Source: Phyllobacterium chamaecytisi
Lineage (GTDB): Bacteria > Pseudomonadota > Alphaproteobacteria > Rhizobiales > Rhizobiaceae
Assembly (NCBI RefSeq): GCF_020164455.1
Contig: NZ_JAIQWW010000002.1
Location: forward strand, 186,001 to 250,000
Length of the DNA: 64,000 nt
Reading direction: 5' to 3'
The notes below the pieces were generated by a model that saw only the letters and a list, made by a program, of their open reading frames with translations, searched no databases and had not been told where the DNA came from. How positions within the stretch are numbered: position 1 is the first letter of the stretch; each line of letters starts with the position of its first letter. Made by a program: the position numbers and the translations under genes. This document shows, piece after piece, positions 1 through 64,000 of the stretch.

Positions 1-1
1 C

Positions 2-523
2 CGGTTCGCGTTTCTAAGATGGGTGTCCTGGGCGTATATCGAACTTTTTCGTTGCACGCCTCTCCTTGTCCAACTCCTGTGGTTTTACTATGCACTGCCA
101 ATTTTGACGGGCATCGAGATGAGCGCCATCACAGCGGCTGTTCTCACCCTGTCGTTGTATGGCGGATCGTTCTATGCCGAGGTAATCCGCGGTGGCATCG
201 TTACGATTGACGCCGGTCAACGTGAAGCCGGTCTGGCACTCGGCCTGACGCCAGCGCGGGTGATGCGTCGCATTATTCTGCCGCAGGCGATCAAACAAAT
301 GATCCCTCCACTCATGAATCAGTCGATCATCCAGTTCAAGAATACATCGCTGGTTTCCGTTCTGGCTGTGCCTGATCTCCTTTACCAAGGGCAATCAGCC
401 GCGACCGAAACATACCGTCCGCTCGAAGTCTATACGGTGATTGCGATCATCTATTTTGTCGTACTCGTGCCACTGACGGCCATCGTGAAGAAGAGCGAGA
501 AGGCTCTTCGGGAAAGTGACTAA
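2..523 (+). CDS. Polar amino-acid ABC transporter permease (5' end missing)
   Basis: Inner-membrane permease of a polar amino-acid (HisM/GlnP-type) ABC importer. The reading frame is open from base 2, so the N-terminus lies outside the window; 173 codons remain of a family that is usually 215-240 residues. The remaining part starts in a membrane segment followed by the typical [10 protein letters not shown] motif. The EAA loop that contacts the ATPase is present ([11 protein letters not shown]...[11 protein letters not shown]), and a last hydrophobic segment lies near the C-terminus. The stop codon overlaps the following ATPase gene, so the two are co-translated. The substrate cannot be read from the sequence. 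Confidence 0.9.
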
Positions 524-1295
524 AATGATTGCCGAGAACTATAAGATCGAGATCAGTTCGCTCAAAAAGCAGTTCGGTGATCTGGTCGTTTTGCGCGACA
601 TCAATTTGAAGATTGCTCCTGGCGCCGTCATTGCACTCATTGGGCCTTCAGGATCCGGTAAATCCACACTGCTCCGCTGCATGAACCTGCTGGTCATCCC
701 GGACGACGGCAGTATCCGCATCGGTAACGACGCGTTCAAGTTCGGACATGGAACGAGTCTTCCTTCGGCGCGCGAGCAGGCCCGCTTCCGTCGCGGGGCA
801 GGCATGGTGTTCCAGCATTTCAATCTGTTTCCTCACATGACGGTTTTGCAAAACGTCATGGAAGGACCGGTCTCCGCGAAGAATATGCCGAAAGCCGAGG
901 CCGCAGTTCTGGCGCGCAAATTGCTTGCCAAAGTTGGACTGGTCGACAAGGCTGACGTTTATCCGCAAAGGCTCTCGGGTGGACAGAAGCAGCGTGTCGC
1001 GATTGCCCGGGCGTTGGCAATGGAACCCGAGGTGATGCTCTTCGATGAAGTCACGTCTGCGCTCGATCCGGAACTTGTTTCCGAGGTGCTGTCCGTAATG
1101 CGGGATCTTGCCGCGGAAGGTATGACAATGATCATTGTCACGCATGAAATTGCCTTTGCACGGGAAGTTGCGGACATAGTCGTCTTCATGCGCGATGGTG
1201 TTATCGTGGAAGAAGGGCCGGCACGCGAGGTCATCGACACACCGAAACAGGAGGGCACACGGTCTTTCCTGAGGCATTTTCATACCCGTAGCTAG
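516..1295 (+). CDS. Polar amino-acid ABC transporter ATP-binding protein
   Basis: Cytoplasmic ATPase that drives the amino-acid importer whose permease lies directly upstream (GlnQ/HisP family). Walker A is GPSGSGKST near residue 43, the Q-loop is [11 protein letters not shown], the signature is [16 protein letters not shown], Walker B is [14 protein letters not shown] and the switch His is in IVTHE. The Walker B region reads DEVTSALD, a normal variant for this subfamily. A GTG start at 516 overlaps the permease by 8 bases; an ATG three codons later (525) is an equally good start. It is the last gene of the operon visible here; the binding protein must lie outside the window. Confidence 0.95.
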
Positions 1296-1412
1296 GCACG
1301 TACGGATATCGGCCAAAGCACCGATACCCTGCCCCTAGTCAATGTAGTGGCGCGCCTAGTATGCTCAGATGCCTACCGAGAGGTTCCCTGCGCATGTTCT
1401 AAGGAGGTTGCA

Positions 1413-1943
1413 ATGACTGTATTCCGCTATTCGAATATCGGGTTCGCCTTGTCGGCAATGCTTCTCGGAATCCTTGCGATCTTCTATACGACTGGTGTTG
1501 CTGCTGCGGCGCCTGGCCCTGATCTTCACCAATTGTGCAGCGAGGTGCGCAACGACGACACGATACGCGAATACTCACATGCTCTCTATAATGGGACGGT
1601 GGAAGCCTTCAAGAAACTGTTCCCGGCGGCCACGGCCGCCCCGGACGAGGCAGAGCTGAAAACGCAGGCACAATATCGCTGTATGAACGGCAAGATCATG
1701 GTCTGCTTCGTCGGTGCGAACCTGCCTTGCGTGAAAATGAACAATGCCCGCAATAACCCGGGAGCAGATGAGTTCTGCCGGCAGCATCAGAACGAGGACA
1801 ATGTTCCAGCTTTTGCGATCGGCCATGACGCCGTCTTCTCATACAAATGCCGTAGTGGGCGGGCGGAGATCGTCAGCAGTGCGTGGAAACTCGATGAGCG
1901 CGGCTTCGCCAAGAAACTCTGGACAGAGCTTCCCGACCGCTAG
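1413..1943 (+). CDS. Secreted six-cysteine protein of unknown function
   Basis: A 176-residue protein I do not recognise. The ATG at 1413 follows a strong Shine-Dalgarno (AAGGAGG, 1401-1407); a longer in-frame start at 1347 has no such site. The N-terminus is a clear signal peptide: short positive stretch, a hydrophobic core around residues 10-30, then AAAAPGPD, so the mature part is probably periplasmic or secreted. The mature part has six cysteines (in LHQLCSE, YRCMNG, MVCFVG, LPCVK, EFCRQH, YKCRSG), consistent with up to three disulfides. It stands alone on its strand, 117 bases after the amino-acid transporter. Confidence 0.8.
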   Translation: MTVFRYSNIGFALSAMLLGILAIFYTTGVAAAAPGPDLHQLCSEVRNDDTIREYSHALYNGTVEAFKKLFPAATAAPDEAELKTQAQYRCMNGKIMVCFVGANLPCVKMNNARNNPGADEFCRQHQNEDNVPAFAIGHDAVFSYKCRSGRAEIVSSAWKLDERGFAKKLWTELPDR

Positions 1944-2123
1944 CGATCAGGAGTGGCCGCGAACGGAGGCTTTTAAGTGATCTCTTTTGCCACCGACTGT
2001 TTGATTTGGCTGTCAACCTGGGGAGACTCCTCTCGAATGGCACGTGCACTCGCAAGGGACAGAGCATGATATTATCCTCGGCATTTGTCGCTTGGCTGTG
2101 GTTATCAGAGCCCATCCTCGCAA

Positions 2124-2876
2124 CTAGGCTGTGACGAGTCCTCCGTCAACGGCAATGACCTGTCCTGTGATCCACGTCGCGCGGGGATCGGCGACGTTCA
2201 AAATCCACGTCGCAACGTCTTCCGGTACACCACGGCGACCTAACGGGATAAGCTTGCGCTCTTGTTCTGTCACGGCGGCAATCTGATCCGAAGACAAACC
2301 CATACGGTCGCGCAAAAAATCTGTCTCCACAGGTCCAGGCGCTATGGCATTCACTCGAATTCCTCGGGGCGCAAGTTCCAATGCCCAACAGCGTGTCAGG
2401 TGCTCCACAGCGGCCTTGCTCGAACCGTAAACCGAAAGCTCTGGTGCTGCCTTGCTGCCGAATGTACTCGACATGTTGACGATGGTGCCCCTTGTCTTTG
2501 CGAGATGCGGAACTGCTGCGGCAGCCAGAAGGATTGGTCCAGTCACGTTCACCGCGTATATATTCGAGATGGTATTCGCATCGCTCTCCATCAGGGATCG
2601 GATTGCACCAGCACCGGCATTGTTGACCAGGATATCGAGGCGGCCCCAAAGTTTGATGGCAGAATCAATCGTGTTACGCGCTGCTTCAGGGTCGGCTGCG
2701 TCCGCGACAAAGCCATGGATGTTGGGATTTGCAGCGGCAATCTCTGCCAGCACTTCAGCGCGCCGTCCTGTGACAAGGACCTTCGCACCCTGCGACGCAA
2801 ATTGCTGGGCTGCAGCCAATCCTATACCGCTGCTGCCACCTGTAATGATGACAACTTTTTCCTGGAAGTTTTCCAT
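2124..2876 (-). CDS. SDR-family oxidoreductase
   Basis: Classical short-chain dehydrogenase/reductase of about 250 residues, the normal family length. The Rossmann nucleotide-binding motif is TGGSSGIG near the N-terminus; NNAG follows in the middle; catalytic Ser is in NMSSTFG and the YxxxK pair is YGSSK. The C-terminus ends with the common DGG motif. The Met at 2876 is chosen because the conserved beta-strand KVVIITGG begins four residues later; in-frame ATGs at 2891 and 2912 add residues of no family value. Cofactor and substrate cannot be called. It is monocistronic, upstream (on its strand) of nothing obvious. Confidence 0.9.
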   Translation of the reverse strand: MENFQEKVVIITGGSSGIGLAAAQQFASQGAKVLVTGRRAEVLAEIAAANPNIHGFVADAADPEAARNTIDSAIKLWGRLDILVNNAGAGAIRSLMESDANTISNIYAVNVTGPILLAAAAVPHLAKTRGTIVNMSSTFGSKAAPELSVYGSSKAAVEHLTRCWALELAPRGIRVNAIAPGPVETDFLRDRMGLSSDQIAAVTEQERKLIPLGRRGVPEDVATWILNVADPRATWITGQVIAVDGGLVTA

Positions 2877-3034
2877 AGCAGTTAGCCTCATCTCACTTTC
2901 TTGACGACGCATTGTCGTCGATCGTCAGGGCCGTCCCGGAGTCGTCGACAAAGAAGAGTGTCGGTAGTCGCCGCTCCGGTTCGATATAATTTGGTCTTGC
3001 CGATGCCATGATGGTCACCAGCCGCAGACATCTC

Positions 3035-4018
3035 TCAACTTCTTATGAACGCAAGAAGATCGGCGTTGATGACGTCCGCATGGGTCGTGCACATGCCATG
3101 CGGATATGTCTCATAGACCTTCAACGTTCCATTCTTCAGGAGTTTCACTGACAGAAGCGCGGAGTCCGCAATGGGAACGATCTGATCGTCGTCGCCGTGC
3201 ATCACAAGCGTTGGAATGTCGATGATTTTCAGGTCTTCCGTAAAATCCGTTTCCGAGAAGGCTTTGATGCAGTCGTAGTGTGCCTTCGCGCCGCCCATCA
3301 TGCCCTGCCGCCACCAGTTGGTACGGATTGGGTCGGATATGGCTGCGCCCTCGCGATTGAAACCGTAGAACGGGATCGGGAAATCCCAATAGAACGCCGA
3401 TCGGTTTGCAGCGAGCTGAGCACGCAAGCCGTCCAAGACTTCGATCGGCAAGCCACCGGGGTTTGCGGCGGTTTTCACCATGATCGGCGGAACGGCGCTT
3501 ATCAAGACCAGTTTGGCCACGCGGTCCTTGCCATGACGTGCGACGTAGTGAGCAGCTTCGCCGCCGCCGGTCGAATGTCCCACATGTATGGCGTCCCGCA
3601 GGTCGAGCGCCGCCGCCAGTTCGGCAAAGTCGGCGGCATAGGTGTCCATGTCGTTGCCAGTTGCGGTTTGGGTTGAGCGCCCGTGGCCACGACGGTCGTG
3701 AGCGATGACGCGGTAGCCTTTATCCAGGAAGAAGAGCATTTGCGTATCCCAATCGTCGCTGGAGAGGGGCCAACCGTGATGGAAGACGATCGGCTGCCCC
3801 GTTCCCCAATCCTTGTAAAAGATCTCCGTACCGTCCTTGATTTTAAGTATGCCCATGTCATTAGGCCTTTCGCTTCGGTTGTTGGAATTGGTTGGTGAAA
3901 GAGATGGGGCGCTGAACGCCAGTGAAGGCATTGCAGCGAAAACCGTCGCACTCGCCCCAAGCAGAAGAAGGTCGCGGCGAGACGCATCGATCGTTTCAAA
4001 CGGTGTATGTCCGTTCAT
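3035..4018 (-). CDS. Tat-exported alpha/beta hydrolase, non-haem chloroperoxidase/esterase family
   Basis: Alpha/beta-fold hydrolase of the arylesterase / cofactor-free haloperoxidase group. The ATG at 4018 has AAGGAGA just upstream. The N-terminus carries a probable twin-arginine signal ([11 protein letters not shown]) ending near AFSAPS, so export to the periplasm as a folded protein is likely. Then come the oxyanion region [11 protein letters not shown], the strand motif HDRRGHGRS, the nucleophile elbow GHSTGGGE, the acid in HGDDDQIVP and the His in [11 protein letters not shown], so the Ser-Asp-His triad is complete. The family can act as an esterase or perhydrolase; the natural substrate is unknown. 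Confidence 0.88.
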
Positions 4019-4685
4019 GCGGAGATCTCCTTGAGTTGGAGCCGGACAGGTAAGATGCTCGTCTGCCAATTCGTTGGCTGCAGGAAGAAACCGGAAAAAC
4101 TCCTGCATTCACCATCTCTGTCGCGTCCGGTTAACACGGCTCGCACATCAGAATTAACGCCGATGTCGAACTCAGACATCCCATCCATTGGTTGGGGGAA
4201 CACATACCGAAGGTCACAACACGCAATTGAAATGAAGGCGAGAGGAACTGGTGACCGTCAATGGTGCTTTTCATAATCTCCGGGGGTTATCCAGTGGGAC
4301 CGATCGATGGTTTCTTTCGGCGGCAATGACAGTCCGCTACAGTCCCTTACTCAGGAAACCACATACTATGGTATTGAATGCACCCGTCCTCAGCACGATG
4401 GCCCGCACCTTTGAAGGGGCGGTGACACAGCCATCCCGCTGACGGGACACGACAGCATTTCGGACGATTTTACGTAGTGGTTGCCGAACTCGTTCGTGCA
4501 GCGAGCGGCTAGTTTCGCGAAACACTGCCTTCGTGTTCCTGTCAATCTGAATGACACTCGACGTAGCTGAACAACCAGTGATACCATCCTGGTTGTAACG
4601 CCCCCAAACGCTGGCGCCAGCCCGTTCAGCGGATGCGTTGCTCAACATTAAATGATCACCAGACTGCAGGGACCGCAGCCGAACC
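4019..4685. other. 667-base gap without a convincing gene
   Basis: No open frame here has family-like sequence or a good ribosome site. Two dyads are visible: ACAACCAG ... CTGGTTGT with a 10-base spacer at 4571-4596, and the perfect 12-base palindrome GCTGGCGCCAGC at 4610-4621. Both lie 65-115 bases before the MFS transporter start and could be operator or leader structures for it. The part near 4018 holds the promoter of the Tat hydrolase. Confidence 0.45.
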
Positions 4686-5882
4686 ATGACGGAAACCGCT
4701 CGCCATTCTTCGATGCCTCGCGATCCTGTGTCCCTCGTTGTCGGTGCGACCGCCGCGCAGGTGATCGGCGGGCTGGTTCCGCAGATGTCGCCTTTTGTGA
4801 TTGGCGGGTTGATGGCCGGTCTCTCGCTGTCGGAACGCGAGGCTGGCCTCATCGCCTCCATTGAACTCCTTGCCCTCGCCGTCACCGCGATCGCAATTGC
4901 ACCCGTTCTGCCCCGGTTCGCCTATCGGCGCGTCGCCCTCTTCGCCGTCGTACTGACGTTGCTTGCCCAAAGCGTATCGATCTTTAGTGCGTCAGCGATG
5001 TCACTTGCCCTGCTGCGTGGCCTCGCTGGTATCGGTGAGGGCGCGCTTTACGCCGTGTCACTCTCCATCGTCTGCTCCCGTTCCAGCAACCCCGACAAGG
5101 TCTACGGCTACTTTCAGGTCGTCTGGGCCTTGACCAGCGTCGCTCTCTTTACCATGGGCGGGCACCTCACCGCCGCTTTCGCGCATCGCGGCGTCTTCGC
5201 GCTGATTGCGGGCGTGATCCTCGTACTCGCGCCACTCCTGCTTCTCATTCCGGACGCCCGAGACAAGAGCAACAGCCGAGTTGCTAGGGACACGGCGCGG
5301 ACTTCCCCGGTACTTGGCGTCATGACAATCGCGTCGATCGCGCTTTATCTTACCGTCTCTGCCGCGGTTTACGCGTTCAGCACGCCCTTGGGCGAGCGCG
5401 CAGGCCTCGACACGACTGCGGTGGGCTATGCGCTGACGATCACCACCTTGGTCGGTCTTGCAGGTGCAGGAGCCGCGACCGCGCTCAACGTGCGCTGGGG
5501 ACGAACAATTCCTTTCTCGGGGTTCTGCGTCGGCCTCACACTCGTCGCCCTGGTGCTCTGTCTCTCGCGCAATCCGACAGTCTACCTTGTCGCTCTTGTC
5601 GCGTCGGGTGTCATTTATTACTTCTCGATTCCCTACCTTTTCGGCCTTGCCGCCGCGCTCGACCGCAGCGGGCGTTGGGCCGCGGCGGCAGGGTCGGCCT
5701 ATCTGTTTGGCTTCGCCGCCGGCCCTCTGATGGCCGGCTCCGTGATTGCGGCGGTAGGCTACGCAGGCCTCGCTGCCGTCTGCGTCGCGATCACGGCGGC
5801 CGCATGGGGGCTCGCCATGGTCGTTATTCGGCGCCTCAGCGGAATCGGCCGTGCCTCGCACTTTACCGACGTTCCGGCATGA
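4686..5882 (+). CDS. MFS transporter
   Basis: A 398-residue integral membrane protein of the major facilitator superfamily, with about 12 hydrophobic segments. The first half contains the signature loop region (FVIGGLMAGLSLSEREAGLIAS and RFAYRR between segments 2 and 3) and a GIGEGALYA motif in segment 4/5. A central loop rich in charged residues (PDARDKSNSRVARD) separates the two six-helix halves. It resembles drug or metabolite exporters of the CynX/NarK-like type, but no substrate can be named. It is transcribed alone and runs tail-to-tail into the response-regulator operon (24-base gap). Confidence 0.88.
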   Translation: MTETARHSSMPRDPVSLVVGATAAQVIGGLVPQMSPFVIGGLMAGLSLSEREAGLIASIELLALAVTAIAIAPVLPRFAYRRVALFAVVLTLLAQSVSIFSASAMSLALLRGLAGIGEGALYAVSLSIVCSRSSNPDKVYGYFQVVWALTSVALFTMGGHLTAAFAHRGVFALIAGVILVLAPLLLLIPDARDKSNSRVARDTARTSPVLGVMTIASIALYLTVSAAVYAFSTPLGERAGLDTTAVGYALTITTLVGLAGAGAATALNVRWGRTIPFSGFCVGLTLVALVLCLSRNPTVYLVALVASGVIYYFSIPYLFGLAAALDRSGRWAAAAGSAYLFGFAAGPLMAGSVIAAVGYAGLAAVCVAITAAAWGLAMVVIRRLSGIGRASHFTDVPA

Positions 5883-5906
5883 ACCGCCCATGATTTCTTA
5901 GCTCGG

Positions 5907-6635
5907 TCAATGCGTTTGAAGCGGTGCGGCCTCCACAGTCTTGCGTACCTCGGCAGGCAACATCTCCCAGACGCGAACGAGTTCGCCGACGGAAGTCAGT
6001 TGCATCTTGCGCATGACGTTGCAGCGATGGAGCTTGACTGTAATATCGCTAATGCCGAGGTAGAAAGCGATCTGCTTGTTCAGCCGGCCAGCCGCGACTT
6101 CGCGTAGGACCTGACGTTCGCGCGGAGTGAGCAGCGCGAACTTGCTTAGGTATTCCTTCAGGATCCGAGAGTGCGCCCGCCGCTGGATATCAAGTTCAAT
6201 GCCTGCGGCGATTGCATCGAGCAGCGTCTGGTCGCGCACCGGCTTGGTGAGGAAGTCGACCGCTCCCGCTTTCATCGCTTGCACCGACATGGGGATGTCG
6301 CCATGGGCCGTGAGAAAGATGATCGGTTTGGCCTCGCCGCTCTCGGCTAGCCGATATTGGAGATCCAAGCCGCTTAGGCCAGGCATCCGTACATCGGTGA
6401 CGAGGCAGCCTGGCCGATCCGGGAGTTCAGCCTCGAGCAGTTCGCCCGTGGAGGCGAAGCTGATCGTGTCGATGCCCACCGAATGCATGAGCTCCTGGAG
6501 CGCCTCGCGGAGGCTGGCGTCGTCGTCCACGAGGATGACCAGCGGGCGATCCGCTTCGGCCCAGTTGCCTGCGGACTGAGATCTGTTGAGCACGCTGCTC
6601 TTGTAGCTCTCACTCATATGATAACTCACACTCAT
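5907..6635 (-). CDS. FixJ/NarL-type response regulator
   Basis: Two-domain response regulator of 242 residues: an unusual 25-30-residue leader, receiver domain (acidic pair in LVDDDASL, phospho-acceptor Asp in VTDVRMPG, Thr in FLTAHGD, Lys in LTKPV), then a LuxR/FixJ helix-turn-helix (LTPRERQVLREVAAGRLNKQ). It is the last gene of a four-gene operon and its start overlaps the preceding regulator's stop by 4 bases. The recognition-helix region reads ISDITVKLHRCNVMRKM, close to but different from that of the sister regulator two genes up, so the two may read different promoters. Confidence 0.93.
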   Translation of the reverse strand: MSVSYHMSESYKSSVLNRSQSAGNWAEADRPLVILVDDDASLREALQELMHSVGIDTISFASTGELLEAELPDRPGCLVTDVRMPGLSGLDLQYRLAESGEAKPIIFLTAHGDIPMSVQAMKAGAVDFLTKPVRDQTLLDAIAAGIELDIQRRAHSRILKEYLSKFALLTPRERQVLREVAAGRLNKQIAFYLGISDITVKLHRCNVMRKMQLTSVGELVRVWEMLPAEVRKTVEAAPLQTH

Positions 6636-7009
6636 CGTGAATTCTCCTTTCCAGTCAAAGCGTCACCAATCGCTGCAAGCAACGCTTGCCCGTCGAAAGG
6701 CTTGCGGAAGAACCAGTTGTGCTTCGCCTGCAACAGCTCAATTACTTCATGGCGGGCGGTAATCAGGATCACTGGCAAGTCGGGGCGTCTCTCGCTCATC
6801 AAGCGCTGCAACTCGAAGCCGTCCATGCCGGGCATGCCGATATCTGTGATCAGACAATCTATCTCCGGGACTGTATTACTGTCGAGCAGGGTCTGAGCCG
6901 AGGAGAATGCCCGCACGACGTGCCCCGCTGACTCAAGAAGATTCTCAAGCGATTCGAGCAGGCGCTGGTCGTCATCGACGATCGCTATCACGGACTGCGG
7001 GTTGGGCAT
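6632..7009 (-). CDS. Single-domain response regulator (receiver only)
   Basis: A 125-residue stand-alone receiver domain: acidic pair in IVDDDQRL, phospho-acceptor in LITDIGMPG, Ala after the switch Thr in LITARHE, and Lys in FRKPFD. There is no output domain, so it probably acts as a phosphate sink, relay or allosteric partner for the kinase in the same operon. It overlaps the upstream FixJ-type gene by 22 bases and the downstream one by 4, an arrangement typical of translational coupling. Confidence 0.92.
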   Translation of the reverse strand: MPNPQSVIAIVDDDQRLLESLENLLESAGHVVRAFSSAQTLLDSNTVPEIDCLITDIGMPGMDGFELQRLMSERRPDLPVILITARHEVIELLQAKHNWFFRKPFDGQALLAAIGDALTGKENSR

Positions 7010-7653
7010 TCTTGCAAGCTTCCTGAACGTCTGGAATGAGTGATTGGAATCCGCAGCTTTTCAGCGATCCGCACCAGGTCGGCGAGCGATTCCGCCCGCA
7101 TTTTGTGCATGATCTTGCTGCGGTGGATTTCAAGGGTAATCTCACTGATGCCGAGCTCTGCGGCGGCCTGTTTGTTCAGCAGGCCGCTGACCACGAGCGG
7201 CAATACCTCACGTTCCCGCGGGGTAAGAGCCGCCAAGCGGCGAGCAAGCTCGGACAGCTCCGCGCGCACCGATCGTTGAATGCGATCCCGGTCGATCGCC
7301 GCCCGAACGGCCGCAACCAGATCGTTCTCTCCGACCGGCTTGGTCAGAAAGTCGACGGCACCTCCTTGAATGGCCCGTACCGACGATGGAATGTCGCCAT
7401 GCCCCGTTATAAATACGATCGGGGGATGGACATCGTCGGATAGCTGCTTCTGGAATTCCAGACCGTTGATGTCGGGCAGCTCGACATCGAGGATCAGGCA
7501 CGCAGGGAGATCGGGCTTCGCGTAAGCGACATAGTCCGCGGCCGCAGCGAACGTCTCGGCCTGCCACCCCAAGGACTCCAATAGTTCGCTGATTGCCTCG
7601 CGCACCCTGGCATCATCATCCACCACGAAGACCATCTCCTTGCGCTGGCTCAT
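6988..7653 (-). CDS. FixJ-type response regulator
   Basis: 221-residue response regulator with a receiver domain (VVDDDARV; Asp in ILDVELPD; Thr in FITGHGD; Lys in LTKPVG) and a C-terminal FixJ/LuxR helix-turn-helix (LTPREREVLPLVVSGLLNKQ, then ISEITLEIHRSKIM). Its start overlaps the kinase stop by 4 bases (ATGA), which makes it the most likely direct phosphorylation partner of that kinase. The downstream receiver-only gene overlaps its end. Confidence 0.93.
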   Translation of the reverse strand: MSQRKEMVFVVDDDARVREAISELLESLGWQAETFAAAADYVAYAKPDLPACLILDVELPDINGLEFQKQLSDDVHPPIVFITGHGDIPSSVRAIQGGAVDFLTKPVGENDLVAAVRAAIDRDRIQRSVRAELSELARRLAALTPREREVLPLVVSGLLNKQAAAELGISEITLEIHRSKIMHKMRAESLADLVRIAEKLRIPITHSRRSGSLQECPTRSP

Positions 7654-9599
7654 GGCGCCTCGCTTGCCTCCAACGGAAGCGTGAAAGCGACAGTCGCCCC
7701 ACGGGTCTCGTTGTTGGCCATCCAGAGTCGGCCCCCATGCGATTCGATGATTGAACGGCAGATGGCGAGCCCCATACCCATCCCGTGCTGCTTGGTTGTG
7801 AAGAACGGCTGGAAAACGCGCTCGGCTTCCTCGAAGCCAGTTCCGGCGTCGCGAACCTCGATGCGGATCGCGTCAATACCGTCACGGAGCGAGCTTATCT
7901 GGAGCGCACGCGCGCCGTCGACCATGGCGCTGTCCATCGCCTCGACCCCATTCCGCACCAGGTTCACAAACACCTGCTGTACCTGGACGCGATCGAGCGC
8001 GACGGACGGCAGGTCCGGCTCGAGATTCGTTTCGATGCGGATGCCTTTCGCCGCGGTCCCATCAGCCATCAGTTGGCAGACTTCGCCAATCAAGTGGTTG
8101 ATATTTTCAGACGACCTGGCTCGAGGTGCCTGACGGAAAAGGGCGCGGATGCGACTGACGACATCCGCCGCCGAATTGGCGTCGCGGGTGATGCGCTCGG
8201 CCGTAATCTTCGCGCGCTCTACGTTCGGGGGCTCGGCGGACAGCCAACGGTGACATGCGTGGGAATTGGCGACGATAGCCGCCAGCGGCTGGTTCACTTC
8301 GTGCGCAATCGAGGCGGAAAGCTCGGCCAGGCTGGCCGCTTGAGTAGCCCGCGCGAGTTGCTCGGATGCGCGTCGCAGAGCCTCTTCCGCATGCACCTGA
8401 TCGTCTATGTCGTGACAGAGGCCGAACCACTGGGCGATGCGTCCGTCCGGAGCGCGCAGCGGCTCGGCCCGGCCCGACATCCAGCGGTAGACACCGTCGT
8501 GCCGGCGCAGACGATATTTCATGGAGAAGATCTCGCCCGTCCTGAGACTGTGCCCGAGAACATCCGACACCGCGTCCACGTCGTCCGGATGGAAGATGGC
8601 GTCGAACACCACCGCCAGCTGGCGCTTGTCCTCCAGGTCCACACCGAGAAAGTCTGCCATGTGCTTGTTGGCAAGGGTGGTCTCCCCGTCCGGGGTCAGA
8701 CGCCAAAGGTTACTGGGAACCATGTCCACGAGCAACGAGAGCTCCCGTTCCCGATTGCGCAGCGCCTCCTGCGCGCGCACTTCATCGTCAATGTCGAGAG
8801 AAACGCCGTACCATTGCACAATCGTTCCGTCTTGATCACGACGGGGCTCCACCCTGCACTCCGCCCACCGATAGGCGCCATCTTTCTCAAGCCAACGAAA
8901 CCGCATGACGGTGCCGCGGCCAGATTCAAAACAATTCAGCAATGTTCGCTGCACTTCAGGTGCATCTTCGGGATAGATCAGTTCTTGCAGCAATGTTTCG
9001 ATGCGCGGCTCCTCGATGGCTTCGAAGTCGGCGATCACGGCGCGGAAATGGTCCTGGTATCGCTTGTTGAAGTACACCGGCCCATCCATGGATGTTACGC
9101 TCCAGATGCGGAGAGGCACGGCGTCGATCATCTGCTGAAGCTGCCGCTCGCTTTGCCGCAACGCCTCTTCGGCGTGCATCTGGTCGTCGATGTCGTGACA
9201 GAGGCCGTACCACTGGATAATGCGTCCATCCGGACCCCGCATCGGCTCGGCGCGGCTCGACATCCAACGATAAACACCGTCGGCGCGTCGCAAGCGATAC
9301 CTCATGGTAAAATGCTCGCCGGTGACGAGGCAGCGGTTAAGCGTGTCCCTGAACTCCGCTGCATCGCGCGGATGGACGGTCTCAATGATCGCCTCCAATC
9401 GGCTGACACCCGGTTTATCCATATCCGGAACGTCGAGGCCAAGGAAGTCGACCATGCGCTTGTTGAAGAAAGTCGGCTCCCCCTCCGGAGTCAGGCGCCA
9501 CAGGTGGCTCGGAACCATGTCGATGAGCTGCGAAAGCTCCCGCTCCCGATCGCGCAGCGTCTCCTCGACCGGTTTGTGGTCTTCGATTTCTATTGGCAT
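7650..9599 (-). CDS. Soluble three-PAS sensor histidine kinase
   Basis: About 649 residues from the ATG at 9599, which has AGGAG nine bases upstream; the frame stays open to 9758 but the added stretch has no ribosome site. No membrane segment is seen, so it is a cytoplasmic sensor. Three PAS/PAC modules run from about residues 20 to 405, each ending in a QWYG(V/L) or QWFGL turn. Then the phospho-acceptor H box (SIAHEVNQPLAAIV), the N box (NLVRNGVEAM), G1 (DAGTGF), F (FFTTK) and G2 (GMGMGL). The layout is the NtrB/FixL-like class. PAS1 and PAS3 are close copies (ELSxLxDMVPSxLWRL); PAS2 differs. First gene of the operon. Confidence 0.93.
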   Translation of the reverse strand: MPIEIEDHKPVEETLRDRERELSQLIDMVPSHLWRLTPEGEPTFFNKRMVDFLGLDVPDMDKPGVSRLEAIIETVHPRDAAEFRDTLNRCLVTGEHFTMRYRLRRADGVYRWMSSRAEPMRGPDGRIIQWYGLCHDIDDQMHAEEALRQSERQLQQMIDAVPLRIWSVTSMDGPVYFNKRYQDHFRAVIADFEAIEEPRIETLLQELIYPEDAPEVQRTLLNCFESGRGTVMRFRWLEKDGAYRWAECRVEPRRDQDGTIVQWYGVSLDIDDEVRAQEALRNRERELSLLVDMVPSNLWRLTPDGETTLANKHMADFLGVDLEDKRQLAVVFDAIFHPDDVDAVSDVLGHSLRTGEIFSMKYRLRRHDGVYRWMSGRAEPLRAPDGRIAQWFGLCHDIDDQVHAEEALRRASEQLARATQAASLAELSASIAHEVNQPLAAIVANSHACHRWLSAEPPNVERAKITAERITRDANSAADVVSRIRALFRQAPRARSSENINHLIGEVCQLMADGTAAKGIRIETNLEPDLPSVALDRVQVQQVFVNLVRNGVEAMDSAMVDGARALQISSLRDGIDAIRIEVRDAGTGFEEAERVFQPFFTTKQHGMGMGLAICRSIIESHGGRLWMANNETRGATVAFTLPLEASEAP

Positions 9600-9832
9600 A
9601 ATCAGCTGCTCCTGCCCGGCAAAGCAAACCTTGGGACCCTCTACGCTTCTTATACCACCCTCAATCGATGTCTGGCTTGGCGAAATCATACGATAGTTTA
9701 ATTCAGCCATGCGCCTGCCGCACCTCATGGAAAACCATGATGAGCCATATGTCCCCATGCCACTTGAATGGCGAACGCCAGTGAGAGTTTCCGAGAGAAG
9801 GCAACCGGACAGCCGTGGATAGAGCTCAAACG

Positions 9833-9870
9833 AAAAACTGCGGCCCTTCCGAGAAGGACCGCAGTTTTTT
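9833..9870. terminator. Bidirectional-looking Rho-independent terminator
   Basis: AAAACTGCGG pairs with CCGCAGTTTT, and inside it CCTTC pairs with GAAGG, with one C/A mismatch and a CGA loop. A-rich and T-rich flanks on the two sides let it work on either strand. It lies just after the stop of the small gene at 9891 (minus strand), which it should terminate before the kinase operon. Confidence 0.8.
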
Positions 9871-9890
9871 GATCGAGTCTCAATCAGTCG

Positions 9891-10139
9891 TTAGCAAGCA
9901 GCCCCTTGGCACATCTTGCTCAAAAGGTCCGTGCTGCCTTTCAGCGGCTGCGCTGAGACGAAAGCCGGTAACGGACGGCGCCATTCGCTGACGGTCTCAT
10001 CACTGAAATTCTTGGTCGCCACTGTCGTCATAAGGAGCTCGAGCTCTTTTCGGCTGACGCGATCGGCACGCATCACAGCGTTGATCAGCGGGTCCGAAAG
10101 GACTTGTGACTGGGTAAGGTCGGAATAAAACTGGGACAT
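9891..10139 (-). CDS. Small protein of unknown function (82 aa)
   Basis: I do not recognise this protein. It is likely real: the ATG at 10139 follows AAGGAG with ideal spacing, and a strong terminator lies directly after its stop. It is soluble and mostly helical by composition, with SDPLINAVMRADRVSRKELELLM in the first half (a string worth a profile search) and a Cys in each of the last turns (MCQGAAC). It is divergent from the TetR gene, so the two palindromes in the shared intergenic region may control it. Confidence 0.7.
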   Translation of the reverse strand: MSQFYSDLTQSQVLSDPLINAVMRADRVSRKELELLMTTVATKNFSDETVSEWRRPLPAFVSAQPLKGSTDLLSKMCQGAAC

Positions 10140-10248
10140 ATTGGTCTCCTTCTCGATGACCAGTAAAACTGTATTGGATCAAAATTACGGCGTTGGGGGT
10201 TACGGGCAGGGTGGCGAACGAGTGAATTGACTTCGGCATTCAATGTGT

Positions 10249-10289
10249 GTTACCGGTCAGTAACGTCCCAATAGTTACTAAGCGGTAAC
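10249..10289. promoter_or_regulatory. Twin TetR-type operators GTTAC-N6-GTAAC
   Basis: Two copies of the same dyad, GTTAC-N6-GTAAC, lie at 10249-10264 and 10274-10289, 25 bases apart centre to centre. The spacers differ (CGGTCA and TAAGCG) while the arms are identical, which is what selection on a protein-binding site produces. The second copy ends four bases before the TetR start codon, so a bound regulator would block its own gene and possibly the divergent 82-aa gene. Confidence 0.7.
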
Positions 10290-10293
10290 ATCA

Positions 10294-10911
10294 ATGTCAA
10301 GTACCCCTTCGAAAACAATAGCAGATAATTCTGACAAGCTCGTGACCACGCTGGAACGTCCTCGTGAACGGATCGTGAAGAGCGCCATAGAGCTGTTTCG
10401 CCAGCATGGGATCAAGGGCGTCGGTGTCGATGCTATTGCCGAGGCTGCCGGCTCCAACAAGATGACGCTCTATCGTCACTTTGGCTGCAAGGACGATCTG
10501 GTTTGCGAGTGCCTGAAACAGGTGTCGAGCGAAAAGGAGCGTATCTGGGTCGATCTGGAAGACGCCTATCCCGGTGATCCGGCCAGGCAGTTGCGGGGTT
10601 GGGTCGATGAAGCTGCCCAACGTATCTTCAATGATTTGCGTGGCTGCGATCTCGTCAATGCGGCGGTAGAACTAAAAGAAGCCGGCCATCCGGCCCAAAG
10701 AGTCATCATGGACGCTAAGAAAGCGCATGTGCAACATTTGGTCGAGCTTTGCCGCAGGGCGGGCGTTCAGCAGTACGAACAGCTCGCTCAGGCGCTCGTA
10801 CTCCTCGTCGAAGGTGCGCGCGTCTGTGGTCAGAGCATCGGTATCGAAGGCCCGCAACAGCGGCTGAAGCAGACCTCCGAAGCCTTGATCGATGCATTTT
10901 CCAAACCCTGA
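10294..10911 (+). CDS. TetR-family transcriptional regulator
   Basis: 205-residue repressor. The N-terminal helix-turn-helix is typical: RIVKSAIELFRQHGIKGVGVDAIAEAAG then TLYRHFGCKDDL around residues 25-68; the C-terminal ligand domain is all helical and unrecognised. The start at 10294 has no Shine-Dalgarno, because the second operator dyad sits right in front of it; translation may be leaderless, or the true start may be the GTG at 10342. The dienelactone hydrolase gene follows on the same strand 136 bases later and is a likely target. Confidence 0.9.
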   Translation: MSSTPSKTIADNSDKLVTTLERPRERIVKSAIELFRQHGIKGVGVDAIAEAAGSNKMTLYRHFGCKDDLVCECLKQVSSEKERIWVDLEDAYPGDPARQLRGWVDEAAQRIFNDLRGCDLVNAAVELKEAGHPAQRVIMDAKKAHVQHLVELCRRAGVQQYEQLAQALVLLVEGARVCGQSIGIEGPQQRLKQTSEALIDAFSKP

Positions 10912-11047
10912 TAAATGTTTCTGAAACAATTCCTGAATGCGAAGCATTCAAGTGATTGTGTTTGTGCCTGGCTGTCGATGATCGATATTGAGGAGCTGGC
11001 GCCTCGTATGATTGGAGGCGTCTGAACCGAAACGACAGGACAGATCC

Positions 11048-11812
11048 ATGAAACAGAACATTGAAATCAAGACCGCTGATGGCACAGCCAAAGCGGCGAT
11101 CTTTCGCGCCGATCCCTCGGCGGCGCCATCAAAGACCAGCGGTGCCGAGCGCGGTGTGGTGTTCTACATGGATGCGATGGGTCCGAGGGCTGCACTGGAT
11201 GGCATGGCCCAGCGTCTTGCAGATTTCGGCTATGTGGTTCTTCTGCCGGATCTGTTCTATCGGTTCGGAGCCTATGGCCCTTTTACCGGAACATCCTTTT
11301 CCGACGAAACAGCCAAGGCACAGATCATGACCATGGTGCGCGGCACCACCCAGGAAATGACCAAGCGGGATACGGCGTCGTTTCTCAATACGCTGGCGGC
11401 AGCTGGCGCAACCGGTCCCGTTGGCGCCGTCGGTTATTGCATGGGCGGCGGACGAGCCGTTACCGCTGCAGGTGCCTTTCCGGACAGGGTCGCGGCAGCG
11501 GCGAGCTTTCATGGCGGCAATCTCGCCAGTGACGCTGAAGACAGCCCGCATCGTTTGGCAGGCGGCATCAAAGGCCGCGTCTATGTGGGCGTTGCAGGGG
11601 TTGATGGCAGCTTTCCACCTGAGCAATCAGCGCGCCTCGCCGAAGCGTTAAGGACCGCCGGAGTCGACCACATCATCGAGAATTATGTAGGCATGGCCCA
11701 TGGCTGGGCGGTGCCGGATCACGGCGTTTACAACGCGGTCGGCGGTGAGAGGCACTGGAAGCGGCTGAAGACATTCTTCAATGAGGCGTTGAGCCATGGC
11801 AATTTGCGATAG
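11048..11812 (+). CDS. Dienelactone hydrolase family protein
   Basis: 254-residue cytoplasmic alpha/beta hydrolase of the DLH family, enzymes that open lactones such as dienelactone in chloroaromatic breakdown but also act on other esters. Catalytic Cys sits in the elbow GYCMGGG, the Asp is probably in GVDGSF, and the His is in MAHGW. The ATG at 11048 has AGGA seven bases upstream; an in-frame start at 11012 lacks one. It lies after the TetR gene. There are no catechol or maleylacetate genes nearby, so a role in aromatic breakdown is not supported by context. Confidence 0.9.
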   Translation: MKQNIEIKTADGTAKAAIFRADPSAAPSKTSGAERGVVFYMDAMGPRAALDGMAQRLADFGYVVLLPDLFYRFGAYGPFTGTSFSDETAKAQIMTMVRGTTQEMTKRDTASFLNTLAAAGATGPVGAVGYCMGGGRAVTAAGAFPDRVAAAASFHGGNLASDAEDSPHRLAGGIKGRVYVGVAGVDGSFPPEQSARLAEALRTAGVDHIIENYVGMAHGWAVPDHGVYNAVGGERHWKRLKTFFNEALSHGNLR

Positions 11813-11819
11813 TTCAGTG

Positions 11820-11856
11820 TTTGGAAGCGCCCTTTTGTCGGGCGCTCCCAAATTTT
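11820..11856. terminator. Convergent-gene terminator
   Basis: TTTGGAAGCGCCC pairs with GGGCGCTCCCAAA with one mismatch around a TTTTGTC loop, followed by ATTTT. It lies between the stop of the dienelactone hydrolase and the stop of the sugar-binding protein on the other strand, and can serve both. Confidence 0.8.
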
Positions 11857-11860
11857 GGAC

Positions 11861-12850
11861 TTACTTCTGGATGCAGGTCGAAACCGTATCCTTGGTGCAT
11901 TCGTCGAGGCCGGTGAAGACCGGATCTTCAACGGGCTTGCCTTCGATCAGATTGATCATGACCGAAGGTGCCTTGTAGCCCATCTCGAAAGGCCGCTGGC
12001 CAACGAGTGCGGTAACCAGGCCTTCGCCGGCAATCGCCACTTCATCACCGATCGTATCGGCTGCGCCGATGACGAATTCATTGCTGGCGATCTTTTCCTT
12101 GTAGGGACCAAACAGGTCGCGGTAAGGCTGTGGTGCGCCGAACAGCGGCCAGCCGCCCATGATCCCGAAGGCGTCGAGCTTCGGATTGGCTGCAAGGATG
12201 TCGGTCATTGCCTGAACGCCCTTGGCGCCGTCGTCATTGGTGAAGACAGGGCAACCCGCAACTTCCGTCCAGCCGCCTTCGCCCTTGAGCGCTGCCAGGC
12301 CCTTTTGACCGGTCAGGGCATCGCGCATGCCTTGAGCCCGGCGAAGGATATTATCTGCGCCGGTATTGCCTTCGATCGTGCAGATCGTACCGCCCTTTGG
12401 CTTGCCCTTCTTGATATATTCGCCGATCTTGAAACCCATCAGATAGTTGTCTGTGCCGAGATAGGTCTTGCGCAAGGCAGCGTCTTCAGCGGCGAGATCA
12501 GCGTCGAGCGTCATCACCGGAACCGATGGATTGGCCGTCTTGATCGTCTGGGCAATCAGCTTGGCGTTCGACGGCGAGATCGCGATCGCCGCCGTGTCGG
12601 CCTTGCCGAGCATATCCTGGACGATCTGCGCTTCGCCGGCTTCATCCGATGTCGATGCGGGGCCGGTGTAGAAGCATTCATATTCCGAGCTCGCGTTCTC
12701 GCTGTTCCACTTCTGGCAACCTTGATTGATTGCCTCGAAAAACGGATTGTCGAGACCCTTAACGACGATGACGACCTGTTTTTTTGCCAGAGCAGGTCCC
12801 GCACCAAGTGCAAGAGCGGCCGCGGCGACTAACAATAGTGACTTTCTCAT
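11861..12850 (-). CDS. Sugar ABC transporter periplasmic binding protein (RbsB/FrcB class)
   Basis: 329-residue periplasmic binding protein of the ribose/fructose class. The first 22 residues are a signal peptide ending ALA; the mature part opens with KKQVVIVVKGLDNPFFEAINQG, the usual first strand-helix of this fold, and AIAISPSNAKLIAQTI follows. The start has a strong GGGAGG site. It is divergent from the ATPase and permease genes at 13236 and 14022 that complete the importer; splitting the abundant binding protein onto its own promoter allows separate expression. The bound sugar is not evident. Confidence 0.92.
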   Translation of the reverse strand: MRKSLLLVAAAALALGAGPALAKKQVVIVVKGLDNPFFEAINQGCQKWNSENASSEYECFYTGPASTSDEAGEAQIVQDMLGKADTAAIAISPSNAKLIAQTIKTANPSVPVMTLDADLAAEDAALRKTYLGTDNYLMGFKIGEYIKKGKPKGGTICTIEGNTGADNILRRAQGMRDALTGQKGLAALKGEGGWTEVAGCPVFTNDDGAKGVQAMTDILAANPKLDAFGIMGGWPLFGAPQPYRDLFGPYKEKIASNEFVIGAADTIGDEVAIAGEGLVTALVGQRPFEMGYKAPSVMINLIEGKPVEDPVFTGLDECTKDTVSTCIQK

Positions 12851-13235
12851 TTATTCCTCCCTTGGAAACAAACGGACATGAAATGCCCGCCATTCAGTCT
12901 TCTACCGTTGATAGGTGCGCAAGGGCCGGTGTTGAAACCTGCAGATTTTGGGTCCCCTCCGAACTTTATCCGCTGCGCCACGGACAAATACATTCCTCCG
13001 ATCGCCAGCTAATATTGGCAAAGTTCACCCGTCAATGGGTATTTGTCATATAAAACGACTTTTCATCGTTATGGTGACCGGATTCGGCGGAAAGCCGATT
13101 GACGCCCCGCGCGGCGTTTGCGTAAATGCCCTTCACGGCTCTTCCTGGGAGGGAAGGGCGGGATCGCAAAAAAGCCTCGTGTCTCAATGAGAATGCGAGT
13201 AGCGCGAGCAAACATGCACGGGAGGCATACGGCTG
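12851..13235. promoter_or_regulatory. Divergent promoter region of the sugar importer
   Basis: 385 bases without a gene between the binding-protein gene (leftwards) and the ATPase gene (rightwards), so it must hold both promoters. Visible elements: an A/T-rich stretch with CATATAAAA near 13045, and a short hairpin TCGGC-GGAAA-GCCGA at 13084-13098 in the probable leader of the ATPase gene. No regulator gene for the sugar system is adjacent. Confidence 0.5.
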
Positions 13236-13979
13236 GTGGCAGTTCTGGAACTCACCAACATTTCAAAACATTTCGGCGCCATCCAGGCTGTCAATGATGT
13301 TTCATTTTCCATCGAGGCGGGCGAAGTCGTTGGCCTCATGGGCGACAATGGCGCGGGTAAATCGACGCTCGTCAAAATGATTGCGGGCAATTTCAGTCCC
13401 AGCCATGGCACCATGCGCATGGATGGGGCCGAGCTTGTCCTCAACAAGCCGGTCGAGGCGCGCCGTCACGGCATCGAGATCGTTCACCAGGATCTGGCGC
13501 TCTGCGATAACCTCACGGCTGCGGCAAATGTGTTCCTTGGTCGCGAGATTCGCCGCGGCGTCGGGCCCTTCCGCATTCTCGACTACGCGTCGATGTATAA
13601 GCGTGCCGGCCAGATTTTCGCCGAGCTGAAATCCGAGACCCGCCCTCGTGACCTCGTCAAGCAGATGTCCGGCGGGCAGCGGCAGGCGGTGGCGATTGCG
13701 AGGACCAGGCTCTCCGAGGCCAAGATCGTGCTCATGGACGAACCGACGGCGGCGATTTCGGTGCGTCAGGTTGCCGAGGTGCTGAATTTGATTCGCCACC
13801 TGCGCGATCAGGGCATTGCCGTCGTGCTCATCAGCCACCGCATGCCGGATGTTTTCGATGTTGCCGACCGGGTCATTGTGATGCGCCGGGGGCGCAAGGT
13901 TGCAGACAAGCGGATTGCGGCGAGTTCCCCCGAAGAAGTCACCGGCCTCATCACCGGTGCCATCGAACAGGTTGCGTAG
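13236..13979 (+). CDS. Sugar ABC transporter ATP-binding protein (FrcA-like)
   Basis: 247-residue ATPase with a single nucleotide-binding domain, as in FrcA-type fructose importers, rather than the double-domain RbsA/XylG form. Walker A is GDNGAGKST, the Q-loop IVHQDLAL, the signature MSGGQRQAVAIAR, Walker B IVLMDEPTAAISV and the switch His is in ISHRM. The start is a GTG at 13236 with GGGAGG ten bases upstream. The residue after the Walker B Glu stretch reads TAAIS where TAALS is usual; this is conservative. It is followed by the permease (42-base gap) and a sugar dehydrogenase-like gene. Confidence 0.93.
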   Translation: MAVLELTNISKHFGAIQAVNDVSFSIEAGEVVGLMGDNGAGKSTLVKMIAGNFSPSHGTMRMDGAELVLNKPVEARRHGIEIVHQDLALCDNLTAAANVFLGREIRRGVGPFRILDYASMYKRAGQIFAELKSETRPRDLVKQMSGGQRQAVAIARTRLSEAKIVLMDEPTAAISVRQVAEVLNLIRHLRDQGIAVVLISHRMPDVFDVADRVIVMRRGRKVADKRIAASSPEEVTGLITGAIEQVA

Positions 13980-14021
13980 CCGGCATGTCGGCAAAGCTAA
14001 GAGATAGGTAGAAGGTCGACT

Positions 14022-15020
14022 ATGGCAATTACACTTGACCAGACCATTGCGCACAAGCAGCAGAGCTGGCTTGCGGAAAAACTGAGCAGCCAGACTTTCT
14101 GGGTTCTGGTCGCCGTCATTCTTGCGTGCATCTTCTTGTCGTTCGCAACGGATTCCTTCGCGACCTCTAAAAACCTCTACAACATCACCCGCAACGTCAC
14201 CTTCGTCGCGATCATTGCGCTCGGCATGACGCTCGTGATCATCACAGGCGGCATTGATCTGTCCGTTGGCTCGGTGCTTTGTCTTTGCAGCATGATTCTC
14301 GGCGTCGTCATGCATGCCGGTTACAGTATCGAAGTCGGTATAGCAGCGTCCATCGCCACAGCACTGGTCATCGGCGCGTGCCATGGTCTGCTTATAGCCT
14401 ACATAGGCATGCCGCCATTCGTTGTGACACTCGCGACGCTGTCGATCGCACGCAGTTTGGCCATGGTTGCCTCCGGCAATACGGTTGTTTTCCAGTTCGG
14501 GCCGGACCACGACAAACTCTTGGCGCTTGGCGGCGGTGCATGGTTCTTCGGTATCGCCAACCCCGTGGTTTACATGGTCGTGCTGGCCTTGATTACTGGC
14601 TTTATCTTGCGTTGGACGCGATTCGGACGGTACATCTATGCCATTGGCGGCAATGAGCACGCGGCGATCCTTACCGGCGTGCCGGTTCGCCAGATCAAGG
14701 TGGCGGTCTATATGATCTCGTCGCTTTCGGCTGGCATCGCCGGTATCATCCAGACCGGCTGGCTCGGCGCGATCACCACCAATATCGGTACCGGCCTCGA
14801 GCTGCAGGTCATTGCCGCTGCCGTCATCGGTGGTGCGGCTCTTGCGGGCGGCGTGGGTACGGCCCTCGGGGCAATCGTCGGGGCGGCATTGATCGAAGTG
14901 ATCCGCAACAGTCTTGGATTGCTTGGCATCAATGCCTTCTGGCAAGGCTGTTTCATTGGCGGCGCCATCCTGTTCGCGGTGCTGTTCGACCGGGTGCGCA
15001 AATTCCGCCAGAGTGAATGA
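14022..15020 (+). CDS. Sugar ABC transporter permease (FrcC/RbsC family)
   Basis: 332-residue inner-membrane permease with 8-10 hydrophobic segments. The family signature GGIDLSVGSV is near residue 78, and the ATPase-contact region (GGNEHAAILTGVPVRQIKV) is near residue 208. It forms the importer with the ATPase just upstream and the divergent binding protein. Length is normal for the family. Confidence 0.93.
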   Translation: MAITLDQTIAHKQQSWLAEKLSSQTFWVLVAVILACIFLSFATDSFATSKNLYNITRNVTFVAIIALGMTLVIITGGIDLSVGSVLCLCSMILGVVMHAGYSIEVGIAASIATALVIGACHGLLIAYIGMPPFVVTLATLSIARSLAMVASGNTVVFQFGPDHDKLLALGGGAWFFGIANPVVYMVVLALITGFILRWTRFGRYIYAIGGNEHAAILTGVPVRQIKVAVYMISSLSAGIAGIIQTGWLGAITTNIGTGLELQVIAAAVIGGAALAGGVGTALGAIVGAALIEVIRNSLGLLGINAFWQGCFIGGAILFAVLFDRVRKFRQSE

Positions 15021-15041
15021 TTTCCTAAGGAGAATGCAAAA

Positions 15042-15938
15042 ATGAAGAAGCGGATCGTATTCACAGGCGGTACCGGTAAAGCCGGCCGTCACGTGGTTCC
15101 TTATCTCGTCGACAAGGGTTACGAGGTCCTGAACGTCGATCTCGCCCCGCTCGACTATCCCGGCGTCAACACCATCAATGCCGATATCGCTGACAGCGGC
15201 CAGATGTTCGACGTACTCTCCAGCCACTTTGGTTTCGAGGGCTACGAGACCGGCATAGGTCCCGCCCCGATCGATGCAGTCGTGCATTTTGCAGCGGTGC
15301 CGCGCGTGTTGATCAAGCCAGACAACGAGACATTCCGCATCAATACGATCGGGACCTATAATGTCATCGAGGCCGCGGTCAAGCTCGGGATAAAGAAGAT
15401 CATCGTTGCGTCGAGCGAGACCACCTATGGCGTGTGCTTTGCCGAAGGTGACAAAGACTTCCATCATTTCCCGCTTGAGGAAGACTACGATACCGACCCG
15501 ATGGACAGCTATGGGCTCTCCAAAGTGTTGAACGAGAAGACCGCGCGCGCCTTTGCCATGCGTTATGGCGCCGATATCTACGCTCTGCGCATCGGCAATG
15601 TCATCGAACCGCACGAGTACGACCGGTTTCCAGCTTTCCTCGCCGACCCGATGTCGCGCAAGCGCAACGCCTGGAGCTATATCGATGCGCGCGACCTCGG
15701 ACAGATCGTCGATCTTGCGATCCGCAAGGATGGCCTTGGCTTCCAGGTATTCAATGCCGTCAACGACACGATCACCGCGAAGCTTCCGACGCGGGAATTC
15801 CTCGAGAAATATTGTCCCGGCGTTCCGATCCGGCGCGAGCTCGGTGAATTTGAAGCGCCTCTTTCCAATCGCAAGACGCGCGAGGTGCTTGGTTTCCGCG
15901 AGGAGCACGACTGGCGCAAATATGTGCCGCAGAAGTGA
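15042..15938 (+). CDS. NAD-dependent epimerase/dehydrogenase
   Basis: 298-residue extended-SDR protein. The Rossmann motif is TGGTGKAGRHV at the N-terminus, the active-site Ser is in IVASSETTYG and the Tyr/Lys pair is YGLSK. AAVPRVL follows the third strand. The family covers UDP-sugar epimerases, uronate dehydrogenase and aldose dehydrogenases; its place as last gene of a sugar-import operon (22-base gap, AAGGAG start) suggests it oxidises or epimerises the imported free sugar, but that is inference. Its stop is one base from the convergent DedA gene. Confidence 0.87.
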   Translation: MKKRIVFTGGTGKAGRHVVPYLVDKGYEVLNVDLAPLDYPGVNTINADIADSGQMFDVLSSHFGFEGYETGIGPAPIDAVVHFAAVPRVLIKPDNETFRINTIGTYNVIEAAVKLGIKKIIVASSETTYGVCFAEGDKDFHHFPLEEDYDTDPMDSYGLSKVLNEKTARAFAMRYGADIYALRIGNVIEPHEYDRFPAFLADPMSRKRNAWSYIDARDLGQIVDLAIRKDGLGFQVFNAVNDTITAKLPTREFLEKYCPGVPIRRELGEFEAPLSNRKTREVLGFREEHDWRKYVPQK

Positions 15939-15939
15939 T

Positions 15940-16497
15940 CTAGCGCCAGTACTCGTGGAATAATCCGCCGAAATAGTAGGGACCAAAGCTCCAGACGGCC
16001 GCCCATAAAGCGGCCCCGAGGAGGTTTGCCAGAAAGAAACTGTGCCACGGCATCCCGACCGAGCCGGCAACCAGTCCATTCAATTGCCGCAGCACAACGA
16101 CGAAGCGTGCGCCGACGACGATGATCGGTCCGCGGTGCCGGAAAAGGTCTTCCAGCTTCTCCAGACGTTCAGGGGTGAGTTTGACGAGCCAGCCATATCG
16201 CTTCAGCAGGGGCCGTCCACCGAAATGCCCGATAGCATAGCCGGTACCGTCGCCGAGCACTGCGGCAATCCAGACGGTGAAAAACAGGTCTGTTACGGAG
16301 AGATCACCACGCACCGCGAGGAGCGACGATGCGACAAGCGCACTTTCGCCCGGAAGCGGCGCGCCGAAGGATTCCAGGTATATGATGACGAAGATCGCAT
16401 AGAGCCCATATTGCTGGATGTACGGTTCCAGGAATGTAATGCCGGTGTGCAGGAATTCCACGGCTTTGCTTTCTGTTGACGCGTTGCTGGACGCCAT
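15940..16497 (-). CDS. DedA-family membrane protein
   Basis: 185-residue membrane protein of the DedA/SNARE-associated (VTT) family, proteins linked to membrane lipid flipping and envelope stability. The marker FGAPLPGES lies in the first third, and GARFVVVLRQLNGLVAGSVGM, with the conserved Arg and Gly residues, lies in the middle; about five hydrophobic segments. The Met at 16497 is favoured: upstream codons of the open frame have no family sequence and overlap the LysR gene end. On the same strand 62 bases after the LysR gene. Confidence 0.88.
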   Translation of the reverse strand: MASSNASTESKAVEFLHTGITFLEPYIQQYGLYAIFVIIYLESFGAPLPGESALVASSLLAVRGDLSVTDLFFTVWIAAVLGDGTGYAIGHFGGRPLLKRYGWLVKLTPERLEKLEDLFRHRGPIIVVGARFVVVLRQLNGLVAGSVGMPWHSFFLANLLGAALWAAVWSFGPYYFGGLFHEYWR

Positions 16498-16559
16498 ACC
16501 TATTGGCACGAAATTATTATGATTCTCACGTATGCAGGATATTTGGTCGTGCTGAACGT

Positions 16560-17459
16560 TCAAGTCATGGCATTTTTCGATGCCACCTCCTGCGCCACCC
16601 AATCGAGAAACACCCGAACGCGTGGTGAAAGTTGACGATTCCGGGGATAGAGCAGGGAGACTGGCATCGGGCGTGGCGGACAATCGCTCAGAAGCTGGAT
16701 GAGCGTGCCTCGTGCAAGATCGTCAACGGCATGGAAGCGCGGCACCTGAACGAGACCGAGTCCCAGTCGTGCGGTTGCAAGATAGCTCTCTGTGCCAGTC
16801 ACGGAAATCGTTGTCGGTAGCGTCACATTTTCCAGTCGCTCGCCGATCATGAAATCCAGTGGCCGCACGACACCCGTCGTCAGCGACCGGAGCCCGATCA
16901 TGCGATGGCCGTCCAGCGCATCCCAGCTTGCCGGCGTGCCGAACCGGTCGAGATATATGGGCGCTGCACATGTCAATCGCTCCAGCGTCGCGACGCGCCG
17001 GGCAATCATGTCGCTGTCCGGCAGGATGCCGAACCGCAGCACGCAGTCTACGCCCTCGCGGATAAGGTCGATCCACCGCTCGCCTTCGCTCATGCTGATT
17101 TCAATATCGGGATATTTCTCGAAAAAAGTCGGCAGACCCGGTAACAGGAAGTGCCGCGCCAGCGTGCCCTGAACCTCGAGGCGCAGCAAACCCTTGGGCC
17201 TTGCCGCTCCGAACGCCCCTTCCGCATCCTCGAGATCGGCGATGATCGAGACGCATCGCCGGTGGTGAGCCTCGCCGTCAAGGGTCGGACTGACCTGCCG
17301 TGTGGTCCGTTCCAGCAGCCGCACACCGAGCCGCGCTTCCAGCTGTTTCACCGCATCGGTCACGGTCGAGCGCGGCAGGCCAAGATCGTTGGCGGCGAGC
17401 GTGAAACTGCGCCGTTCGACAACCCGGACGAAGACGCGCATCGCTTCAAATCTATCCAT
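16560..17459 (-). CDS. LysR-family transcriptional regulator
   Basis: 299-residue regulator of normal LysR length. The helix-turn-helix spans about residues 1-60 (MRVFVRVVERRSFTLAAN, then PRSTVTDAVKQLE). The C-terminal effector domain belongs to the CrgA-like group (DCVLRFGILPDSDMIAR). The Met at 17459 starts the family-length protein; the open frame continues upstream without family sequence. It is divergent from the SDR gene at 17636, the usual arrangement of a LysR regulator and its target. Confidence 0.92.
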   Translation of the reverse strand: MDRFEAMRVFVRVVERRSFTLAANDLGLPRSTVTDAVKQLEARLGVRLLERTTRQVSPTLDGEAHHRRCVSIIADLEDAEGAFGAARPKGLLRLEVQGTLARHFLLPGLPTFFEKYPDIEISMSEGERWIDLIREGVDCVLRFGILPDSDMIARRVATLERLTCAAPIYLDRFGTPASWDALDGHRMIGLRSLTTGVVRPLDFMIGERLENVTLPTTISVTGTESYLATARLGLGLVQVPRFHAVDDLARGTLIQLLSDCPPRPMPVSLLYPRNRQLSPRVRVFLDWVAQEVASKNAMT

Positions 17460-17635
17460 TCGGCAGTCCCGGTTACTGGAGTTCGGCTGGGATAGCATCA
17501 TGAAACGCCAGCATAGCTTCCGCAAGACAATTGTTCGTATTTTCCGAATAGTGATGCCAAGAAATGGACGATTATCCGCGCTTCGCAATGATGCATTGTT
17601 TCGTCATTGAACAGCCCATGAAGAGGATCAAGACC
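17460..17635. promoter_or_regulatory. Divergent LysR/SDR control region
   Basis: 176 bases between divergent genes. A short dyad TTCG-N7-CGAA at 17534-17548 sits in the middle, in the A/T-rich part, and is a candidate LysR binding site; it is only four base pairs per arm, so weak on its own. Confidence 0.35.
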
Positions 17636-18376
17636 ATGACTCAACAGACAAACAAGGTTGCAATCGTCACCGGAGCATCTCGCGGTATTGGCGCAGCAAT
17701 CGCAGAACGGCTGGCCAGCGATGGCTTTACCGTGGTCGTAAATTATGCGGGCAGCGCCAAAGAGGCTCAGGAGCTGGTTGACAAGATCGAAGCCAGCGGT
17801 GGCAAGGCGGTGACTGCACAGGCGAATGTCGCCGACGCTGCAGCAGTGCGGCGCATGTTCGATTCCGCTGAAGCGGCTTTCGGGGGTGTAGACGTCCTGA
17901 TCAACAATGCCGGCGTTTTGAAGACGATCCCGCTGGCTGACACGAGCGATGAAGAATTCGATCGCCACTTCGCCATCAATACCAAGGGTACTTTCAACAC
18001 GTTACGTGAAGCAGCCAAGCGTTTGAGGGATGGTGGACGGATCGTCAACTTCTCGTCGACGAGCGTAGCAATCAAATTGCCTGGCTATGCTCTCTATAAT
18101 GGTACAAAGGCAGCGGTTGAAGCCTTCACCCATGTGCTCTCCAAGGAACTTCGTGGCAGGAACATTACGGTCAACGCGGTCGCTCCTGGACCTATCGCTA
18201 CGGACCTCTTTCTCAAGGGCAAAACCGAGGAAGTGATTGCGACGTTTGCCAAAATGCCGCCGCTCGAACGCCTCGGTCAGCCCAATGATATCGTCGGTGT
18301 GGTCTCGTTCCTCGTCGGTCCTGACGGCGGCTGGGTCAATGGCCAGGTCCTGCGCGCCAATGGCGGCGTCGCCTGA
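17636..18376 (+). CDS. SDR-family oxidoreductase, LysR-controlled
   Basis: 246-residue short-chain dehydrogenase with TGASRGIG, NNAG, catalytic Ser in NFSSTSVA, YNGTK (YxxxK) and a C-terminal RANGG. The ATG at 17636 has AAGAGGA ten bases upstream; an ATG at 17618 is possible. Closest in feel to FabG-like or 3-oxoacyl reductase SDRs used for small carbonyls, but no substrate can be named. Likely regulated by the divergent LysR protein. Confidence 0.9.
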   Translation: MTQQTNKVAIVTGASRGIGAAIAERLASDGFTVVVNYAGSAKEAQELVDKIEASGGKAVTAQANVADAAAVRRMFDSAEAAFGGVDVLINNAGVLKTIPLADTSDEEFDRHFAINTKGTFNTLREAAKRLRDGGRIVNFSSTSVAIKLPGYALYNGTKAAVEAFTHVLSKELRGRNITVNAVAPGPIATDLFLKGKTEEVIATFAKMPPLERLGQPNDIVGVVSFLVGPDGGWVNGQVLRANGGVA

Positions 18377-18381
18377 TTTCA

Positions 18382-18417
18382 GTGATCAGGCCGAGGGTTG
18401 ATCTCTCGCTTGATCAC
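18382..18417. terminator. Dyad between convergent SDR and ABC genes
   Basis: GTGATCA and TGATCAC (7 bp) flank a smaller CGAG/CTCG pair, giving a nested hairpin in the 53-base gap between convergent stop codons. There is no clear U-run, so it may be a weak or Rho-assisted terminator. Confidence 0.4.
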
Positions 18418-18429
18418 ACACCGGTACGG

Positions 18430-19158
18430 TCAATGCCGCAGAATCTTGCTCAGGAAGGCGCGGCTTCGATCGGTCTTGGGATCGGAGAAAAACTCTTCGG
18501 GCGTGCCGGTTTCAACGACGGCGCCGGCATCCATGAAGACGACCCGCTGCGCCACTTTGCGGGCAAAACCCATCTCATGCGTCACCACCATCATGGTCAT
18601 GCCCTCTTCGGCGACGCCGACCATCACGTCCAGTACCTCGCTGATCATCTCGGGATCGAGAGCTGACGTGGGCTCGTCGAAAAGCATGATTTTCGGGCGC
18701 ATGCACAGGCAACGCGCGATGGCAACACGTTGCTGCTGACCACCGGACAGCTCGGAAGGATAAGCATTGAACTTATCGCCGAGGCCGACTTTCGCCAGCA
18801 TCTCGCGGCCCGACGCCTCGGCCTCACCGCGAGCGATTTTTCGCACATGGATCGGTGCAAGCGTGACGTTTTCGAGTGCCGTCTTGTGCGGATAGAGATT
18901 GAAAGCCTGAAAGACGAAGCCGATTTCGGTACGCAGTTCGGTCATGTTGGTGGCGCGGTCGCCGAGACGCTGCCCATCGACGACAAGATCGCCGTCCTTG
19001 ATGGTCTCGAGGCCATTGATGCAGCGGATCAGCGTGCTCTTGCCCGAACCGCTGGGGCCGCACACAACGACGACTTCGCGTGGCTCTACACTGAGCGTGA
19101 TATCTTTGAGAACATGAAGCGCGCCGAACCATTTGTTGACGCCGCGAAACTCGATCAT
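18430..19158 (-). CDS. Polar amino-acid ABC transporter ATP-binding protein
   Basis: 242-residue GlnQ/HisP-type ATPase: Walker [11 protein letters not shown]-loop [11 protein letters not shown], signature [15 protein letters not shown], Walker [15 protein letters not shown], switch VVTHE. The Met at 19158 starts the normal family length (AAGGCAG upstream). It is the last gene of a unit running Lrp - binding protein - permease - permease - ATPase. Confidence 0.95.
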
Positions 19159-19192
19159 ATCTGGCTGCCTTCGTTGATGGGACGGAAATGCA

Positions 19193-19867
19193 TCACAATT
19201 GCACCTCGCCATGGGCGGCGCTCATGCGTCTCTCCAGACGGCGGGCGAGCAGGATGAGCGGATAGCACACGACAAAATAACCGATGCCGACGATGGCGAA
19301 CACGAGCAACCCATTGGGTACCCGCTGAACCACCAGCCAGCCGACCCGGGTAAGATCTGTCAGGCCGATAGCGGAGACGACCGACGAATCCTTGATGAGA
19401 AGCACATATTGGCCAACAAGCGGCGGCAGGGAGACACGCATCGCTTGCGGCAGCACCACCTGACGCATCCGCTGCCACTGCGACAAGCCGGACGCGAGCG
19501 CCGCCTCGACCTGCCCGGTCGGTACCGAACGGATGCCGGCTGCGACGATCTCGCAAATGAAGCAGGCTGCGAGGTTGGTCAACGCTATGATCCCTGCGGT
19601 GAAGGCGTCGAGCTCAACACCGAGTTCAGGAAGGATAAAAAAGATCAGGAATATCTGTACGAGGAATGGCGTTCCGCGAATGAGGTCGACCCACAATCCG
19701 ATTATAGAATCCAGCAAGCGACTGCCACTCGTGCGCAAGACACCAAGCGCAAAGCCGAGGATGGTGCCGAGCACCAGGCTTATTCCAGACAGGGCAATGG
19801 TCATGCCGAGACCGCGCAATGCCAGTGGATAGCTGCCCATCAGGCTTTGGAGCTGAAACCAGATCAT
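19193..19867 (-). CDS. Polar amino-acid ABC transporter permease (second)
   Basis: 224-residue inner-membrane permease of the HisM/GlnP type. [14 protein letters not shown] and the EAA loop ([11 protein letters not shown]...[12 protein letters not shown]) are present. The ATG at 19867 overlaps the preceding permease stop as ATGA; longer starts lie inside that gene. Forms a heterodimeric channel with the neighbouring permease. Confidence 0.93.
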
Positions 19868-20541
19868 GTGCGGCTCCCGATCGGGCGCACACCGAGCCAG
19901 CGCGCCGACAAAACCGCCAGGGACTTCAGCCCGTAGTAGAGGACGAGATAGCACGCGGCAGTCGTAAGGAAACCTTCAGCTGGCATGAACCTGTCCGACG
20001 CCAGCAATTGGCCCGCCCGCGTCAGTTCGGCAACGGAAATCAACGACAGTAACGCCGAGTCCTTTACCAGAACGATGGCTTGCCCGAGCAGCGGTGGAAT
20101 GGTTACCCGGATGGCCTGCGGCAGGATCACCAGGCGCATGCGCTGGGAATACGTCATCCCGGACGCAATGCCGGCCTCCACCTGTCCACGCGAAATCGAG
20201 AGAATGCCGGCGCGGATGATCTCGGCGATATAGGCGCCGCTATTCAAAGCCAAAGCGAGAATGCCGACGATGAGTTCTGGCAAGACGACTCCGAGCCGAG
20301 GCAGGCCAAAATATAGGAAATAGAGTTGTGCCAGCAGCGGTGTCGCGCGGATCGCGTCTATGTATATTTTTGCCGGAAGCTGTAAAAGCCGCGAGCGCTG
20401 CAGGTTCATCGCACACAGGATGATGCCAACGGCAAGCGCGCCGGCGAACGAAACAATCGACAGCCACAGCGTCGCAGCAAATCCCTGCCCGAAAAGGGGC
20501 AGATATTCGACGATGGTGCGAAAGCTGAAGTTTTCAAGCAT
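19864..20541 (-). CDS. Polar amino-acid ABC transporter permease (first)
   Basis: 225-residue permease of the same family: DAIRATPLLAQLYFL near residue 65, EAA loop GQVEAGIASGM...LPQAIRVTIPPL near residue 135, and SRxP-like C-terminal tail. It follows the binding-protein gene by 76 bases and is translationally coupled to the second permease through ATGA. Confidence 0.93.
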   Translation of the reverse strand: MLENFSFRTIVEYLPLFGQGFAATLWLSIVSFAGALAVGIILCAMNLQRSRLLQLPAKIYIDAIRATPLLAQLYFLYFGLPRLGVVLPELIVGILALALNSGAYIAEIIRAGILSISRGQVEAGIASGMTYSQRMRLVILPQAIRVTIPPLLGQAIVLVKDSALLSLISVAELTRAGQLLASDRFMPAEGFLTTAACYLVLYYGLKSLAVLSARWLGVRPIGSRT

Positions 20542-20617
20542 GCCGGGAAGCTATCAAAAAGCGGCCGGACGGCATGCGTGGAGCAAATTTCGCTCCACGC
20601 GCGACGCCCAGAACATG

Positions 20618-21409
20618 CTATTGATGGTCTTTCTTCCAGGCTTCAGAATTGACCCAGTAATCCAGGTTCTTCTGCAGACGGCCGTCAAGCGCGACCTGAT
20701 CGAGGAACAGGTTCATCCAGACGAGAAGGTCCTGCTCGTCATAGCGTGTGGCGAATGCCAGCGGCTCTTTCGACAGGACTTCCGGCATGATGGTGAAGCT
20801 TCCAGCCGGATAAGCGGCCTGCTGACCCTTGACCGCCGAGACATCGTTTACGCCGCAATCGGCCTGGCCGTTGTTGACAGCATCGAGCAGGAGCGGACCG
20901 CCGCCCTTGTAGCTCTTGATTTCGGCATCGGGGAAAGTCTCCTTTGCCACTTTTTCGCCCGTTGCTCCAAGGAGCACGGCGATCTTCGTGCCCTTGGCCT
21001 TGCAAGCATCCATGGTGCCGAATTTGCTGTCAGTCTTGGCAAAGACAGCGCTTCCCGTGTACATGAAAGGCTTGGTGAAAGCGACTTTCATCGCCCGTGC
21101 CAGCGTCGGCGTCATGTCTGCGACCAGCAGATCGGCCTTGCCGGAAAGCAGTGCCGGGATCAGACCATCCCAGTCATAATCCTGGAACGTGATTTTTACG
21201 CCCATTTCCTTCGCCATCAGTTCGGCAAGCTCGACCGAGCTTCCCGTGCGCTTGCCAGCCGCATCGACCATGGAGAAGGGCGGGCCCTGCGTCTGAACCG
21301 CGACGCGCAGTTCGCCGCGCTTGGTGATCTCGTCGAGTGTTCCGGCATTTGCTGCGACAGTCATGCCGAGCAGGGCAATCCCTGCGACGAATAGTCGAGT
21401 AACTTTCAT
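20618..21409 (-). CDS. Polar amino-acid ABC transporter binding protein
   Basis: 263-residue periplasmic binding protein (family 3, HisJ/GlnH type). A signal peptide covers about the first 22 residues (ends VAANA). The mature part opens GTLDEITKRGELRVAVQTQGPPFSM, the usual start of this fold, with TGSSVELAELMAKEMGVKI and WDGLIPALLSGKADLLVADM further on. GGAGGACA precedes the start. Ligand unknown; the neighbouring Lrp gene fits an amino acid. Confidence 0.93.
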   Translation of the reverse strand: MKVTRLFVAGIALLGMTVAANAGTLDEITKRGELRVAVQTQGPPFSMVDAAGKRTGSSVELAELMAKEMGVKITFQDYDWDGLIPALLSGKADLLVADMTPTLARAMKVAFTKPFMYTGSAVFAKTDSKFGTMDACKAKGTKIAVLLGATGEKVAKETFPDAEIKSYKGGGPLLLDAVNNGQADCGVNDVSAVKGQQAAYPAGSFTIMPEVLSKEPLAFATRYDEQDLLVWMNLFLDQVALDGRLQKNLDYWVNSEAWKKDHQ

Positions 21410-21452
21410 TCTTGTGTCCTCCGTTGGTATTCCCCGCCCTTTATTGGGCTCT

Positions 21453-21959
21453 TTAATTCGTTTTTGGTGCCATTGCCGGATCAGTCCAGCATCCCTCCGG
21501 CAAGCTCACCCATTTGTTGCACGATGCCATGACCACAAAGGTCTCGCTTCGTACGATCTCTCCGAGGTCGCCGACCCCGGGTATCAACTCGCTGGTAACC
21601 CGGTAAAGATCGGCAATGTCGCCTGCGATGACCACATCGACGATGATGTCGAACCGTCCGGTTACGACACATGCCGACGTGACGAAGGGGAGCGCTGCAA
21701 TCCGTTCCGCGATCTCGCGTACGCGGCCGCGCCCCTGTGTATTGACACCGACGATGGCCGAGATCAGCTCGGGACGTTCCGTCAGGTTGAGCAGTCCGAC
21801 GATCTTCAGGAGGTTTCGATCCAGCAAGTTGCGAAGGCGGGTGCGTACCGTTGGCACGGACATCGCCATCGTTTCAGCAAGACGCGTCAACCCAGGCTGC
21901 GCATCCTGCGAAAGCTGTTTGACAAGCCGCCTATCCGTCTGATCCAGATGTTCCCGCAA
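21453..21959 (-). CDS. Lrp/AsnC-family regulator
   Basis: 168-residue regulator with the N-terminal helix-turn-helix (LDQTDRRLVKQLSQDAQPGLTRLAE, then SVPTVRTRLRNLLD) and the RAM ligand domain (AIVGVNTQGRGRVREIAERIAALPFV, SACVVTGRFDIIVDVV). It is the first gene of the amino-acid importer unit (43-base gap), so it probably senses the imported amino acid and controls its uptake. The C-terminal 20 residues extend past the normal domain. Confidence 0.92.
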   Translation of the reverse strand: MREHLDQTDRRLVKQLSQDAQPGLTRLAETMAMSVPTVRTRLRNLLDRNLLKIVGLLNLTERPELISAIVGVNTQGRGRVREIAERIAALPFVTSACVVTGRFDIIVDVVIAGDIADLYRVTSELIPGVGDLGEIVRSETFVVMASCNKWVSLPEGCWTDPAMAPKTN

Positions 21960-22056
21960 GCGGCTAGACTTTCACAAAAGAGAAAATACAGCGATAATTT
22001 TTACCGATATGGAATATCCTATGCGGTACTTTTGCAGAACACAAGGGTTTTGAAAC

Positions 22057-23223
22057 TCAAACAAATGGCTTTGCCGGGTCGAACTTGCGAGGAAGCAGTC
22101 TTTCCAGATAGGCTCGGCCTTGCGTTGAGATCTGGTTTGTATCGGGCAGCATGAAATCATCCGGCAGATGCTTCGTCTTTCCGGCGACATTGGCGAGCGG
22201 TATTAGTTGCGGACTGGTTTTTCCATTTTCATACTGCAAGGCAACTGATCCACCCCCGCGGGCCGCAGCTTCCACCGCAAAAACACCGGCTTCAAAAGCT
22301 TCGCGCGCGTCCGTCTCGTTGATGGTTGCGATATTGCCACGCGGCAAATAGCCGAATGTATCGACGCGAGCCCGAGCCCCGGGCAGCCCGGTTCGGATCA
22401 ACTCCTCGATTGTCATTCCGAGATCGCCACCCGAAAGGCGCACGTTCCCATGTGCATCGCGCTCGAGCCGGTCGGGTAGAACGAGGTTTTCGACGACCGA
22501 TCGTCCATCTTCGGCCGTCACACCCTCTGACATTGCCACGATGCAGCGTCCATGGCGCGAGGTGGCTTCGCGCACGTCGTCGATGAATCGTTCCGGCGAG
22601 AACGCCCGCTCGGGCACGTAGAGAAGATGCGGTCCACTCTCTTCGTCAAGCTGCCATGCGGCGGCTGCCGTGGTGAGAAAACCAGCATGACGGCCCATGA
22701 CGATGCCGACATAGATTCCCGGCAAGGCGCGAAAATCGAGATCGACGCTCAAAAAGGCCCCTGCAACCAACTCGGCTGCGGAGATGAATCCGGGCGTATG
22801 GTCGTTTTCGACAAGGTCATTGTCTATCGTCTTCGGGGCGTGGACAAAAGCGATGTCCTTGCCGGCGGCGTCGGCCAGAATTTGCTGCGTACCGGCCGTA
22901 TCATTACCGCCGATATAAATGAACGCGGTCGCGCCGGCCTTATGGAGGCCTTTGAGGATGACCTCGCAGTAGGCGGCGTCAGGTTTGTCGCGCGTACTTC
23001 CCAAGGCTGCGCTCGGCGTTGCGGCGATTCGGCGGAGGTCCTGTTCGCTCAAAGCGGAAAGATCGACGAAATTCCCGTCGCGTATACCGCGCACGCCATG
23101 TAGCGCGCCAAGAACGCGTGCATCCTTGTGACGCTTGCGGATCTCGATCGCGGCGCCTGCCAGTGTCTGGTTTATAACGGCAGTCGGCCCGCCGCCCTGC
23201 GCAATTACGAACGTCTCGGTCAT
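22057..23223 (-). CDS. 6-phosphofructokinase, PPi-dependent type
   Basis: 388-residue phosphofructokinase that makes fructose 1,6-bisphosphate in the cytoplasm. The N-terminal GGGPTAVINQTL, the IGGNDTAGT loop, APKTIDNDL and MGRHAGFL blocks identify the family. Two positions indicate pyrophosphate rather than ATP as donor: Asp where ATP enzymes have Gly (GGND versus GGDG) and Lys in PKTIDND (ATP enzymes have PGTIDND). This is family knowledge applied to residues that can be read here. Start at 23223 gives the proper N-terminus. Divergent from cspA. Confidence 0.93.
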   Translation of the reverse strand: MTETFVIAQGGGPTAVINQTLAGAAIEIRKRHKDARVLGALHGVRGIRDGNFVDLSALSEQDLRRIAATPSAALGSTRDKPDAAYCEVILKGLHKAGATAFIYIGGNDTAGTQQILADAAGKDIAFVHAPKTIDNDLVENDHTPGFISAAELVAGAFLSVDLDFRALPGIYVGIVMGRHAGFLTTAAAAWQLDEESGPHLLYVPERAFSPERFIDDVREATSRHGRCIVAMSEGVTAEDGRSVVENLVLPDRLERDAHGNVRLSGGDLGMTIEELIRTGLPGARARVDTFGYLPRGNIATINETDAREAFEAGVFAVEAAARGGGSVALQYENGKTSPQLIPLANVAGKTKHLPDDFMLPDTNQISTQGRAYLERLLPRKFDPAKPFV

Positions 23224-23501
23224 ATCAATTCTTTCGGTTTGCGTGTTTCCGGAAGCCAGATGGCCGGGTTGGACCGGATGATAACAATATTTGGCCGCAT
23301 GCGTAAATTTTCTCACCTAAATTGTTTTGCGTGAAGCGAGTTGAAACAATTCGAATTCAATTCTATAAAAGCTGCGTTGAATTTTTGATTGTCGAAGTTT
23401 TTCGCGTGCAAGCGCTTCTACCTTCTCCTTCAAAACTCGATAGAAACGGTTATCGTGCATGTGTACGATATCCAGGTTGAAGTTGGCAGGGAGGGCTTAA
23501 T
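23224..23501. promoter_or_regulatory. Divergent PFK / cold-shock leader region
   Basis: 278 bases between the phosphofructokinase and cold-shock genes. The part near 23335-23400 is A/T-rich (TTCTATAAAAG) and fits a promoter for the cold-shock gene, leaving a 100-base leader. A small hairpin TATCGT-N8-ACGATA lies at 23451-23470 in that leader; cold-shock mRNAs often have structured leaders that open at low temperature. Confidence 0.4.
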
Positions 23502-23711
23502 ATGGCCACAGGCACAGTTAAATGGTTCAATTCCACAAAAGGTTTTGGTTTTATTCAACCTGAGGACGGCGGCGCGGATGTGTTCGTGCATATCTCTGCT
23601 GTTGAGCGCGCCGGATTGCGCAGCCTCAATGATGGCCAGAAGATCAATTACGAGCTGGTGCGCGACAAGAAGTCGGGCAAGATGTCAGCCGATCAATTGA
23701 GCGCTGCCTGA
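23502..23711 (+). CDS. cspA: Cold-shock protein, CspA family
   Basis: 69-residue single cold-shock domain. The RNA-binding motifs RNP1 (KGFGFIQ) and RNP2 (VFVHIS) are intact, and the protein opens with TGTVKWFN as usual. It is a nucleic-acid chaperone. GGGAGGG precedes the ATG. A strong hairpin at 23773-23798 ends the unit. Alphaproteobacteria have several paralogues, so the symbol is generic. Confidence 0.95.
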
Positions 23712-23772
23712 TCAGCGTTCAGTTTGTGGTCGCCAAGAGGGTGACCATGGCGTAAACTGAAATATATGACGG

Positions 23773-23798
23773 AGGCCAGGCCGATGCCTGGCCTTTTC
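23773..23798 (+). terminator. Rho-independent terminator after cspA
   Basis: A perfect 9-bp stem AGGCCAGGC / GCCTGGCCT with a CGAT loop, followed by TTTTC. It lies 62 bases after the cspA stop and before the next gene on the same strand. Confidence 0.8.
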
Positions 23799-23860
23799 AA
23801 TGGAATTGACGTCGCGAGCGCAAGCAGCTCGCTCAATATACGAACAAGGATGACCACCGG

Positions 23861-24223
23861 TTGAAAAATCTCAAAGAATTGGCTGAGCGCCGCACTGCTG
23901 CAGCCGAGGCGAAGAAACTGCTTCTCAAGAAGTTCGATAGTGCACCCAAGCCGACTGATCCCGAGATGCAGGCAAAACGAGCCGAGCGGGAGGCAATCGC
24001 AGCGGCGCGTGAAGCGCGGCGTGCGGAAAAAGAGCGGTTGGCGCAAGAAGAACTGGCCCGCAAGCAGGCAGAAGCCGATGCGCTGGCCGAGGCCGCCTTG
24101 GCCGAAGCGGAAGCCGCCAAGGTCGAAGCAAACAGACATGTCGCACGTGTCCTTGCCGATGAAGCTGAGCGCAAGGCGGAACGCGACCGGCGTTATGCTG
24201 CCCGCAAGGCGAAGCAACGCTGA
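23861..24223 (+). CDS. Highly charged coiled-coil protein, DUF6481-like
   Basis: 120-residue protein almost wholly made of Ala, Glu, Lys and Arg, predicted as one long helix or coiled coil (repeats of the kind EAIAAAREARRAEKERLAQEELARKQAEA). It resembles the small DUF6481 proteins often found beside cold-shock genes in Rhizobiales; that match is from memory, not a search. No ATG exists in the frame; the start is a TTG at 23861 with AAGGA ten bases upstream. Function unknown; an RNA- or membrane-associated role is possible. Confidence 0.75.
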   Translation: MKNLKELAERRTAAAEAKKLLLKKFDSAPKPTDPEMQAKRAEREAIAAAREARRAEKERLAQEELARKQAEADALAEAALAEAEAAKVEANRHVARVLADEAERKAERDRRYAARKAKQR

Positions 24224-24313
24224 GACGCGACTACTTTTCACCAAGTTCCCTGGCCGTTTGCTCCCCAATTTCGCGCGATTGACAACAGCCGCCGGAAAAC
24301 AGGATTATCTCGT

Positions 24314-26227
24314 ATGCCGAGGACTTACAGCAGTGGCGGACGGGTTCCGCGAGGGGCACCCGGGCGAGCCCTGGGAGGGCCGCCCTTGCCAGAGGTCCAT
24401 ACCCTCCGGGAACGTTTCGGGGCTCTGAAGAACCTTTGGCCATTCCTGTTGATGGTATGGCGGACAAGTCCGCAGCTGACTGCGGCATCGCTCGTCCTGC
24501 GTCTGGGCCGGGCGCTCCTGCCCGTTATAACGCTGTTCGTCGGCAAGCTCATCATCGACGATGTGGTCTTGCTGGTGCAAACGCCGAACAAGCCGGAAAC
24601 TCTGTCGCAGTGGCTGAACAGCGGCCTCCTGAACTGGCTGGGCCTGCTGCTTCTTGCCGAATTCGCGCTGGCGGTTCTGTCGGATATTCTTGGGCGGGTC
24701 GTATCCCTGATCGACAGCCTGCTATCGGAGCGCGTGTCCAATAGCTCAAGCGTTCGCCTGATGCAGCATGCGGCAACGCTTGATCTGGAGGATTTCGAGG
24801 ACGCCGAGTTTCAGGATCAGCTCGAGCGAGCCCGTCGCCAGTCGAGCGGGCGCATGACGCTGATGGGGCAATTGCTCAGCCAGGCACAGGACATGGTGAC
24901 GGTTGCGAGCTTTGCCGCCGGGCTGATCGTCTATGCACCCTGGCTCATCGTCCTGTTGTTTCTGGCTCTGGTTCCGGCCTTTCTGGGCGAGGCGCACTTC
25001 AACGCCCAAAGCTATTCGCTCGATTTTGTCCGCACGCCGGAGCGGCGCGAACTCGATTATGTGCGGCAGACCGCAGCCAGCGTCGAGACCGCCAAGGAAG
25101 TCAAGATCTTCGGGCTGCACAGTTTCCTGATAGACCGCTACGTGCGTCTCGCCACCGATTTCTATGCTGCCAATCGCATACTCGCGCTGCGCCGTGCCAG
25201 CTGGGGCGGTCTCTTCACCGCGATGGGTACTGTCGGCTACTATCTTGCCTACGCCTATATCGTCCTGCGCACGCTGGGCGGCGAGTTTTCCATCGGCGAT
25301 CTGACCTTCCTCGCCGGCTCGTTCCGGCGCCTGCGCACCCTGCTCGAAGGGCTTCTGACAAGCTTTTCAAGTACGGCGGGACAAGCGCTCTATCTTGATG
25401 ATCTGTTCGCCTTCTTCGAGGTCAAACCGGAAATCCTCTCGCCGGAAAATCCACGTCCTTTCCCGCATCCGATCCGTCAGGGCTTCGTGTTCGACGATGT
25501 CGGGTTCATCTATCCCGGCGCGGAGCGCTGGGCCGTCCGCCACCTCAGCTTCACCCTGCATGCGGGCGAAGTGGTGGCGCTTGTCGGTGAAAATGGCGCT
25601 GGCAAGACGACCCTGGTGAAGCTTCTGACCCGCCTCTACGACCCGGATGAAGGCCGGATCCTGCTCGATGGCCATGATCTGCGCGAATATGATCTTGAGG
25701 CGCTACGGGGCAATATGGGTGTGATCTTCCAGGATTTCGTGCGCTACAATCTCAGTGCTTCCGATAATATTGCGGTTGGCAGGATCGCTTACCGGGACGA
25801 TCATCCCCGCATCGCGCAAGCGGCGTCGCGCAGCCAGGCTGATGGTGTCATCGCCAAGCTTCCCGGTCAGTACGAGCAGATGATCGGCAAGCGTTTCAAG
25901 AACGGCGTTGAGCTATCGGGCGGCGAGTGGCAGAAAATTGCCATCGCCAGAGCCTATATGCGCGAGGCCGAGGTACTGATCCTCGATGAGCCGACAGCAG
26001 CGCTCGACGCCCGCTCCGAGTTCGAGGTGTTCCGGCGTTTCAAGGAGCTCAGCGAAGGCAAGACGGCGATTCTCATCTCGCACCGTTTCTCCAGTGTGCG
26101 CATGGCCGACCGTATTCTCGTTCTCGCTGATGGCAAGGTCGAAGCTGCCGGCACGCATGAGGAACTTGTCGCGCAGGCCGGGCGCTATGCCGAGCTTTTC
26201 GAGTTGCAGGCCGCAGGGTACCGTTAG
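24314..26227 (+). CDS. ABC exporter half-transporter (membrane + ATPase fusion)
   Basis: 637 residues: membrane domain with about five or six hydrophobic segments (about residues 40-330) followed by an ATPase domain. Walker A is GENGAGKTT, Q-loop VIFQDFV, signature LSGGEWQKIAIARA, Walker B VLILDEPTAALDAR, switch LISHRFS. Works as a homodimer or with a partner. The N-terminal 35 residues (GRVPRGAPGRALGGPP) are basic and look disordered. Similar to the lipid/peptide/multidrug exporters of the MsbA/LapB-like group; substrate unknown. Stop lies 3 bases from the convergent hypothetical gene. Confidence 0.9.
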   Translation: MPRTYSSGGRVPRGAPGRALGGPPLPEVHTLRERFGALKNLWPFLLMVWRTSPQLTAASLVLRLGRALLPVITLFVGKLIIDDVVLLVQTPNKPETLSQWLNSGLLNWLGLLLLAEFALAVLSDILGRVVSLIDSLLSERVSNSSSVRLMQHAATLDLEDFEDAEFQDQLERARRQSSGRMTLMGQLLSQAQDMVTVASFAAGLIVYAPWLIVLLFLALVPAFLGEAHFNAQSYSLDFVRTPERRELDYVRQTAASVETAKEVKIFGLHSFLIDRYVRLATDFYAANRILALRRASWGGLFTAMGTVGYYLAYAYIVLRTLGGEFSIGDLTFLAGSFRRLRTLLEGLLTSFSSTAGQALYLDDLFAFFEVKPEILSPENPRPFPHPIRQGFVFDDVGFIYPGAERWAVRHLSFTLHAGEVVALVGENGAGKTTLVKLLTRLYDPDEGRILLDGHDLREYDLEALRGNMGVIFQDFVRYNLSASDNIAVGRIAYRDDHPRIAQAASRSQADGVIAKLPGQYEQMIGKRFKNGVELSGGEWQKIAIARAYMREAEVLILDEPTAALDARSEFEVFRRFKELSEGKTAILISHRFSSVRMADRILVLADGKVEAAGTHEELVAQAGRYAELFELQAAGYR

Positions 26228-26230
26228 CCT

Positions 26231-26671
26231 CTAAACGCGCTGCAGCAAGCCTGCGCTGTTTTCCCTGGAGACCATGCTGTACCACCCTGGGACGTAGCTG
26301 TCCGTATGGGAGCACGCCCGGGCAATGCCTGGATGTTCTTTCGCCCATTTTCTCAAAGCGATCCAGGCGGGACTTTCCGTGAATGACCGCGGACGGATCC
26401 TTCCCGAAATCGGGATACCGAATTCCCGGGCGACAATTTCGATGTCTTCATCGGAAAAGCGCGGCAGCAGGATATGCGGTTCAGTATATTTGCAGATCGC
26501 ATAATAGGTTCTGCCGGTACCTTTGGAGATCGAAAGCGCCGCGCCCAAGGGTACACCGCGACCATAGGTGCGGTTCTCAAGCATTTTCAGACACGGACCC
26601 TCAGCAGAAATGGATCCTGTGAAGATACGGCCGCAAATTTCCACTCTATGAAATTCATGTCTGTCGGGCAT
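26231..26671 (-). CDS. Hypothetical protein (146 aa)
   Basis: I do not recognise it. GGGGGAA lies seven bases before the ATG at 26671, and the frame is free of stops over 146 codons, so it is probably a real gene. It has two Cys (ICGR, GPCLKM) near the N-terminus and one at ARACSH, a patch YYAICKYTEPHILLPRFS, and a C-terminal WIALRKWAKEHP. No signal peptide or membrane segment. It faces the ABC exporter gene. Confidence 0.6.
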   Translation of the reverse strand: MPDRHEFHRVEICGRIFTGSISAEGPCLKMLENRTYGRGVPLGAALSISKGTGRTYYAICKYTEPHILLPRFSDEDIEIVAREFGIPISGRIRPRSFTESPAWIALRKWAKEHPGIARACSHTDSYVPGWYSMVSRENSAGLLQRV

Positions 26672-26863
26672 GCTGTTCCCCCATGATTAACCATGACGCA
26701 GGCACGCTTGACAACTTGGCGAATCATACACGAATCCGGGCATTTAACCAGCATGAGGTCGTCCTTCACGCAGTGTCGGGCACGTTTCGGCGGACGGTTG
26801 TCACATTTTTGAATCATACTGTGTTAAATATCTGGCCTTCAATCAGAACAAGGAGATCCCGCC

Positions 26864-27361
26864 GTGAATGATAAAGTCTTCCACGTCCTGTTTCTCTCGC
26901 ATCGCAATTCTGCAAGGAGCATGATGGCCGAGGCGATTCTCAATCGCATCGGAAAGCCCCACTTCGTAGCCTATAGCGCCGGCACGGAGCCCGGGGAGGC
27001 GATTGATCCTGAAACGAAGGAATTGCTTGAGCAGACCGGCTTTACGGTGGATGGCCTGCATCCCAAGCATTATCGCGAGTTCGGCCTTGAAGGTGCGCGT
27101 GACCTCGATTTTGTCTTCACATTGAATGATCAAGCCGCAGGAGAGCCCATGCCTGAATGGCCGGGCGTCCCGGTCACGGCCCATTGGGAGTCGTCCGATC
27201 CTGTCCAGGCTACCGGTGAGCCGTGGGAGCGCAAGCAGGCATTTTCCCGCACGATGATGGAACTTGATCGCCGGTTGAAGATTTTCGTCAACCTTCCGCT
27301 CAAATCGCTCGATCGCATGAGCATCCAGCATCACGTCGATGAAATCGGCAAGTCGACATAA
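26864..27361 (+). CDS. LMW phosphatase / ArsC-like protein lacking the catalytic Cys
   Basis: 165-residue protein with the low-molecular-weight phosphotyrosine phosphatase / thioredoxin-type arsenate reductase fold. In the family the first loop is C-x5-R-S (as in FLCTGNSARS); here it reads FLSHRNSARSMMAEAIL, with Ser (codon TCG) in place of the nucleophilic Cys. The rest of the loop, the following helix and the SDP acid motif (ESSDPVQ) are kept. It is therefore unlikely to be a normal phosphatase or arsenate reductase and may be a binding or regulatory protein. No ars genes adjoin it. Confidence 0.85.
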   Translation: MNDKVFHVLFLSHRNSARSMMAEAILNRIGKPHFVAYSAGTEPGEAIDPETKELLEQTGFTVDGLHPKHYREFGLEGARDLDFVFTLNDQAAGEPMPEWPGVPVTAHWESSDPVQATGEPWERKQAFSRTMMELDRRLKIFVNLPLKSLDRMSIQHHVDEIGKST

Positions 27362-27481
27362 CTAACCACAATGTGACTTGCGGAAAGCTGCCGCCGCTTT
27401 TGCGCCATGAATTTTTCATCCGTCTGACATGGCCGCCCATTATCTTTCGGGTACGCGAATCAAACCTGATCGGTAAAGCAC

Positions 27482-27757
27482 ATGAACACAGCAAATCGCT
27501 GGACGCCGCACTGGGCGATCCACCCTGGCGAGCATTTGCGTCAGTGCATCGAATGCAACGGTCTTTCGACCGAAGACTTTGCGCGGCGCGTCGAGATGCC
27601 CGTGGCAATCATCGACGCCATCATTGCCGGCCAGCATCCGATTACGCTGGACATTGCGACACGCATCGACAGAACGCTTGGCATCATGCCCGAGCTCTGG
27701 TTTGTGCTTCAGTCCAGATGGCTGCGCTATCAGGAAACATTTCAGGCTTCGGCGTAG
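27482..27757 (+). CDS. HigA-like antitoxin / XRE regulator without a toxin partner
   Basis: 91-residue helix-turn-helix protein of the HigA (VapI) family: IHPGEHLRQCIECNGLSTEDFARRV, then a recognition helix region MPVAIIDAIIAGQHPIT and the family ending ELWFVLQSRW. Normal systems have a HigB toxin directly before it; the 120 bases upstream are too short for one and the gene after it is on the other strand. It is either an orphan antitoxin or a free-standing regulator. Confidence 0.8.
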   Translation: MNTANRWTPHWAIHPGEHLRQCIECNGLSTEDFARRVEMPVAIIDAIIAGQHPITLDIATRIDRTLGIMPELWFVLQSRWLRYQETFQASA

Positions 27758-27767
27758 CCTTGCTCCG

Positions 27768-27911
27768 TCACATCACGATATGCCAGGAGTGGTAGGCCTT
27801 TCCTGCCCAAAGCACGAGCGCAACCCACACTATCAGCAGGGTTATGTATGGCATTACCGGCGTTAGATAAGGCGCATAGTCGGCTGCGCAATTTTTTTCG
27901 TCATTCCTCAT
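27768..27911 (-). CDS. Small single-pass membrane protein (47 aa)
   Basis: A short gene easily missed. ATG at 27911 with GGGGGA seven bases upstream; TGA at 27768-27770. The product opens MRNDEKNCAADYAPYL, then has one hydrophobic helix (PYITLLIVWVALVLW) and a short tail AGKAYHSWHIVM. It looks like a small inner-membrane protein with the N-terminus charged. Function unknown. It converges with the HigA-like gene (10-base gap). Confidence 0.65.
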   Translation of the reverse strand: MRNDEKNCAADYAPYLTPVMPYITLLIVWVALVLWAGKAYHSWHIVM

Positions 27912-28045
27912 GAACAGTCCCCCGTGCAGATTCGCAAGGGATCCACGTTGGCTAAGGTTTCGTTATAAAAAAATTGTATGAAATTTGACGCAGTCCATGG
28001 GTTGGCTGCGGCAGCGCAAAGCGCCAGATTGATGCAATCAGTCTA

Positions 28046-28078
28046 GATGCAACGTGTTTAGCGCCCATTGGTTGCATC
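28046..28078. repeat. Inverted repeat GATGCAAC...GTTGCATC
   Basis: Perfect 8-bp arms 17 bases apart, in the 211-base gap between two minus-strand genes. It lies 45 bases after the MarR-GNAT stop and could be a terminator-like structure or a binding site upstream of the 47-aa gene; there is no U-run. Confidence 0.4.
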
Positions 28079-28122
28079 AGCACACGATTGGGTGGTGCTC
28101 TGGTGATTAAGCCCACTCCAAA

Positions 28123-29040
28123 CTATTGAAGATCGCGTACCCATGTCTGCCCCACCAGATCCTGGCCGAAGGAATGATGCTTTTCCTCATCGATCAGGCG
28201 AAATCCGGCTGCCTCGTATATGCGGCGCGCCGAGACGAGGACGTCATTTGTCCATAGTTTGATCTGCCGGTAGCCGGCCTCCCTCGCACGCTCGATACAG
28301 GTTGCAACGAGCGTTCGACCGATACCAAGACCGCGCGCGCTCTGTTCGACATAGAGAAGGCGCAGCTTCGCGACTTCAGGATCCTCGCTCTGGACGAGGA
28401 ATATGGACCCGGCGATCGAACCGGCATGTTCGGCAATCCACGCTGCTTCGCGTTCCGGATTGAAATTGGTGACGAATTTCGACAGGATTTCAGCGACCAG
28501 CGCTTCATAGGTCCAGTCCAGGCCATATTCCTGATAATAAAGCACTGCCTGCCGGTGGATGACCCAGCCGAGATCGCCGGGCTGGAGGCCACGATATTTC
28601 ACCTCGTCCGGCACATGGTTTTCGGCATCGATAAGGTTTCTGATCTGACGCATGGACGATACCAGCTGCCTGCGGGCATCGTCATCCAGGGGTGCAAGGA
28701 TTTGCTCCATCTGAAGCTGCGAGCGCAGATTGAGGCCGGAAAAGACCTCTTGGCCCGCCGGGGTCAGCGTTATGAGACGCTGCCGTCCATGTGTTGAGCT
28801 GGCACGAACGCGCACGAGCTTGCGCTTTTCGAAGCGTGAGACGATGCGGCTGAGATGGGCCTTGTCCATGTGCAGACTGCGGCCGATATCGGCGGCCGTC
28901 TGTTCGCCATTGTTGGCAAGTTCATATAATACGCGGCCCTCTGCCAAAGTGTAGTCGCTGGCAAGCAGGTGCTTGTCGAGCAGTCCGATTTCCCTTGTAA
29001 AAAAGCGATTGAAACTACGAAATTCGTCAACTGCGTTCAT
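28123..29040 (-). CDS. MarR regulator fused to a GNAT acetyltransferase
   Basis: 305 residues in two parts. Residues 1-150 are a MarR winged helix (DYTLAEGRVLYELAN, TAADIGRSLHMDKAHLSRIVSRFEKRKLV, wing RASSTHGRQRLITLT). Residues 155-305 are a GNAT acetyltransferase with the acetyl-CoA motif RGLGIGRTLVATCIERAREAGY and AAGFRLIDE. Such fusions are a known family, but targets are unclear; the GNAT part may sense acetyl-CoA or acetylate a small molecule or protein. A near-perfect operator lies over its own -10 box. Confidence 0.93.
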   Translation of the reverse strand: MNAVDEFRSFNRFFTREIGLLDKHLLASDYTLAEGRVLYELANNGEQTAADIGRSLHMDKAHLSRIVSRFEKRKLVRVRASSTHGRQRLITLTPAGQEVFSGLNLRSQLQMEQILAPLDDDARRQLVSSMRQIRNLIDAENHVPDEVKYRGLQPGDLGWVIHRQAVLYYQEYGLDWTYEALVAEILSKFVTNFNPEREAAWIAEHAGSIAGSIFLVQSEDPEVAKLRLLYVEQSARGLGIGRTLVATCIERAREAGYRQIKLWTNDVLVSARRIYEAAGFRLIDEEKHHSFGQDLVGQTWVRDLQ

Positions 29041-29052
29041 GTTATCCGCTCT

Positions 29053-29071
29053 ATGTTGTCAGTGACAACAT
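29053..29071. promoter_or_regulatory. 19-base MarR-type palindrome (autoregulatory operator)
   Basis: ATGTTGTCA-G-TGACAACAT, a perfect 9-1-9 palindrome, lies 12 bases before the start of the MarR-GNAT gene and overlaps its -10 box. Length and symmetry fit a MarR dimer site. Confidence 0.8.
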
Positions 29072-29097
29072 TATAGGCATTTCACTTGGGGTCGCAA
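29070..29097 (-). promoter_or_regulatory. Promoter of the MarR-GNAT gene
   Basis: On the minus strand TATAAT (29075-29070) is preceded, after a 16-base spacer, by TTGCGA (29097-29092), four of six matches to the -35 consensus. The predicted start of transcription falls inside the palindrome. Confidence 0.6.
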
Positions 29098-29135
29098 GAT
29101 GGAAATGTGATGACGACGACGAATGGGGAAGAGGA

Positions 29136-30785
29136 CTACGTGGCCTTCGCCGCTGCCCTGCCGGCTGTCCGGCCCGAGAAGATAGAGCCGCCGAGGAAGG
29201 TTCCTTCGAGCGAATTATAACCATGCATGCCGCCGCCACCGAAGCCGGCTGCCTCGCCGGCTGCATAGACCCCGGCCATCGGTTCGCCGTCAGCCTTCAA
29301 GACACGCGCACTCAAATCCGTCTCGATGCCGCCAAGCGATTTCCGAGTAAGGATGCTCAGGCGCACCGCGATCAGGGGGCCATGTTTCGGGTCGAGTATC
29401 CTGTGCGGCGGCACCACGCGAACGAGGCGATCGCCGATATAGTTGCGGGCGCCGCGGATCGCCGTGATCTGCGCATCCTTGGTATAGGGATTGTCGACTT
29501 CGCGGTCGCGGGCCATGATCTGCGCCTGCAACTTGTCTTCATGGATCAGATTGTCACCAGTCAGCGCGTTCATGCGGCGGACAAGTGTGGAGAGGTCCCT
29601 TTCGACGATGAAGTCCTCGCCATTGTCGAGGAAGGCCTGCACGGGAGCGGGGACACCGCCTAGCGCGCGCTTCAGCACCTGCATCCAGCTCTTCGATGTG
29701 AAGTCCGGATTCTGTTCCGAGCCGGAAAGCGTTATTTCTTTCTTGGCGATCGTCTGGTTCAGCACGAACCAGGAATAATCATAGCCGCTTTTCATGATAT
29801 GGCTGAGCGTGGACAGCGTATCGAAACCGGGCAGGCATGGCGCGGGCAGGCGGTCGCCGCGCGCGTCGAACCATAGCGAGGAGGGCCCGGGCAGAATGCG
29901 AATGGCGTGCTTGGACCAGATCGGATCCCAATTGTTGACGCCCTCGACATAGTGCCACATGCGGTCTTCATTGATGAGATGGGCTCCTGCTTTCTCGGCG
30001 ACGCCCAGCATCAACCCGTCGACATGGTCCGGCACGCCGCTGATGAGGTGCTTCGGCGTTCCGAGCCGCGCCGGCCAGTTCTTGCGCACCAGATCGTGAT
30101 TGCCGCCGATACCGCCGCTGCAGATAATAATCGCCTGTGCCTTCAGGGCGAACGATCCGGTGGCAATGCGGGAACTCGGTTCGCTACGCCTGACTTCGCT
30201 CGGCTGGAGGACTTCGCCTTCGACCCCGTCGAGGATCCCGGCGGTTTTGACCAGCGCCGTGACGCGGTGCCGGAAGCGAAAAGTGAGGAGACCTTTTTGC
30301 TCGGCTTCGCGAGCCCGGCGAATAAACGGCTCAACCACGCCAAGCCCTGTGCCCCAGGTGATATGAAAGCGCGGAACGGAATTGCCATGTCCTGTGGCCA
30401 GCGATCCGCCGCGTTCCGCCCAGCCGACGACCGGAAACCAGCGCATGCCCTGGGCGTACAGCCATGCGCGTTTTTCACCGGCCGCAAAATCGATATAGGC
30501 TTCCGCCCATTTGCGCGGCCAGTGATCTTCAGGCCGGTCGAAACCCGCCGAGCCCATCCAGTCCTGCAATGCGAGTTCACGCGAATCTTTGATACGCAGA
30601 CGGCGCTGCTCGGGGGAGTTGATGAAGAACAATCCGCCGAAGGATCGCCAGGCCTGGCCCCCGAGTGTCTGTTCCGGTTCCTGATCGAGGATGATCACCT
30701 TCTTGCCGGCATCGATGAGTTCGGTTGCCGCAACGAGCCCGGCGAGACCCGCGCCAATGATGATCGCATCCGCATCGTAACCCAT
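29136..30785 (-). CDS. FAD-binding dehydrogenase (ketosteroid-dehydrogenase/fumarate-reductase type)
   Basis: 549-residue flavoprotein. The FAD motif IIIGAGLAGLVAATELIDAGKKV sits at the N-terminus, LDQEPEQTLGGQAWRSFGG follows, and the C-terminus has AGVYAAGEAAGFGGGGMHGYNSL, a second flavin-contact region. It belongs to the FAD-binding_2 group (fumarate reductase, 3-ketosteroid dehydrogenase). No signal peptide or haem site. Substrate unknown. It lies upstream of the MarR-GNAT gene's promoter on the opposite side and is a single-gene unit. Confidence 0.88.
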   Translation of the reverse strand: MGYDADAIIIGAGLAGLVAATELIDAGKKVIILDQEPEQTLGGQAWRSFGGLFFINSPEQRRLRIKDSRELALQDWMGSAGFDRPEDHWPRKWAEAYIDFAAGEKRAWLYAQGMRWFPVVGWAERGGSLATGHGNSVPRFHITWGTGLGVVEPFIRRAREAEQKGLLTFRFRHRVTALVKTAGILDGVEGEVLQPSEVRRSEPSSRIATGSFALKAQAIIICSGGIGGNHDLVRKNWPARLGTPKHLISGVPDHVDGLMLGVAEKAGAHLINEDRMWHYVEGVNNWDPIWSKHAIRILPGPSSLWFDARGDRLPAPCLPGFDTLSTLSHIMKSGYDYSWFVLNQTIAKKEITLSGSEQNPDFTSKSWMQVLKRALGGVPAPVQAFLDNGEDFIVERDLSTLVRRMNALTGDNLIHEDKLQAQIMARDREVDNPYTKDAQITAIRGARNYIGDRLVRVVPPHRILDPKHGPLIAVRLSILTRKSLGGIETDLSARVLKADGEPMAGVYAAGEAAGFGGGGMHGYNSLEGTFLGGSIFSGRTAGRAAAKAT

Positions 30786-30984
30786 TGCCGACTTTCCTCC
30801 CGAGCGTATTCGCGTAGCAGAAAAAACGGGAAAGCTAAATTGTCATCGCGGAAGAGTTTTGGACAAAAAGAGGCCGATCTGGCGCAAGAACCTTCGATTC
30901 CTGCACAAGAGTCGTCGATTCCGGGATGGTTTTGTCTACTGTAGATTGAAAATTACGTGTAGCTGGTTGTTTTGGTTGGTCGAG

Positions 30985-33507
30985 CTATCGGACTTCCACC
31001 TTTTCCAAACTCTGTAACAGGGCTTGAAGCGGTTGGGGACGATGAAACAGAAAGCCTTGACCATAGCCGATACCAAGCGACTTAAGAATGTCGACCGCCT
31101 GCAGATCCTCGATATGTTCGGCAATAACATCGACACCAAGTTCGCGCGCGATACCGTTAATGGAAGCAACAACCGCTTGATCGAGCCGGCTTTTGGACAA
31201 TTTCTCGATAAATGCCCCGTCTATCTTGATACTGTCCACCTTGAAATGATGTAAGTATCCGAATGAACTGAGGCCGGTGCCAAAATCATCGAGACTTATA
31301 CGGCATCCGGCTGCGCGTGCCTCCCTAACGAAGTGTTCTGCCGCCTCGTAATTATTGACGGCAGTCGTTTCCGTAATCTCGAATATCAAGCGAGACGGAG
31401 AAACTTTGGTTTTTTCAATCGTTGACTGTAAAAATGGCCAGAGTGTGGGATCGCTTATTGTATTCGCCGACAGATTTATTGCGAGCGACACATTCTTCAT
31501 CTGCATCAATTTTGGGCCGTAGGTCTCGAGCGTGTGCTGGATAATCCAGCGGTCGACTATACCCATGAGGCCGAAGCGTTCCGCAGCGGGAATGAACTCG
31601 GCGGGCGCAATGATTTCCCCGTTTATTCCGGTCATCCTCGATAGTATTTCGATGCAGATGCTGTGGTCGTCTGTATTGGAGATTGCTCTGATTTCCTGGC
31701 CGTAAACTTGAAGTCTTCCTTCGGACAATGCTTCCAGAATTCCAGAGGCGGCCTGAATACTTGCAAGATTCTGTCGGGCCGCGCCAGTATTGATATTGTA
31801 GATGGCGCTGCGATTGCGGCCTTCCGCCTTTGCGGCGTAACAGGCAGCATCGGCGCGGGCGATTGCCTCGGCGAGGGTGACGCCCGGTTCATCGAGTGCC
31901 GCTATTCCAACGCTGGCGCCAATGTTCTGGATTTTCCCGTCCCAAGGCAGCTGAATGGTTCTGATCTCGCTTATCAAGCGCTCGGCGGCCTCTTCTGCCT
32001 CCTCAAATTTGTCGATCGGAAGGAGAACGGCGAATTCATCGCCTCCCAGCCGTCCAATGATGGCGGATTCGGGCAAAGCATTGTTCATGCTGGACGTTGC
32101 CATTTTCAGCAAAGCATCGCCGGCCGCATGACCAAGCGTATCATTGACCATCTTGAAGCGGTCGAGGTCTATGTAAAGCAGCACATGCGGAGCTCTGTCG
32201 CCGCTTTTTTCGATCAGCGCCGACACCGCCGATTCGAATGCCGTCCGGTTCAAAAGGCCCGTCAATGCATCATGGGTTGCCGCGTGGGAAAGCTCTCTTT
32301 GAAGGTTTCGAGCGCTCGTGACATCCTGGATCACCAGCACAGATCCGGTTATCGCGCCTGTCAGATCGAAGAGCGGGGAGGCGATATCCCTCAGAGAACG
32401 CCGTCCTCCATCCGACCGGACAAAGAGCGCGTTTTCAGCGCTCTCCACTGTCTGGCCAATTTGCATTGCACGGCTGGTCGTAGAGAGAAGCGTCGTGCCG
32501 GTTCCTTCATCGATGAGATTGAGTACATCTTCCAGTCGTGAACCGATGAGTTCCTGAGTATTAAGCAACAGTAATCGTTCCGCCGCTGGATTGGCAAACG
32601 TAATATTGTTCTCAACATCAGTAGTAAGAACCGCATCACCAATGGATTGGAGTGTAATGCGATAGAGGTCCTTTTCCCGGGCAAGCGCCTCTGCGTTCAG
32701 GACCTCTTCTGTTATGTCCCAGATGCTGCCCATCAACATGTCGGGCATCGTTTCGTGACGGACACGCCGCGCCAGAGCGAACACATGGCGGATTTGACCA
32801 TCAGGTTTGATGATGCGGTAGCTCGTCTTCATGGGCTCGCCGGTCTCAAACGTGGATTCTATCTCACGCTCGGCTCTCGCAGCATCGTCCGGGTGCAAAA
32901 GATTGTGCCACGTGGCGCGGGGTACTTCATCGGGACCTGGGCCTATACCGAAGATCTCGCGCATGCGGCGATCCCATAAGACGATCTCGGTCTCGCTGTT
33001 GAAATGCCATAGCCCAACCTGGCCAGCGTCGAGCGCGAGTTGAATGCGCTCGTTCAGCAATGTCAGTTCCAGTTCGGCGTTCTTCTGATCGGTTATGTCC
33101 GTCTGGACGCCGATCATTCTCGATGGGTGACCATTTTTGTCCCATTCGACAACACGGCCTCGGTCGAGAACCCACACCCAGTGACCATCCTTGTGGCGCA
33201 GTCTGAACTCGGTCTCAATCTGCGATGTTTCGCCGGAAATATGCCGTTCACCGCTTTCGATGGCACGCTGTTTGTCATCAGGATGTATGAGTGCCAGCCA
33301 AAGATCGCTGCTATCGCCGAGCTCGTCTTCACGATAGCCCAGCATTTTCTTCCATGTAGCCGAATAATAGCACTGTCCGGTGGTAAGATTGGAATCCCAA
33401 ACACCGAGGCCGGCGGATTCAAGCGCGAAGCTCCACCGGTTGGCCTCGGCATCGGCGGGCGTTAAGGAAGGTCTTGAGTGCAGGCGCATATTCCGAACGT
33501 CTGTCAT
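30985..33507 (-). CDS. PAS-GGDEF-EAL cyclic-di-GMP signalling protein
   Basis: About 840 residues from the ATG at 33507; no membrane segment in that form. Three PAS domains (about residues 15-390; first two with PAC motifs) precede a GGDEF domain with intact active site (GRLGGDEFAVLLP) and an EAL domain. In the EAL domain the name motif reads EIL (CIEILSRM); the other catalytic parts are present: ITETTAV, LDDFGTGLSSF, KIDGAFI, EHIEDL. It probably both makes and breaks c-di-GMP, or is regulated between the two. No RxxD inhibition site is seen before GGDEF. An in-frame TTG at 33609 is upstream but sits on the promoter. Confidence 0.9.
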   Translation of the reverse strand: MTDVRNMRLHSRPSLTPADAEANRWSFALESAGLGVWDSNLTTGQCYYSATWKKMLGYREDELGDSSDLWLALIHPDDKQRAIESGERHISGETSQIETEFRLRHKDGHWVWVLDRGRVVEWDKNGHPSRMIGVQTDITDQKNAELELTLLNERIQLALDAGQVGLWHFNSETEIVLWDRRMREIFGIGPGPDEVPRATWHNLLHPDDAARAEREIESTFETGEPMKTSYRIIKPDGQIRHVFALARRVRHETMPDMLMGSIWDITEEVLNAEALAREKDLYRITLQSIGDAVLTTDVENNITFANPAAERLLLLNTQELIGSRLEDVLNLIDEGTGTTLLSTTSRAMQIGQTVESAENALFVRSDGGRRSLRDIASPLFDLTGAITGSVLVIQDVTSARNLQRELSHAATHDALTGLLNRTAFESAVSALIEKSGDRAPHVLLYIDLDRFKMVNDTLGHAAGDALLKMATSSMNNALPESAIIGRLGGDEFAVLLPIDKFEEAEEAAERLISEIRTIQLPWDGKIQNIGASVGIAALDEPGVTLAEAIARADAACYAAKAEGRNRSAIYNINTGAARQNLASIQAASGILEALSEGRLQVYGQEIRAISNTDDHSICIEILSRMTGINGEIIAPAEFIPAAERFGLMGIVDRWIIQHTLETYGPKLMQMKNVSLAINLSANTISDPTLWPFLQSTIEKTKVSPSRLIFEITETTAVNNYEAAEHFVREARAAGCRISLDDFGTGLSSFGYLHHFKVDSIKIDGAFIEKLSKSRLDQAVVASINGIARELGVDVIAEHIEDLQAVDILKSLGIGYGQGFLFHRPQPLQALLQSLEKVEVR

Positions 33508-33610
33508 GCCTGAAGCTAACATGAAAAGCAGAAAAATACAGTTAATGTCTTCGCAGGAATACGGCTCGAAGTGTTCGTCATTGGAGACAATTATCGGCTT
33601 CAGCTCCAAT

Positions 33611-33641
33611 ATTATAGCCAGTAAAAAGATGTATCCACCAA
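33611..33641 (-). promoter_or_regulatory. Probable promoter of the GGDEF-EAL gene
   Basis: A perfect TATAAT (33616-33611, minus strand) with a weak TTGGTG 19 bases upstream. It argues that translation starts at 33507, about 95 bases downstream, rather than at the TTG at 33609. Confidence 0.4.
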
Positions 33642-33780
33642 TAATGGGATCTTCGCGATCCGTGGCCTAAGGCAAGTGTCTCAGGTTGAGCTGGCATCGA
33701 AATTGCTTGCTTGTCATTGCAGACATCGAATGGAAAGATGACTGAATTGATGTTTCAAAGCCGGAAGGATCGCTGGTGTT

Positions 33781-35430
33781 ATGACAAGCGCAGTTGAAAA
33801 AGGAAGCACAGTCGTCAATGGAGATGCAATTCTTTCCGTTGAAAATCTGACGGTGGATCTGCCGCTGGGCATGGAGCGGCGCTACGCTGTGGAAGATATT
33901 TCTTTTGAACTGCGACCTGGCGAAATTCTCTGCATCATCGGCGAGTCTGGATCGGGAAAGTCCGTCACCGCAAACGCAATCATGGGCCTGCTGCCATCGT
34001 CCATTCGAGCAAGCAAAGGCGCGATCCGCTTCAAAGGCGTCAATATCCTTGAGGCCAAGGACGAATATGTGCGCGGATTGCGCGGGCGTGCTGTTTCGAT
34101 CATCTTCCAGGATCCTCTCTCTGCGCTCAATCCCTTGATGACGGTCGGCGCGCAGATCGCCGAGGTCATGGAAGTGCACAATATCGGCACTCCCGAAACG
34201 CGGGCAAAAGCGGTGCTGGATCTGCTCGATGAGGTAGGTCTGCCAGACCCACTGCTTATGCAGCACCAATATCCTTTTCGGCTGTCCGGCGGACAGCGAC
34301 AGCGTGTGATGATCGCGATCGCCCTGGCTCTTGGTCCTGATGTATTGATTGCCGATGAACCGACGACGGCACTCGATGTGACAACGCAGGCGCAGATCCT
34401 GGAATTGATCCGCAAGATTCAGCGCGACAAGCACATGAGCGTCATGTTCATCACGCACGACTTCGGTGTCGTGGCAGAGATTGCCGATCGTGTCGTCGTC
34501 ATGGAAAAGGGCAAGATAGTCGAGCAGGGCAAAGCCGACGACGTGCTCAACCATCCATCGCATCCCTATACGCAGCGCCTTACAGCAGCTGTGCCGCGAA
34601 TGCGCGACAAGGACAGAGCGAGCAATACAGAAACCCCGGTCGTGCTCGACGTGCAAAAGCTGAACAAAATCTATACGAGCGGCGGGAGCTTCTTTACGAA
34701 GGGCCGCACGGTGCATGCGGTCAATGACGTAAGTTTTACGATCCGCAAGGGCCGTACGCTCGGCGTCGTCGGAGAGTCCGGTTCTGGAAAGTCCTCTCTT
34801 GGGCGGGTGCTGCTCAAGCTGATGGATGCCGATGGCGGCAAGATATTGTTCAACGGTCAGGATATCGCACCGCTCGACGCCAAGGAATTCCGGTCGATGC
34901 GCCCCTATATCCAGATGATTTTCCAGGATCCCTTTGCGTCGCTCAATCCCCGCCACACCATCGGACAAATATTGGTCGTCGGACCGATGGCGCACGGTGT
35001 CAGCGCCGCAGATGCAAGGGCGAAGGCGGTGCAACTCCTTGAACTTGTTGGCTTGGATGAAGGCGCGTACGATCGCTACCCGCATGAGTTTTCAGGCGGG
35101 CAGAGACAACGCATCGGCATCGCCCGCGCCCTGATGTTCGATCCAGTGCTTCTGGTCGCAGATGAGGCGGTGTCGGCGCTTGATGTTTCTATCCAGGCTC
35201 AAATCCTGGAACTACTGACGAAAATTCAAAAACTCCTCCACGTGGCGATGATCTTCATCACCCATGATTTGCGCGTAGCCAGCCAGATCTGCGATGACAT
35301 CGCAGTCATGTATCGCGGCGAGATCGTAGAATTCGGACCGCCCTCGCAAATCTTCCGCAGTCCGGCGCACGCGTATACTCAACGACTGGTCTCGGCAATT
35401 CCAGGCAGCCAGTGGGAACCCGCTGCCTGA
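33781..35430 (+). CDS. Peptide-type ABC transporter ATPase, DppD-DppF fusion
   Basis: 549 residues with two complete ATPase domains in one chain: Walker A GESGSGKSVT (about residue 58) and GESGSGKSSL (about 335); signatures LSGGQRQRVMIA and FSGGQRQRIGIA; Walker B DVLIADEPTTALD and LLVADEAVSALD. Both are of the dipeptide/nickel/opine class. It is separated from the rest of the importer by a hairpin at 35458-35481 and four genes. The partner permeases (40031, 40992) and binding protein (38282) are downstream on the same strand. Confidence 0.93.
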   Translation: MTSAVEKGSTVVNGDAILSVENLTVDLPLGMERRYAVEDISFELRPGEILCIIGESGSGKSVTANAIMGLLPSSIRASKGAIRFKGVNILEAKDEYVRGLRGRAVSIIFQDPLSALNPLMTVGAQIAEVMEVHNIGTPETRAKAVLDLLDEVGLPDPLLMQHQYPFRLSGGQRQRVMIAIALALGPDVLIADEPTTALDVTTQAQILELIRKIQRDKHMSVMFITHDFGVVAEIADRVVVMEKGKIVEQGKADDVLNHPSHPYTQRLTAAVPRMRDKDRASNTETPVVLDVQKLNKIYTSGGSFFTKGRTVHAVNDVSFTIRKGRTLGVVGESGSGKSSLGRVLLKLMDADGGKILFNGQDIAPLDAKEFRSMRPYIQMIFQDPFASLNPRHTIGQILVVGPMAHGVSAADARAKAVQLLELVGLDEGAYDRYPHEFSGGQRQRIGIARALMFDPVLLVADEAVSALDVSIQAQILELLTKIQKLLHVAMIFITHDLRVASQICDDIAVMYRGEIVEFGPPSQIFRSPAHAYTQRLVSAIPGSQWEPAA

Positions 35431-35457
35431 TTTTTGGGCTTGGAGTGCTTTTTTGAT

Positions 35458-35490
35458 GCCCGTTTGGCTCGTCAAACGGGCAATTTCTTT
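35458..35490 (+). terminator. Hairpin after the ABC ATPase gene
   Basis: A perfect 9-bp stem GCCCGTTTG / CAAACGGGC with a six-base loop, followed by AATTTCTTT. It likely ends or attenuates transcription from the ATPase gene, so the MarR gene at 35645 needs its own promoter. Confidence 0.65.
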
Positions 35491-35644
35491 GTTTGCTCGG
35501 TATTCCTGCAATCTCACATAAAAAAATAGTTGCATTTGTCCACTATTTGCCGAAGCATGCAAAATTGAAAGCTGCATAACAAATTCAGAAGCCTTGGAAC
35601 CCCGGCGCAATGCATCGTATCGGGGGCGGAAGGAATTTGCCCGA

Positions 35645-36142
35645 ATGCCGAAGATGATGTCGAAGCCGACCACGATTGAACATGTCAATCTCGACGTGCT
35701 CGAAGACACGTTGAGCTTCTACATCCGCACCATGAACATTGCGGTTTCCCGCGATCTTGATGCTCGTCTCGACGGATGCGACGTGGCGCGTGGAACCGGC
35801 AAGATTACAACGCTGCTGCTCGTGGATAGTCACCCGGGAATCCGCCCGTCCGTAATCGCGCAGATCATCATGAAAGACCGCTCGGCAATGGGACGTCTCA
35901 TAGAGCAGATGATTGAACATGATCTTCTCAGGCGGCAAACCTCTGCCAGTGAACGGCGGGCGCAGGAGCTCTACGTTACTCCGAAAGGTGCTGAGCTTGC
36001 TGCCGTGATCCGGCCAATTGTCACGAAGCAGTCTAAGGATTTTTTCTCGTTCATTGCGGAAGAAGAGCAGGCTCAGGTGATGGATATCTTGCGCCGGGCA
36101 TACCGGAAGATGGTCGGCATGACCGGGGAGAAACGTTGTTGA
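35645..36142 (+). CDS. MarR-family regulator
   Basis: 165-residue winged-helix regulator: TTLLLVDSHPGIRPSVIAQIIMKDRSAMGRLIEQMIEHDLL is the DNA-binding part, and RRQTSASERRAQELYVTPKGAEL is the wing. ATG at 35645 (GGAAGGA upstream); another ATG is three codons later. It begins the second part of the peptide/amine uptake cluster and is followed at once by the SDR gene (1-base gap), so it is probably the local regulator. Confidence 0.87.
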   Translation: MPKMMSKPTTIEHVNLDVLEDTLSFYIRTMNIAVSRDLDARLDGCDVARGTGKITTLLLVDSHPGIRPSVIAQIIMKDRSAMGRLIEQMIEHDLLRRQTSASERRAQELYVTPKGAELAAVIRPIVTKQSKDFFSFIAEEEQAQVMDILRRAYRKMVGMTGEKRC

Positions 36143-36143
36143 T

Positions 36144-36842
36144 ATGACGGAAGAACGTGTCGTCCTGATATCGGGGGCAAACAGAGGAATAGGGGAGGCG
36201 ATTGCGCGCTTTCTTGGTGCTGCTGGATGGCGGTTGTCACTGGGCATGCGCAGCCCGCAATTGCCCGACTGGGCTGATCCGGATCGTGTCCAGGTCGTTG
36301 CCTACGATGCAAGCGATCCATCGGCAGAAGCCGCATGGACAGAACAGGCATTGGCGAGGTTCGGCCGTATCGACGCGATCATCGCCAATGCCGGCATCAT
36401 GATCCCGAAAAACGTGATTGAGGCTGATGATGCTGATCTCGATGCCATGCTTGCAATCAATGTGAAGGCGCCGCGCCGGCTCGCGGCCGCGACTTGGGAC
36501 GCGCTTGGCAAAAGCGGGCGAGGACGCGTTATCATCCTTGGCTCGCTGTCCGGCAAGCGTGTGAAATCTTCGACCGCCAGCCTCTATTCAATCTCCAAGT
36601 TTGCGGCCGTGGCTCTGGCTCATGGCATTCGCCATACGGGTTGGGACCTCGGTATACGCGCAACCGCTCTTTGTCCCGGATTTGTCGCAACGGACATGGC
36701 GCGAGCTCTTACCAACCGTGCTGACAATCTCCTGACCGATCCCGACGACATCGCCCGTATCACGGCAATGCTTCTCGATCTTCCGAATGAGGCGAGCGTC
36801 GCCGAATTCACCATCAACTGCCAGTTAGAGGAATCCTATTAA
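36144..36842 (+). CDS. SDR-family oxidoreductase
   Basis: 232-residue short-chain dehydrogenase with SGANRGIGEAIA, IANAGIM, Ser in ILGSLSG, YSISK (YxxxK). Slightly shorter than average. Translationally linked to the FAD oxidoreductase gene: its TAA overlaps nothing but abuts the next ATG. Probably reduces or oxidises an intermediate of the compound brought in by this cluster. Confidence 0.87.
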   Translation: MTEERVVLISGANRGIGEAIARFLGAAGWRLSLGMRSPQLPDWADPDRVQVVAYDASDPSAEAAWTEQALARFGRIDAIIANAGIMIPKNVIEADDADLDAMLAINVKAPRRLAAATWDALGKSGRGRVIILGSLSGKRVKSSTASLYSISKFAAVALAHGIRHTGWDLGIRATALCPGFVATDMARALTNRADNLLTDPDDIARITAMLLDLPNEASVAEFTINCQLEESY

Positions 36843-38174
36843 ATGCCCGGTCCCTATGTCGTGCGCGTGCACGGCGATGAAAATCTGCCTGAAAAAGTCG
36901 ATGTGGTTGTCATCGGCGGCGGCATTATCGGAACGTCCACGGCGCTGGAACTTGCCGAGCGCGGTCATAAGGTTGCTTTGTGTGAAAAAGGAGGCATCGG
37001 TCAGGAACAGTCGAGCCGCAATTGGGGCTGGGTGCGCATCTCCCGCCGTGACCCGCGCGAAGTACCGCTCATGGCCGAGGCGCTGCGCATCTGGTCAGGC
37101 TTCGACAAAAGGCTCGGCCGTGACACAGGTTACAAACGCGCCGGCATCATATTCGCCTGCCCCGACGATAAGTCCTACGACGAGCATGAACGTTGGGGCC
37201 ACAATCTCGAGGGCTATCAGCTGCCGAGCAGAATGGTGAGTGGCAAGGAACTCGAAGACCTTTTGCCGGGCGGTAGCATGAAACTCAAGGGCGCTTTGTA
37301 CACGCCCGCTGATGGTCGCGCCGAACCGCAAAAGGCCGCGCCCGCAGTTGCTGAAGCCGCGCGCGACAAAGGCGCGGCAATCCTGACGGAATGTGCCGTG
37401 CGAGGCATCGAGACGACCGGCGGCAAGGTTTCGGGTGTTGTCACCGAGCGCGGACGCATCGCCTGCGACGCTGTCGTACTGGCGGGCGGCGCCTGGTCCA
37501 ATCTCTTCTGCGGGCTTTACGGGATCGACCTGCCGCAGCTGAAGGTGATGAATACCGTCATGCGCACGAAGCCGCTGGAAGGCGGTCCGGAATCGGCGCT
37601 TTGGTCCAAGGATTTTGCCATACGGAAACGCCAGGATGGCGGTTATACGATTGCCTCCGGCCACGAAAACATTGTCGACATCGTGCCGAAATCTTTTCGC
37701 TATGCATTCAAATTCCTTCCGGCGCTCAAGATGGAATGGGGTTCGCTGTCGTTTCGCTTCGGTGGCCGTTTCTTCGACGAGGCGCGGCTCCCGACGCACT
37801 GGAAAATGGATGAGGCCAGCCCTTTCGAATACAATCGCGTGCTGGATCCGAAGCCTTCATTGGACATGTCCAACAAGGCTTTCAACAATCTGAAGGCGGC
37901 CTTTCCGGTCTTCAACAAGGCGGAGATTGCACAGCGTTGGGCGGGCTACATCGATGTTACGCCGGATGCAATTCCTGTGATTTCCGCAGTGGATGAGATA
38001 CCGGGCTTTCACATCGCCACCGGGTTTTCGGGCCATGGTTTTGGCATTGGTCCGGCGGCAGGTCGACTGATGGCCGATATCGTGACCGGCTGCGCGCCGG
38101 TCGTCGATCCCACAGATTTTCGTTTTTCCCGCTTCAGCGATGGATCGAAGGTGCGGCCACTCAGTGGTTTCTAA
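36843..38174 (+). CDS. FAD-dependent amino-acid/amine oxidoreductase (DAO family)
   Basis: 443-residue flavoprotein of the D-amino-acid oxidase / glycine oxidase / opine oxidase family. FAD motif VVVIGGGIIGTSTALELAERG is near residue 21; SSRNWGWVRISRR follows; C-terminal DVTPDAIPVIS and ATGFSGHGFGIGP are the usual substrate/FAD region. It begins directly at the SDR stop. Such enzymes oxidise N-methylated, D- or imino-linked amino acids; next to a peptide-type importer an opine-like substrate is plausible. Confidence 0.9.
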   Translation: MPGPYVVRVHGDENLPEKVDVVVIGGGIIGTSTALELAERGHKVALCEKGGIGQEQSSRNWGWVRISRRDPREVPLMAEALRIWSGFDKRLGRDTGYKRAGIIFACPDDKSYDEHERWGHNLEGYQLPSRMVSGKELEDLLPGGSMKLKGALYTPADGRAEPQKAAPAVAEAARDKGAAILTECAVRGIETTGGKVSGVVTERGRIACDAVVLAGGAWSNLFCGLYGIDLPQLKVMNTVMRTKPLEGGPESALWSKDFAIRKRQDGGYTIASGHENIVDIVPKSFRYAFKFLPALKMEWGSLSFRFGGRFFDEARLPTHWKMDEASPFEYNRVLDPKPSLDMSNKAFNNLKAAFPVFNKAEIAQRWAGYIDVTPDAIPVISAVDEIPGFHIATGFSGHGFGIGPAAGRLMADIVTGCAPVVDPTDFRFSRFSDGSKVRPLSGF

Positions 38175-38281
38175 GATCGGCGCGGTTGAGGAGCCACGCC
38201 GTAATGAGAATGCTCTGCCGACTGGCAGATAGAATGCAAACAGGAACATTGAACACAAACCAATAAAGAAGGGAAACGACA

Positions 38282-39958
38282 ATGTCTGATAAGCATCGAA
38301 ATGCAATTCTCCACCCCAACCGGCGTCAGGCACTCGCCATGATGGGCATGGTTGGTGCAACCGGCCTGGTCATGCCGGGGATCCTTGGAAGAGATAAAGC
38401 CTATGCCGCTCCGCCCTCAGCACCCAAGGGACAGGTGATCATCGGCTTCTCGCAGGAACCTACAGTATTCAATCCGCATATGCTGCATATCGAGGTCGAT
38501 GAGGGTATCCATTTCAGCGTCTTCGATCCGCTATTCAACGTCGACCCGGAAGGGAAGTTTACGCCCGCCCTGGCGGTTGAAGTTCCGACAGTCGAGAATG
38601 GTGGCATCTCCGCCGACGGCCTCAACTGGAAGGTGAAACTCCGCGACGGCGTGAAGTGGCATGACGGCAAGCCCTTCACCGCCGACGATGTAAAATTCAC
38701 GCTCGATCTCGTCGTCGACAAGGATTTCCGTAGCGCGCGGCGCGCCGGCCACGACCAGGTACGTGACATCAAGGTTGTTTCGCCAACAGAAATCACTTGG
38801 CGAATGGAAAAGCCTTACGCGCCTTATGCTTCCATCCTAGCGGCGACGTTTATCGTGCCGAAACACATCCTGGAGCCGGAAAAGGACAGGAACACCGCAC
38901 TGTTCAACAACGCACCTGTTGGTACAGGACCATTCAAGTGGGTCGAACGCGTCGCAGGCGATCACATCGAGCTTGCGGCCAACACGGATTATTATGGCGA
39001 CGGTCCTTATCTCGAACGGGTCATATACAAATATATTCCAGATCTCACCGTCCTCTACACTCAGTTCAAGACGGGCGATATTGATGTGACCGGCCTGCAA
39101 TGGATCACGCCGGATCACTACGACGAGGCGAAAGCGCTGGAAGGCAAGGAGGTTCAGGTCGTTCCAGGCGCCACTGTGGAATCGGTCACGTTCAACATGG
39201 AGAAGCCACAGTTCAAGGATCCTGCCGTGCGTCAGGCGCTTTATTACGCGCTGGACAAGACCACTATCATCGATGCGCTCTACTATGGCTTGCCGGCTCC
39301 AACCGAAACCTACATGCCGCAGCAATCCTTCTACTTCAATACAGACTTGCCGAAGCACGAGTTTGATATCGAGAAGGCCAAAAAGCTCCTCGACGATGCC
39401 GGTTGGAAGCCGGGTGAGGACGGTATTCGCGCCAAGGATGGCGTGCGTCTCTCGTTCACCAATTCGACGACGGCTGGCAACCATATCCGCGAACAGGTCC
39501 AGCAGTTCATGCAGCAGTCCTTCAAGGATATCGGCGTCGAGATGACCATCTCAAATCTGCCGCCTGCGGTCATGTGGGGTGAATACTGGATGCAATCGAA
39601 ATTCGATTCCGTGGTCGTCGGTATTAATTTCCTTACCGGAGCAGATCCAGATTCGTCGGATTATTTCCTTTCGACATCCATCAACGCCAAGGGTGGTGCA
39701 GGCCAGAACACCTCGCAATATTCCAGTCCGGAAGTCGACAAGCTGCTTGGTGAAGGCGGGCGCGTCTTCGTTCCAGAAGAACGCAAGAAGGCCTACCTCA
39801 AGATCCAGGAGATCATTCGCAATGATCTGCCTCTTTTGCCGATCTTCCAGTACGCCACGGTCCGAGGCCGCAAGAAGGGCATGACCGGTTTTGCGCCAAA
39901 CGTGAACAATCGGATCGACTCCTGGAACGTCGGGACCTGGTACTGGGAGCAGGCATAG
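38282..39958 (+). CDS. Peptide/opine-type ABC transporter binding protein
   Basis: 558-residue periplasmic binding protein, family 5 (DppA/OppA type). The N-terminus carries a likely Tat signal (NRRQALAMMGMVGATG) and cleavage after AYA. The mature part has the family blocks FSQEPTVFNPHM, DGVKWHDGKPFTADDVKFTLD and AVRQALYYALDK. The first gene product of the import half; a strong intercistronic hairpin follows it. Confidence 0.93.
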   Translation: MSDKHRNAILHPNRRQALAMMGMVGATGLVMPGILGRDKAYAAPPSAPKGQVIIGFSQEPTVFNPHMLHIEVDEGIHFSVFDPLFNVDPEGKFTPALAVEVPTVENGGISADGLNWKVKLRDGVKWHDGKPFTADDVKFTLDLVVDKDFRSARRAGHDQVRDIKVVSPTEITWRMEKPYAPYASILAATFIVPKHILEPEKDRNTALFNNAPVGTGPFKWVERVAGDHIELAANTDYYGDGPYLERVIYKYIPDLTVLYTQFKTGDIDVTGLQWITPDHYDEAKALEGKEVQVVPGATVESVTFNMEKPQFKDPAVRQALYYALDKTTIIDALYYGLPAPTETYMPQQSFYFNTDLPKHEFDIEKAKKLLDDAGWKPGEDGIRAKDGVRLSFTNSTTAGNHIREQVQQFMQQSFKDIGVEMTISNLPPAVMWGEYWMQSKFDSVVVGINFLTGADPDSSDYFLSTSINAKGGAGQNTSQYSSPEVDKLLGEGGRVFVPEERKKAYLKIQEIIRNDLPLLPIFQYATVRGRKKGMTGFAPNVNNRIDSWNVGTWYWEQA

Positions 39959-39964
39959 GATCTG

Positions 39965-39996
39965 CAGGGCCAGGGCGGCGACGCTGCCTGGCCCTG
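39965..39996 (+). other. Intercistronic hairpin after the binding-protein gene
   Basis: A perfect 10-bp stem CAGGGCCAGG / CCTGGCCCTG with a 12-base loop, no U-run, directly after the binding-protein stop. Such hairpins protect the upstream mRNA and reduce downstream permease expression. Confidence 0.7.
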
Positions 39997-40030
39997 TCCT
40001 GCCTTCGAACCGCTATCGGAGATCGACGCA

Positions 40031-40981
40031 ATGACACGCTACATATTGAACAGGCTCGGACAAAGCCTTGTGCTGCTCGTACTGGTATCCATGATCGGCT
40101 TCGCCGTACTGAATCTGGCACCGGGAGGTCCGTTGTCGCAATTTGCGCTGACGCCTGGCATGACGCAGGCAGACCTTGATCGAATCTCTGCGCAAATGGG
40201 CCTCGATCGGCCACTGGTCGTGCAATATGCGGACTGGTTCTGGCGCCTGTTACGCGGAGACTGGGGCAGGTCGTTCAGAGACAGCCGCCCTGTTCTTGAT
40301 GTCATTGGTGGTCACTTCGGCGCTACTTTGCTGCTCATGGGCACAGCAACGGTGATTTCGGTCACTATCGGGACCTGGGTCGGTATCAAGGGAGCGACCA
40401 AGCGCTATTCCATTTTTGACTACGCGGCGACAGTCGGCGCCATGGTTGCACTGTCCATCCCGACGTTCTGGTTCGGTCTCGTCGCGATCTACATTTTCTC
40501 ATTGAAGCTCGGTTGGCTGCCGGCGGGCAATATGTATACGATCGGCAACGGCTCCTTTCTGGATTATGCCATTCATCTGATCATGCCAGCCATGGTTCTG
40601 GCCTTGGTCGACGTGGCGGTATGGAGCCGCTACATGCGCACCGCGACGCTCGATGTGATCAATCAGGATTTCGTCCGTACGGCACGCGCCAAAGGCATGA
40701 CGCCGCGGCGCGTATTGATGAAGCATGTCGTCGGCAACGCTCTGCTGCCGATGATAACCTTGGCGGGATTACAAGTTCCAACGCTCCTCGGCGGAGCGCT
40801 CGTCACAGAGACGGTTTTTACCTGGCCGGGCATGGGACGCCTTTTCCTCGATAGCCTCGGCTATCAGGATTACCCGGTGGTGATGGGGCTGCTGATGTTC
40901 TCGGCGATTCTCGTTCTTCTGAGCAACCTTGCGGCAGACTTGCTTACGGCATTCGTCGATCCGCGCATTCGGCTGACATAG
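40031..40981 (+). CDS. Peptide-type ABC transporter permease (DppB family)
   Basis: 316-residue inner-membrane permease with about six segments. GDWGRSFRDSRPVLDVI and the EAA loop (DFVRTARAKGMTPRRVLMKHVVGNALLPMI) identify the DppB/OppB family. Together with the next gene it forms the channel. Confidence 0.93.
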   Translation: MTRYILNRLGQSLVLLVLVSMIGFAVLNLAPGGPLSQFALTPGMTQADLDRISAQMGLDRPLVVQYADWFWRLLRGDWGRSFRDSRPVLDVIGGHFGATLLLMGTATVISVTIGTWVGIKGATKRYSIFDYAATVGAMVALSIPTFWFGLVAIYIFSLKLGWLPAGNMYTIGNGSFLDYAIHLIMPAMVLALVDVAVWSRYMRTATLDVINQDFVRTARAKGMTPRRVLMKHVVGNALLPMITLAGLQVPTLLGGALVTETVFTWPGMGRLFLDSLGYQDYPVVMGLLMFSAILVLLSNLAADLLTAFVDPRIRLT

Positions 40982-40991
40982 GGAGATCGCG

Positions 40992-41879
40992 ATGTCTGTT
41001 TCCTCAACACCCATCAATCGCCCCATAAAATCCGGCTGGTGGAACAGCCGGACCTTCCGGCGGTTCGTTCGGCACCGGCTCGCGGCACTTGGTGTCGTGA
41101 TGGTGATCCTGTTGACGCTGGTCTGCGTCATCGGGCCATATCTCCTCCCATACAATGATCTTTATATCGATCTTCGCGCGCGCTTTTCTCCACCGCTTAC
41201 CGGCTATCATTTTCTCGGCACGGACCCGCTGGGTCGTGACATTGCTGCGCGCCTTCTGATGGCGGGCAGGATCTCGATGCTTGTCGGTTTTGCCGCAATG
41301 ATCCTGAGCACAATGATTGGCGCAACGATCGGTGTCGTCGCAGGATACTACGGTGGGCGGATCGGCACCGTCCTGATGCGGTTCGTTGATGCGGTCCTGT
41401 CTTTTCCCAGCATCTTTCTGCTTTTGGCGCTGGCTGCTTTCATCAAACCCAGTCCTATCATGATCACCGTGATCATCGCGATCACCAGCTGGATGGAAGT
41501 TGCCCGCATCGTCGAGGCGGAAGTGCGCTCGCTGCGTGAGCGCGATTTTATCATGGCCGCACGGATGCTTGGCCTCAGCAATCGGTGGATCATGTTTCGC
41601 GAGTTGCTGCCGAATGCGATGGGACCGATCATCGTCGCCGCTACGCTGACCGTAGCCAGAGCCATACTTCTTGAAGCCTATGTGAGTTTCCTCGGCTATG
41701 GCATTCAGCCGCCGCTTCCGAGCTGGGGCAATATGCTCAATGGAGCGCAGCAATATCTGCAGTCCGCTCCTTGGCTGGCCATCATCCCGGGTGTGGCGAT
41801 AACGCTCGCGGTCACCAGTTTCAATTTCATCGGCGATGGCCTCCGCGACGCGCTCGATGCCCGCAGCGACTTGAACTAG
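40992..41879 (+). CDS. Peptide-type ABC transporter permease (DppC family)
   Basis: 295-residue permease with a long N-terminal stretch (NSRTFRRFVRHRLAALGVV) and GTDPLGRDIAARLLMAGRISM, the DppC/OppC hallmark; the EAA loop is DFIMAARMLGLSNRWIMFRELLPNAMGP. Gap of 10 bases to DppB and 13 to the next oxidoreductase. Confidence 0.93.
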   Translation: MSVSSTPINRPIKSGWWNSRTFRRFVRHRLAALGVVMVILLTLVCVIGPYLLPYNDLYIDLRARFSPPLTGYHFLGTDPLGRDIAARLLMAGRISMLVGFAAMILSTMIGATIGVVAGYYGGRIGTVLMRFVDAVLSFPSIFLLLALAAFIKPSPIMITVIIAITSWMEVARIVEAEVRSLRERDFIMAARMLGLSNRWIMFRELLPNAMGPIIVAATLTVARAILLEAYVSFLGYGIQPPLPSWGNMLNGAQQYLQSAPWLAIIPGVAITLAVTSFNFIGDGLRDALDARSDLN

Positions 41880-41892
41880 GGGAAGACGGATA

Positions 41893-43215
41893 GTGCCGAA
41901 ATTCTCTCCCTTCGAAGCGACGCTCTGGTATGCGACGGCGGCACCTGCGCCGGAGACATCGAAGTTGGGGGGCACAATCAAGGCTGATGTTTGCATCGTC
42001 GGCGGGGGTTACACGGGCTTGACGACCGCGCTGCAACTTGCGCGTTCGGGTGTGAAGGTTGTGCTCCTTGAGGCACAGGAGATCGGGTTTGGCGGCTCTG
42101 GCCGGAATGCGGGACACTGTACCCCGACGTTCACGCATTATAGCTTGCCGGAACTTCGCAAGATGCTGGGCGAGCCTTGGGCCGAACGGTTGATACAGCG
42201 TCAAACTCGCGCGAATGATCGCGTGGCGGATATGATCTCGCGTTATGGCATCGACTGCGAATGGCAGCAAAATGGCTACGTGATGGGCGCGCATACGCCG
42301 AGTGCCATGACAACCATCGAAGAAAAGGCGCGGGACTATAACACCGTGGGTGCGAAGACTCGCGTGCTCGACAAACGCGAGGTCGAAGCAGTCACTGGCA
42401 GCCCGCGGTTCCATGGCGGCTGGTTTCATTCCGAAGCCGGGCATCTCAATGCACTTGGATATGCACGTGGACTGGCACGCGCCGTGATCTCGGAAGGCGG
42501 TGCGATTTATACACATTCGGCTGTGGCAAAGGTTGAGCGCGAGGGTGGAGGATGGGCGGTTAAAACGCCCGGAGGCCGCGTCATTGCAGACAAGGTTATC
42601 TTTGGTACCGGCGCCTATACGGTCGATGGCTGGCCAGGCTTGGACAACACATTCAAGATTCAGCGGGTGTTCGTGGCCGCGACACAGCCCCTGAGTGAAG
42701 ATACACGTAGAACCATCCTACCCCAGAACACGACCATCCACGATGGGCGCGGCGACATTTTCGTCTACAAATACAACGCCGAAGGCCGCATTGTTGCGTC
42801 GATGTTCCCGATGGGGCGACGGGGTAGGGACATGCCCTATACCAAGCAGGTGATGGCTGACCGGCTCAAATGGCTTCATCCACAAATCGATCAAGACATC
42901 CGCTGGGACTATTTCTGGTTTGGCGAACTCGATATGCAATACCGCACCATTCCGCGCCTCTACGATCTGGCTCCGGGTGTCGTCGCGCTGACCGGACTGT
43001 CCGGGCGCGGCGTGCCGACCGGGAGCATGCTAGGCGGCATTTTGTCGGAATGGGCCCTGGGTGTGCCTGACAGGGATTTGGCGCTCAAGCTTGAGCCGCT
43101 GACGGCGGCGCCGTTTTACATGAATTTTGGACCGCAACTGACGCTACGCTATTACCGCGTCAGGGATTGGCTCACCGCGAAGCGGGACCGCGCCGCACTG
43201 CCACCGCACGCCTGA
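41893..43215 (+). CDS. FAD-dependent oxidoreductase (PuuB/amine oxidase-like DAO family)
   Basis: 440-residue flavoprotein with the FAD motif VCIVGGGYTGLTTALQLARSG near residue 34 and FGGSGRNAGHC, typical of gamma-glutamylputrescine oxidase-like enzymes. The C-terminal ALTGLSGRGVPTGSMLGG block is the second FAD-contact region. GTG start. It is the last gene of the cluster, so the imported compound is probably an amine or secondary amino acid that is oxidised in the cytoplasm. Confidence 0.9.
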   Translation: MPKFSPFEATLWYATAAPAPETSKLGGTIKADVCIVGGGYTGLTTALQLARSGVKVVLLEAQEIGFGGSGRNAGHCTPTFTHYSLPELRKMLGEPWAERLIQRQTRANDRVADMISRYGIDCEWQQNGYVMGAHTPSAMTTIEEKARDYNTVGAKTRVLDKREVEAVTGSPRFHGGWFHSEAGHLNALGYARGLARAVISEGGAIYTHSAVAKVEREGGGWAVKTPGGRVIADKVIFGTGAYTVDGWPGLDNTFKIQRVFVAATQPLSEDTRRTILPQNTTIHDGRGDIFVYKYNAEGRIVASMFPMGRRGRDMPYTKQVMADRLKWLHPQIDQDIRWDYFWFGELDMQYRTIPRLYDLAPGVVALTGLSGRGVPTGSMLGGILSEWALGVPDRDLALKLEPLTAAPFYMNFGPQLTLRYYRVRDWLTAKRDRAALPPHA

Positions 43216-43245
43216 CGCAGGCCGCATCGGCATTCGGCCGGGCTT

Positions 43246-43299
43246 AATTGTCGACAATTTACAATGATTGTTGACAATTTACATTCTACATCCTAGTTT
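43246..43299 (+). promoter_or_regulatory. Double GntR-type operator and promoter of the TctCBA-PrpD operon
   Basis: Two copies of the 15-base motif lie 20 bases apart: TGTCGACAATTTACA (43249-43263) and TGTTGACAATTTACA (43269-43283). The first lies in a perfect 14-bp palindrome, AATTGTCGACAATT (43246-43259). Copy two contains a consensus -35 TTGACA (43271-43276), with TAGTTT 17 bases later as a weak -10. The identical motif precedes the other two units of the locus. Confidence 0.75.
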
Positions 43300-43353
43300 T
43301 CTGACGGCGCAATATCTCGCCAAACTTTGCATATTCATCAGGAGACAAGACGC

Positions 43354-44775
43354 GTGAATTTATCTTCCGACATCACGGCACAGGCCATACGTTTTATCGA
43401 ACGCACGACCTATGAGGACCTGCCGGAAGAAGCGCTTGTCGTCGGCCGCCGCTGCATGGTTGACACCGTTGGCCTCTATCTCGCCGGCAGTCGAGAAGCA
43501 TCGGTGCGCATTCTTATCGAAGACGCCCTTGCTCAGGGAGGGCGCGAAGATGCGCCTTTGCCGGGCAACGGATCGGCGAGGGTGCCTGCATCACTGGCCG
43601 CTCGCGTTTGGGGGACTGCCGGGCATGCTCACGATTGGGACGATACACAGGTCTCCCGTGATCCGGCTCATATCTATGGTCTGCTGACCCACCCCTCCGT
43701 TCCACCCCTTACCGCTGCGCTGATCATTGCCAGTGAAAAAGGCAATGTGGATGGTCGGGACCTCATGCTCGCCTTCCAGCTCGGATTTGAAGTCGAGTGC
43801 AAGATTGCCGAGTGGATGAAGCCGCGTCACTATCGCCGCGGACATCATACGAGCGGTACAGTCGGCACCTTTGGCGCGGCAGTTGCCGCTGCCAAGCTTC
43901 TAGGATTGGCCGGAGACAAGCTCGCCCACGCACTCGGATTGGCGGCAAGTTTTGCCGCCGGTATCCGTGTGAATTTTGGCACCATGACCAAGCCGCTCCA
44001 TGTCGGACGTGCGTGCGAAAATGGTGTCACTGCAGCACGTCTCGCTGCAGCTGGTTTCGAAGCGGATCCGGCCGCACTCGACGGCCCCTGGGGCTTCTTT
44101 TCCGTCATGGGCGAGGGCTTTGATGAGGACAAAACCGTGGCCGGTTTCGGCGCTCCTTTGACCATTATCGAACCCGGCGTCAGCATCAAGCCATACCCGT
44201 CGGGTATTCTCACCCATCAATCAATGGACGCGATGCTGAAGCTGGTCCTGGATCACGATCTGAAACCACAAGAGGTCGAACGCATCCGCTTCTTTGCCGG
44301 CAAAAATATCATCGAGCCTATTCGCTATCCAATAGCGCAAAATCATCTCCAGGCTAAATTTTCGATGCCCGCTTTGCTCGCGATGATCGTGTTGTGCCGC
44401 CGCGCCAGTCACCATGAGTTCGAGGACGCGTTTGTAGCCGGAGACGCCATGCAGGACCTGCAAGCGCGTACGGATGTCATCAACGATCTTGAGATCGATG
44501 CGCTCGGTTATGACAAGATCCGCTCGCGTATCGAGGTGATCACCAAGGACGGGCGTACCTTGATACAATGGGCCGATGAGCGCTACCGCGGCGGGCCTTC
44601 CAACCCGATCAGCGATGCTGGACTTGAGGATAAGTTTCGCATGTGCGCGGAGGGCGTCATTGACACCCCTTGCCAGGATGAACTGCTGGAACTGGTGCAG
44701 AGTATCGATAAAGGTGCTGATGTCGGAAGACTTGTTACACTCGTCAGCGGCGAACGGGAACTCGTTACTGAATGA
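43354..44775 (+). CDS. MmgE/PrpD family protein 1
   Basis: 473 residues of the MmgE/PrpD fold (2-methylcitrate dehydratase, cis-aconitate decarboxylase, iminodisuccinate epimerase). Family blocks: HDWDDTQ with YGLLTHPSVPP, KPRHYRRGHHTSGTVGTFGAAVAA, TKPLHVGRACENG and SIKPYPSG. GTG start at 43354 with AGGAGA. It heads the regulon's transport operon. Reaction unknown: it may dehydrate, decarboxylate or epimerise the imported acid. It closely resembles the third PrpD copy at 57825. Confidence 0.9.
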   Translation: MNLSSDITAQAIRFIERTTYEDLPEEALVVGRRCMVDTVGLYLAGSREASVRILIEDALAQGGREDAPLPGNGSARVPASLAARVWGTAGHAHDWDDTQVSRDPAHIYGLLTHPSVPPLTAALIIASEKGNVDGRDLMLAFQLGFEVECKIAEWMKPRHYRRGHHTSGTVGTFGAAVAAAKLLGLAGDKLAHALGLAASFAAGIRVNFGTMTKPLHVGRACENGVTAARLAAAGFEADPAALDGPWGFFSVMGEGFDEDKTVAGFGAPLTIIEPGVSIKPYPSGILTHQSMDAMLKLVLDHDLKPQEVERIRFFAGKNIIEPIRYPIAQNHLQAKFSMPALLAMIVLCRRASHHEFEDAFVAGDAMQDLQARTDVINDLEIDALGYDKIRSRIEVITKDGRTLIQWADERYRGGPSNPISDAGLEDKFRMCAEGVIDTPCQDELLELVQSIDKGADVGRLVTLVSGERELVTE

Positions 44776-44829
44776 CTTGAAGAGAGGGAAGCCGTTCTGA
44801 AGAAACGGTACTTGAAAGGGAGAGAGACA

Positions 44830-45798
44830 ATGAATTTCATGAAATCGATCGGCGTGGCGGCGCTCGGCCTTGCCACTGCCGCTATCTTATCCAGCGCAGC
44901 GGCTAAGGCTGACCCGCTGCCCTATCCTAATAAAGTTGTGACGCTGGTGACCCATTCCAGCCCCGGCGGCGGTAGTGACGTATTCCTGCGCGAAATGACG
45001 AAGTACCTGGGCAAGTATATCGGCGCTACCTTCATCGTGGAAAACGTCCAGGGCGGCAGCGGCGCGAAGGCCATGGCACGCGTTGCGACAGCGCCAGCCG
45101 ATGGTAGCGTGTTCTACGCGACGACACCGACTTACATTTATACTTCGCTGATGAGCAAACCGCAGAATACATACAAGGACATGGATCCGCTGGTGAACAT
45201 TTTCGCCGATAGCGAGGTGATCTATACGCGGACTGATGGGCCTTTCAAGTCGCTGAAAGACGTCATCGACCATGCAAAGAAGGAACGCGGGCGTTGGGGC
45301 GCGGCCAATCCCGCATCGCTGGAACGTCAGGCGGCCGAGCAACTGAAGAAGGCAGCAGGCGTCACACCTGCAATCGTTACCCACGAGGGCGGCGGCGACA
45401 TGATGCTGAATGTTCTCAATGGCACGCTCGATATCGGTATTGGCGAGATCCAGGAATTGCGCTCGCAGCTCGATGCCGGCAAAATCACTTTGCTTGCCAC
45501 CTTCAATCCTGAACGCATTACCGAGAAGCCGGATGTGCCGACTGTGAAGGAATCGGGGTTTGACGTCAGTCTTGTCAAATTCCGCGGCCTCGCCGGTCCC
45601 AAAGGTATTCCGGAGGCCACGACTGCAATCTGGGACGAAGCTGTGAAGAAGCTGCTTGAAGATCCGGATTACAAGAAGGCATATACCGAAGAAGTGCTCG
45701 TCCCTCAGTTTATCGCGCACAAGGACTATCCGGCTTTCATAGATAATTTTGGATCGACAACTGAGGCGTTCCTGAAGTCGACAGGCGCCATCAAATAA
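44830..45798 (+). CDS. Tripartite tricarboxylate transporter binding protein (TctC family)
   Basis: 322-residue periplasmic binding protein with a signal peptide (ends AAAKA, about residue 26). The mature part starts DPLPYPNKVVTLVTHSSPGGGSDVF, the standard TctC/Bug opening; GGSGAKAMARVA and KESGFDVSLVKFRGLAGP are further family blocks. GGGAGAG before the ATG at 44830. Ligands in the family are citrate, terephthalate, nicotinate and other acids, so the exact ligand cannot be read. Confidence 0.93.
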   Translation: MNFMKSIGVAALGLATAAILSSAAAKADPLPYPNKVVTLVTHSSPGGGSDVFLREMTKYLGKYIGATFIVENVQGGSGAKAMARVATAPADGSVFYATTPTYIYTSLMSKPQNTYKDMDPLVNIFADSEVIYTRTDGPFKSLKDVIDHAKKERGRWGAANPASLERQAAEQLKKAAGVTPAIVTHEGGGDMMLNVLNGTLDIGIGEIQELRSQLDAGKITLLATFNPERITEKPDVPTVKESGFDVSLVKFRGLAGPKGIPEATTAIWDEAVKKLLEDPDYKKAYTEEVLVPQFIAHKDYPAFIDNFGSTTEAFLKSTGAIK

Positions 45799-45805
45799 TG
45801 ACGCC

Positions 45806-45834
45806 AGGAGATCGGCCGCGTGGGCCGATCTCCT
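45806..45834 (+). other. Intercistronic hairpin between TctC and TctB
   Basis: A perfect 12-bp stem AGGAGATCGGCC / GGCCGATCTCCT with loop GCGTG, just after the TctC stop and before the TctB start. No U-run. Same position and probable role (more binding protein than permease) as the hairpin after the peptide-binding protein at 39965. Confidence 0.75.
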
Positions 45835-45855
45835 ACAGCGTATGAGGGCCACCCC

Positions 45856-46332
45856 ATGAACAAAGATCTTATCAGCGGCGTTGTTCTTCTTGCCGTCTCC
45901 GGGACGTATTATGCTTGGTCCAGTCAAATCGCCGACAGCACCCTGTCCGATGAAGTGGGTGCCACAGGCTTGCCGCATGTGCTTTCCATCATCCTTGCCA
46001 TTCTTGGTGTCCTTTTGATTGCACGTGCCATACTCCTCAGGCGGGCTAGGACGGCGACCGCAGCAGGTACCGATGATGACCAGGATGCCCACTTGCCCCG
46101 CGCCATCGGGTTTCTTCTTTTGGGCGCAGTCTATGTCTTTGTCCTTCCGTTTATCGGCTATGTCGCGGGTACCGCTCTCCTGATTGGCGCCGTCGCGCTT
46201 TATGAGGGCGCCCCGCGCAACTGGGTGGTATTGGCCGCGGCTGTCGGCGGTGCGGTGTTCTACTGGGCAATTTTCGTCAAACTGCTTGGCGTCCATCAGC
46301 CGGTAGGCTCGCTTTTTCAAGGAATGTTCTGA
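45856..46332 (+). CDS. Tripartite tricarboxylate transporter small subunit (TctB family)
   Basis: 158-residue membrane protein with four hydrophobic segments; small TctB subunits are poorly conserved, and this is identified by size, segments and place between TctC and TctA. The ATG at 45856 is preceded by GAGGG; the stop overlaps the TctA start (TGATG). Confidence 0.87.
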   Translation: MNKDLISGVVLLAVSGTYYAWSSQIADSTLSDEVGATGLPHVLSIILAILGVLLIARAILLRRARTATAAGTDDDQDAHLPRAIGFLLLGAVYVFVLPFIGYVAGTALLIGAVALYEGAPRNWVVLAAAVGGAVFYWAIFVKLLGVHQPVGSLFQGMF

Positions 46333-47828
46333 TGACCACATTCTGGGACATCATCCACCTGCTGACCGAGACCCCACTCTTCTTCGTTGCCATTGGCGGG
46401 CTTACCTGGGGCATTCTTGGCGGTGCTCTGCCGGGCATATCCGCGTCCATCACCATGGCGCTCGTTCTTCCTTTCACTTACACGATGGACCCGGCTCAAG
46501 CGATTGCGCTCCTGGCATGCGTCTATATCGGTGCTGAATATGGCGGGTCGATCCCGGCTATTCTCATAAGAACGCCTGGAACCAACTCTTCCGCTGCTAC
46601 GGTGATCGACGGCTATGAAATGAATCGCCAGGGGCGTGCCGGAGAGGCACTCGGCATTTCGCTGATGTCGGGCGTCGTTGGAAGTCTCTTTGGACTAGCG
46701 ATGCTGATTTTGCTGACCGAGCCCTTATCCTGGCTGGCGCTGGCATTCACCCCGCCATCCTATTTCGGTCTCGGCATCCTCGGCCTCAGCGTCATCGCCT
46801 CCATGAGCGGAGGTTCATTGATCAAGGGCCTTGCAGCCGCGACCGTCGGATTGATGATCGCGACTGTCGGCACGGACCCGATCTCCGGCGTTACACGCTT
46901 CACCTTCGATATTCCCGATCTTCTTGGTGGTATTGAACCCGTACTTGTCATGGTTGGTCTGTTTGCACTTACCGAGCTCATGAGCCAATCCGGGTCGTCA
47001 ACCGTCCTGCAATTGAATGAGACGATCAGGATCAAGCTGCCAAGCTGGTCGATGATGAACAAGCTCAAGCGTTCGCAAACCATCGGCTGTATTCTTGGGT
47101 TGTTCGAGGGCCTGACCCCAGGTGGCGGTGGGTCCATCGCCGCGTTCATGTCCTACAACGAAGCAAAGCGCTGGTCGAAAACGCCGCAGCTTTTCGGCAA
47201 AGGCTCGGAGGAAGGCGTCGCAGCGCCGGAGGCCGCCAATAATACGGTGGCAAGTACCGCGCTGATCCCGCTGCTCAGCTTCGGCATCCCGAGCTCCAAT
47301 TCTACAGCCGTCCTGCTTGGCGGGTTGCTGATGCACGGGCTCATCCCTGGTCCGCGCCTGTTCGAGCAGAGCGCACAGGTCATCGACAGTATCTATGTCG
47401 GCTCGTTCATCGCTATTATTGCGCAGATTGGTGTTGGCATGATCATCCTGCCTGCCTGCATCTGGCTTGTTAACAGACCACGAGCCTATCGGGCGGGGTT
47501 CATTTTTGCCCTGATCCTGTCAGGCATCTTCACCCTGAATAACAGTCTGTTCGATCTCGGCATTGCACTTGCACTCGGCCTGGTTGGCTATCTTATGAGG
47601 ATCGCGGGATTCCCCGTGCTACCGATGATTCTCGGCGTCGTGCTCGGCCACATGGTGGAATCGAGCTATCGCCGTTCGCTCGTTCTGTCAGGCGGCGATC
47701 ACATGATATTCCTTCAGGATCCGATCGCCGTTTGCCTGCTGTCGATCGCTCTCATCTTCGTCGTCTTTTCGCTTAGCCGCGAATTCCGCGACGCCCGCAA
47801 GACCAAAATCGAGGAAGCGCATTCATGA
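46332..47828 (+). CDS. Tripartite tricarboxylate transporter large subunit (TctA family)
   Basis: 498-residue inner-membrane protein with about 10-12 segments. Family marks: GGALPGISASITMALVLPFTYTMDP, YIGAEYGGSIPAILIRTPGTNSSAATVIDG, FEGLTPGGGGSIAAFMSYNEAKRWSK. It uses the ion gradient to drive uptake of the acid delivered by the TctC protein. Coupled to its neighbours by overlaps at both ends. Confidence 0.95.
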   Translation: MTTFWDIIHLLTETPLFFVAIGGLTWGILGGALPGISASITMALVLPFTYTMDPAQAIALLACVYIGAEYGGSIPAILIRTPGTNSSAATVIDGYEMNRQGRAGEALGISLMSGVVGSLFGLAMLILLTEPLSWLALAFTPPSYFGLGILGLSVIASMSGGSLIKGLAAATVGLMIATVGTDPISGVTRFTFDIPDLLGGIEPVLVMVGLFALTELMSQSGSSTVLQLNETIRIKLPSWSMMNKLKRSQTIGCILGLFEGLTPGGGGSIAAFMSYNEAKRWSKTPQLFGKGSEEGVAAPEAANNTVASTALIPLLSFGIPSSNSTAVLLGGLLMHGLIPGPRLFEQSAQVIDSIYVGSFIAIIAQIGVGMIILPACIWLVNRPRAYRAGFIFALILSGIFTLNNSLFDLGIALALGLVGYLMRIAGFPVLPMILGVVLGHMVESSYRRSLVLSGGDHMIFLQDPIAVCLLSIALIFVVFSLSREFRDARKTKIEEAHS

Positions 47829-49195
47829 ACCATTCCGTCCCGACATCGACGCCTGTGGCGGTCAAACTGGCCGCCTTTGCCGAGGAGGCCGCGCCACCAT
47901 CTGCGGTCGCTGATGTCTGCCGTCGCCTGATATTCGATATTATCGGTCTTTCCATCGCTGCAAGACACACGGACTATGTCCGCGCCGCGCTTGCCAGTGC
48001 AGTGGATGAAGGGTCGTGCACGGCCTATGGTCACGATCGCGGCCTTGGGCTTTACGATGCCGCGCTCGTCAATGGTACAGCCGCCCACGGAGAAGACTAT
48101 GACGACACTTTTGAAGGCGGGCCCATCCACGCCGGCGCGGTAATCGTCTCGGCTGTTCTGGCGATCGCCGAAAAACGCGGTCTCGATGGCAAGGCAGTGA
48201 TGCGCGGCATCGCGGTTGGTTCCGAATTGATGTGCCGGATGAGCCTCGTTGCACCGCAGGCGACCCACAAGGCCGGCTTCCACCCCACTGCAATATTTGG
48301 TGCTCCCGCCGCCGCCGCCGCCGTTGGTGCGGCACTCGGTCTCGACGCTGCAACGATCGGCAGAGCGCTCGGCATTTCCGGCAGTCTCGCGTCCGGCATC
48401 ATCGAGTATCTCGCCGATGGCAGTTCGACCAAGCGCCTGCATGCCGGGGCTGCGGCACAGGCCGGGTTGCGCGCTGCCCTTCTTGCAGAAGGAGGGTTCA
48501 CCGGACCTATCACGGTCTTCGATGGTTCGCACGGCTTCTACAAGGCCTTTGCTCCGTCGAAGACGCCAGATTTCGCACCGCTGCTTGATGGTCTGGGCAA
48601 AACCTGGATCCTGGAGACGCTGGCTTTCAAGCCTTACGCGTGCGGGACCATGACGCAGCCCTTTATCGACTGCGCGAGAAAGCTGGCAGCTGCTGGCGTG
48701 CTACCGGCGGATATTGTTTCCATCACTTGCAAGGTAGGTGAGGGCACTGTTCATCGCCTGTGGGAACCACTCGCTGAAAAGCACCGGCCACCCAATGGCT
48801 ATGCCGGCAAATTCTCCACTCCCTTCTGCATGGCAGTCGGTTTCCTCGACGGTGAGGCGGGTCTCGGGCAGTTTACCAATGAACGTGTCAAGGACCCGGA
48901 GGTGCGGGCACTTGCCGCCAGGATCTCCTACGAAATCGATCCTAACGATCCTTATCCCAAAAACTTCACCGGCCACCTCAAGGCAACCCTAAAGGACGGA
49001 ACCGTCCACGAGTTCAGGCAGCCGTACATGCGCGGCGGCGCACATGAACCATTGCCGGATGCCGAACTGGCTTCCAAGTTCGAGGCCAATTTGCGGTTCG
49101 GCGGCTTTGACAGCGGCAAGATCGCAGCATTGCGTGACACCCTCAATCAGATAGCAGAGGGTCGCAAAGTCGATTTGAGGGCGGCGCGGGCATGA
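47825..49195 (+). CDS. MmgE/PrpD family protein 2
   Basis: 456-residue member of the same family but a different branch from copies 1 and 3: HGEDYDDTFEGGPIHAGAV, HKAGFHPTAIFGAPAAAAA, STKRLHAGAAAQAG and FKPYACGTMTQPFIDC replace the corresponding blocks. Starts inside the TctA end (ATGA overlap), ends inside the SDR start (ATGA overlap). Its distinct active-site blocks suggest it does a different step from copies 1 and 3. Confidence 0.9.
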   Translation: MNHSVPTSTPVAVKLAAFAEEAAPPSAVADVCRRLIFDIIGLSIAARHTDYVRAALASAVDEGSCTAYGHDRGLGLYDAALVNGTAAHGEDYDDTFEGGPIHAGAVIVSAVLAIAEKRGLDGKAVMRGIAVGSELMCRMSLVAPQATHKAGFHPTAIFGAPAAAAAVGAALGLDAATIGRALGISGSLASGIIEYLADGSSTKRLHAGAAAQAGLRAALLAEGGFTGPITVFDGSHGFYKAFAPSKTPDFAPLLDGLGKTWILETLAFKPYACGTMTQPFIDCARKLAAAGVLPADIVSITCKVGEGTVHRLWEPLAEKHRPPNGYAGKFSTPFCMAVGFLDGEAGLGQFTNERVKDPEVRALAARISYEIDPNDPYPKNFTGHLKATLKDGTVHEFRQPYMRGGAHEPLPDAELASKFEANLRFGGFDSGKIAALRDTLNQIAEGRKVDLRAARA

Positions 49196-49956
49196 GCAAG
49201 GACAATCGTGAACTCAAGGGCCGTGTAGCATTGGTAACGGGCGCATCGCGCAATATCGGACGCGCTATCGCGCTTGCGCTGGCCGAGGCAGGTGCTTCAA
49301 TCGCCATCGTCGCAAGGTCTGATCAAGCAGCGGCCGAATCCGTGGCGCGTGAAGTAGAGACGCAGGGTAGCCGGGCAATTGTGCTTCTCGGCGACGTGGC
49401 GCAAGAGGCCGATGCGGAGCGGCTCGTCGGCAAGACTGTGGAAGTTCTGGGTCGTCTCGATCTTCTCGTCAACAATGCAGCCATCCGGCGGGAGGCTCCA
49501 GTCGAGAAGTTGTCTTTCACCGACTGGCGCGAAGTCATGGGTGTGACGCTGGACGGAGCGTTCCTGATGAGCCGCGCTGCAATCCCCCATCTGATCGCAG
49601 GCGAGGGGGGAGCAATCGTCAATATCGGTGGTCTTACCGCCTATACCGGGGCGACGAACCGCGCCCACGTCATTTCAGCCAAGGCCGGGCTCGATGGGTT
49701 CACCAAGGCCTTGGCGCATGAGCTTGGTCCGCGGGGCGTTACCGTGAACCTGGTCTCGCCCGGAATGATCGATACCAATCGCGCACATACCTCATCCGGA
49801 GGCGAGCCGGCGCACCATAATACGACGCGTACACTGGTCGGCCGGCGCGGCACACCTGAAGAAGTTGCGGCGGCCGTGCGCTATCTTGCCAGCCCGGCAG
49901 GCCGCTTCGTGACGGGACAAACAATGCATGTGAACGGTGGGGCTTTCCTGCCCTGA
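49192..49956 (+). CDS. SDR-family oxidoreductase
   Basis: 254-residue short-chain dehydrogenase: TGASRNIGRAIA at the N-terminus (Asn in place of the usual Gly), NNAAIR, catalytic Ser position occupied in NIGGLTAYTGATNRAHVISAK, where the strict YxxxK reading is replaced by H-V-I-S-A-K with Tyr several residues earlier. This is an atypical active site, so oxidoreductase activity should not be assumed. Last tightly coupled gene of the transport operon. Confidence 0.8.
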   Translation: MSKDNRELKGRVALVTGASRNIGRAIALALAEAGASIAIVARSDQAAAESVAREVETQGSRAIVLLGDVAQEADAERLVGKTVEVLGRLDLLVNNAAIRREAPVEKLSFTDWREVMGVTLDGAFLMSRAAIPHLIAGEGGAIVNIGGLTAYTGATNRAHVISAKAGLDGFTKALAHELGPRGVTVNLVSPGMIDTNRAHTSSGGEPAHHNTTRTLVGRRGTPEEVAAAVRYLASPAGRFVTGQTMHVNGGAFLP

Positions 49957-50092
49957 AGCGCGGTGCGGAGTGGTCACGACAATATGTGCTGAACACGTGA
50001 AATTGCCGGTTGACTAACGCCAGCAGGAGACCCAAGACGAGATCAGCGCGTATCAAGTTAGAGTCGTTCAGCCCAAGCAACGGACACAACCC

Positions 50093-50653
50093 TTGACTTC
50101 TCCAGTCCCTGCCTCTCCGCTAGAAACACCACGCCTTCGGTCTCTCTTTCTCCTCTGCTTCAAGATCGGTGTCTTGAGTTTCGGTGGAGGCCTCAGCGGC
50201 TGGCTCTACAGGGAGTTCGTCCTCAGCAAGCGCTGGATCGACGAAGAGGATTTCTCAAGCAGTCTGGCGATTTCGCAAATGCTGCCTGGTGCGAATGTGG
50301 TCAATCTGGTCATCTGCATGGGTGAACAGTTGCGCGGGCCTGTGGGCGCCTTAACCTGCGTTCTTGGTTTTCTTGTCGGTCCGTTCTTTGCGGTCGTGGG
50401 TCTTTGCCAGTTGTTCGATGCCCTTGCTGGCTATCCCTTGCTGCCGGTGATTTCGGACGGCGTGGCCTTCGCTGCAATGGGCCTCTTGATCATCATGTGT
50501 GTTCATGGCGTTCGCAGGGCGATGCGATTTCCTCCATCCATTGTTACCATTGCGGTGACGGCGATACTTGTCGGGATTTTCCGCTTTCCCCTCATCCCCG
50601 TTGCCTGCGTCATCGCCCCGATCAGTGTCGCTCTGGCCTGGCGGAGAATCTGA
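50093..50653 (+). CDS. Chromate transporter, short ChrA-type half (first)
   Basis: 186-residue membrane protein of the CHR family (single-domain short form). FKIGVLSFGGGLSGWLYREFV is the standard first block; QMLPGANVVNLVICMG and FLVGPFFAVVGLC follow. In short-chain CHR pairs two such proteins form the exporter of chromate or another oxyanion. Starts at a TTG (50093), as no ATG or GTG is in frame. The stop is one base from the next GTG. Confidence 0.85.
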   Translation: MTSPVPASPLETPRLRSLFLLCFKIGVLSFGGGLSGWLYREFVLSKRWIDEEDFSSSLAISQMLPGANVVNLVICMGEQLRGPVGALTCVLGFLVGPFFAVVGLCQLFDALAGYPLLPVISDGVAFAAMGLLIIMCVHGVRRAMRFPPSIVTIAVTAILVGIFRFPLIPVACVIAPISVALAWRRI

Positions 50654-50654
50654 A

Positions 50655-51209
50655 GTGCGTTTCGATACCCTCGTTGCGATCGCTCTGGTGTTCATCCCTT
50701 TTTCGCTCACCTCGATCGGCGGCGGCGCAGCGATTGTCGCCGGTATCCAGCATGAAACAGTCACTGTTCATGCCTGGGTGAATTCTCGCGAATTTCTCGA
50801 CCTGTTCGCAGTGTCGCGTGCCGCTCCCGGGCCTGGAATGATGCTAGCTACCGTGATTGGCTGGAAGGTCGCTGGCTGGCTCGGCGCGTTCGTGGCGACG
50901 CTGGCCCTCTTCGTTCCATCATCGCTGCTATGCTATTCCGTCTTCAAGTTGACAAACCATCATCGCGACAAGAAATGGCACCGCGCCATGCGGGAGGGTT
51001 TGGCGCCGGTCGGTATCGGCTTGATTATCGCCGGCGTGTTGTCCTTGTTCCGGCTGGCCGATGGAGGGGTCACAGCCTTTGTAATCGCCGGGCTTTCAGG
51101 CGTGATCCTATACTTTGCGCCAAGGTTTCCGGTCTTGGGCGTGCTGGCGCTTGGTGGCCTTGCGGCTATGTTGGCATCGACATTGAGTACCTGGGTTTCA
51201 AGCCTGTAA
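50655..51209 (+). CDS. Chromate transporter, short ChrA-type half (second)
   Basis: 184-residue partner: FIPFSLTSIGGGAAIVAGIQHETV at the start and FAVSRAAPGPGMMLATVIGWKVAG are the CHR-family blocks. GTG start at 50655 just after the first half. The gene ends 12 bases inside the end of the convergent PdxA-like gene. The link of a CHR pair to this catabolic locus is unusual; it may export an acid instead of chromate. Confidence 0.85.
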   Translation: MRFDTLVAIALVFIPFSLTSIGGGAAIVAGIQHETVTVHAWVNSREFLDLFAVSRAAPGPGMMLATVIGWKVAGWLGAFVATLALFVPSSLLCYSVFKLTNHHRDKKWHRAMREGLAPVGIGLIIAGVLSLFRLADGGVTAFVIAGLSGVILYFAPRFPVLGVLALGGLAAMLASTLSTWVSSL

Positions 51210-52220
51210 CGCCTTGAGCCGTTTGAACTGGACCAGCCTGCTTGCCAGGTTGATGGCGTTTTCAAACGCGCCTGTATCTGCCACGCCTTTGCCGGCGATA
51301 TCAAACGCTGTCCCGTGCGCGGGAGTTGTGAAAACGGTATCGAGGCCAGCAGTTACGGTCACACCCCGATTGAATCCGCGCATCTTCGTCGCGATCTGGC
51401 CCTGGTCATGATACATGGAAAGAACGCCGTCATAATCTCCGGCAAAAGCCTTGAGATAGACTGTATCGGACGGGAAGGGACCCTCGCAGTTGATGCCCTT
51501 CGCTGCCATGGCTTGAACAGCCGGGCGAATGATCTCGATTTCCTCGGTTCCGAACAGACCGCCTTCGCCGCCGTGTGGATTGAGCGCGGCGACGGCAAGC
51601 CGTGGAGACTCGATACCCGCCTTCTTCATCATCGTCGTCGCCAGAACAATTGCATCTTCGATTGCCGGGCGGTTGATCTGCTCGACCGCCTGTCTGAGCG
51701 AAACATGCGATGTGACGCGGGACATCCACTGATTGTCGAGCACATTCATCTCGCTGAAATAGCCCTTGTGGCCGAGCAGATGAGCGAACATCTTGTGCTC
51801 GTCGGGAAATTTCCATCCGCCATCATACATGGCGCGTTTGTTGAGCGGTGCGAAGGAAACCGCGTCGACCTCACCGGCCTTGGCGAAATCGATTGCCCGT
51901 GACAATGTCTCACCGGTTACGCGACCGGATTCCGCGCTGCCGACCCCGGGTGCATAAAGTGCGGGATCCGTATTGGCGAGATCGACGAGAGGAACAGCAT
52001 CATCAGACCAGTCGATCGCAGCAGGGGATGTATAGCGCTTATAGACGACTGATACGCCTGCCTGTTGCATTCCGACATCGATGACCCGTGCATCGCCAAC
52101 GACCACGATGCGGGCGGTGCCCGACATCCGCCGGTCGTGCAAAATTCGCGCGGTTTGCTCCGGACCAATCCCGGTGCAGTCGCCGGGTGTCAGGGCAATG
52201 ATCGGCAGCTCTGATTTCAT
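51198..52220 (-). CDS. PdxA-family 4-phospho-dehydrogenase homologue
   Basis: 340-residue protein of the PdxA family (4-hydroxythreonine-4-phosphate dehydrogenase). Blocks: IALTPGDCTGIGPEQTARIL, NPHGGEGGLFGTEEIEII, GPFPSDTVYLKAFAGDYDGVLSMYHDQGQIATK and TPAHGTAFDIAGKGVA. PdxA2-type copies in catabolic loci act on sugar-acid phosphates (threonate or erythronate) rather than on vitamin B6 synthesis; here it is last of a three-gene operon with two tartrate-type dehydrogenases. The usual partner kinase (DUF1537) is not nearby. Start coupled to the upstream stop (ATGA). Confidence 0.9.
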   Translation of the reverse strand: MKSELPIIALTPGDCTGIGPEQTARILHDRRMSGTARIVVVGDARVIDVGMQQAGVSVVYKRYTSPAAIDWSDDAVPLVDLANTDPALYAPGVGSAESGRVTGETLSRAIDFAKAGEVDAVSFAPLNKRAMYDGGWKFPDEHKMFAHLLGHKGYFSEMNVLDNQWMSRVTSHVSLRQAVEQINRPAIEDAIVLATTMMKKAGIESPRLAVAALNPHGGEGGLFGTEEIEIIRPAVQAMAAKGINCEGPFPSDTVYLKAFAGDYDGVLSMYHDQGQIATKMRGFNRGVTVTAGLDTVFTTPAHGTAFDIAGKGVADTGAFENAINLASRLVQFKRLKALQA

Positions 52221-53320
52221 GATGCCCTCGACGCGTTGGAATTGGATGAGGAAAGCGCCTCCGCCACCGCCCTGCCACACGTGATCGTGTTGGCGGTGCC
52301 GCCGAGATCGCCGGTCCGTGAAGAGGGATCGGCGAGGACGGCCTCGATTGCGTCTATGATAGCTGCCGCCGCCTGCGGGTGACCGAGATGTTCCAGCATC
52401 ATGGCTCCCGCCCAGATTTGCCCGATCGGGTTGGCGATGCCCTTGCCGGCGATATCGGGCGCCGAACCATGAACCGGCTCGAACAGCGACGGAAAATTGC
52501 GCTCCGGGTTAATGTTGCCGGAAGGCGCGATGCCGATGGTTCCCGTGCAGGCGGGGCCAAGGTCCGAGAGGATATCGCCGAAAAGATTGGATGCCACGAC
52601 GACATCGAAACGATCGGGGTTGAGCACGAAGTGCGCGCAAAGAATATCGATGTGATACTTGTCCCAGCGCACGTTGGCGTAGGACTTCGCCATCTCTTCC
52701 ACCCGCTCGTCCCAATAGGGCATGGTGATCGAAATGCCGTTGGATTTTGTCGCTGACGTCAGGTGTTTCTTGCCTCGGCTCTGAGCGAGATCGAAGGCAA
52801 AACGGAGAATCCGATCGACGCCGATGCGGCTCATCACCGTCTCCTGAACGACGATCTCCCGCTCCGTTCCAGGATACATCTTGCCGCCGATCGAAGAATA
52901 TTCGCCCTCGGTGTTTTCCCGGACGACAAAGAAATCGATATCGCCCGGCTTGCGACCTGCCAATGGTGACGGCACTCCCGGCATAAGCCGCACGGGGCGC
53001 AGGTTCACATATTGGTCGAATTCGCGCCGAAACTGCAGGAGCGAACCCCATAGGGAAATATGGTCGGGCACAGTCTCCGGCCAGCCAACGGCGCCGAAGA
53101 AGATCGCGTCATGGCCGCCGATCTGCGCCTTCCAGTCCTCGGGCATCATGCGGCCGTGCTTCGCGTAATAGTCGCACGAGGCAAAGTCGAACGTGTCGAA
53201 CTTCAGATCGAGGTCGAATTTGTCCGCGGCCGTTTCGAGGACGCGCAATCCTTCCGGGACTACCTCTTTTCCGATGCCGTCGCCGGCAATCACCGCAATC
53301 TTGAGACTGTTGGCTGGCAT
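52217..53320 (-). CDS. Tartrate dehydrogenase/decarboxylase (TtuC-like)
   Basis: 367-residue NAD-linked beta-decarboxylating dehydrogenase, family of isopropylmalate, isocitrate and tartrate/D-malate dehydrogenases. VIAGDGIGKEVVPEGLRVL, VRENTEGEYSSIGGKMYPG and SNLFGDILSDLGPACTGTIG are typical for TtuC. The catalytic Lys lies in TSATKSNGI, and the NAD-loop block is EPVHGSAPDIAGKGIANPIG. Likely acts on tartrate, D-malate or a related hydroxy acid. Confidence 0.92.
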   Translation of the reverse strand: MPANSLKIAVIAGDGIGKEVVPEGLRVLETAADKFDLDLKFDTFDFASCDYYAKHGRMMPEDWKAQIGGHDAIFFGAVGWPETVPDHISLWGSLLQFRREFDQYVNLRPVRLMPGVPSPLAGRKPGDIDFFVVRENTEGEYSSIGGKMYPGTEREIVVQETVMSRIGVDRILRFAFDLAQSRGKKHLTSATKSNGISITMPYWDERVEEMAKSYANVRWDKYHIDILCAHFVLNPDRFDVVVASNLFGDILSDLGPACTGTIGIAPSGNINPERNFPSLFEPVHGSAPDIAGKGIANPIGQIWAGAMMLEHLGHPQAAAAIIDAIEAVLADPSSRTGDLGGTANTITCGRAVAEALSSSNSNASRAS

Positions 53321-53332
53321 CTTGTTTCCTTC

Positions 53333-54409
53333 CTACTCGTTGTCGCCGAGGATGGCCGCACAGACCGCATCGGTGACCATGTCCGTCGTTGCATTGCCGC
53401 GAAGGTCCGGTGTGTGCAGTGCCGGGTCAGCAGTGACCCGTTCGATGGCGCGCATAAGCCTGGCCGCGGCCGTGGGCTCGCCGAGATGTTCGAGCATCAT
53501 GACCGCCGACCAGAATGTCCCCACCGGGTTAGCGATCCCCTTGCCGGTGATATCAAACGCCGAGCCATGGATGGGTTCGAACATCGAAGGAAAACGTCCT
53601 TCGGGATTCAGGTTAGCGGTTGGCGCAATGCCGATCGATCCGGCGAGTGCGGCGGCTAGGTCAGAGAGAATATCGGCATGAAGGTTTGTAGCGACAATCG
53701 TATCGAGCGATCGCGGGTTGAGCGTCATGCGTACGGTCATTGCGTCGACCAGCATCTTGTCCCAGGTAACATCGGGAAAATCGCTTGCAACCTCTCGGGC
53801 GATCTCATCCCATAATACCATGCCATGGCGCTGGGCGTTCGATTTGGTGACGACGGTCAGGAGCTTGCGCGGCCGCGATTGCGCGAGCTGGAAAGCAAAG
53901 CGCATGATGCGGGAAACGCCAGCACGCGTGAAGATCGAGACTTCCGTCGCCACCTCTTCCGGCAAGCCCCGGTGCGAGCGGCCACCCTGGCCGGCATATT
54001 CCCCCTCGGAATTCTCGCGAACGATTACCCAATCGAGATCCTCGGCAGTAACACCCCGTAACGGGCTTTCGATGCCCGGCAGAATACGGGTCGGGCGTAC
54101 ATTGGCGTATTGGTCGAAAGGCTGGCAAATGGCGAGGCGCAGGCCCCATAGCGTCAAGTGGTCAGGAACATCGGGCGCACCCACTGCACCGAAATAGATA
54201 GCGTCGAAGGCTTTCAATTTGTCGATGCCGCCCTCGGGCATCAGGACACCATTCGCCTTGTAGAAATCCGATCCCCAAGGGAAATTATCGACATCGACAG
54301 TAAAATTGCCATCGCGGGTTGCGCAGGCATCAAGGACACGAAGCCCGGCGGCAACAACCTCCTTGCCAATACCGTCGCCCGGAATGGCTGCAATCTTGTG
54401 TGTCTTCAT
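53333..54409 (-). CDS. Isocitrate/isopropylmalate/tartrate dehydrogenase family protein 2
   Basis: 358-residue paralogue: AIPGDGIGKEVVAAGLRVLDAC, VRENSEGEYAGQGGRSHRG, VVTKSNAQRHGMVLWDE and EPIHGSAFDITGKGIANPVG. The last differs from the usual SAPDIAG (SAFDITG), and the substrate-binding helix differs from the first copy, so the two are probably not redundant. ATG at 54409 with AAGGAG; 12 bases before the next gene. Heads the left-running operon controlled by the motif at 54494. Confidence 0.9.
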   Translation of the reverse strand: MKTHKIAAIPGDGIGKEVVAAGLRVLDACATRDGNFTVDVDNFPWGSDFYKANGVLMPEGGIDKLKAFDAIYFGAVGAPDVPDHLTLWGLRLAICQPFDQYANVRPTRILPGIESPLRGVTAEDLDWVIVRENSEGEYAGQGGRSHRGLPEEVATEVSIFTRAGVSRIMRFAFQLAQSRPRKLLTVVTKSNAQRHGMVLWDEIAREVASDFPDVTWDKMLVDAMTVRMTLNPRSLDTIVATNLHADILSDLAAALAGSIGIAPTANLNPEGRFPSMFEPIHGSAFDITGKGIANPVGTFWSAVMMLEHLGEPTAAARLMRAIERVTADPALHTPDLRGNATTDMVTDAVCAAILGDNE

Positions 54410-54477
54410 TGATTGACTCCTTGGCGGCGCATTTGGCAATTCCGTTTCCATATACTCGGATGACGATTTTTTTCATG

Positions 54478-54508
54478 ATTGTCAATTATAAATTGTTGAC
54501 AATTTACA
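54478..54508. promoter_or_regulatory. GntR-type operator between dehydrogenase and hydrolase genes
   Basis: TGTTGACAATTTACA (54494-54508) is identical to the second copy at 43269. A second half-site upstream makes an inverted repeat TTGTCAA-N10-TTGACAA (54479-54502). It lies in the 166-base divergent region between the gene starting at 54409 (leftwards) and the hydrolase at 54576 (rightwards), so it can control both. Confidence 0.75.
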
Positions 54509-54575
54509 GAAATGGGCATGACGTGATCTCCAGGATATCCTGCATGATTGATAGCAAGCGAGAAGGAGAAATGCG

Positions 54576-55529
54576 ATGTCGCTGACAGAGTCGATGTCCA
54601 AGGTGCCCCCGTTCTTTGAAGAAAAGGGAAAGCTGATGCACGGTTTCCGCTATGAGCGGATACGAACTGCGGGCGCAGAGATCAATGTAGCGATCGGCGG
54701 TGAGGGGCCGCCGCTTCTGCTGTTGCACGGCAATCCGCTGACCCATGTCAGCTGGCATAGGATCGCGCCCGCGCTCGCCAAAAGTTTTACTGTTGTTGCC
54801 CCCGACCTGCGCGGCTATGGCGACAGTTCGAAGCCGGATGGAGGAGACGATCATTCGGCTTACTCATTCCGTGCCATGGCGCAGGACAACGCAGAAGTCA
54901 TATCGCATTTTGGCTTCGAGAAGTTTCAGGTTGCGGGACATGATCGCGGTGCGCGCGCTGCTTTCCGTATGGCGCTCGATTTTCCCGATCGCGTTGAGCG
55001 GCTGGCTTCGCTCGATATCGTTCCGACATATCATGCCCTTACCAACGTTACACTTGGCTGGGGGCTCGAGGCCTATCATTGGTTTTTCATGGCGCAAAAG
55101 GCACCATTCCCTGAAAAGCTGCTGACAGCTGACCTTGATTACTACATCGACTACAAACTCAACAAGAAAGGCGTTGGCCTTGAAATCTTCAGCCCGGAAG
55201 CGATGGCTGAATACAAGCGCTGTACCACGCCTGAACAGATCCATGCGGTATGCGAAGACTACCGGGCGACTGTCAGCGTCGATCTCGCCATGGACACGGC
55301 AGACTTCGGCAATCGCAAGATCGACTGTCCGGTGCTGGTTCTGTGGGGTTCCAACAGCCATTGTGGGCGTCATTTCGCTCCGCTCGAGGCATGGAGGCCC
55401 TGGGCTCCCGACATGCGAGGCTGGGCGATGCCAACCGGCCATTATCCGGCTGAACAACGTCCCGATCTTGTCTATGACGCATTTTGGAAATTCTTCAACG
55501 GCCAGGAGCCGGAAGAGATCAAGGCTTAG
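54576..55529 (+). CDS. Alpha/beta hydrolase, fluoroacetate-dehalogenase-like
   Basis: 317-residue haloalkane-dehalogenase-fold hydrolase. Nucleophile Asp in GHDRGARAAFR, with both Arg of the carboxylate clamp (DRGAR); DLRGYGDSSKP before it; YHWFF carries the His-Trp halide pair and EYKRC the Tyr; the His base is in PTGHYPAEQRPD. In known fluoroacetate dehalogenases these are the Asp nucleophile, two Arg, His/Trp/Tyr halide pocket and His base. The sequence therefore supports a defluorinase or haloacetate dehalogenase, though related epoxide or ester hydrolases share the fold. Strong AAGGAG before the ATG. Confidence 0.82.
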   Translation: MSLTESMSKVPPFFEEKGKLMHGFRYERIRTAGAEINVAIGGEGPPLLLLHGNPLTHVSWHRIAPALAKSFTVVAPDLRGYGDSSKPDGGDDHSAYSFRAMAQDNAEVISHFGFEKFQVAGHDRGARAAFRMALDFPDRVERLASLDIVPTYHALTNVTLGWGLEAYHWFFMAQKAPFPEKLLTADLDYYIDYKLNKKGVGLEIFSPEAMAEYKRCTTPEQIHAVCEDYRATVSVDLAMDTADFGNRKIDCPVLVLWGSNSHCGRHFAPLEAWRPWAPDMRGWAMPTGHYPAEQRPDLVYDAFWKFFNGQEPEEIKA

Positions 55530-55569
55530 TTCAAAGACTGCGCTGTAGGCCACAGAAATGGCGCTGTTA

Positions 55570-55615
55570 CCCTCCCCCCTATGAGGAGGGAGGCTGCGAA
55601 GCAGCAGGGAGGGGT
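55570..55615. repeat. Palindromic repeat element (REP-like) between convergent genes
   Basis: CCTCCC-C-CCT pairs with AGG-A-GGGAGG around an ATG loop, followed directly by a GCTGC-GAA-GCAGC hairpin and another AGGGAGGGG run. Such G/C-run double hairpins are repeated intergenic elements in Brucella/Rhizobium relatives. Sits between the hydrolase and the convergent dehydrogenase, so it may also terminate both. Confidence 0.55.
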
Positions 55616-55635
55616 CTTTGAACGAACTTGGCGAA

Positions 55636-56706
55636 CTAACCCAGCGCCGCAATAATTCCCCTTGTCATTCCGGCAGTGTCAGCAGTCCCCTTGATATCGC
55701 GTGTACGCGTGGCGGGATCGCCGAGTGCCGTAGCAATTGCTTTCTCCATGATGGACGCTGCCTCCACGGCCTGCGCTATCTTGCGGTTATGGCCCAGCCA
55801 CTCGATCATCATCCGTGCGGATTCGATCATGGCGAATGGGTTGGCTATGCCCTTGCCGGCGATATCTGGAGCGGAGCCGTGTGTGGCCTGCGCCATCGCC
55901 AGATTGCCCTCACCGATGCACAAGCCGGGTGCCATGCCGAGACCGCCGACGAGCCCCGCAGCCTCGTCCGTCAATATATCGCCAAACATGTTGGTGGTAA
56001 CGATGACGTCAAAACTCTGCGGATCGCGTATCAGACGCATTGCCATGGTGTCGACGATCACCTCGTCGACAGCCACCTCGGGGAATTCCTTGGCGACCCG
56101 ATGGCACTCTTCAACGAACATGCCGCAACCAAGCTTGAACACGGTGTTTTTGTGGACAAGCGTCAGGCGTTTTTTGCGTTGCTGCGCGATTTCGAATGCC
56201 GCCCGTGCCACACGCGATGAGCCCACGCGCGTAATGACGCGAACAGAGATCGTCACATCTTCCGTCGGCCGGAATTCGCCAGAGCCGGCAACCACGTTGC
56301 GGTCGGGCTGGAACCCCTCATTATTCTCGCGCACGATGACGAGATCGATGCCCTCGTGAATCGCCCCAAGCCCAGGAAAGGACTTCGTCGGACGGACATT
56401 GGCGAAGAGGTTGAAGCCCTTGCGCATGATCGGGTGCGGATTGATCGCGCCGGGAACCTTTGGATAGGCCTGATGTCCGATTGGACCGAGAATGAAGCCA
56501 TCCATCTTCGAAAGCGTTTCCATCGTGCCTTCAGGAAAAGTCGAGCCGTGCGTGTCAAGCGCCGACCGACCGATCGGCATCGGCCGCCAATCGATTTGCA
56601 GACCCGTCTTGGCAGCAGCCGCGCGCGTTACTTCGACGGCTGCTGGCACGATTTCATGGCCGATATCATCGCCGTTTAAAATGCCGATCACGAGATGGCT
56701 TGTCAT
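55636..56706 (-). CDS. Isocitrate/isopropylmalate dehydrogenase family protein 3
   Basis: 356-residue dehydrogenase of the same superfamily, more distant: ILNGDDIGHEIVPAAVEVTRAA at the N-terminus (Asn-Gly-Asp-Asp instead of PGDGIG), IVRENNEGFQPDRNVVAGSG, LTLVHKNTVFKLGCGMFVEEC with the catalytic Lys, TTNMFGDILTDEAAGLVGG and THGSAPDIAGKGIANPFAM. It is the third dehydrogenase of the locus and lies last in the operon PrpD3-AbrB-dehydrogenase. Confidence 0.9.
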   Translation of the reverse strand: MTSHLVIGILNGDDIGHEIVPAAVEVTRAAAAKTGLQIDWRPMPIGRSALDTHGSTFPEGTMETLSKMDGFILGPIGHQAYPKVPGAINPHPIMRKGFNLFANVRPTKSFPGLGAIHEGIDLVIVRENNEGFQPDRNVVAGSGEFRPTEDVTISVRVITRVGSSRVARAAFEIAQQRKKRLTLVHKNTVFKLGCGMFVEECHRVAKEFPEVAVDEVIVDTMAMRLIRDPQSFDVIVTTNMFGDILTDEAAGLVGGLGMAPGLCIGEGNLAMAQATHGSAPDIAGKGIANPFAMIESARMMIEWLGHNRKIAQAVEAASIMEKAIATALGDPATRTRDIKGTADTAGMTRGIIAALG

Positions 56707-56718
56707 GGAACAATCCTT

Positions 56719-57813
56719 TCAATCAGAGGATGCGTCGAGGCGACGCGAAAAGGTTTCAAATATTCGAAACGTGAAGAGGATCGTCGTCATCACCACAGCA
56801 ATCCGGGTGATCTGGAATGCGGTGACGGTCGTCGCATCGAGATGCATCCCCGTAGCGGTGAGGGCCATTTCAGTGACCCCGGCCGGCGCTACGGCTAGTA
56901 AGCTGGTGACGAACGAAAGGCCCGTCGCCGCCGAAAGCGCCCAGGCTATTGCCATGGCAACAGCGAGCAGGAACGCCGTGGTGACAAGAGCCGAAGACGT
57001 CACACGCCACAGCCTGCCGAGGAGCGATCGTCTGAAGCGGCAGCCAAGCCAAACGCCTATGACCACCTGTGCGATCGTAAGCACGGTCGACGGAACCGCG
57101 AACGGCCCAAAGCCAAAGCCGGAAACGAGAGCGCCTATCGCCGCCGGGACAAGCAGCCAGGTATTGGGCAGCTTCAATCTCCGCACGAGAAATGCAGCGG
57201 CAGCTCCCACGACGAACAGGGCAACAAGCGGGATCGCTTCGCCCCGAAAAGGTATCGGCGTCAGATGAATACCGCCATCCTCGCCAAATATCGTTACCAG
57301 GAACGGAACGATCGTTACGATCGAAGTAACGCGGATCAAATGGACCACAGCGACAGTATCACTGTCCGCGTTTTTCTGATGGGCGACCACGGCCATTTCC
57401 GCAAGGCCGGCAGCAGCGGTAGCGAAGAAAGCGGTCTTGCGATCCGTTCCCGCAAGCTTTTGCAATAACAACGCGGCAATCATCGTTGCCGCGATCATCA
57501 AAATCGTTGCAAGGAGCATGAACGGAAGCAATTTAGCGATTGCAATGACCACGACTGGAACAAAGCGCAAACCAATGGCGAGCCCGACTGCCACCTGCCC
57601 GAGCTCCCGGCCATAAGGCAATGCTGCAAGGGGAGCCCCCATGATCGAGGCGCTCCCACAGGCCAGAAGCGGCCCCAGAAGATACGGTAGCGGCATCGAT
57701 ATACTTTTAGCAGCGACAGCCCCTGCAATGCCGATCAGTACTGCCAGACCCATTCTCGCGGGGGTGCGGTCGAAGACACGCGGACCGCCACCCAATGTTC
57801 CCGAGTCTGGCAT
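56719..57813 (-). CDS. AbrB-family membrane transporter
   Basis: 364-residue membrane protein with about 10 hydrophobic segments, of the AbrB (AbrB_2, formerly 'ammonia monooxygenase') family. Two copies of an internal repeat are seen, each beginning with LLGPLL or LVPAAIGAL and ending with an (A)GLAEMA or AGVTEMA(L) motif. The family is associated with uptake of organic acids in regulons of the same kind; substrate not defined. Middle gene of its operon. Confidence 0.85.
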   Translation of the reverse strand: MPDSGTLGGGPRVFDRTPARMGLAVLIGIAGAVAAKSISMPLPYLLGPLLACGSASIMGAPLAALPYGRELGQVAVGLAIGLRFVPVVVIAIAKLLPFMLLATILMIAATMIAALLLQKLAGTDRKTAFFATAAAGLAEMAVVAHQKNADSDTVAVVHLIRVTSIVTIVPFLVTIFGEDGGIHLTPIPFRGEAIPLVALFVVGAAAAFLVRRLKLPNTWLLVPAAIGALVSGFGFGPFAVPSTVLTIAQVVIGVWLGCRFRRSLLGRLWRVTSSALVTTAFLLAVAMAIAWALSAATGLSFVTSLLAVAPAGVTEMALTATGMHLDATTVTAFQITRIAVVMTTILFTFRIFETFSRRLDASSD

Positions 57814-57824
57814 GATGATTTTCG

Positions 57825-59240
57825 TCAGGCGACAGAGATGAGACGCGCTGACAGATCGTCCAGAGTGCTAAGGGTTTCCAGCCCGCGCACCAGTTCGACG
57901 ATCTCATCCGCCTTGCTGCGGGACATCCCTGCGAACTCGGCGTTCTCACGGAACTTGTTTGCTACCTCGTCATAGCTCATGGGGAATGCCGGGCTGCCCT
58001 TGCCAAAATCGGCGCGCCCGGAAATCTTGCGGCCATCCTTGAGTTCGATATCGATCAGCGTTGTCATAAGGTGATAGCCTGCTGCTTCGGCCTCGTCGTC
58101 TATAACGAAATCGACCTTCTCGATCATCGCCTTGACGTCCTCGCGTTCGACCGCAGCGTCTGTAAACTCGTTGAGGCCGGCACGGCCTTCGAGCAGCAGG
58201 ATCGCCATGCAGAATTCCATGGAGAATTTCGCCTGGAGTTCATCCTTCGGACGATGATGGATCAAGGCATTTGGCATATTGGAATTGGTGCCAACGCGTA
58301 CATGCTTCACGTCCTCGGTGCGAATGCCATGCTCTTTGATCAATCGCAGCATTTCGGTCATTCCGGGATGGGTGAGGGAGCCCGACGGATGCGGTTTGAT
58401 GGAGATGCCGGGATTGGCGAAAGTCCAGGGGGCGCCCAATTTGTCGAAGATGGCACTCTGATCGTAGCCGCCGCCCGCTGCAGCAAAGAACCCGCGCGGT
58501 GCCTCGAGTATCCGAGGCGTGGCGGTCCAGCCATAGGACGCGAACTGTGCCGCCGCAACGCCGCTTTCCGAGGACCGCCCCGCATGGAATGGTTTTGTCA
58601 TCGTGCCGAAATTCTCGCGCAGACCAGCGGACTGGCTGCCCGCAATCGATAGCGCACGCTGCGTGGTCGCAACGTCGAAGCCCATTAGTCTGGCACTCGC
58701 TGCGGCGGCGGCGAAAGTTCCACATGTAGCTGTCGCGTGAAAGCCTGTCTGGTAGTGACGGGGCGCGATTGCTTCGGCGATCTTGCATTCGACCTCGACG
58801 CCGAGATGGTATGCCAGCATGAAGTCCTTGCCGGAAGACCTGACAAGTTCGCCGATCGCAAAGGCAGCTGGCAAGGCAGGCGCCGTCGGATGTGTGAGCA
58901 GGCCATAGACACGGTCTTTGGCGACGGCCAATTGTGTGTCGTCATAATCATCCGCGTGGATGCCAACACCGTTGGCAAATGCAGCGAACCGAGGTGCTAC
59001 CTTGCGGCCACCGCCGATAACGGTCGCGGCGCCGTCAGCAAGCCCGAGATCTCCGAGATGCTGGCGAACGAGTTCGCCGCTTTTGGCGACCGAACCGGAC
59101 AGTGCAAGACCGAAGCCGTCGAGTATCGATTTCTTGCCTAACTCGATAACTTCCGTCGAAAGATCGGCAAATGCTGTCTCGACCACGAATTCGGCCACGT
59201 ATTTCGTCAGCTCGATATCGACTGCCTTGTTCTGATTCAT
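57825..59240 (-). CDS. MmgE/PrpD family protein 3
   Basis: 471 residues; closest to copy 1. Shared blocks: GVGIHADDYDDTQ, YGLLTHPTAPALPAAF, PRHYQTGFHATATCGTFAAAAASARL, TKPFHAGRSSESG and SIKPHPSGSLTHPGM. AGAGGATTT precedes the start. Copies 1 and 3 probably arose by duplication and may use related or stereoisomeric substrates. Heads the operon to AbrB and dehydrogenase 3. Confidence 0.92.
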   Translation of the reverse strand: MNQNKAVDIELTKYVAEFVVETAFADLSTEVIELGKKSILDGFGLALSGSVAKSGELVRQHLGDLGLADGAATVIGGGRKVAPRFAAFANGVGIHADDYDDTQLAVAKDRVYGLLTHPTAPALPAAFAIGELVRSSGKDFMLAYHLGVEVECKIAEAIAPRHYQTGFHATATCGTFAAAAASARLMGFDVATTQRALSIAGSQSAGLRENFGTMTKPFHAGRSSESGVAAAQFASYGWTATPRILEAPRGFFAAAGGGYDQSAIFDKLGAPWTFANPGISIKPHPSGSLTHPGMTEMLRLIKEHGIRTEDVKHVRVGTNSNMPNALIHHRPKDELQAKFSMEFCMAILLLEGRAGLNEFTDAAVEREDVKAMIEKVDFVIDDEAEAAGYHLMTTLIDIELKDGRKISGRADFGKGSPAFPMSYDEVANKFRENAEFAGMSRSKADEIVELVRGLETLSTLDDLSARLISVA

Positions 59241-59287
59241 CCCAAATCCTCTTATGTCACGTCTGTCTTGAGTAAATTCTCAAATCG

Positions 59288-59320
59288 ACTGTGCTGGGAG
59301 GATTGTTAATTGTCAACAGT
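59288..59320 (-). promoter_or_regulatory. GntR-type operator upstream of the PrpD3 operon
   Basis: On the minus strand TGTTGACAATTAACA (59318-59304) matches the motif at 54494 in 14 of 15 positions. It again contains TTGACA (59316-59311); 17 bases later is CACAGT, a weak -10. Located between the GntR stop and the PrpD3 start. Confidence 0.72.
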
Positions 59321-59358
59321 TTTGTGTTTGCAAAAACCTCGAGCCATCGTGGACTGGA

Positions 59359-60114
59359 TCAAGTTTCGTCAGTGGACCTCTCGTCGCTCGTTTTGCGCGA
59401 TTGTTTCTCAAGCTGTTCAACCGGGCCCGGCTGTCCAGCCTGACGGGTACGTACGATGCCATTGAGAATATGGGTGCGCGCAGCGATGAGACTGCGGACA
59501 GGGTCGCGCGCTTCGAGCGCATCGACAATTGCACGATGTTCCTCGTTGGAGATGTGGAGCACATCGTGGCTGGAAAGGGCGCGATAGCGCTGGATATGCA
59601 ACTCGCGCACAAAGCTCTGATAGATGAGTTCGAGGCGATTGTTCCCGGCCATATGCGTGATCTGCTTATGGAACTCGAGATTGACTGGGTAGTAGATGTG
59701 GACGTCACCGAGCTCGACAATCTCATCCATGCGTTGCAACAGTGCTCGAAGGATTGCGATCTCGGCGTCAGTCACCCGCTCCGCCAGCATCATGGCCATG
59801 CATCCGAAGACACCGGCGCGGGCTTCCGAAAGGTCCTGGGCCTCGTCATTGGTAAGCGCCCGGATAAAGAAGCCGCGGTTGGGGATAATCTCGATAAGTC
59901 CCATGGCCGCCAACGCGCTGCAGGCCTCGCGGATTGGTCCGCGACTAACGCCGAGGCGCTGGGAAAGGCCGTTTTCATTCACCCGCTCATTGGGCTTGAG
60001 CTCGCCATCGATGATCATCCGCTCGATCTCGGCCTGTACAACATTCGCGAGCGAACGGGTGCGAAGGAAATCGATCGCGGATAAATTGTGCGGGGCGTTC
60101 GTTATCTCTGACAT
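59359..60114 (-). CDS. GntR-family regulator, FCD subfamily
   Basis: 251-residue regulator. N-terminal winged helix (RMIIDGELKPNERVNENGLSQRLGVSRGPIREACSAL) and a C-terminal FCD ligand domain (LEFHKQITHMAGNNRLELIYQSF, with the HxxF/H metal-site residues; SNEEHRAIVDALEARD). FCD proteins bind carboxylic acids through a metal. This is the only FCD regulator in the locus and the best candidate for recognising the 15-base motif found at all three promoters. ATG at 60114; an in-frame TTG lies at 60153. Tandem with the PrpD3 operon. Confidence 0.9.
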   Translation of the reverse strand: MSEITNAPHNLSAIDFLRTRSLANVVQAEIERMIIDGELKPNERVNENGLSQRLGVSRGPIREACSALAAMGLIEIIPNRGFFIRALTNDEAQDLSEARAGVFGCMAMMLAERVTDAEIAILRALLQRMDEIVELGDVHIYYPVNLEFHKQITHMAGNNRLELIYQSFVRELHIQRYRALSSHDVLHISNEEHRAIVDALEARDPVRSLIAARTHILNGIVRTRQAGQPGPVEQLEKQSRKTSDERSTDET

Positions 60115-60209
60115 GCGCAAGCCATCGTGAAGGTTCCAGTATTTACGGAGCAAGAACCTTGCGGATTACTCCTCCAGCCCTCGTTTAGCAGCAATTCCAG
60201 CAATTGGCG

Positions 60210-60229
60210 ACCCTGCCGAGAGGCAGGGC
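60210..60229. terminator. Hairpin between the iron permease and GntR genes
   Basis: CCCTGCC-GAGA-GGCAGGG, a perfect 7-bp stem, lies in the 123-base gap after the permease stop. No U-run on either strand, so it may be a weak terminator that insulates the GntR gene from the iron transporter. Confidence 0.45.
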
Positions 60230-60237
60230 AACTTGCT

Positions 60238-61971
60238 CTAGCCTCGCGTATTCATTTGCGAACCACCAAGTACCGGAACCCGGTTGGCGACAAACACCAC
60301 GGCAAAAGAAGCGGCAAGAAGAATGATACCGAGAACACAGATCGCTCCAAGATCGCCGCTCTCGTTAAGATCGTAGATAATGACCGAGACAAGCTTGGTG
60401 TTTGCGGTAGTCAGCAGGATTGTTGCTGAGAGTTCGCGGATTGTGCCGACGAAAACAAAACACCAGGCCGCGACGACGCTCGTCCGCAGCAACGGAGCTG
60501 TGATATCCCACAACGTTCTCAACCGCGATGCGCCGACGATGCGGCCGGCTTCCTCCAGTTCCGGATGGACACCGGAAAAGGCCGAGGACATCTGTTGATA
60601 ACCCGCCGGGAGCTCGATTGTCATGAAAGCGATGAGGAGGATCCAGATCGTTCCATAAAGTTGGAATGTCGGATTGGCATAGCTGAGGAACAGGCCAACG
60701 CCGAGGACAATGCCAGGAATTGCAACCGGAGCGGTGGCAAGGACGCCGAGGAAACCAGAACCGGGAACCGAGCGGCGGATCACTAGATAAGATACGATCA
60801 GCGCGATGGCTGTGACGGCAGTCGCCGTCAGAAATCCAAGGAGAAACGTATTGCGAAGGGCGAGCTGTGTCGCCGAGAACTCAAAAAGCACGAACCGCCA
60901 ATGGCTCAAAGTCAGCGTGCTGAGGTTAATTGGGTCGCCGACCGTGCCGGTGAAGGCCGTCTTGAGAATAGCCAGATACGGCAAGATGATCGTCAGGCTG
61001 AGCACACAGAAAACGAAGGCGATGGCCGGCCATTTCCATGGGCCGAGTTCGGTGATCCTTGGGGTACCGCTCTTGCCGCCGAGAACCGTGTAGCCCTTGC
61101 GTCCAAGGATCGATTTTTGCGCGCGCAGGAGAATGACGGTGATAATCAGCAAAGGCAGCGCGGCGGCAGCTGCGAGGCCGAGACGTGGCGGGAACTGAAA
61201 AAGGCTCCAGATCTTCGTGGTGATCACATGAAAGCCGGCAGGCAATGCGAGGATCGCCGGGGAGCCAAACATCGTCAGGGCTTGCAGAATGGCAATCAAC
61301 GTTCCCGCTAGCATTGCCGGAAGTACCAGGGGAATCGTCACCTTCCGCAACGTGGTCATGGATTTGCCACCGAGAATTGAAGAAGCATCCTCGAGATCGG
61401 ATGGAACCTTGTCGAGTGCGTTCGCCACAAGCGTGAAAACATAGGGGAAGGTGAAGCAGGCGATGGCAAAGACGAGGCCGCTGAACGTATAGATGTTCAC
61501 CAGATATTCGGATGCTTCGAGCCCGAAGACACTCCTGTACATGATATTGACAATGCCGCTGTTTGGCGCAGCCAATATCTCGTAGGCGATAGCACCAAGG
61601 AAAGGTGGTGTGACGAACGACGCTGTTACCAGCATGCGGATTGTTCGTCTGCCGGGTAAGTCCGTCCGCGCTACAAGCCATGCCATCGGCGTTGCGATGA
61701 TGCAGGCGAGGACGCCAACGGCCAAGGCCATTCCGATCGCAAGGCCGTAAGCGCGAAGAAGGGTCGGGTCGGCGACGAGGGCAATGTAATTGGCGAAGGT
61801 GGCGCCCGCGCCGGTATCGCTGCGAAAGCTATAGTAGACGAGCCAGAATAATGGCAGGAGAACCAGGACACTCAGGACAAGCGTCAACAGAGCGAAAGTC
61901 GGCCATGAAAAATCGATGCTGCGGCGCCGACCTTGAACCGGCAAAGCTTGAACCTGAATGTCACTGGTCAT
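60238..61971 (-). CDS. Iron-type ABC transporter permease (double domain, FbpB/AfuB type)
   Basis: 577-residue permease with two fused halves, about 12 segments; each half has its own EAA-like loop (DLEDASSILGGKSMTTLRKVTIPLVLPAM and ELEEAGRIVGASRLRTLWDITAPLL). Typical of FbpB/AfuB/FutB Fe3+ importers and of some phosphonate or amine relatives. ATG at 61971; a TTG two codons earlier is possible. Last gene of the unit. Confidence 0.92.
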   Translation of the reverse strand: MTSDIQVQALPVQGRRRSIDFSWPTFALLTLVLSVLVLLPLFWLVYYSFRSDTGAGATFANYIALVADPTLLRAYGLAIGMALAVGVLACIIATPMAWLVARTDLPGRRTIRMLVTASFVTPPFLGAIAYEILAAPNSGIVNIMYRSVFGLEASEYLVNIYTFSGLVFAIACFTFPYVFTLVANALDKVPSDLEDASSILGGKSMTTLRKVTIPLVLPAMLAGTLIAILQALTMFGSPAILALPAGFHVITTKIWSLFQFPPRLGLAAAAALPLLIITVILLRAQKSILGRKGYTVLGGKSGTPRITELGPWKWPAIAFVFCVLSLTIILPYLAILKTAFTGTVGDPINLSTLTLSHWRFVLFEFSATQLALRNTFLLGFLTATAVTAIALIVSYLVIRRSVPGSGFLGVLATAPVAIPGIVLGVGLFLSYANPTFQLYGTIWILLIAFMTIELPAGYQQMSSAFSGVHPELEEAGRIVGASRLRTLWDITAPLLRTSVVAAWCFVFVGTIRELSATILLTTANTKLVSVIIYDLNESGDLGAICVLGIILLAASFAVVFVANRVPVLGGSQMNTRG

Positions 61972-61977
61972 GATCAA

Positions 61978-63024
61978 TTATGTCCCGAAATACTTTTCAT
62001 AGTTGGCTTTGATGGTGGGAATCTCGGGCTCGAGTTTCTCAGGATCCGAATGCAGAATCTTGATCTTCGACAAAGGCGTGCGATCCGCCTTTTCCTTGAC
62101 GTCCGGGTGGAATGATCTCAGCCCGCCGAAATCACTGTTGAGCTGCTGCGCATCGAGCGAAAAGAGGAATGCGTAGAACAACTTGGCGGCATTCGGATTG
62201 GGGGCCTGTTTCAGAACCGCTGCATTACCGACGGCAAGCGGTGTACCTTCGTCCGGGTAAACGATCTTGATGGGTTTTCCCTCGTCGATGAGACGGAAGA
62301 CGTTGTATTCATTGCCATCGACTTCGAGTGCCCGTTCGCCTTGAGCGAGTTTCTTCGGAGGCTCGGTCGAAGATTGCACCTGCATTATGTTTTGCTTGCC
62401 GAGCTTTTCGAAATAGTCCCAGCCAAGAAGCTGACTCAGCACGAATGTCGAAGTCATCACCGTGCCGCTATAACCCGGATGCGCCTTGACCATCTTGTCC
62501 TTGAAACGCGGGTCGAGCAGATCTTCCCACGTCTTCGGAGCGTCGGCATCCTTCATCAAGTCTGTACGGTAGGCGATGACGGATAGATGTGCGCGGTAGG
62601 CGGCGAAGTTACCGTCGGGATCGCGCTCATCGGCAGGCCATTTGTCGGCCACTTCCTGCGGCACCATGGGTGCAAGCCAGCCCTGGCGCTTGAAATATTC
62701 GAAGTGCACTGCATCGGAAGTTTCGATCACGTCTGCATTATAGATGCCGGTCGAGTACTCCTGACCGATGCGCTGGAAGACGCGTTCGGATCCGGCGCGT
62801 TCTACTTGTACTGCTATGCCCGGGTACTTGGATTTGAAGAGTTCGGCGAGCTTTTCGGCGACCGCGACGTCGGTAGCGGTATAGAATACTACCTTGCCTT
62901 CAGCCTTGGCGGCTGCTTCGAGCTCGGGTGTAATCTGGTAGGGCGCCGGTGCTTCAGCCCAGGCGGCGGGTGAGGCCGCCAGTCCCGTGGCCAAGAGTGC
63001 GGCAGATAGAGCTTTCTTCCACAT
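61978..63024 (-). CDS. Iron-type ABC transporter binding protein (FbpA family)
   Basis: 348-residue periplasmic binding protein; signal peptide ends at AWA (about residue 24). Mature part: YQITPELEAAAKAEGKVVFYTATDVAVAEKLAELFKSKYPGIAVQVERAGSERVFQRIGQEY, the opening of the ferric binding protein class. Paired Tyr residues that bind Fe3+ in FbpA cannot be confirmed by eye, so the ligand may be another compound. ATG at 63024. Confidence 0.9.
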   Translation of the reverse strand: MWKKALSAALLATGLAASPAAWAEAPAPYQITPELEAAAKAEGKVVFYTATDVAVAEKLAELFKSKYPGIAVQVERAGSERVFQRIGQEYSTGIYNADVIETSDAVHFEYFKRQGWLAPMVPQEVADKWPADERDPDGNFAAYRAHLSVIAYRTDLMKDADAPKTWEDLLDPRFKDKMVKAHPGYSGTVMTSTFVLSQLLGWDYFEKLGKQNIMQVQSSTEPPKKLAQGERALEVDGNEYNVFRLIDEGKPIKIVYPDEGTPLAVGNAAVLKQAPNPNAAKLFYAFLFSLDAQQLNSDFGGLRSFHPDVKEKADRTPLSKIKILHSDPEKLEPEIPTIKANYEKYFGT

Positions 63025-63038
63025 GCATAGTTCCTCCC

Positions 63039-64000
63039 TTATTGTGCGAGCGCCCGGCATTTCTCTGGTGGGAAATGCAGCCATACTTCTTGGCCAACCG
63101 GGATCGCAACGTTGACTGGCGCGACTGTGCGCACCGTTTCTCCACCAGCGATTGAAACGAGATAGTCCCGGTGCGAACCGAGATAGATTTGCCGCGTGAC
63201 TGTGCCGACCGTCACATTCGTGTCGGCACTCTTGGGCTTGGCCGACGACAGTTCGATGTCATGATGCCGAACCGAAACTGCTGTTTTTCCGGAAGCCGCG
63301 GTGCTCCCGCTGCCGCATCGGAGCACAAGCCCGCCTTCGCCAATAACGCTATGTTTATCGCCGCGGGTGCCGCTGAGAATATTGGTACCGCCAATGAAGC
63401 GGGCGACAAATTCAGTCTCCGGACGTTCATAGATATCTTCCGGCGAACCTGCTTGCTCGATACGGCCGTCATTCATGACGACGATCATGTCGGCGGTGGT
63501 CATGGCCTCCGCCTGATCATGCGTCACATAGACCGTCGTGTAGCGAAATTCGTCGTGAAGCCGGCGGATCTCAAAGCGCATTTCCTCGCGCAGATTGGCG
63601 TCGAGGTTTGAAAGCGGCTCGTCAAGCAGCAGGATTTCAGGCTTGATGACCAGTGCTCGTGCCAGCGATACACGCTGCTGCTGACCGCCGGAGAGTTCGC
63701 CCGGATAGCGATTTTCCAGCGGAAGGAGTTGTGTGGCCGAGAGGATAGTCCGGACGCTCTTGGTCACTTCCGATTGTGGAAGACGCCGCAGCTTCAGGCC
63801 GTAAGCCACATTCTCGAAGACCGTCATGTGCGGCCATAGCGCGTAGCTTTGGAAGATCATCGACATGTTGCGCCCCTCGGGCGGTACGGTCGAATGAGCT
63901 GAAGATATGGTCTTTCCGCCGACGCGTATCTCGCCCGCATTGGCTGGAACGAAGCCTGCGATAAGCCTTAGCGTTGTTGTCTTGCCGCAGCCAGAGGGCC
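63039..64000 (-). CDS. Iron-type ABC transporter ATP-binding protein (partial)
   Basis: ATPase of the FbpC/PotA type, open to the window edge so the N-terminus (about 40 residues, up to Walker A) is missing. The remaining frame begins in Walker A (PSGCGKTTTLRLIAGF), followed by MIFQSYALWPHMTV (Q-loop), [16 protein letters not shown] (signature), ILLLDEPLSNLDA (Walker B) and VTHDQAEAM (switch). The C-terminal regulatory beta-domain follows from about residue 230. First gene of the operon. Confidence 0.92.
   Translation of the reverse strand, partial: PSGCGKTTTLRLIAGFVPANAGEIRVGGKTISSAHSTVPPEGRNMSMIFQSYALWPHMTVFENVAYGLKLRRLPQSEVTKSVRTILSATQLLPLENRYPGELSGGQQQRVSLARALVIKPEILLLDEPLSNLDANLREEMRFEIRRLHDEFRYTTVYVTHDQAEAMTTADMIVVMNDGRIEQAGSPEDIYERPETEFVARFIGGTNILSGTRGDKHSVIGEGGLVLRCGSGSTAASGKTAVSVRHHDIELSSAKPKSADTNVTVGTVTRQIYLGSHRDYLVSIAGGETVRTVAPVNVAIPVGQEVWLHFPPEKCRALAQ

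Follow-up and report, generated by a model that had tools for sequence, protein, structure and literature searches.

FadR-subfamily operators follow a consensus made of an A/T-rich dyad with TKGT/ACMA boxes, in which GT and AC lie 2-3 bases apart, and a PrpR group of the subfamily is known in other bacteria (PMC4494728). The locus described here, from Phyllobacterium chamaecytisi, resembles the systems covered in that source in its combination of GntR and FCD domains, its A/T-rich dyad and its local control of acid catabolism, and the GT-NN-AC of its operators fits the 2-nt-spaced class. It differs from them in its targets (three PrpD proteins, IMDH/TtuC, and TTT and ABC transporters) and in the left half-box, which is CTGT more often than TTGT. 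A local GntR-type switch over acid catabolism is a well-known type of arrangement. Among the matches listed in a limited literature search, there was no description of this operator or gene set, and both are provisionally regarded as undescribed.

Two further systems invite comparison. The regulator of the locus, GntR-A, and its paralogue GntR-B have as best NCBIfam match phnR_burk TIGR03338 ("phosphonate utilization associated transcriptional regulator"), with 188.6 and 218.9 bits, respectively, both under the curated cut-off of 271.5. The linked ABC proteins best match PhnT2/PhnS2/PhnU2, also under the NCBIfam cut-offs (350 vs 458, 88 vs 393, and 174 vs 593), and no phosphonate-cleaving enzyme was found among the 20 locus proteins scanned. 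With Prp/2-methylcitrate catabolism the locus has PrpD-family enzymes in common, but their scores lie far below the cut-offs for 2-methylcitrate dehydratase PrpD, both in NF042438 (PrpD2 59.4, PrpD3 39.5, PrpD1 18.7; cut-off 950) and in TIGR02330 (PrpD3 19.4; cut-off 458). The PDB neighbours of PrpD2 and PrpD3 are IDS-epimerase first and IRG1 next, and neither prpB nor prpC is represented among the 20 locus proteins scanned.

Gene content of the locus

The window, i.e., the whole stretch of 64,000 nucleotides that was analysed, contains on the plus strand an operon whose first gene is prpD1 (43354..44775; MmgE/PrpD family, PF03972/PF19305; start codon placed by eye), followed by tctC, tctB, and tctA of a tripartite tricarboxylate transporter (44812..47828; Pfam TctC, TctB, TctA) and by prpD2 (MmgE/PrpD) with an SDR oxidoreductase gene (47825..49956; Pfam). 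Spacing and strand suggest that prpD2 and the SDR gene belong to the prpD1 operon, and two ChrA-type genes on the same strand (50093..51209; chromate transporter family, PF02417) may possibly be co-transcribed with it by read-through.

The genes pdxA-like, ttuC1, and ttuC2 (51198..54451, minus strand; tartrate-dehydrogenase family by Pfam/NCBIfam) are divergent from a hydrolase gene. TtuC1 (572.3 bits) and TtuC2 (562.8 bits) exceed the cut-off of tartrate dehydrogenase TIGR02089 (470.4), and IMDH3 stays under it (238.9 bits). The alpha/beta hydrolase (54576..55529, plus strand) appears to belong to the fluoroacetate-dehalogenase family. Its best solved relatives are 3qyj (E 4e-86) and 9c9f (E 4e-80), with which its stretches HDRGAR, HW, CEDYRA, and GH align; these may hold the Asp/Arg/His/Trp/Tyr active-site set of characterised members.

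The operon prpD3-abrB-IMDH3 (55636..59240, minus strand) comprises prpD3 (57825-59240), a gene for an AbrB-type membrane protein (56719-57813), and one for the beta-decarboxylating dehydrogenase IMDH3 (55636-56706), all assigned by Pfam. On the same strand lie gntR (59359..60114; Pfam GntR and FCD), coding for GntR-A, and a PhnU2/S2/T2-related ABC transporter operon (60238..64000; permease, binding protein, ATPase) that reads toward gntR. PDB and family searches gave relatives at family level and fixed no substrate; the enzymes point to the breakdown of di- or tricarboxylic acids that are hydroxylated or unsaturated.

Operators and overlapping promoters

Four 15-base copies of one element, at 43249, 43269, 54494, and 59304 (minus strand), had been reported in the first-pass annotation, and their coordinates were borne out, all four matching TGTYGACAATTWACA with 0 mismatches in a search of the window. 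The copies at 43269 and 54494 are identical and the remaining two are each one base off, as reported, and the spacing of 20 bp between the two copies at 43.25 kb was confirmed. When up to 3 mismatches were allowed, TGTYGACAATTWACA had 8 matches in the window vs 2.42 expected in shuffles: the 4 exact ones, 2 that read the sites at 43249 and 54494 in reverse, and 2 with 3 mismatches. Other parts of the description needed correction. TTGACA, claimed for every copy, is present in three of the four because the 43249 copy reads TGTCGACA. The 15-mer was out of register; the element is a dyad of ~22 bp with the core YTGTY-RACAR, in which two bases, not one, separate TGT and ACA, and the dyad centres fall at 43252/3, 43272/3, 54497/8, and 59314/5. 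The statement that no further copy exists holds inside the window and fails past its end, where a fifth, more diverged copy, CTGTTGACAGTCTTCA (C12:250186-250201, window-scale 64186-64201), precedes the ABC operon. The three control regions over 17 kb therefore become four over ~21 kb.

A PWM trained on 39 sites, all from non-Phyllobacterium loci, was used to score the operators. Operator 1 (43241..43264, plus strand; 27.7 bits), the core of which, ATTGTCGACAAT, is a perfect dyad, is the upstream member and operator 2 (43261..43284, plus strand; 23.8 bits) the second member of a tandem pair before prpD1. Operator 3 (54486..54509, plus strand), the top match with 36.9 bits, lies in the divergent gap between ttuC2 and the hydrolase gene with its TTGACA oriented toward the latter. 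Operator 4 (59303..59326, minus strand; 29.0 bits) precedes prpD3, and operator 5 (window-scale 64185-64208; 27.0 bits) precedes the ABC operon, 185 bp beyond the window end.

Operator 2 contains TTGACA (43271-43276), followed after a 17-bp spacer by TAGTTT (43294-43299), and the two hexamers are the likely prpD1 promoter; operator and spacer look like the gntR-B promoters of relatives. In operator 4, the minus-strand TTGACA (59316-59311) is followed after a 17-bp spacer by CACAGT. A consensus promoter scan of 59200-60500 returned zero promoters, passing over the proposed prpD3 promoter as well. Across the loci compared, with L081, L084, and L086 dropped as repeats, 86 sites are asymmetric; the embedded TTGACA faces the target in 83 of them and away from it in three, and 8 further sites have other centres. 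Where one gene alone can be the target, it faces that gene in 57 of 58. It points toward the hydrolase gene at 20 of the 21 sites that lie in divergent hydrolase gaps (away at 1) and toward the ABC operon at all 24 sites preceding that operon, the host's included. The promoter set left out ten loci that were repeats or near-duplicates (L012-L014, L037, L075-L077, L081, L084, L086) and sites that do not face their target. A hexamer with A2/T6 stands at 17-bp spacing in 51% of its 68 promoters vs at most 13% at other spacings (10 to 25). This -10 is weak in hydrolase promoters (n = 17; 18% at 17 bp, 29% at 18 bp), and the A2/T6 rule finds it in 0 of 7 gntR-B promoters. Mean column conservation is 1.1-1.45 bits across the 22 bp vs 0.1-0.5 in the flanks. 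In all 76 sites, two bases separate GT and AC, and the outer T/A of the TTGT/ACAA boxes occurs in 33 of the 76 left halves (the base being C in 42) and in 64 of the 76 right halves.

Confinement and conservation of the motif

In the whole-genome motif search that the first-pass annotation had proposed, matches are essentially confined to the locus. Over the window, the PWM finds exactly the four sites at 23.8-36.9 bits, the next-best match having 9.3. In the host genome (6,358,476 bases), TTGTYGACAATTWACA at 0-1 mismatch occurs only at the four window sites; at up to 2 mismatches there are 11 rows (reversed-pattern control, 3), the 7 with 2 mismatches being 2 reverse readings of the four sites and 5 places elsewhere. 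The exact 16-mer pattern YTGTYRACARTHWWCA has 5 matches in 6.36 Mb, every one at the locus, and its reversed-pattern control has 0; with one mismatch allowed, it also matches at 13 genomic places away from the locus, where the reversed control has 7 matches in total.

The same genes are preceded by the motif in Phyllobacterium, Rhizobium, Mesorhizobium, Pseudaminobacter, Aureimonas, Mangrovicella, Shinella, Devosia, Paracoccus, Falsochrobactrum, and Achromobacter. Where the gene order is different (Paracoccus, Shinella, and Pseudaminobacter), the sites accompany prpD3, the hydrolase gene, or the ABC operon. Retention of the motif in relatives with the same genes, another expectation of the earlier reading, was found, with near-complete confinement to the locus in 27 genomes. 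The loci of these 27 relatives were fetched with the GntR-A orthologue as query, and its presence in 27 of 27 is therefore by design. Their whole genomes (~147 Mb) hold 63 exact matches of the pattern (2 control matches), of which 61 are at the locus (49 inside the fetched stretches and 12 within 10 kb more) and 2 elsewhere, one of these preceding a prpD2-like gene. At 18 bits or more, the PWM has 78 matches in the 524 kb of the 27 loci, 21 of which had supplied its training sites; 60 column-permuted matrices average 0.07 matches (max 3). Each locus has at least one PWM match, including those of the four genomes that have no exact match, and none of the PWM matches listed for the 27 loci lies inside a homology-recognised gene.

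Among 247 family genomes, the pattern is present in 7 of 8 with GntR-A (at least 73% identity) vs 29 of 239 without it (Fisher p 6e-6). These counts, like those for the 27 genomes, are not independent because the genomes are related. One of the eight, G037, has PWM sites yet no exact match, and the GntR match of another, G188, carries one stop codon. A prpD3 orthologue occurs in 15 of the 247 genomes, all within the 20 whose GntR match reaches E 1e-40, and is preceded by a PWM site in 14 of the 15, host included (exception, G102). On sequence evidence, operators, promoter overlap, and conservation are established, and the single regulon that had been suggested for the locus gains support from genome-wide confinement and from conservation before the same genes.

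GntR-A, GntR-B, and control of the proposed regulon

GntR-A has the domains of the FadR subfamily (PF00392, 57.5 bits, cut-off 27; PF07729, 77.7 bits, cut-off 24.3). Its FCD residues N145, H149, H193, and H215, by alignment to 3sxy the probable metal-ligand set (D/N, H, H, H), are invariant in 28 of 28 GntR-A (the host's included) and 6 of 6 GntR-B. In the preferred reading, to which we give a probability of about 0.8, the sites serve a single local regulon as operators, with GntR-A as metabolite-released repressor at the -35 of four operons; we infer both its binding and its repressor role. A GntR-A dimer would bind the 22-bp dyad (core YTGTYRACAR) over the -35 box of four promoters and exclude RNA polymerase, and a pathway acid or intermediate in the metal-type FCD pocket would release it. 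The regulon would consist of prpD1-tctCBA-prpD2-SDR, the hydrolase gene, prpD3-abrB-IMDH3, and the ABC operon heading toward gntR, and the divergent ttuC2-ttuC1-pdxA possibly joins with the hydrolase. Co-transcription of gntR with the ABC operon would close a negative feedback loop.

GntR-A might instead be an activator or dual regulator acting at these same operators. In the tandem pair, the first copy is placed 20 bp ahead of the operator at the -35, a position that activators also use. Against this, most sites overlap TTGACA at a fixed phase and about half have a -10-like hexamer 17 bp on, which suits a repressor, and FadR-subfamily members are mostly metabolite-released repressors. This alternative is unlikely. 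A little less probable again is a binder encoded elsewhere, or a paralogous FCD-GntR, with GntR-A controlling something else. In relatives, similar operators adjoin GntR-B and further GntRs of ~40% identity, so that the operator sequence by itself does not identify GntR-A as the binder, and the GntR-A gene has no operator immediately before it in the window; however, the best match of GntR-B in the host genome is GntR-A itself (43%; next, 34-35%), and the pattern tracks GntR-A across genomes. That the sites are merely similar sigma-70 promoters, sharing TTGACA and, in about half of the 68 promoters, a -10-like hexamer at a common spacing, is very improbable given that both arms of the 22-bp dyad are conserved above the flanks, that operator 1 carries TCGACA, and that the exact pattern is found nowhere else in a promoter-rich genome. 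A second GntR-type regulator (L039:2334-3065), the one other regulator gene noticed next to the locus, was also considered as binder and rejected, a match of at least 97% being present in only 4 of 27 loci.

In six relatives, the prpD1 operon opens with a second gntR, coding for GntR-B (~40% identical to GntR-A), with the same operator ahead; the host and four close relatives have no gntR-B there and carry tandem operators. Besides the host, the pair is found in P. onerii, P. trifolii, P. bourgognense, and P. endophyticum (second copy scoring 16.6 in the last). This comparison was made without L085, whose PrpD1 match is 48% identical and lacks a site, and without L086, which is a PrpD3 and not a PrpD1. 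GntR-A (16 rows, 100/100) and GntR-B (7 rows, 100/99) form separate clades in a tree in which the "other" rows sit on long branches and the row labelled L029_A represents the GntR-B of its locus. A recognition-helix contrast, GTSRGP/RNRGVF in paralogues without the operator and G[VI]SRGP/PNRGFF in those with it, was dropped because, once wider flanks were included, prpD3 proved to be preceded by PWM sites in 6 of the 7 family genomes having it together with such a paralogue, 5 of them as pairs 143-177 bp apart. Palindromes in the short gaps of paralogue loci were few, mostly GC-rich, and chance-like.

The odds seem even that a regulatory handover took place, in which GntR-A took over the prpD1 operon after the loss of gntR-B, whose operator-promoter stayed in place before prpD1 and was doubled. 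Before that, the regulator of the prpD1-tctCBA operon would have been the product of its own first gene, gntR-B, expressed under autoregulation; after the loss of gntR-B in the host's clade, the distant paralogue GntR-A could have taken the operon because both proteins would read the same operator, and two separate acid-uptake modules would have become one regulon.

Under the regulon reading, catabolic genes with vague annotation over some 21 kb become one testable unit that has a proposed switch and five operators and is predicted to be co-expressed, in an arrangement conserved in several alphaproteobacterial families and in Achromobacter. The regulon offers a direct route to the substrate and, by including a fluoroacetate-dehalogenase-like hydrolase, a route to the natural role of that enzyme. 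The comparison with gntR-B provides an example from nature in which one paralogous repressor seems to have replaced another at a common operator.

Operator sites in the window genome

The four copies of the 15-base consensus TTGTYGACAATTWACA proposed in the first-pass annotation lie at 43249–43263, 43269–43283, 54494–54508 and 59304–59318 (minus strand), with 0 mismatches to that consensus; two are identical and the other two are one base off, and the tandem copies at 43.25 kb are spaced by 20 bp as claimed. Their confinement was borne out by a search of the whole assembly (G000; 6.36 Mb, 93 contigs, with the window at C12:186001-250000), which at up to one mismatch returned only these four. 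The claim that every copy contains TTGACA holds for three of the four, the copy at 43249 reading TCGACA.

In its correct register the operator is the dyad YTGTY|RACAR, with an extended form close to TGTAAATTGTY|RACAATTTACA. A symmetric matrix of 24 columns, built from 39 training sites at non-Phyllobacterium loci (L017, L019–L038), gave four matches in the window (36.9, 29.0, 27.7, and 23.8 bits; next best 9.3). The same matrix placed a fifth operator (27.0 bits) at L039:2186-2209, 185 bp beyond the end of the window and some 90 bp 5' of the likely start, picked by eye, of an ABC ATPase gene. The degenerate pattern YTGTYRACARTHWWCA, broad enough to cover all five sites, has five exact matches in the whole genome, precisely the five operators, and its reversed control has none; 13 further places match with one mismatch, compared with 7 at up to one mismatch for the control.

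Dyads spaced by 2 nt are a known operator class of the FadR subfamily, according to PMC4494728, which also describes additional boxes at 7–12 nt. The half-site-like TTGTCAAT (54472–54495), about 15 bp 5' of the operator 3 centre and identical in 14 of 21 hydrolase promoters (count by eye), is reminiscent of such boxes. The operator class is already known; the regulon itself, provisionally, appears to be undescribed, a limited literature search having found no description of it or of its gene set.

Conservation and association with GntR-A

Scanning of genome contigs with GntR-A, the FCD-GntR encoded at 59359–60114 (minus strand) and the proposed operator-binding protein, yielded 27 loci (L012–L038). 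The operator is conserved in relatives having the same genes, and every one of these loci contains at least one matrix match of at least 18 bits. Such matches number 78 in 524 kb, vs. 0.07 on average and 3 at most for 60 matrices with permuted columns, and none of the matches at the 27 loci falls within genes recognised by homology to 21 query proteins. Since the training sites came from some of the same loci, independent evidence is confined to the six Phyllobacterium loci, the window, and most genomes of the gntR-B comparison and of the paralogue and prpD3 surveys. The exact pattern occurs 63 times in the 27 whole genomes, 61 of them at the locus; one off-locus match (L110) is located 5' of a prpD2-like gene adjoining an abrB gene, and the other (L109) is without matrix support. 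Four genomes lack the exact pattern, yet have matrix matches at their loci.

Where gene order changes, the operator follows the target promoter, not the gntR end: prpD3 lies elsewhere and in the opposite direction, with its own site, in Paracoccus (L036, L037) and Shinella (L033), and the hydrolase gene of Pseudaminobacter (L023), found across the ABC operon from its usual side, likewise has a site. In Falsochrobactrum an extra site of 24.3 bits (L108:9065-9089) lies at the start of a reading frame that, judged by eye, resembles an M20-type peptidase, possibly an additional regulon member hinting at an amide substrate.

Of the 247 family genomes, 8 contain a GntR with 73% identity or more (the G188 match is listed with one stop), and seven of these have the exact pattern, compared with 29 of the 239 others (Fisher p 6e-6); in the eighth, G037, a 28.3-bit site lies 5' of prpD3. 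The pattern occurs in 6 of the 12 genomes whose only GntR match is weaker (38–47%). Orthologues of prpD3 were found in 15 of the 247 genomes, all among the 20 whose GntR match reaches E 1e-40 or better (hypergeometric p 4e-20, taking no account of relatedness). A matrix site lies within about 320 bp 5' of prpD3 in 14 of the 15, the best site scoring at least 18.6 bits in each; none was found before prpD3 in G102. Residues N145, H149, H193, and H215, which we take to be the ligand residues of the FCD domain, are invariant in the GntR-A set aligned to an FCD structure.

Gene content and the GntR-B paralogue

The window carries prpD1-tctC-tctB-tctA-prpD2-SDR with two ChrA-type genes downstream, pdxA-like/ttuC1/ttuC2 divergent from an alpha/beta hydrolase gene, prpD3-abrB-IMDH3, gntR, and genes for an ABC permease, binding protein, and ATPase. 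TtuC1 and TtuC2 score above the tartrate-dehydrogenase family cut-off; none of the PrpD proteins of the locus exceeds any PrpD family cut-off, and the nearest PDB relative of PrpD2 and PrpD3 is IDS-epimerase. An operator precedes the hydrolase gene (54576–55526) in 20 of 27 loci; the protein has Alr0039 and fluoroacetate dehalogenases as its nearest relatives and retains their HDRGAR, HW, CEDYRA, and GH stretches. The ABC proteins resemble the PhnT2/S2/U2 families and GntR-A the phnR_burk family, in each case with scores under the family cut-offs; PDB matches of the binding protein (operon 60238–64000) include iron-, pyridoxal-phosphate-, and aminoethylphosphonate-binding proteins. The two short ChrA-type genes (50093–51209), 3' of the prpD1 operon, are unexpected neighbours for an acid pathway, and were matched in 9 of 27 loci.

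The first gene of the prpD1 operon in P. pellucidum, P. sophorae, and four Rhizobium-type genomes is gntR-B, whose product is 38–44% identical to GntR-A and forms a distinct clade in the tree; a single operator lies about 50 bp 5' of the matched gntR-B start. At that place the window, P. onerii, P. trifolii, P. bourgognense, and P. endophyticum have no gntR-B, and two operators, 20 bp apart, stand directly 5' of prpD1. No GntR-B was found elsewhere in the window genome, the best match being GntR-A (43%), then a protein at 34%. The prpD1 promoter of the window, TTGTTGACAATTTACATTCTACATCCTA, is nearly the same as the R. populisoli gntR-B promoter, CTGTTGACAATTTACATTCTACTTCCTA, which suggests that gntR-B disappeared and left its promoter behind, before prpD1. 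In genomes with GntRs of about 40% identity (L097, L099–L101, L104; L119–L121, L123, L125), prpD3- or prpD-like operons have two operators 143–177 bp apart before the first gene, suggestive of looping or of two promoters.

Operator position and predicted control

Orientation was counted at 94 sites with an assignable target (86 with an asymmetric centre), targets being taken from a fixed gene list and not from orientation, with repeat loci L081, L084, and L086 left out and close Phyllobacterium relatives included. TTGACA is directed at the target in 83 of the 86, and in 57 of 58 where a single gene could be the target. Among 68 target-directed sites with near-duplicates removed, 51% have A at position 2 and T at position 6 of the hexamer lying 17 bp downstream, vs. 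at most 13% at each other spacing from 10 to 25. This frequency is highest before the ABC operon (80%, n=20) and prpD3 (62%, n=21); before the hydrolase gene it is weak (18% of 17, with 29% at 18 bp), and before gntR-B it is 0 of 7, the hexamers there agreeing on average with TATAAT at 3.0 of 6 positions. A scan of 59200–60500 for consensus promoters listed none, which makes the prpD3 promoter weak at best.

The ABC genes and gntR share a common strand, and a consensus scan found no terminator between them; operator 5 may therefore also control gntR, and would close an ABC-gntR loop. The predicted position of the operator over the -35 box would fit repression through exclusion of the polymerase.
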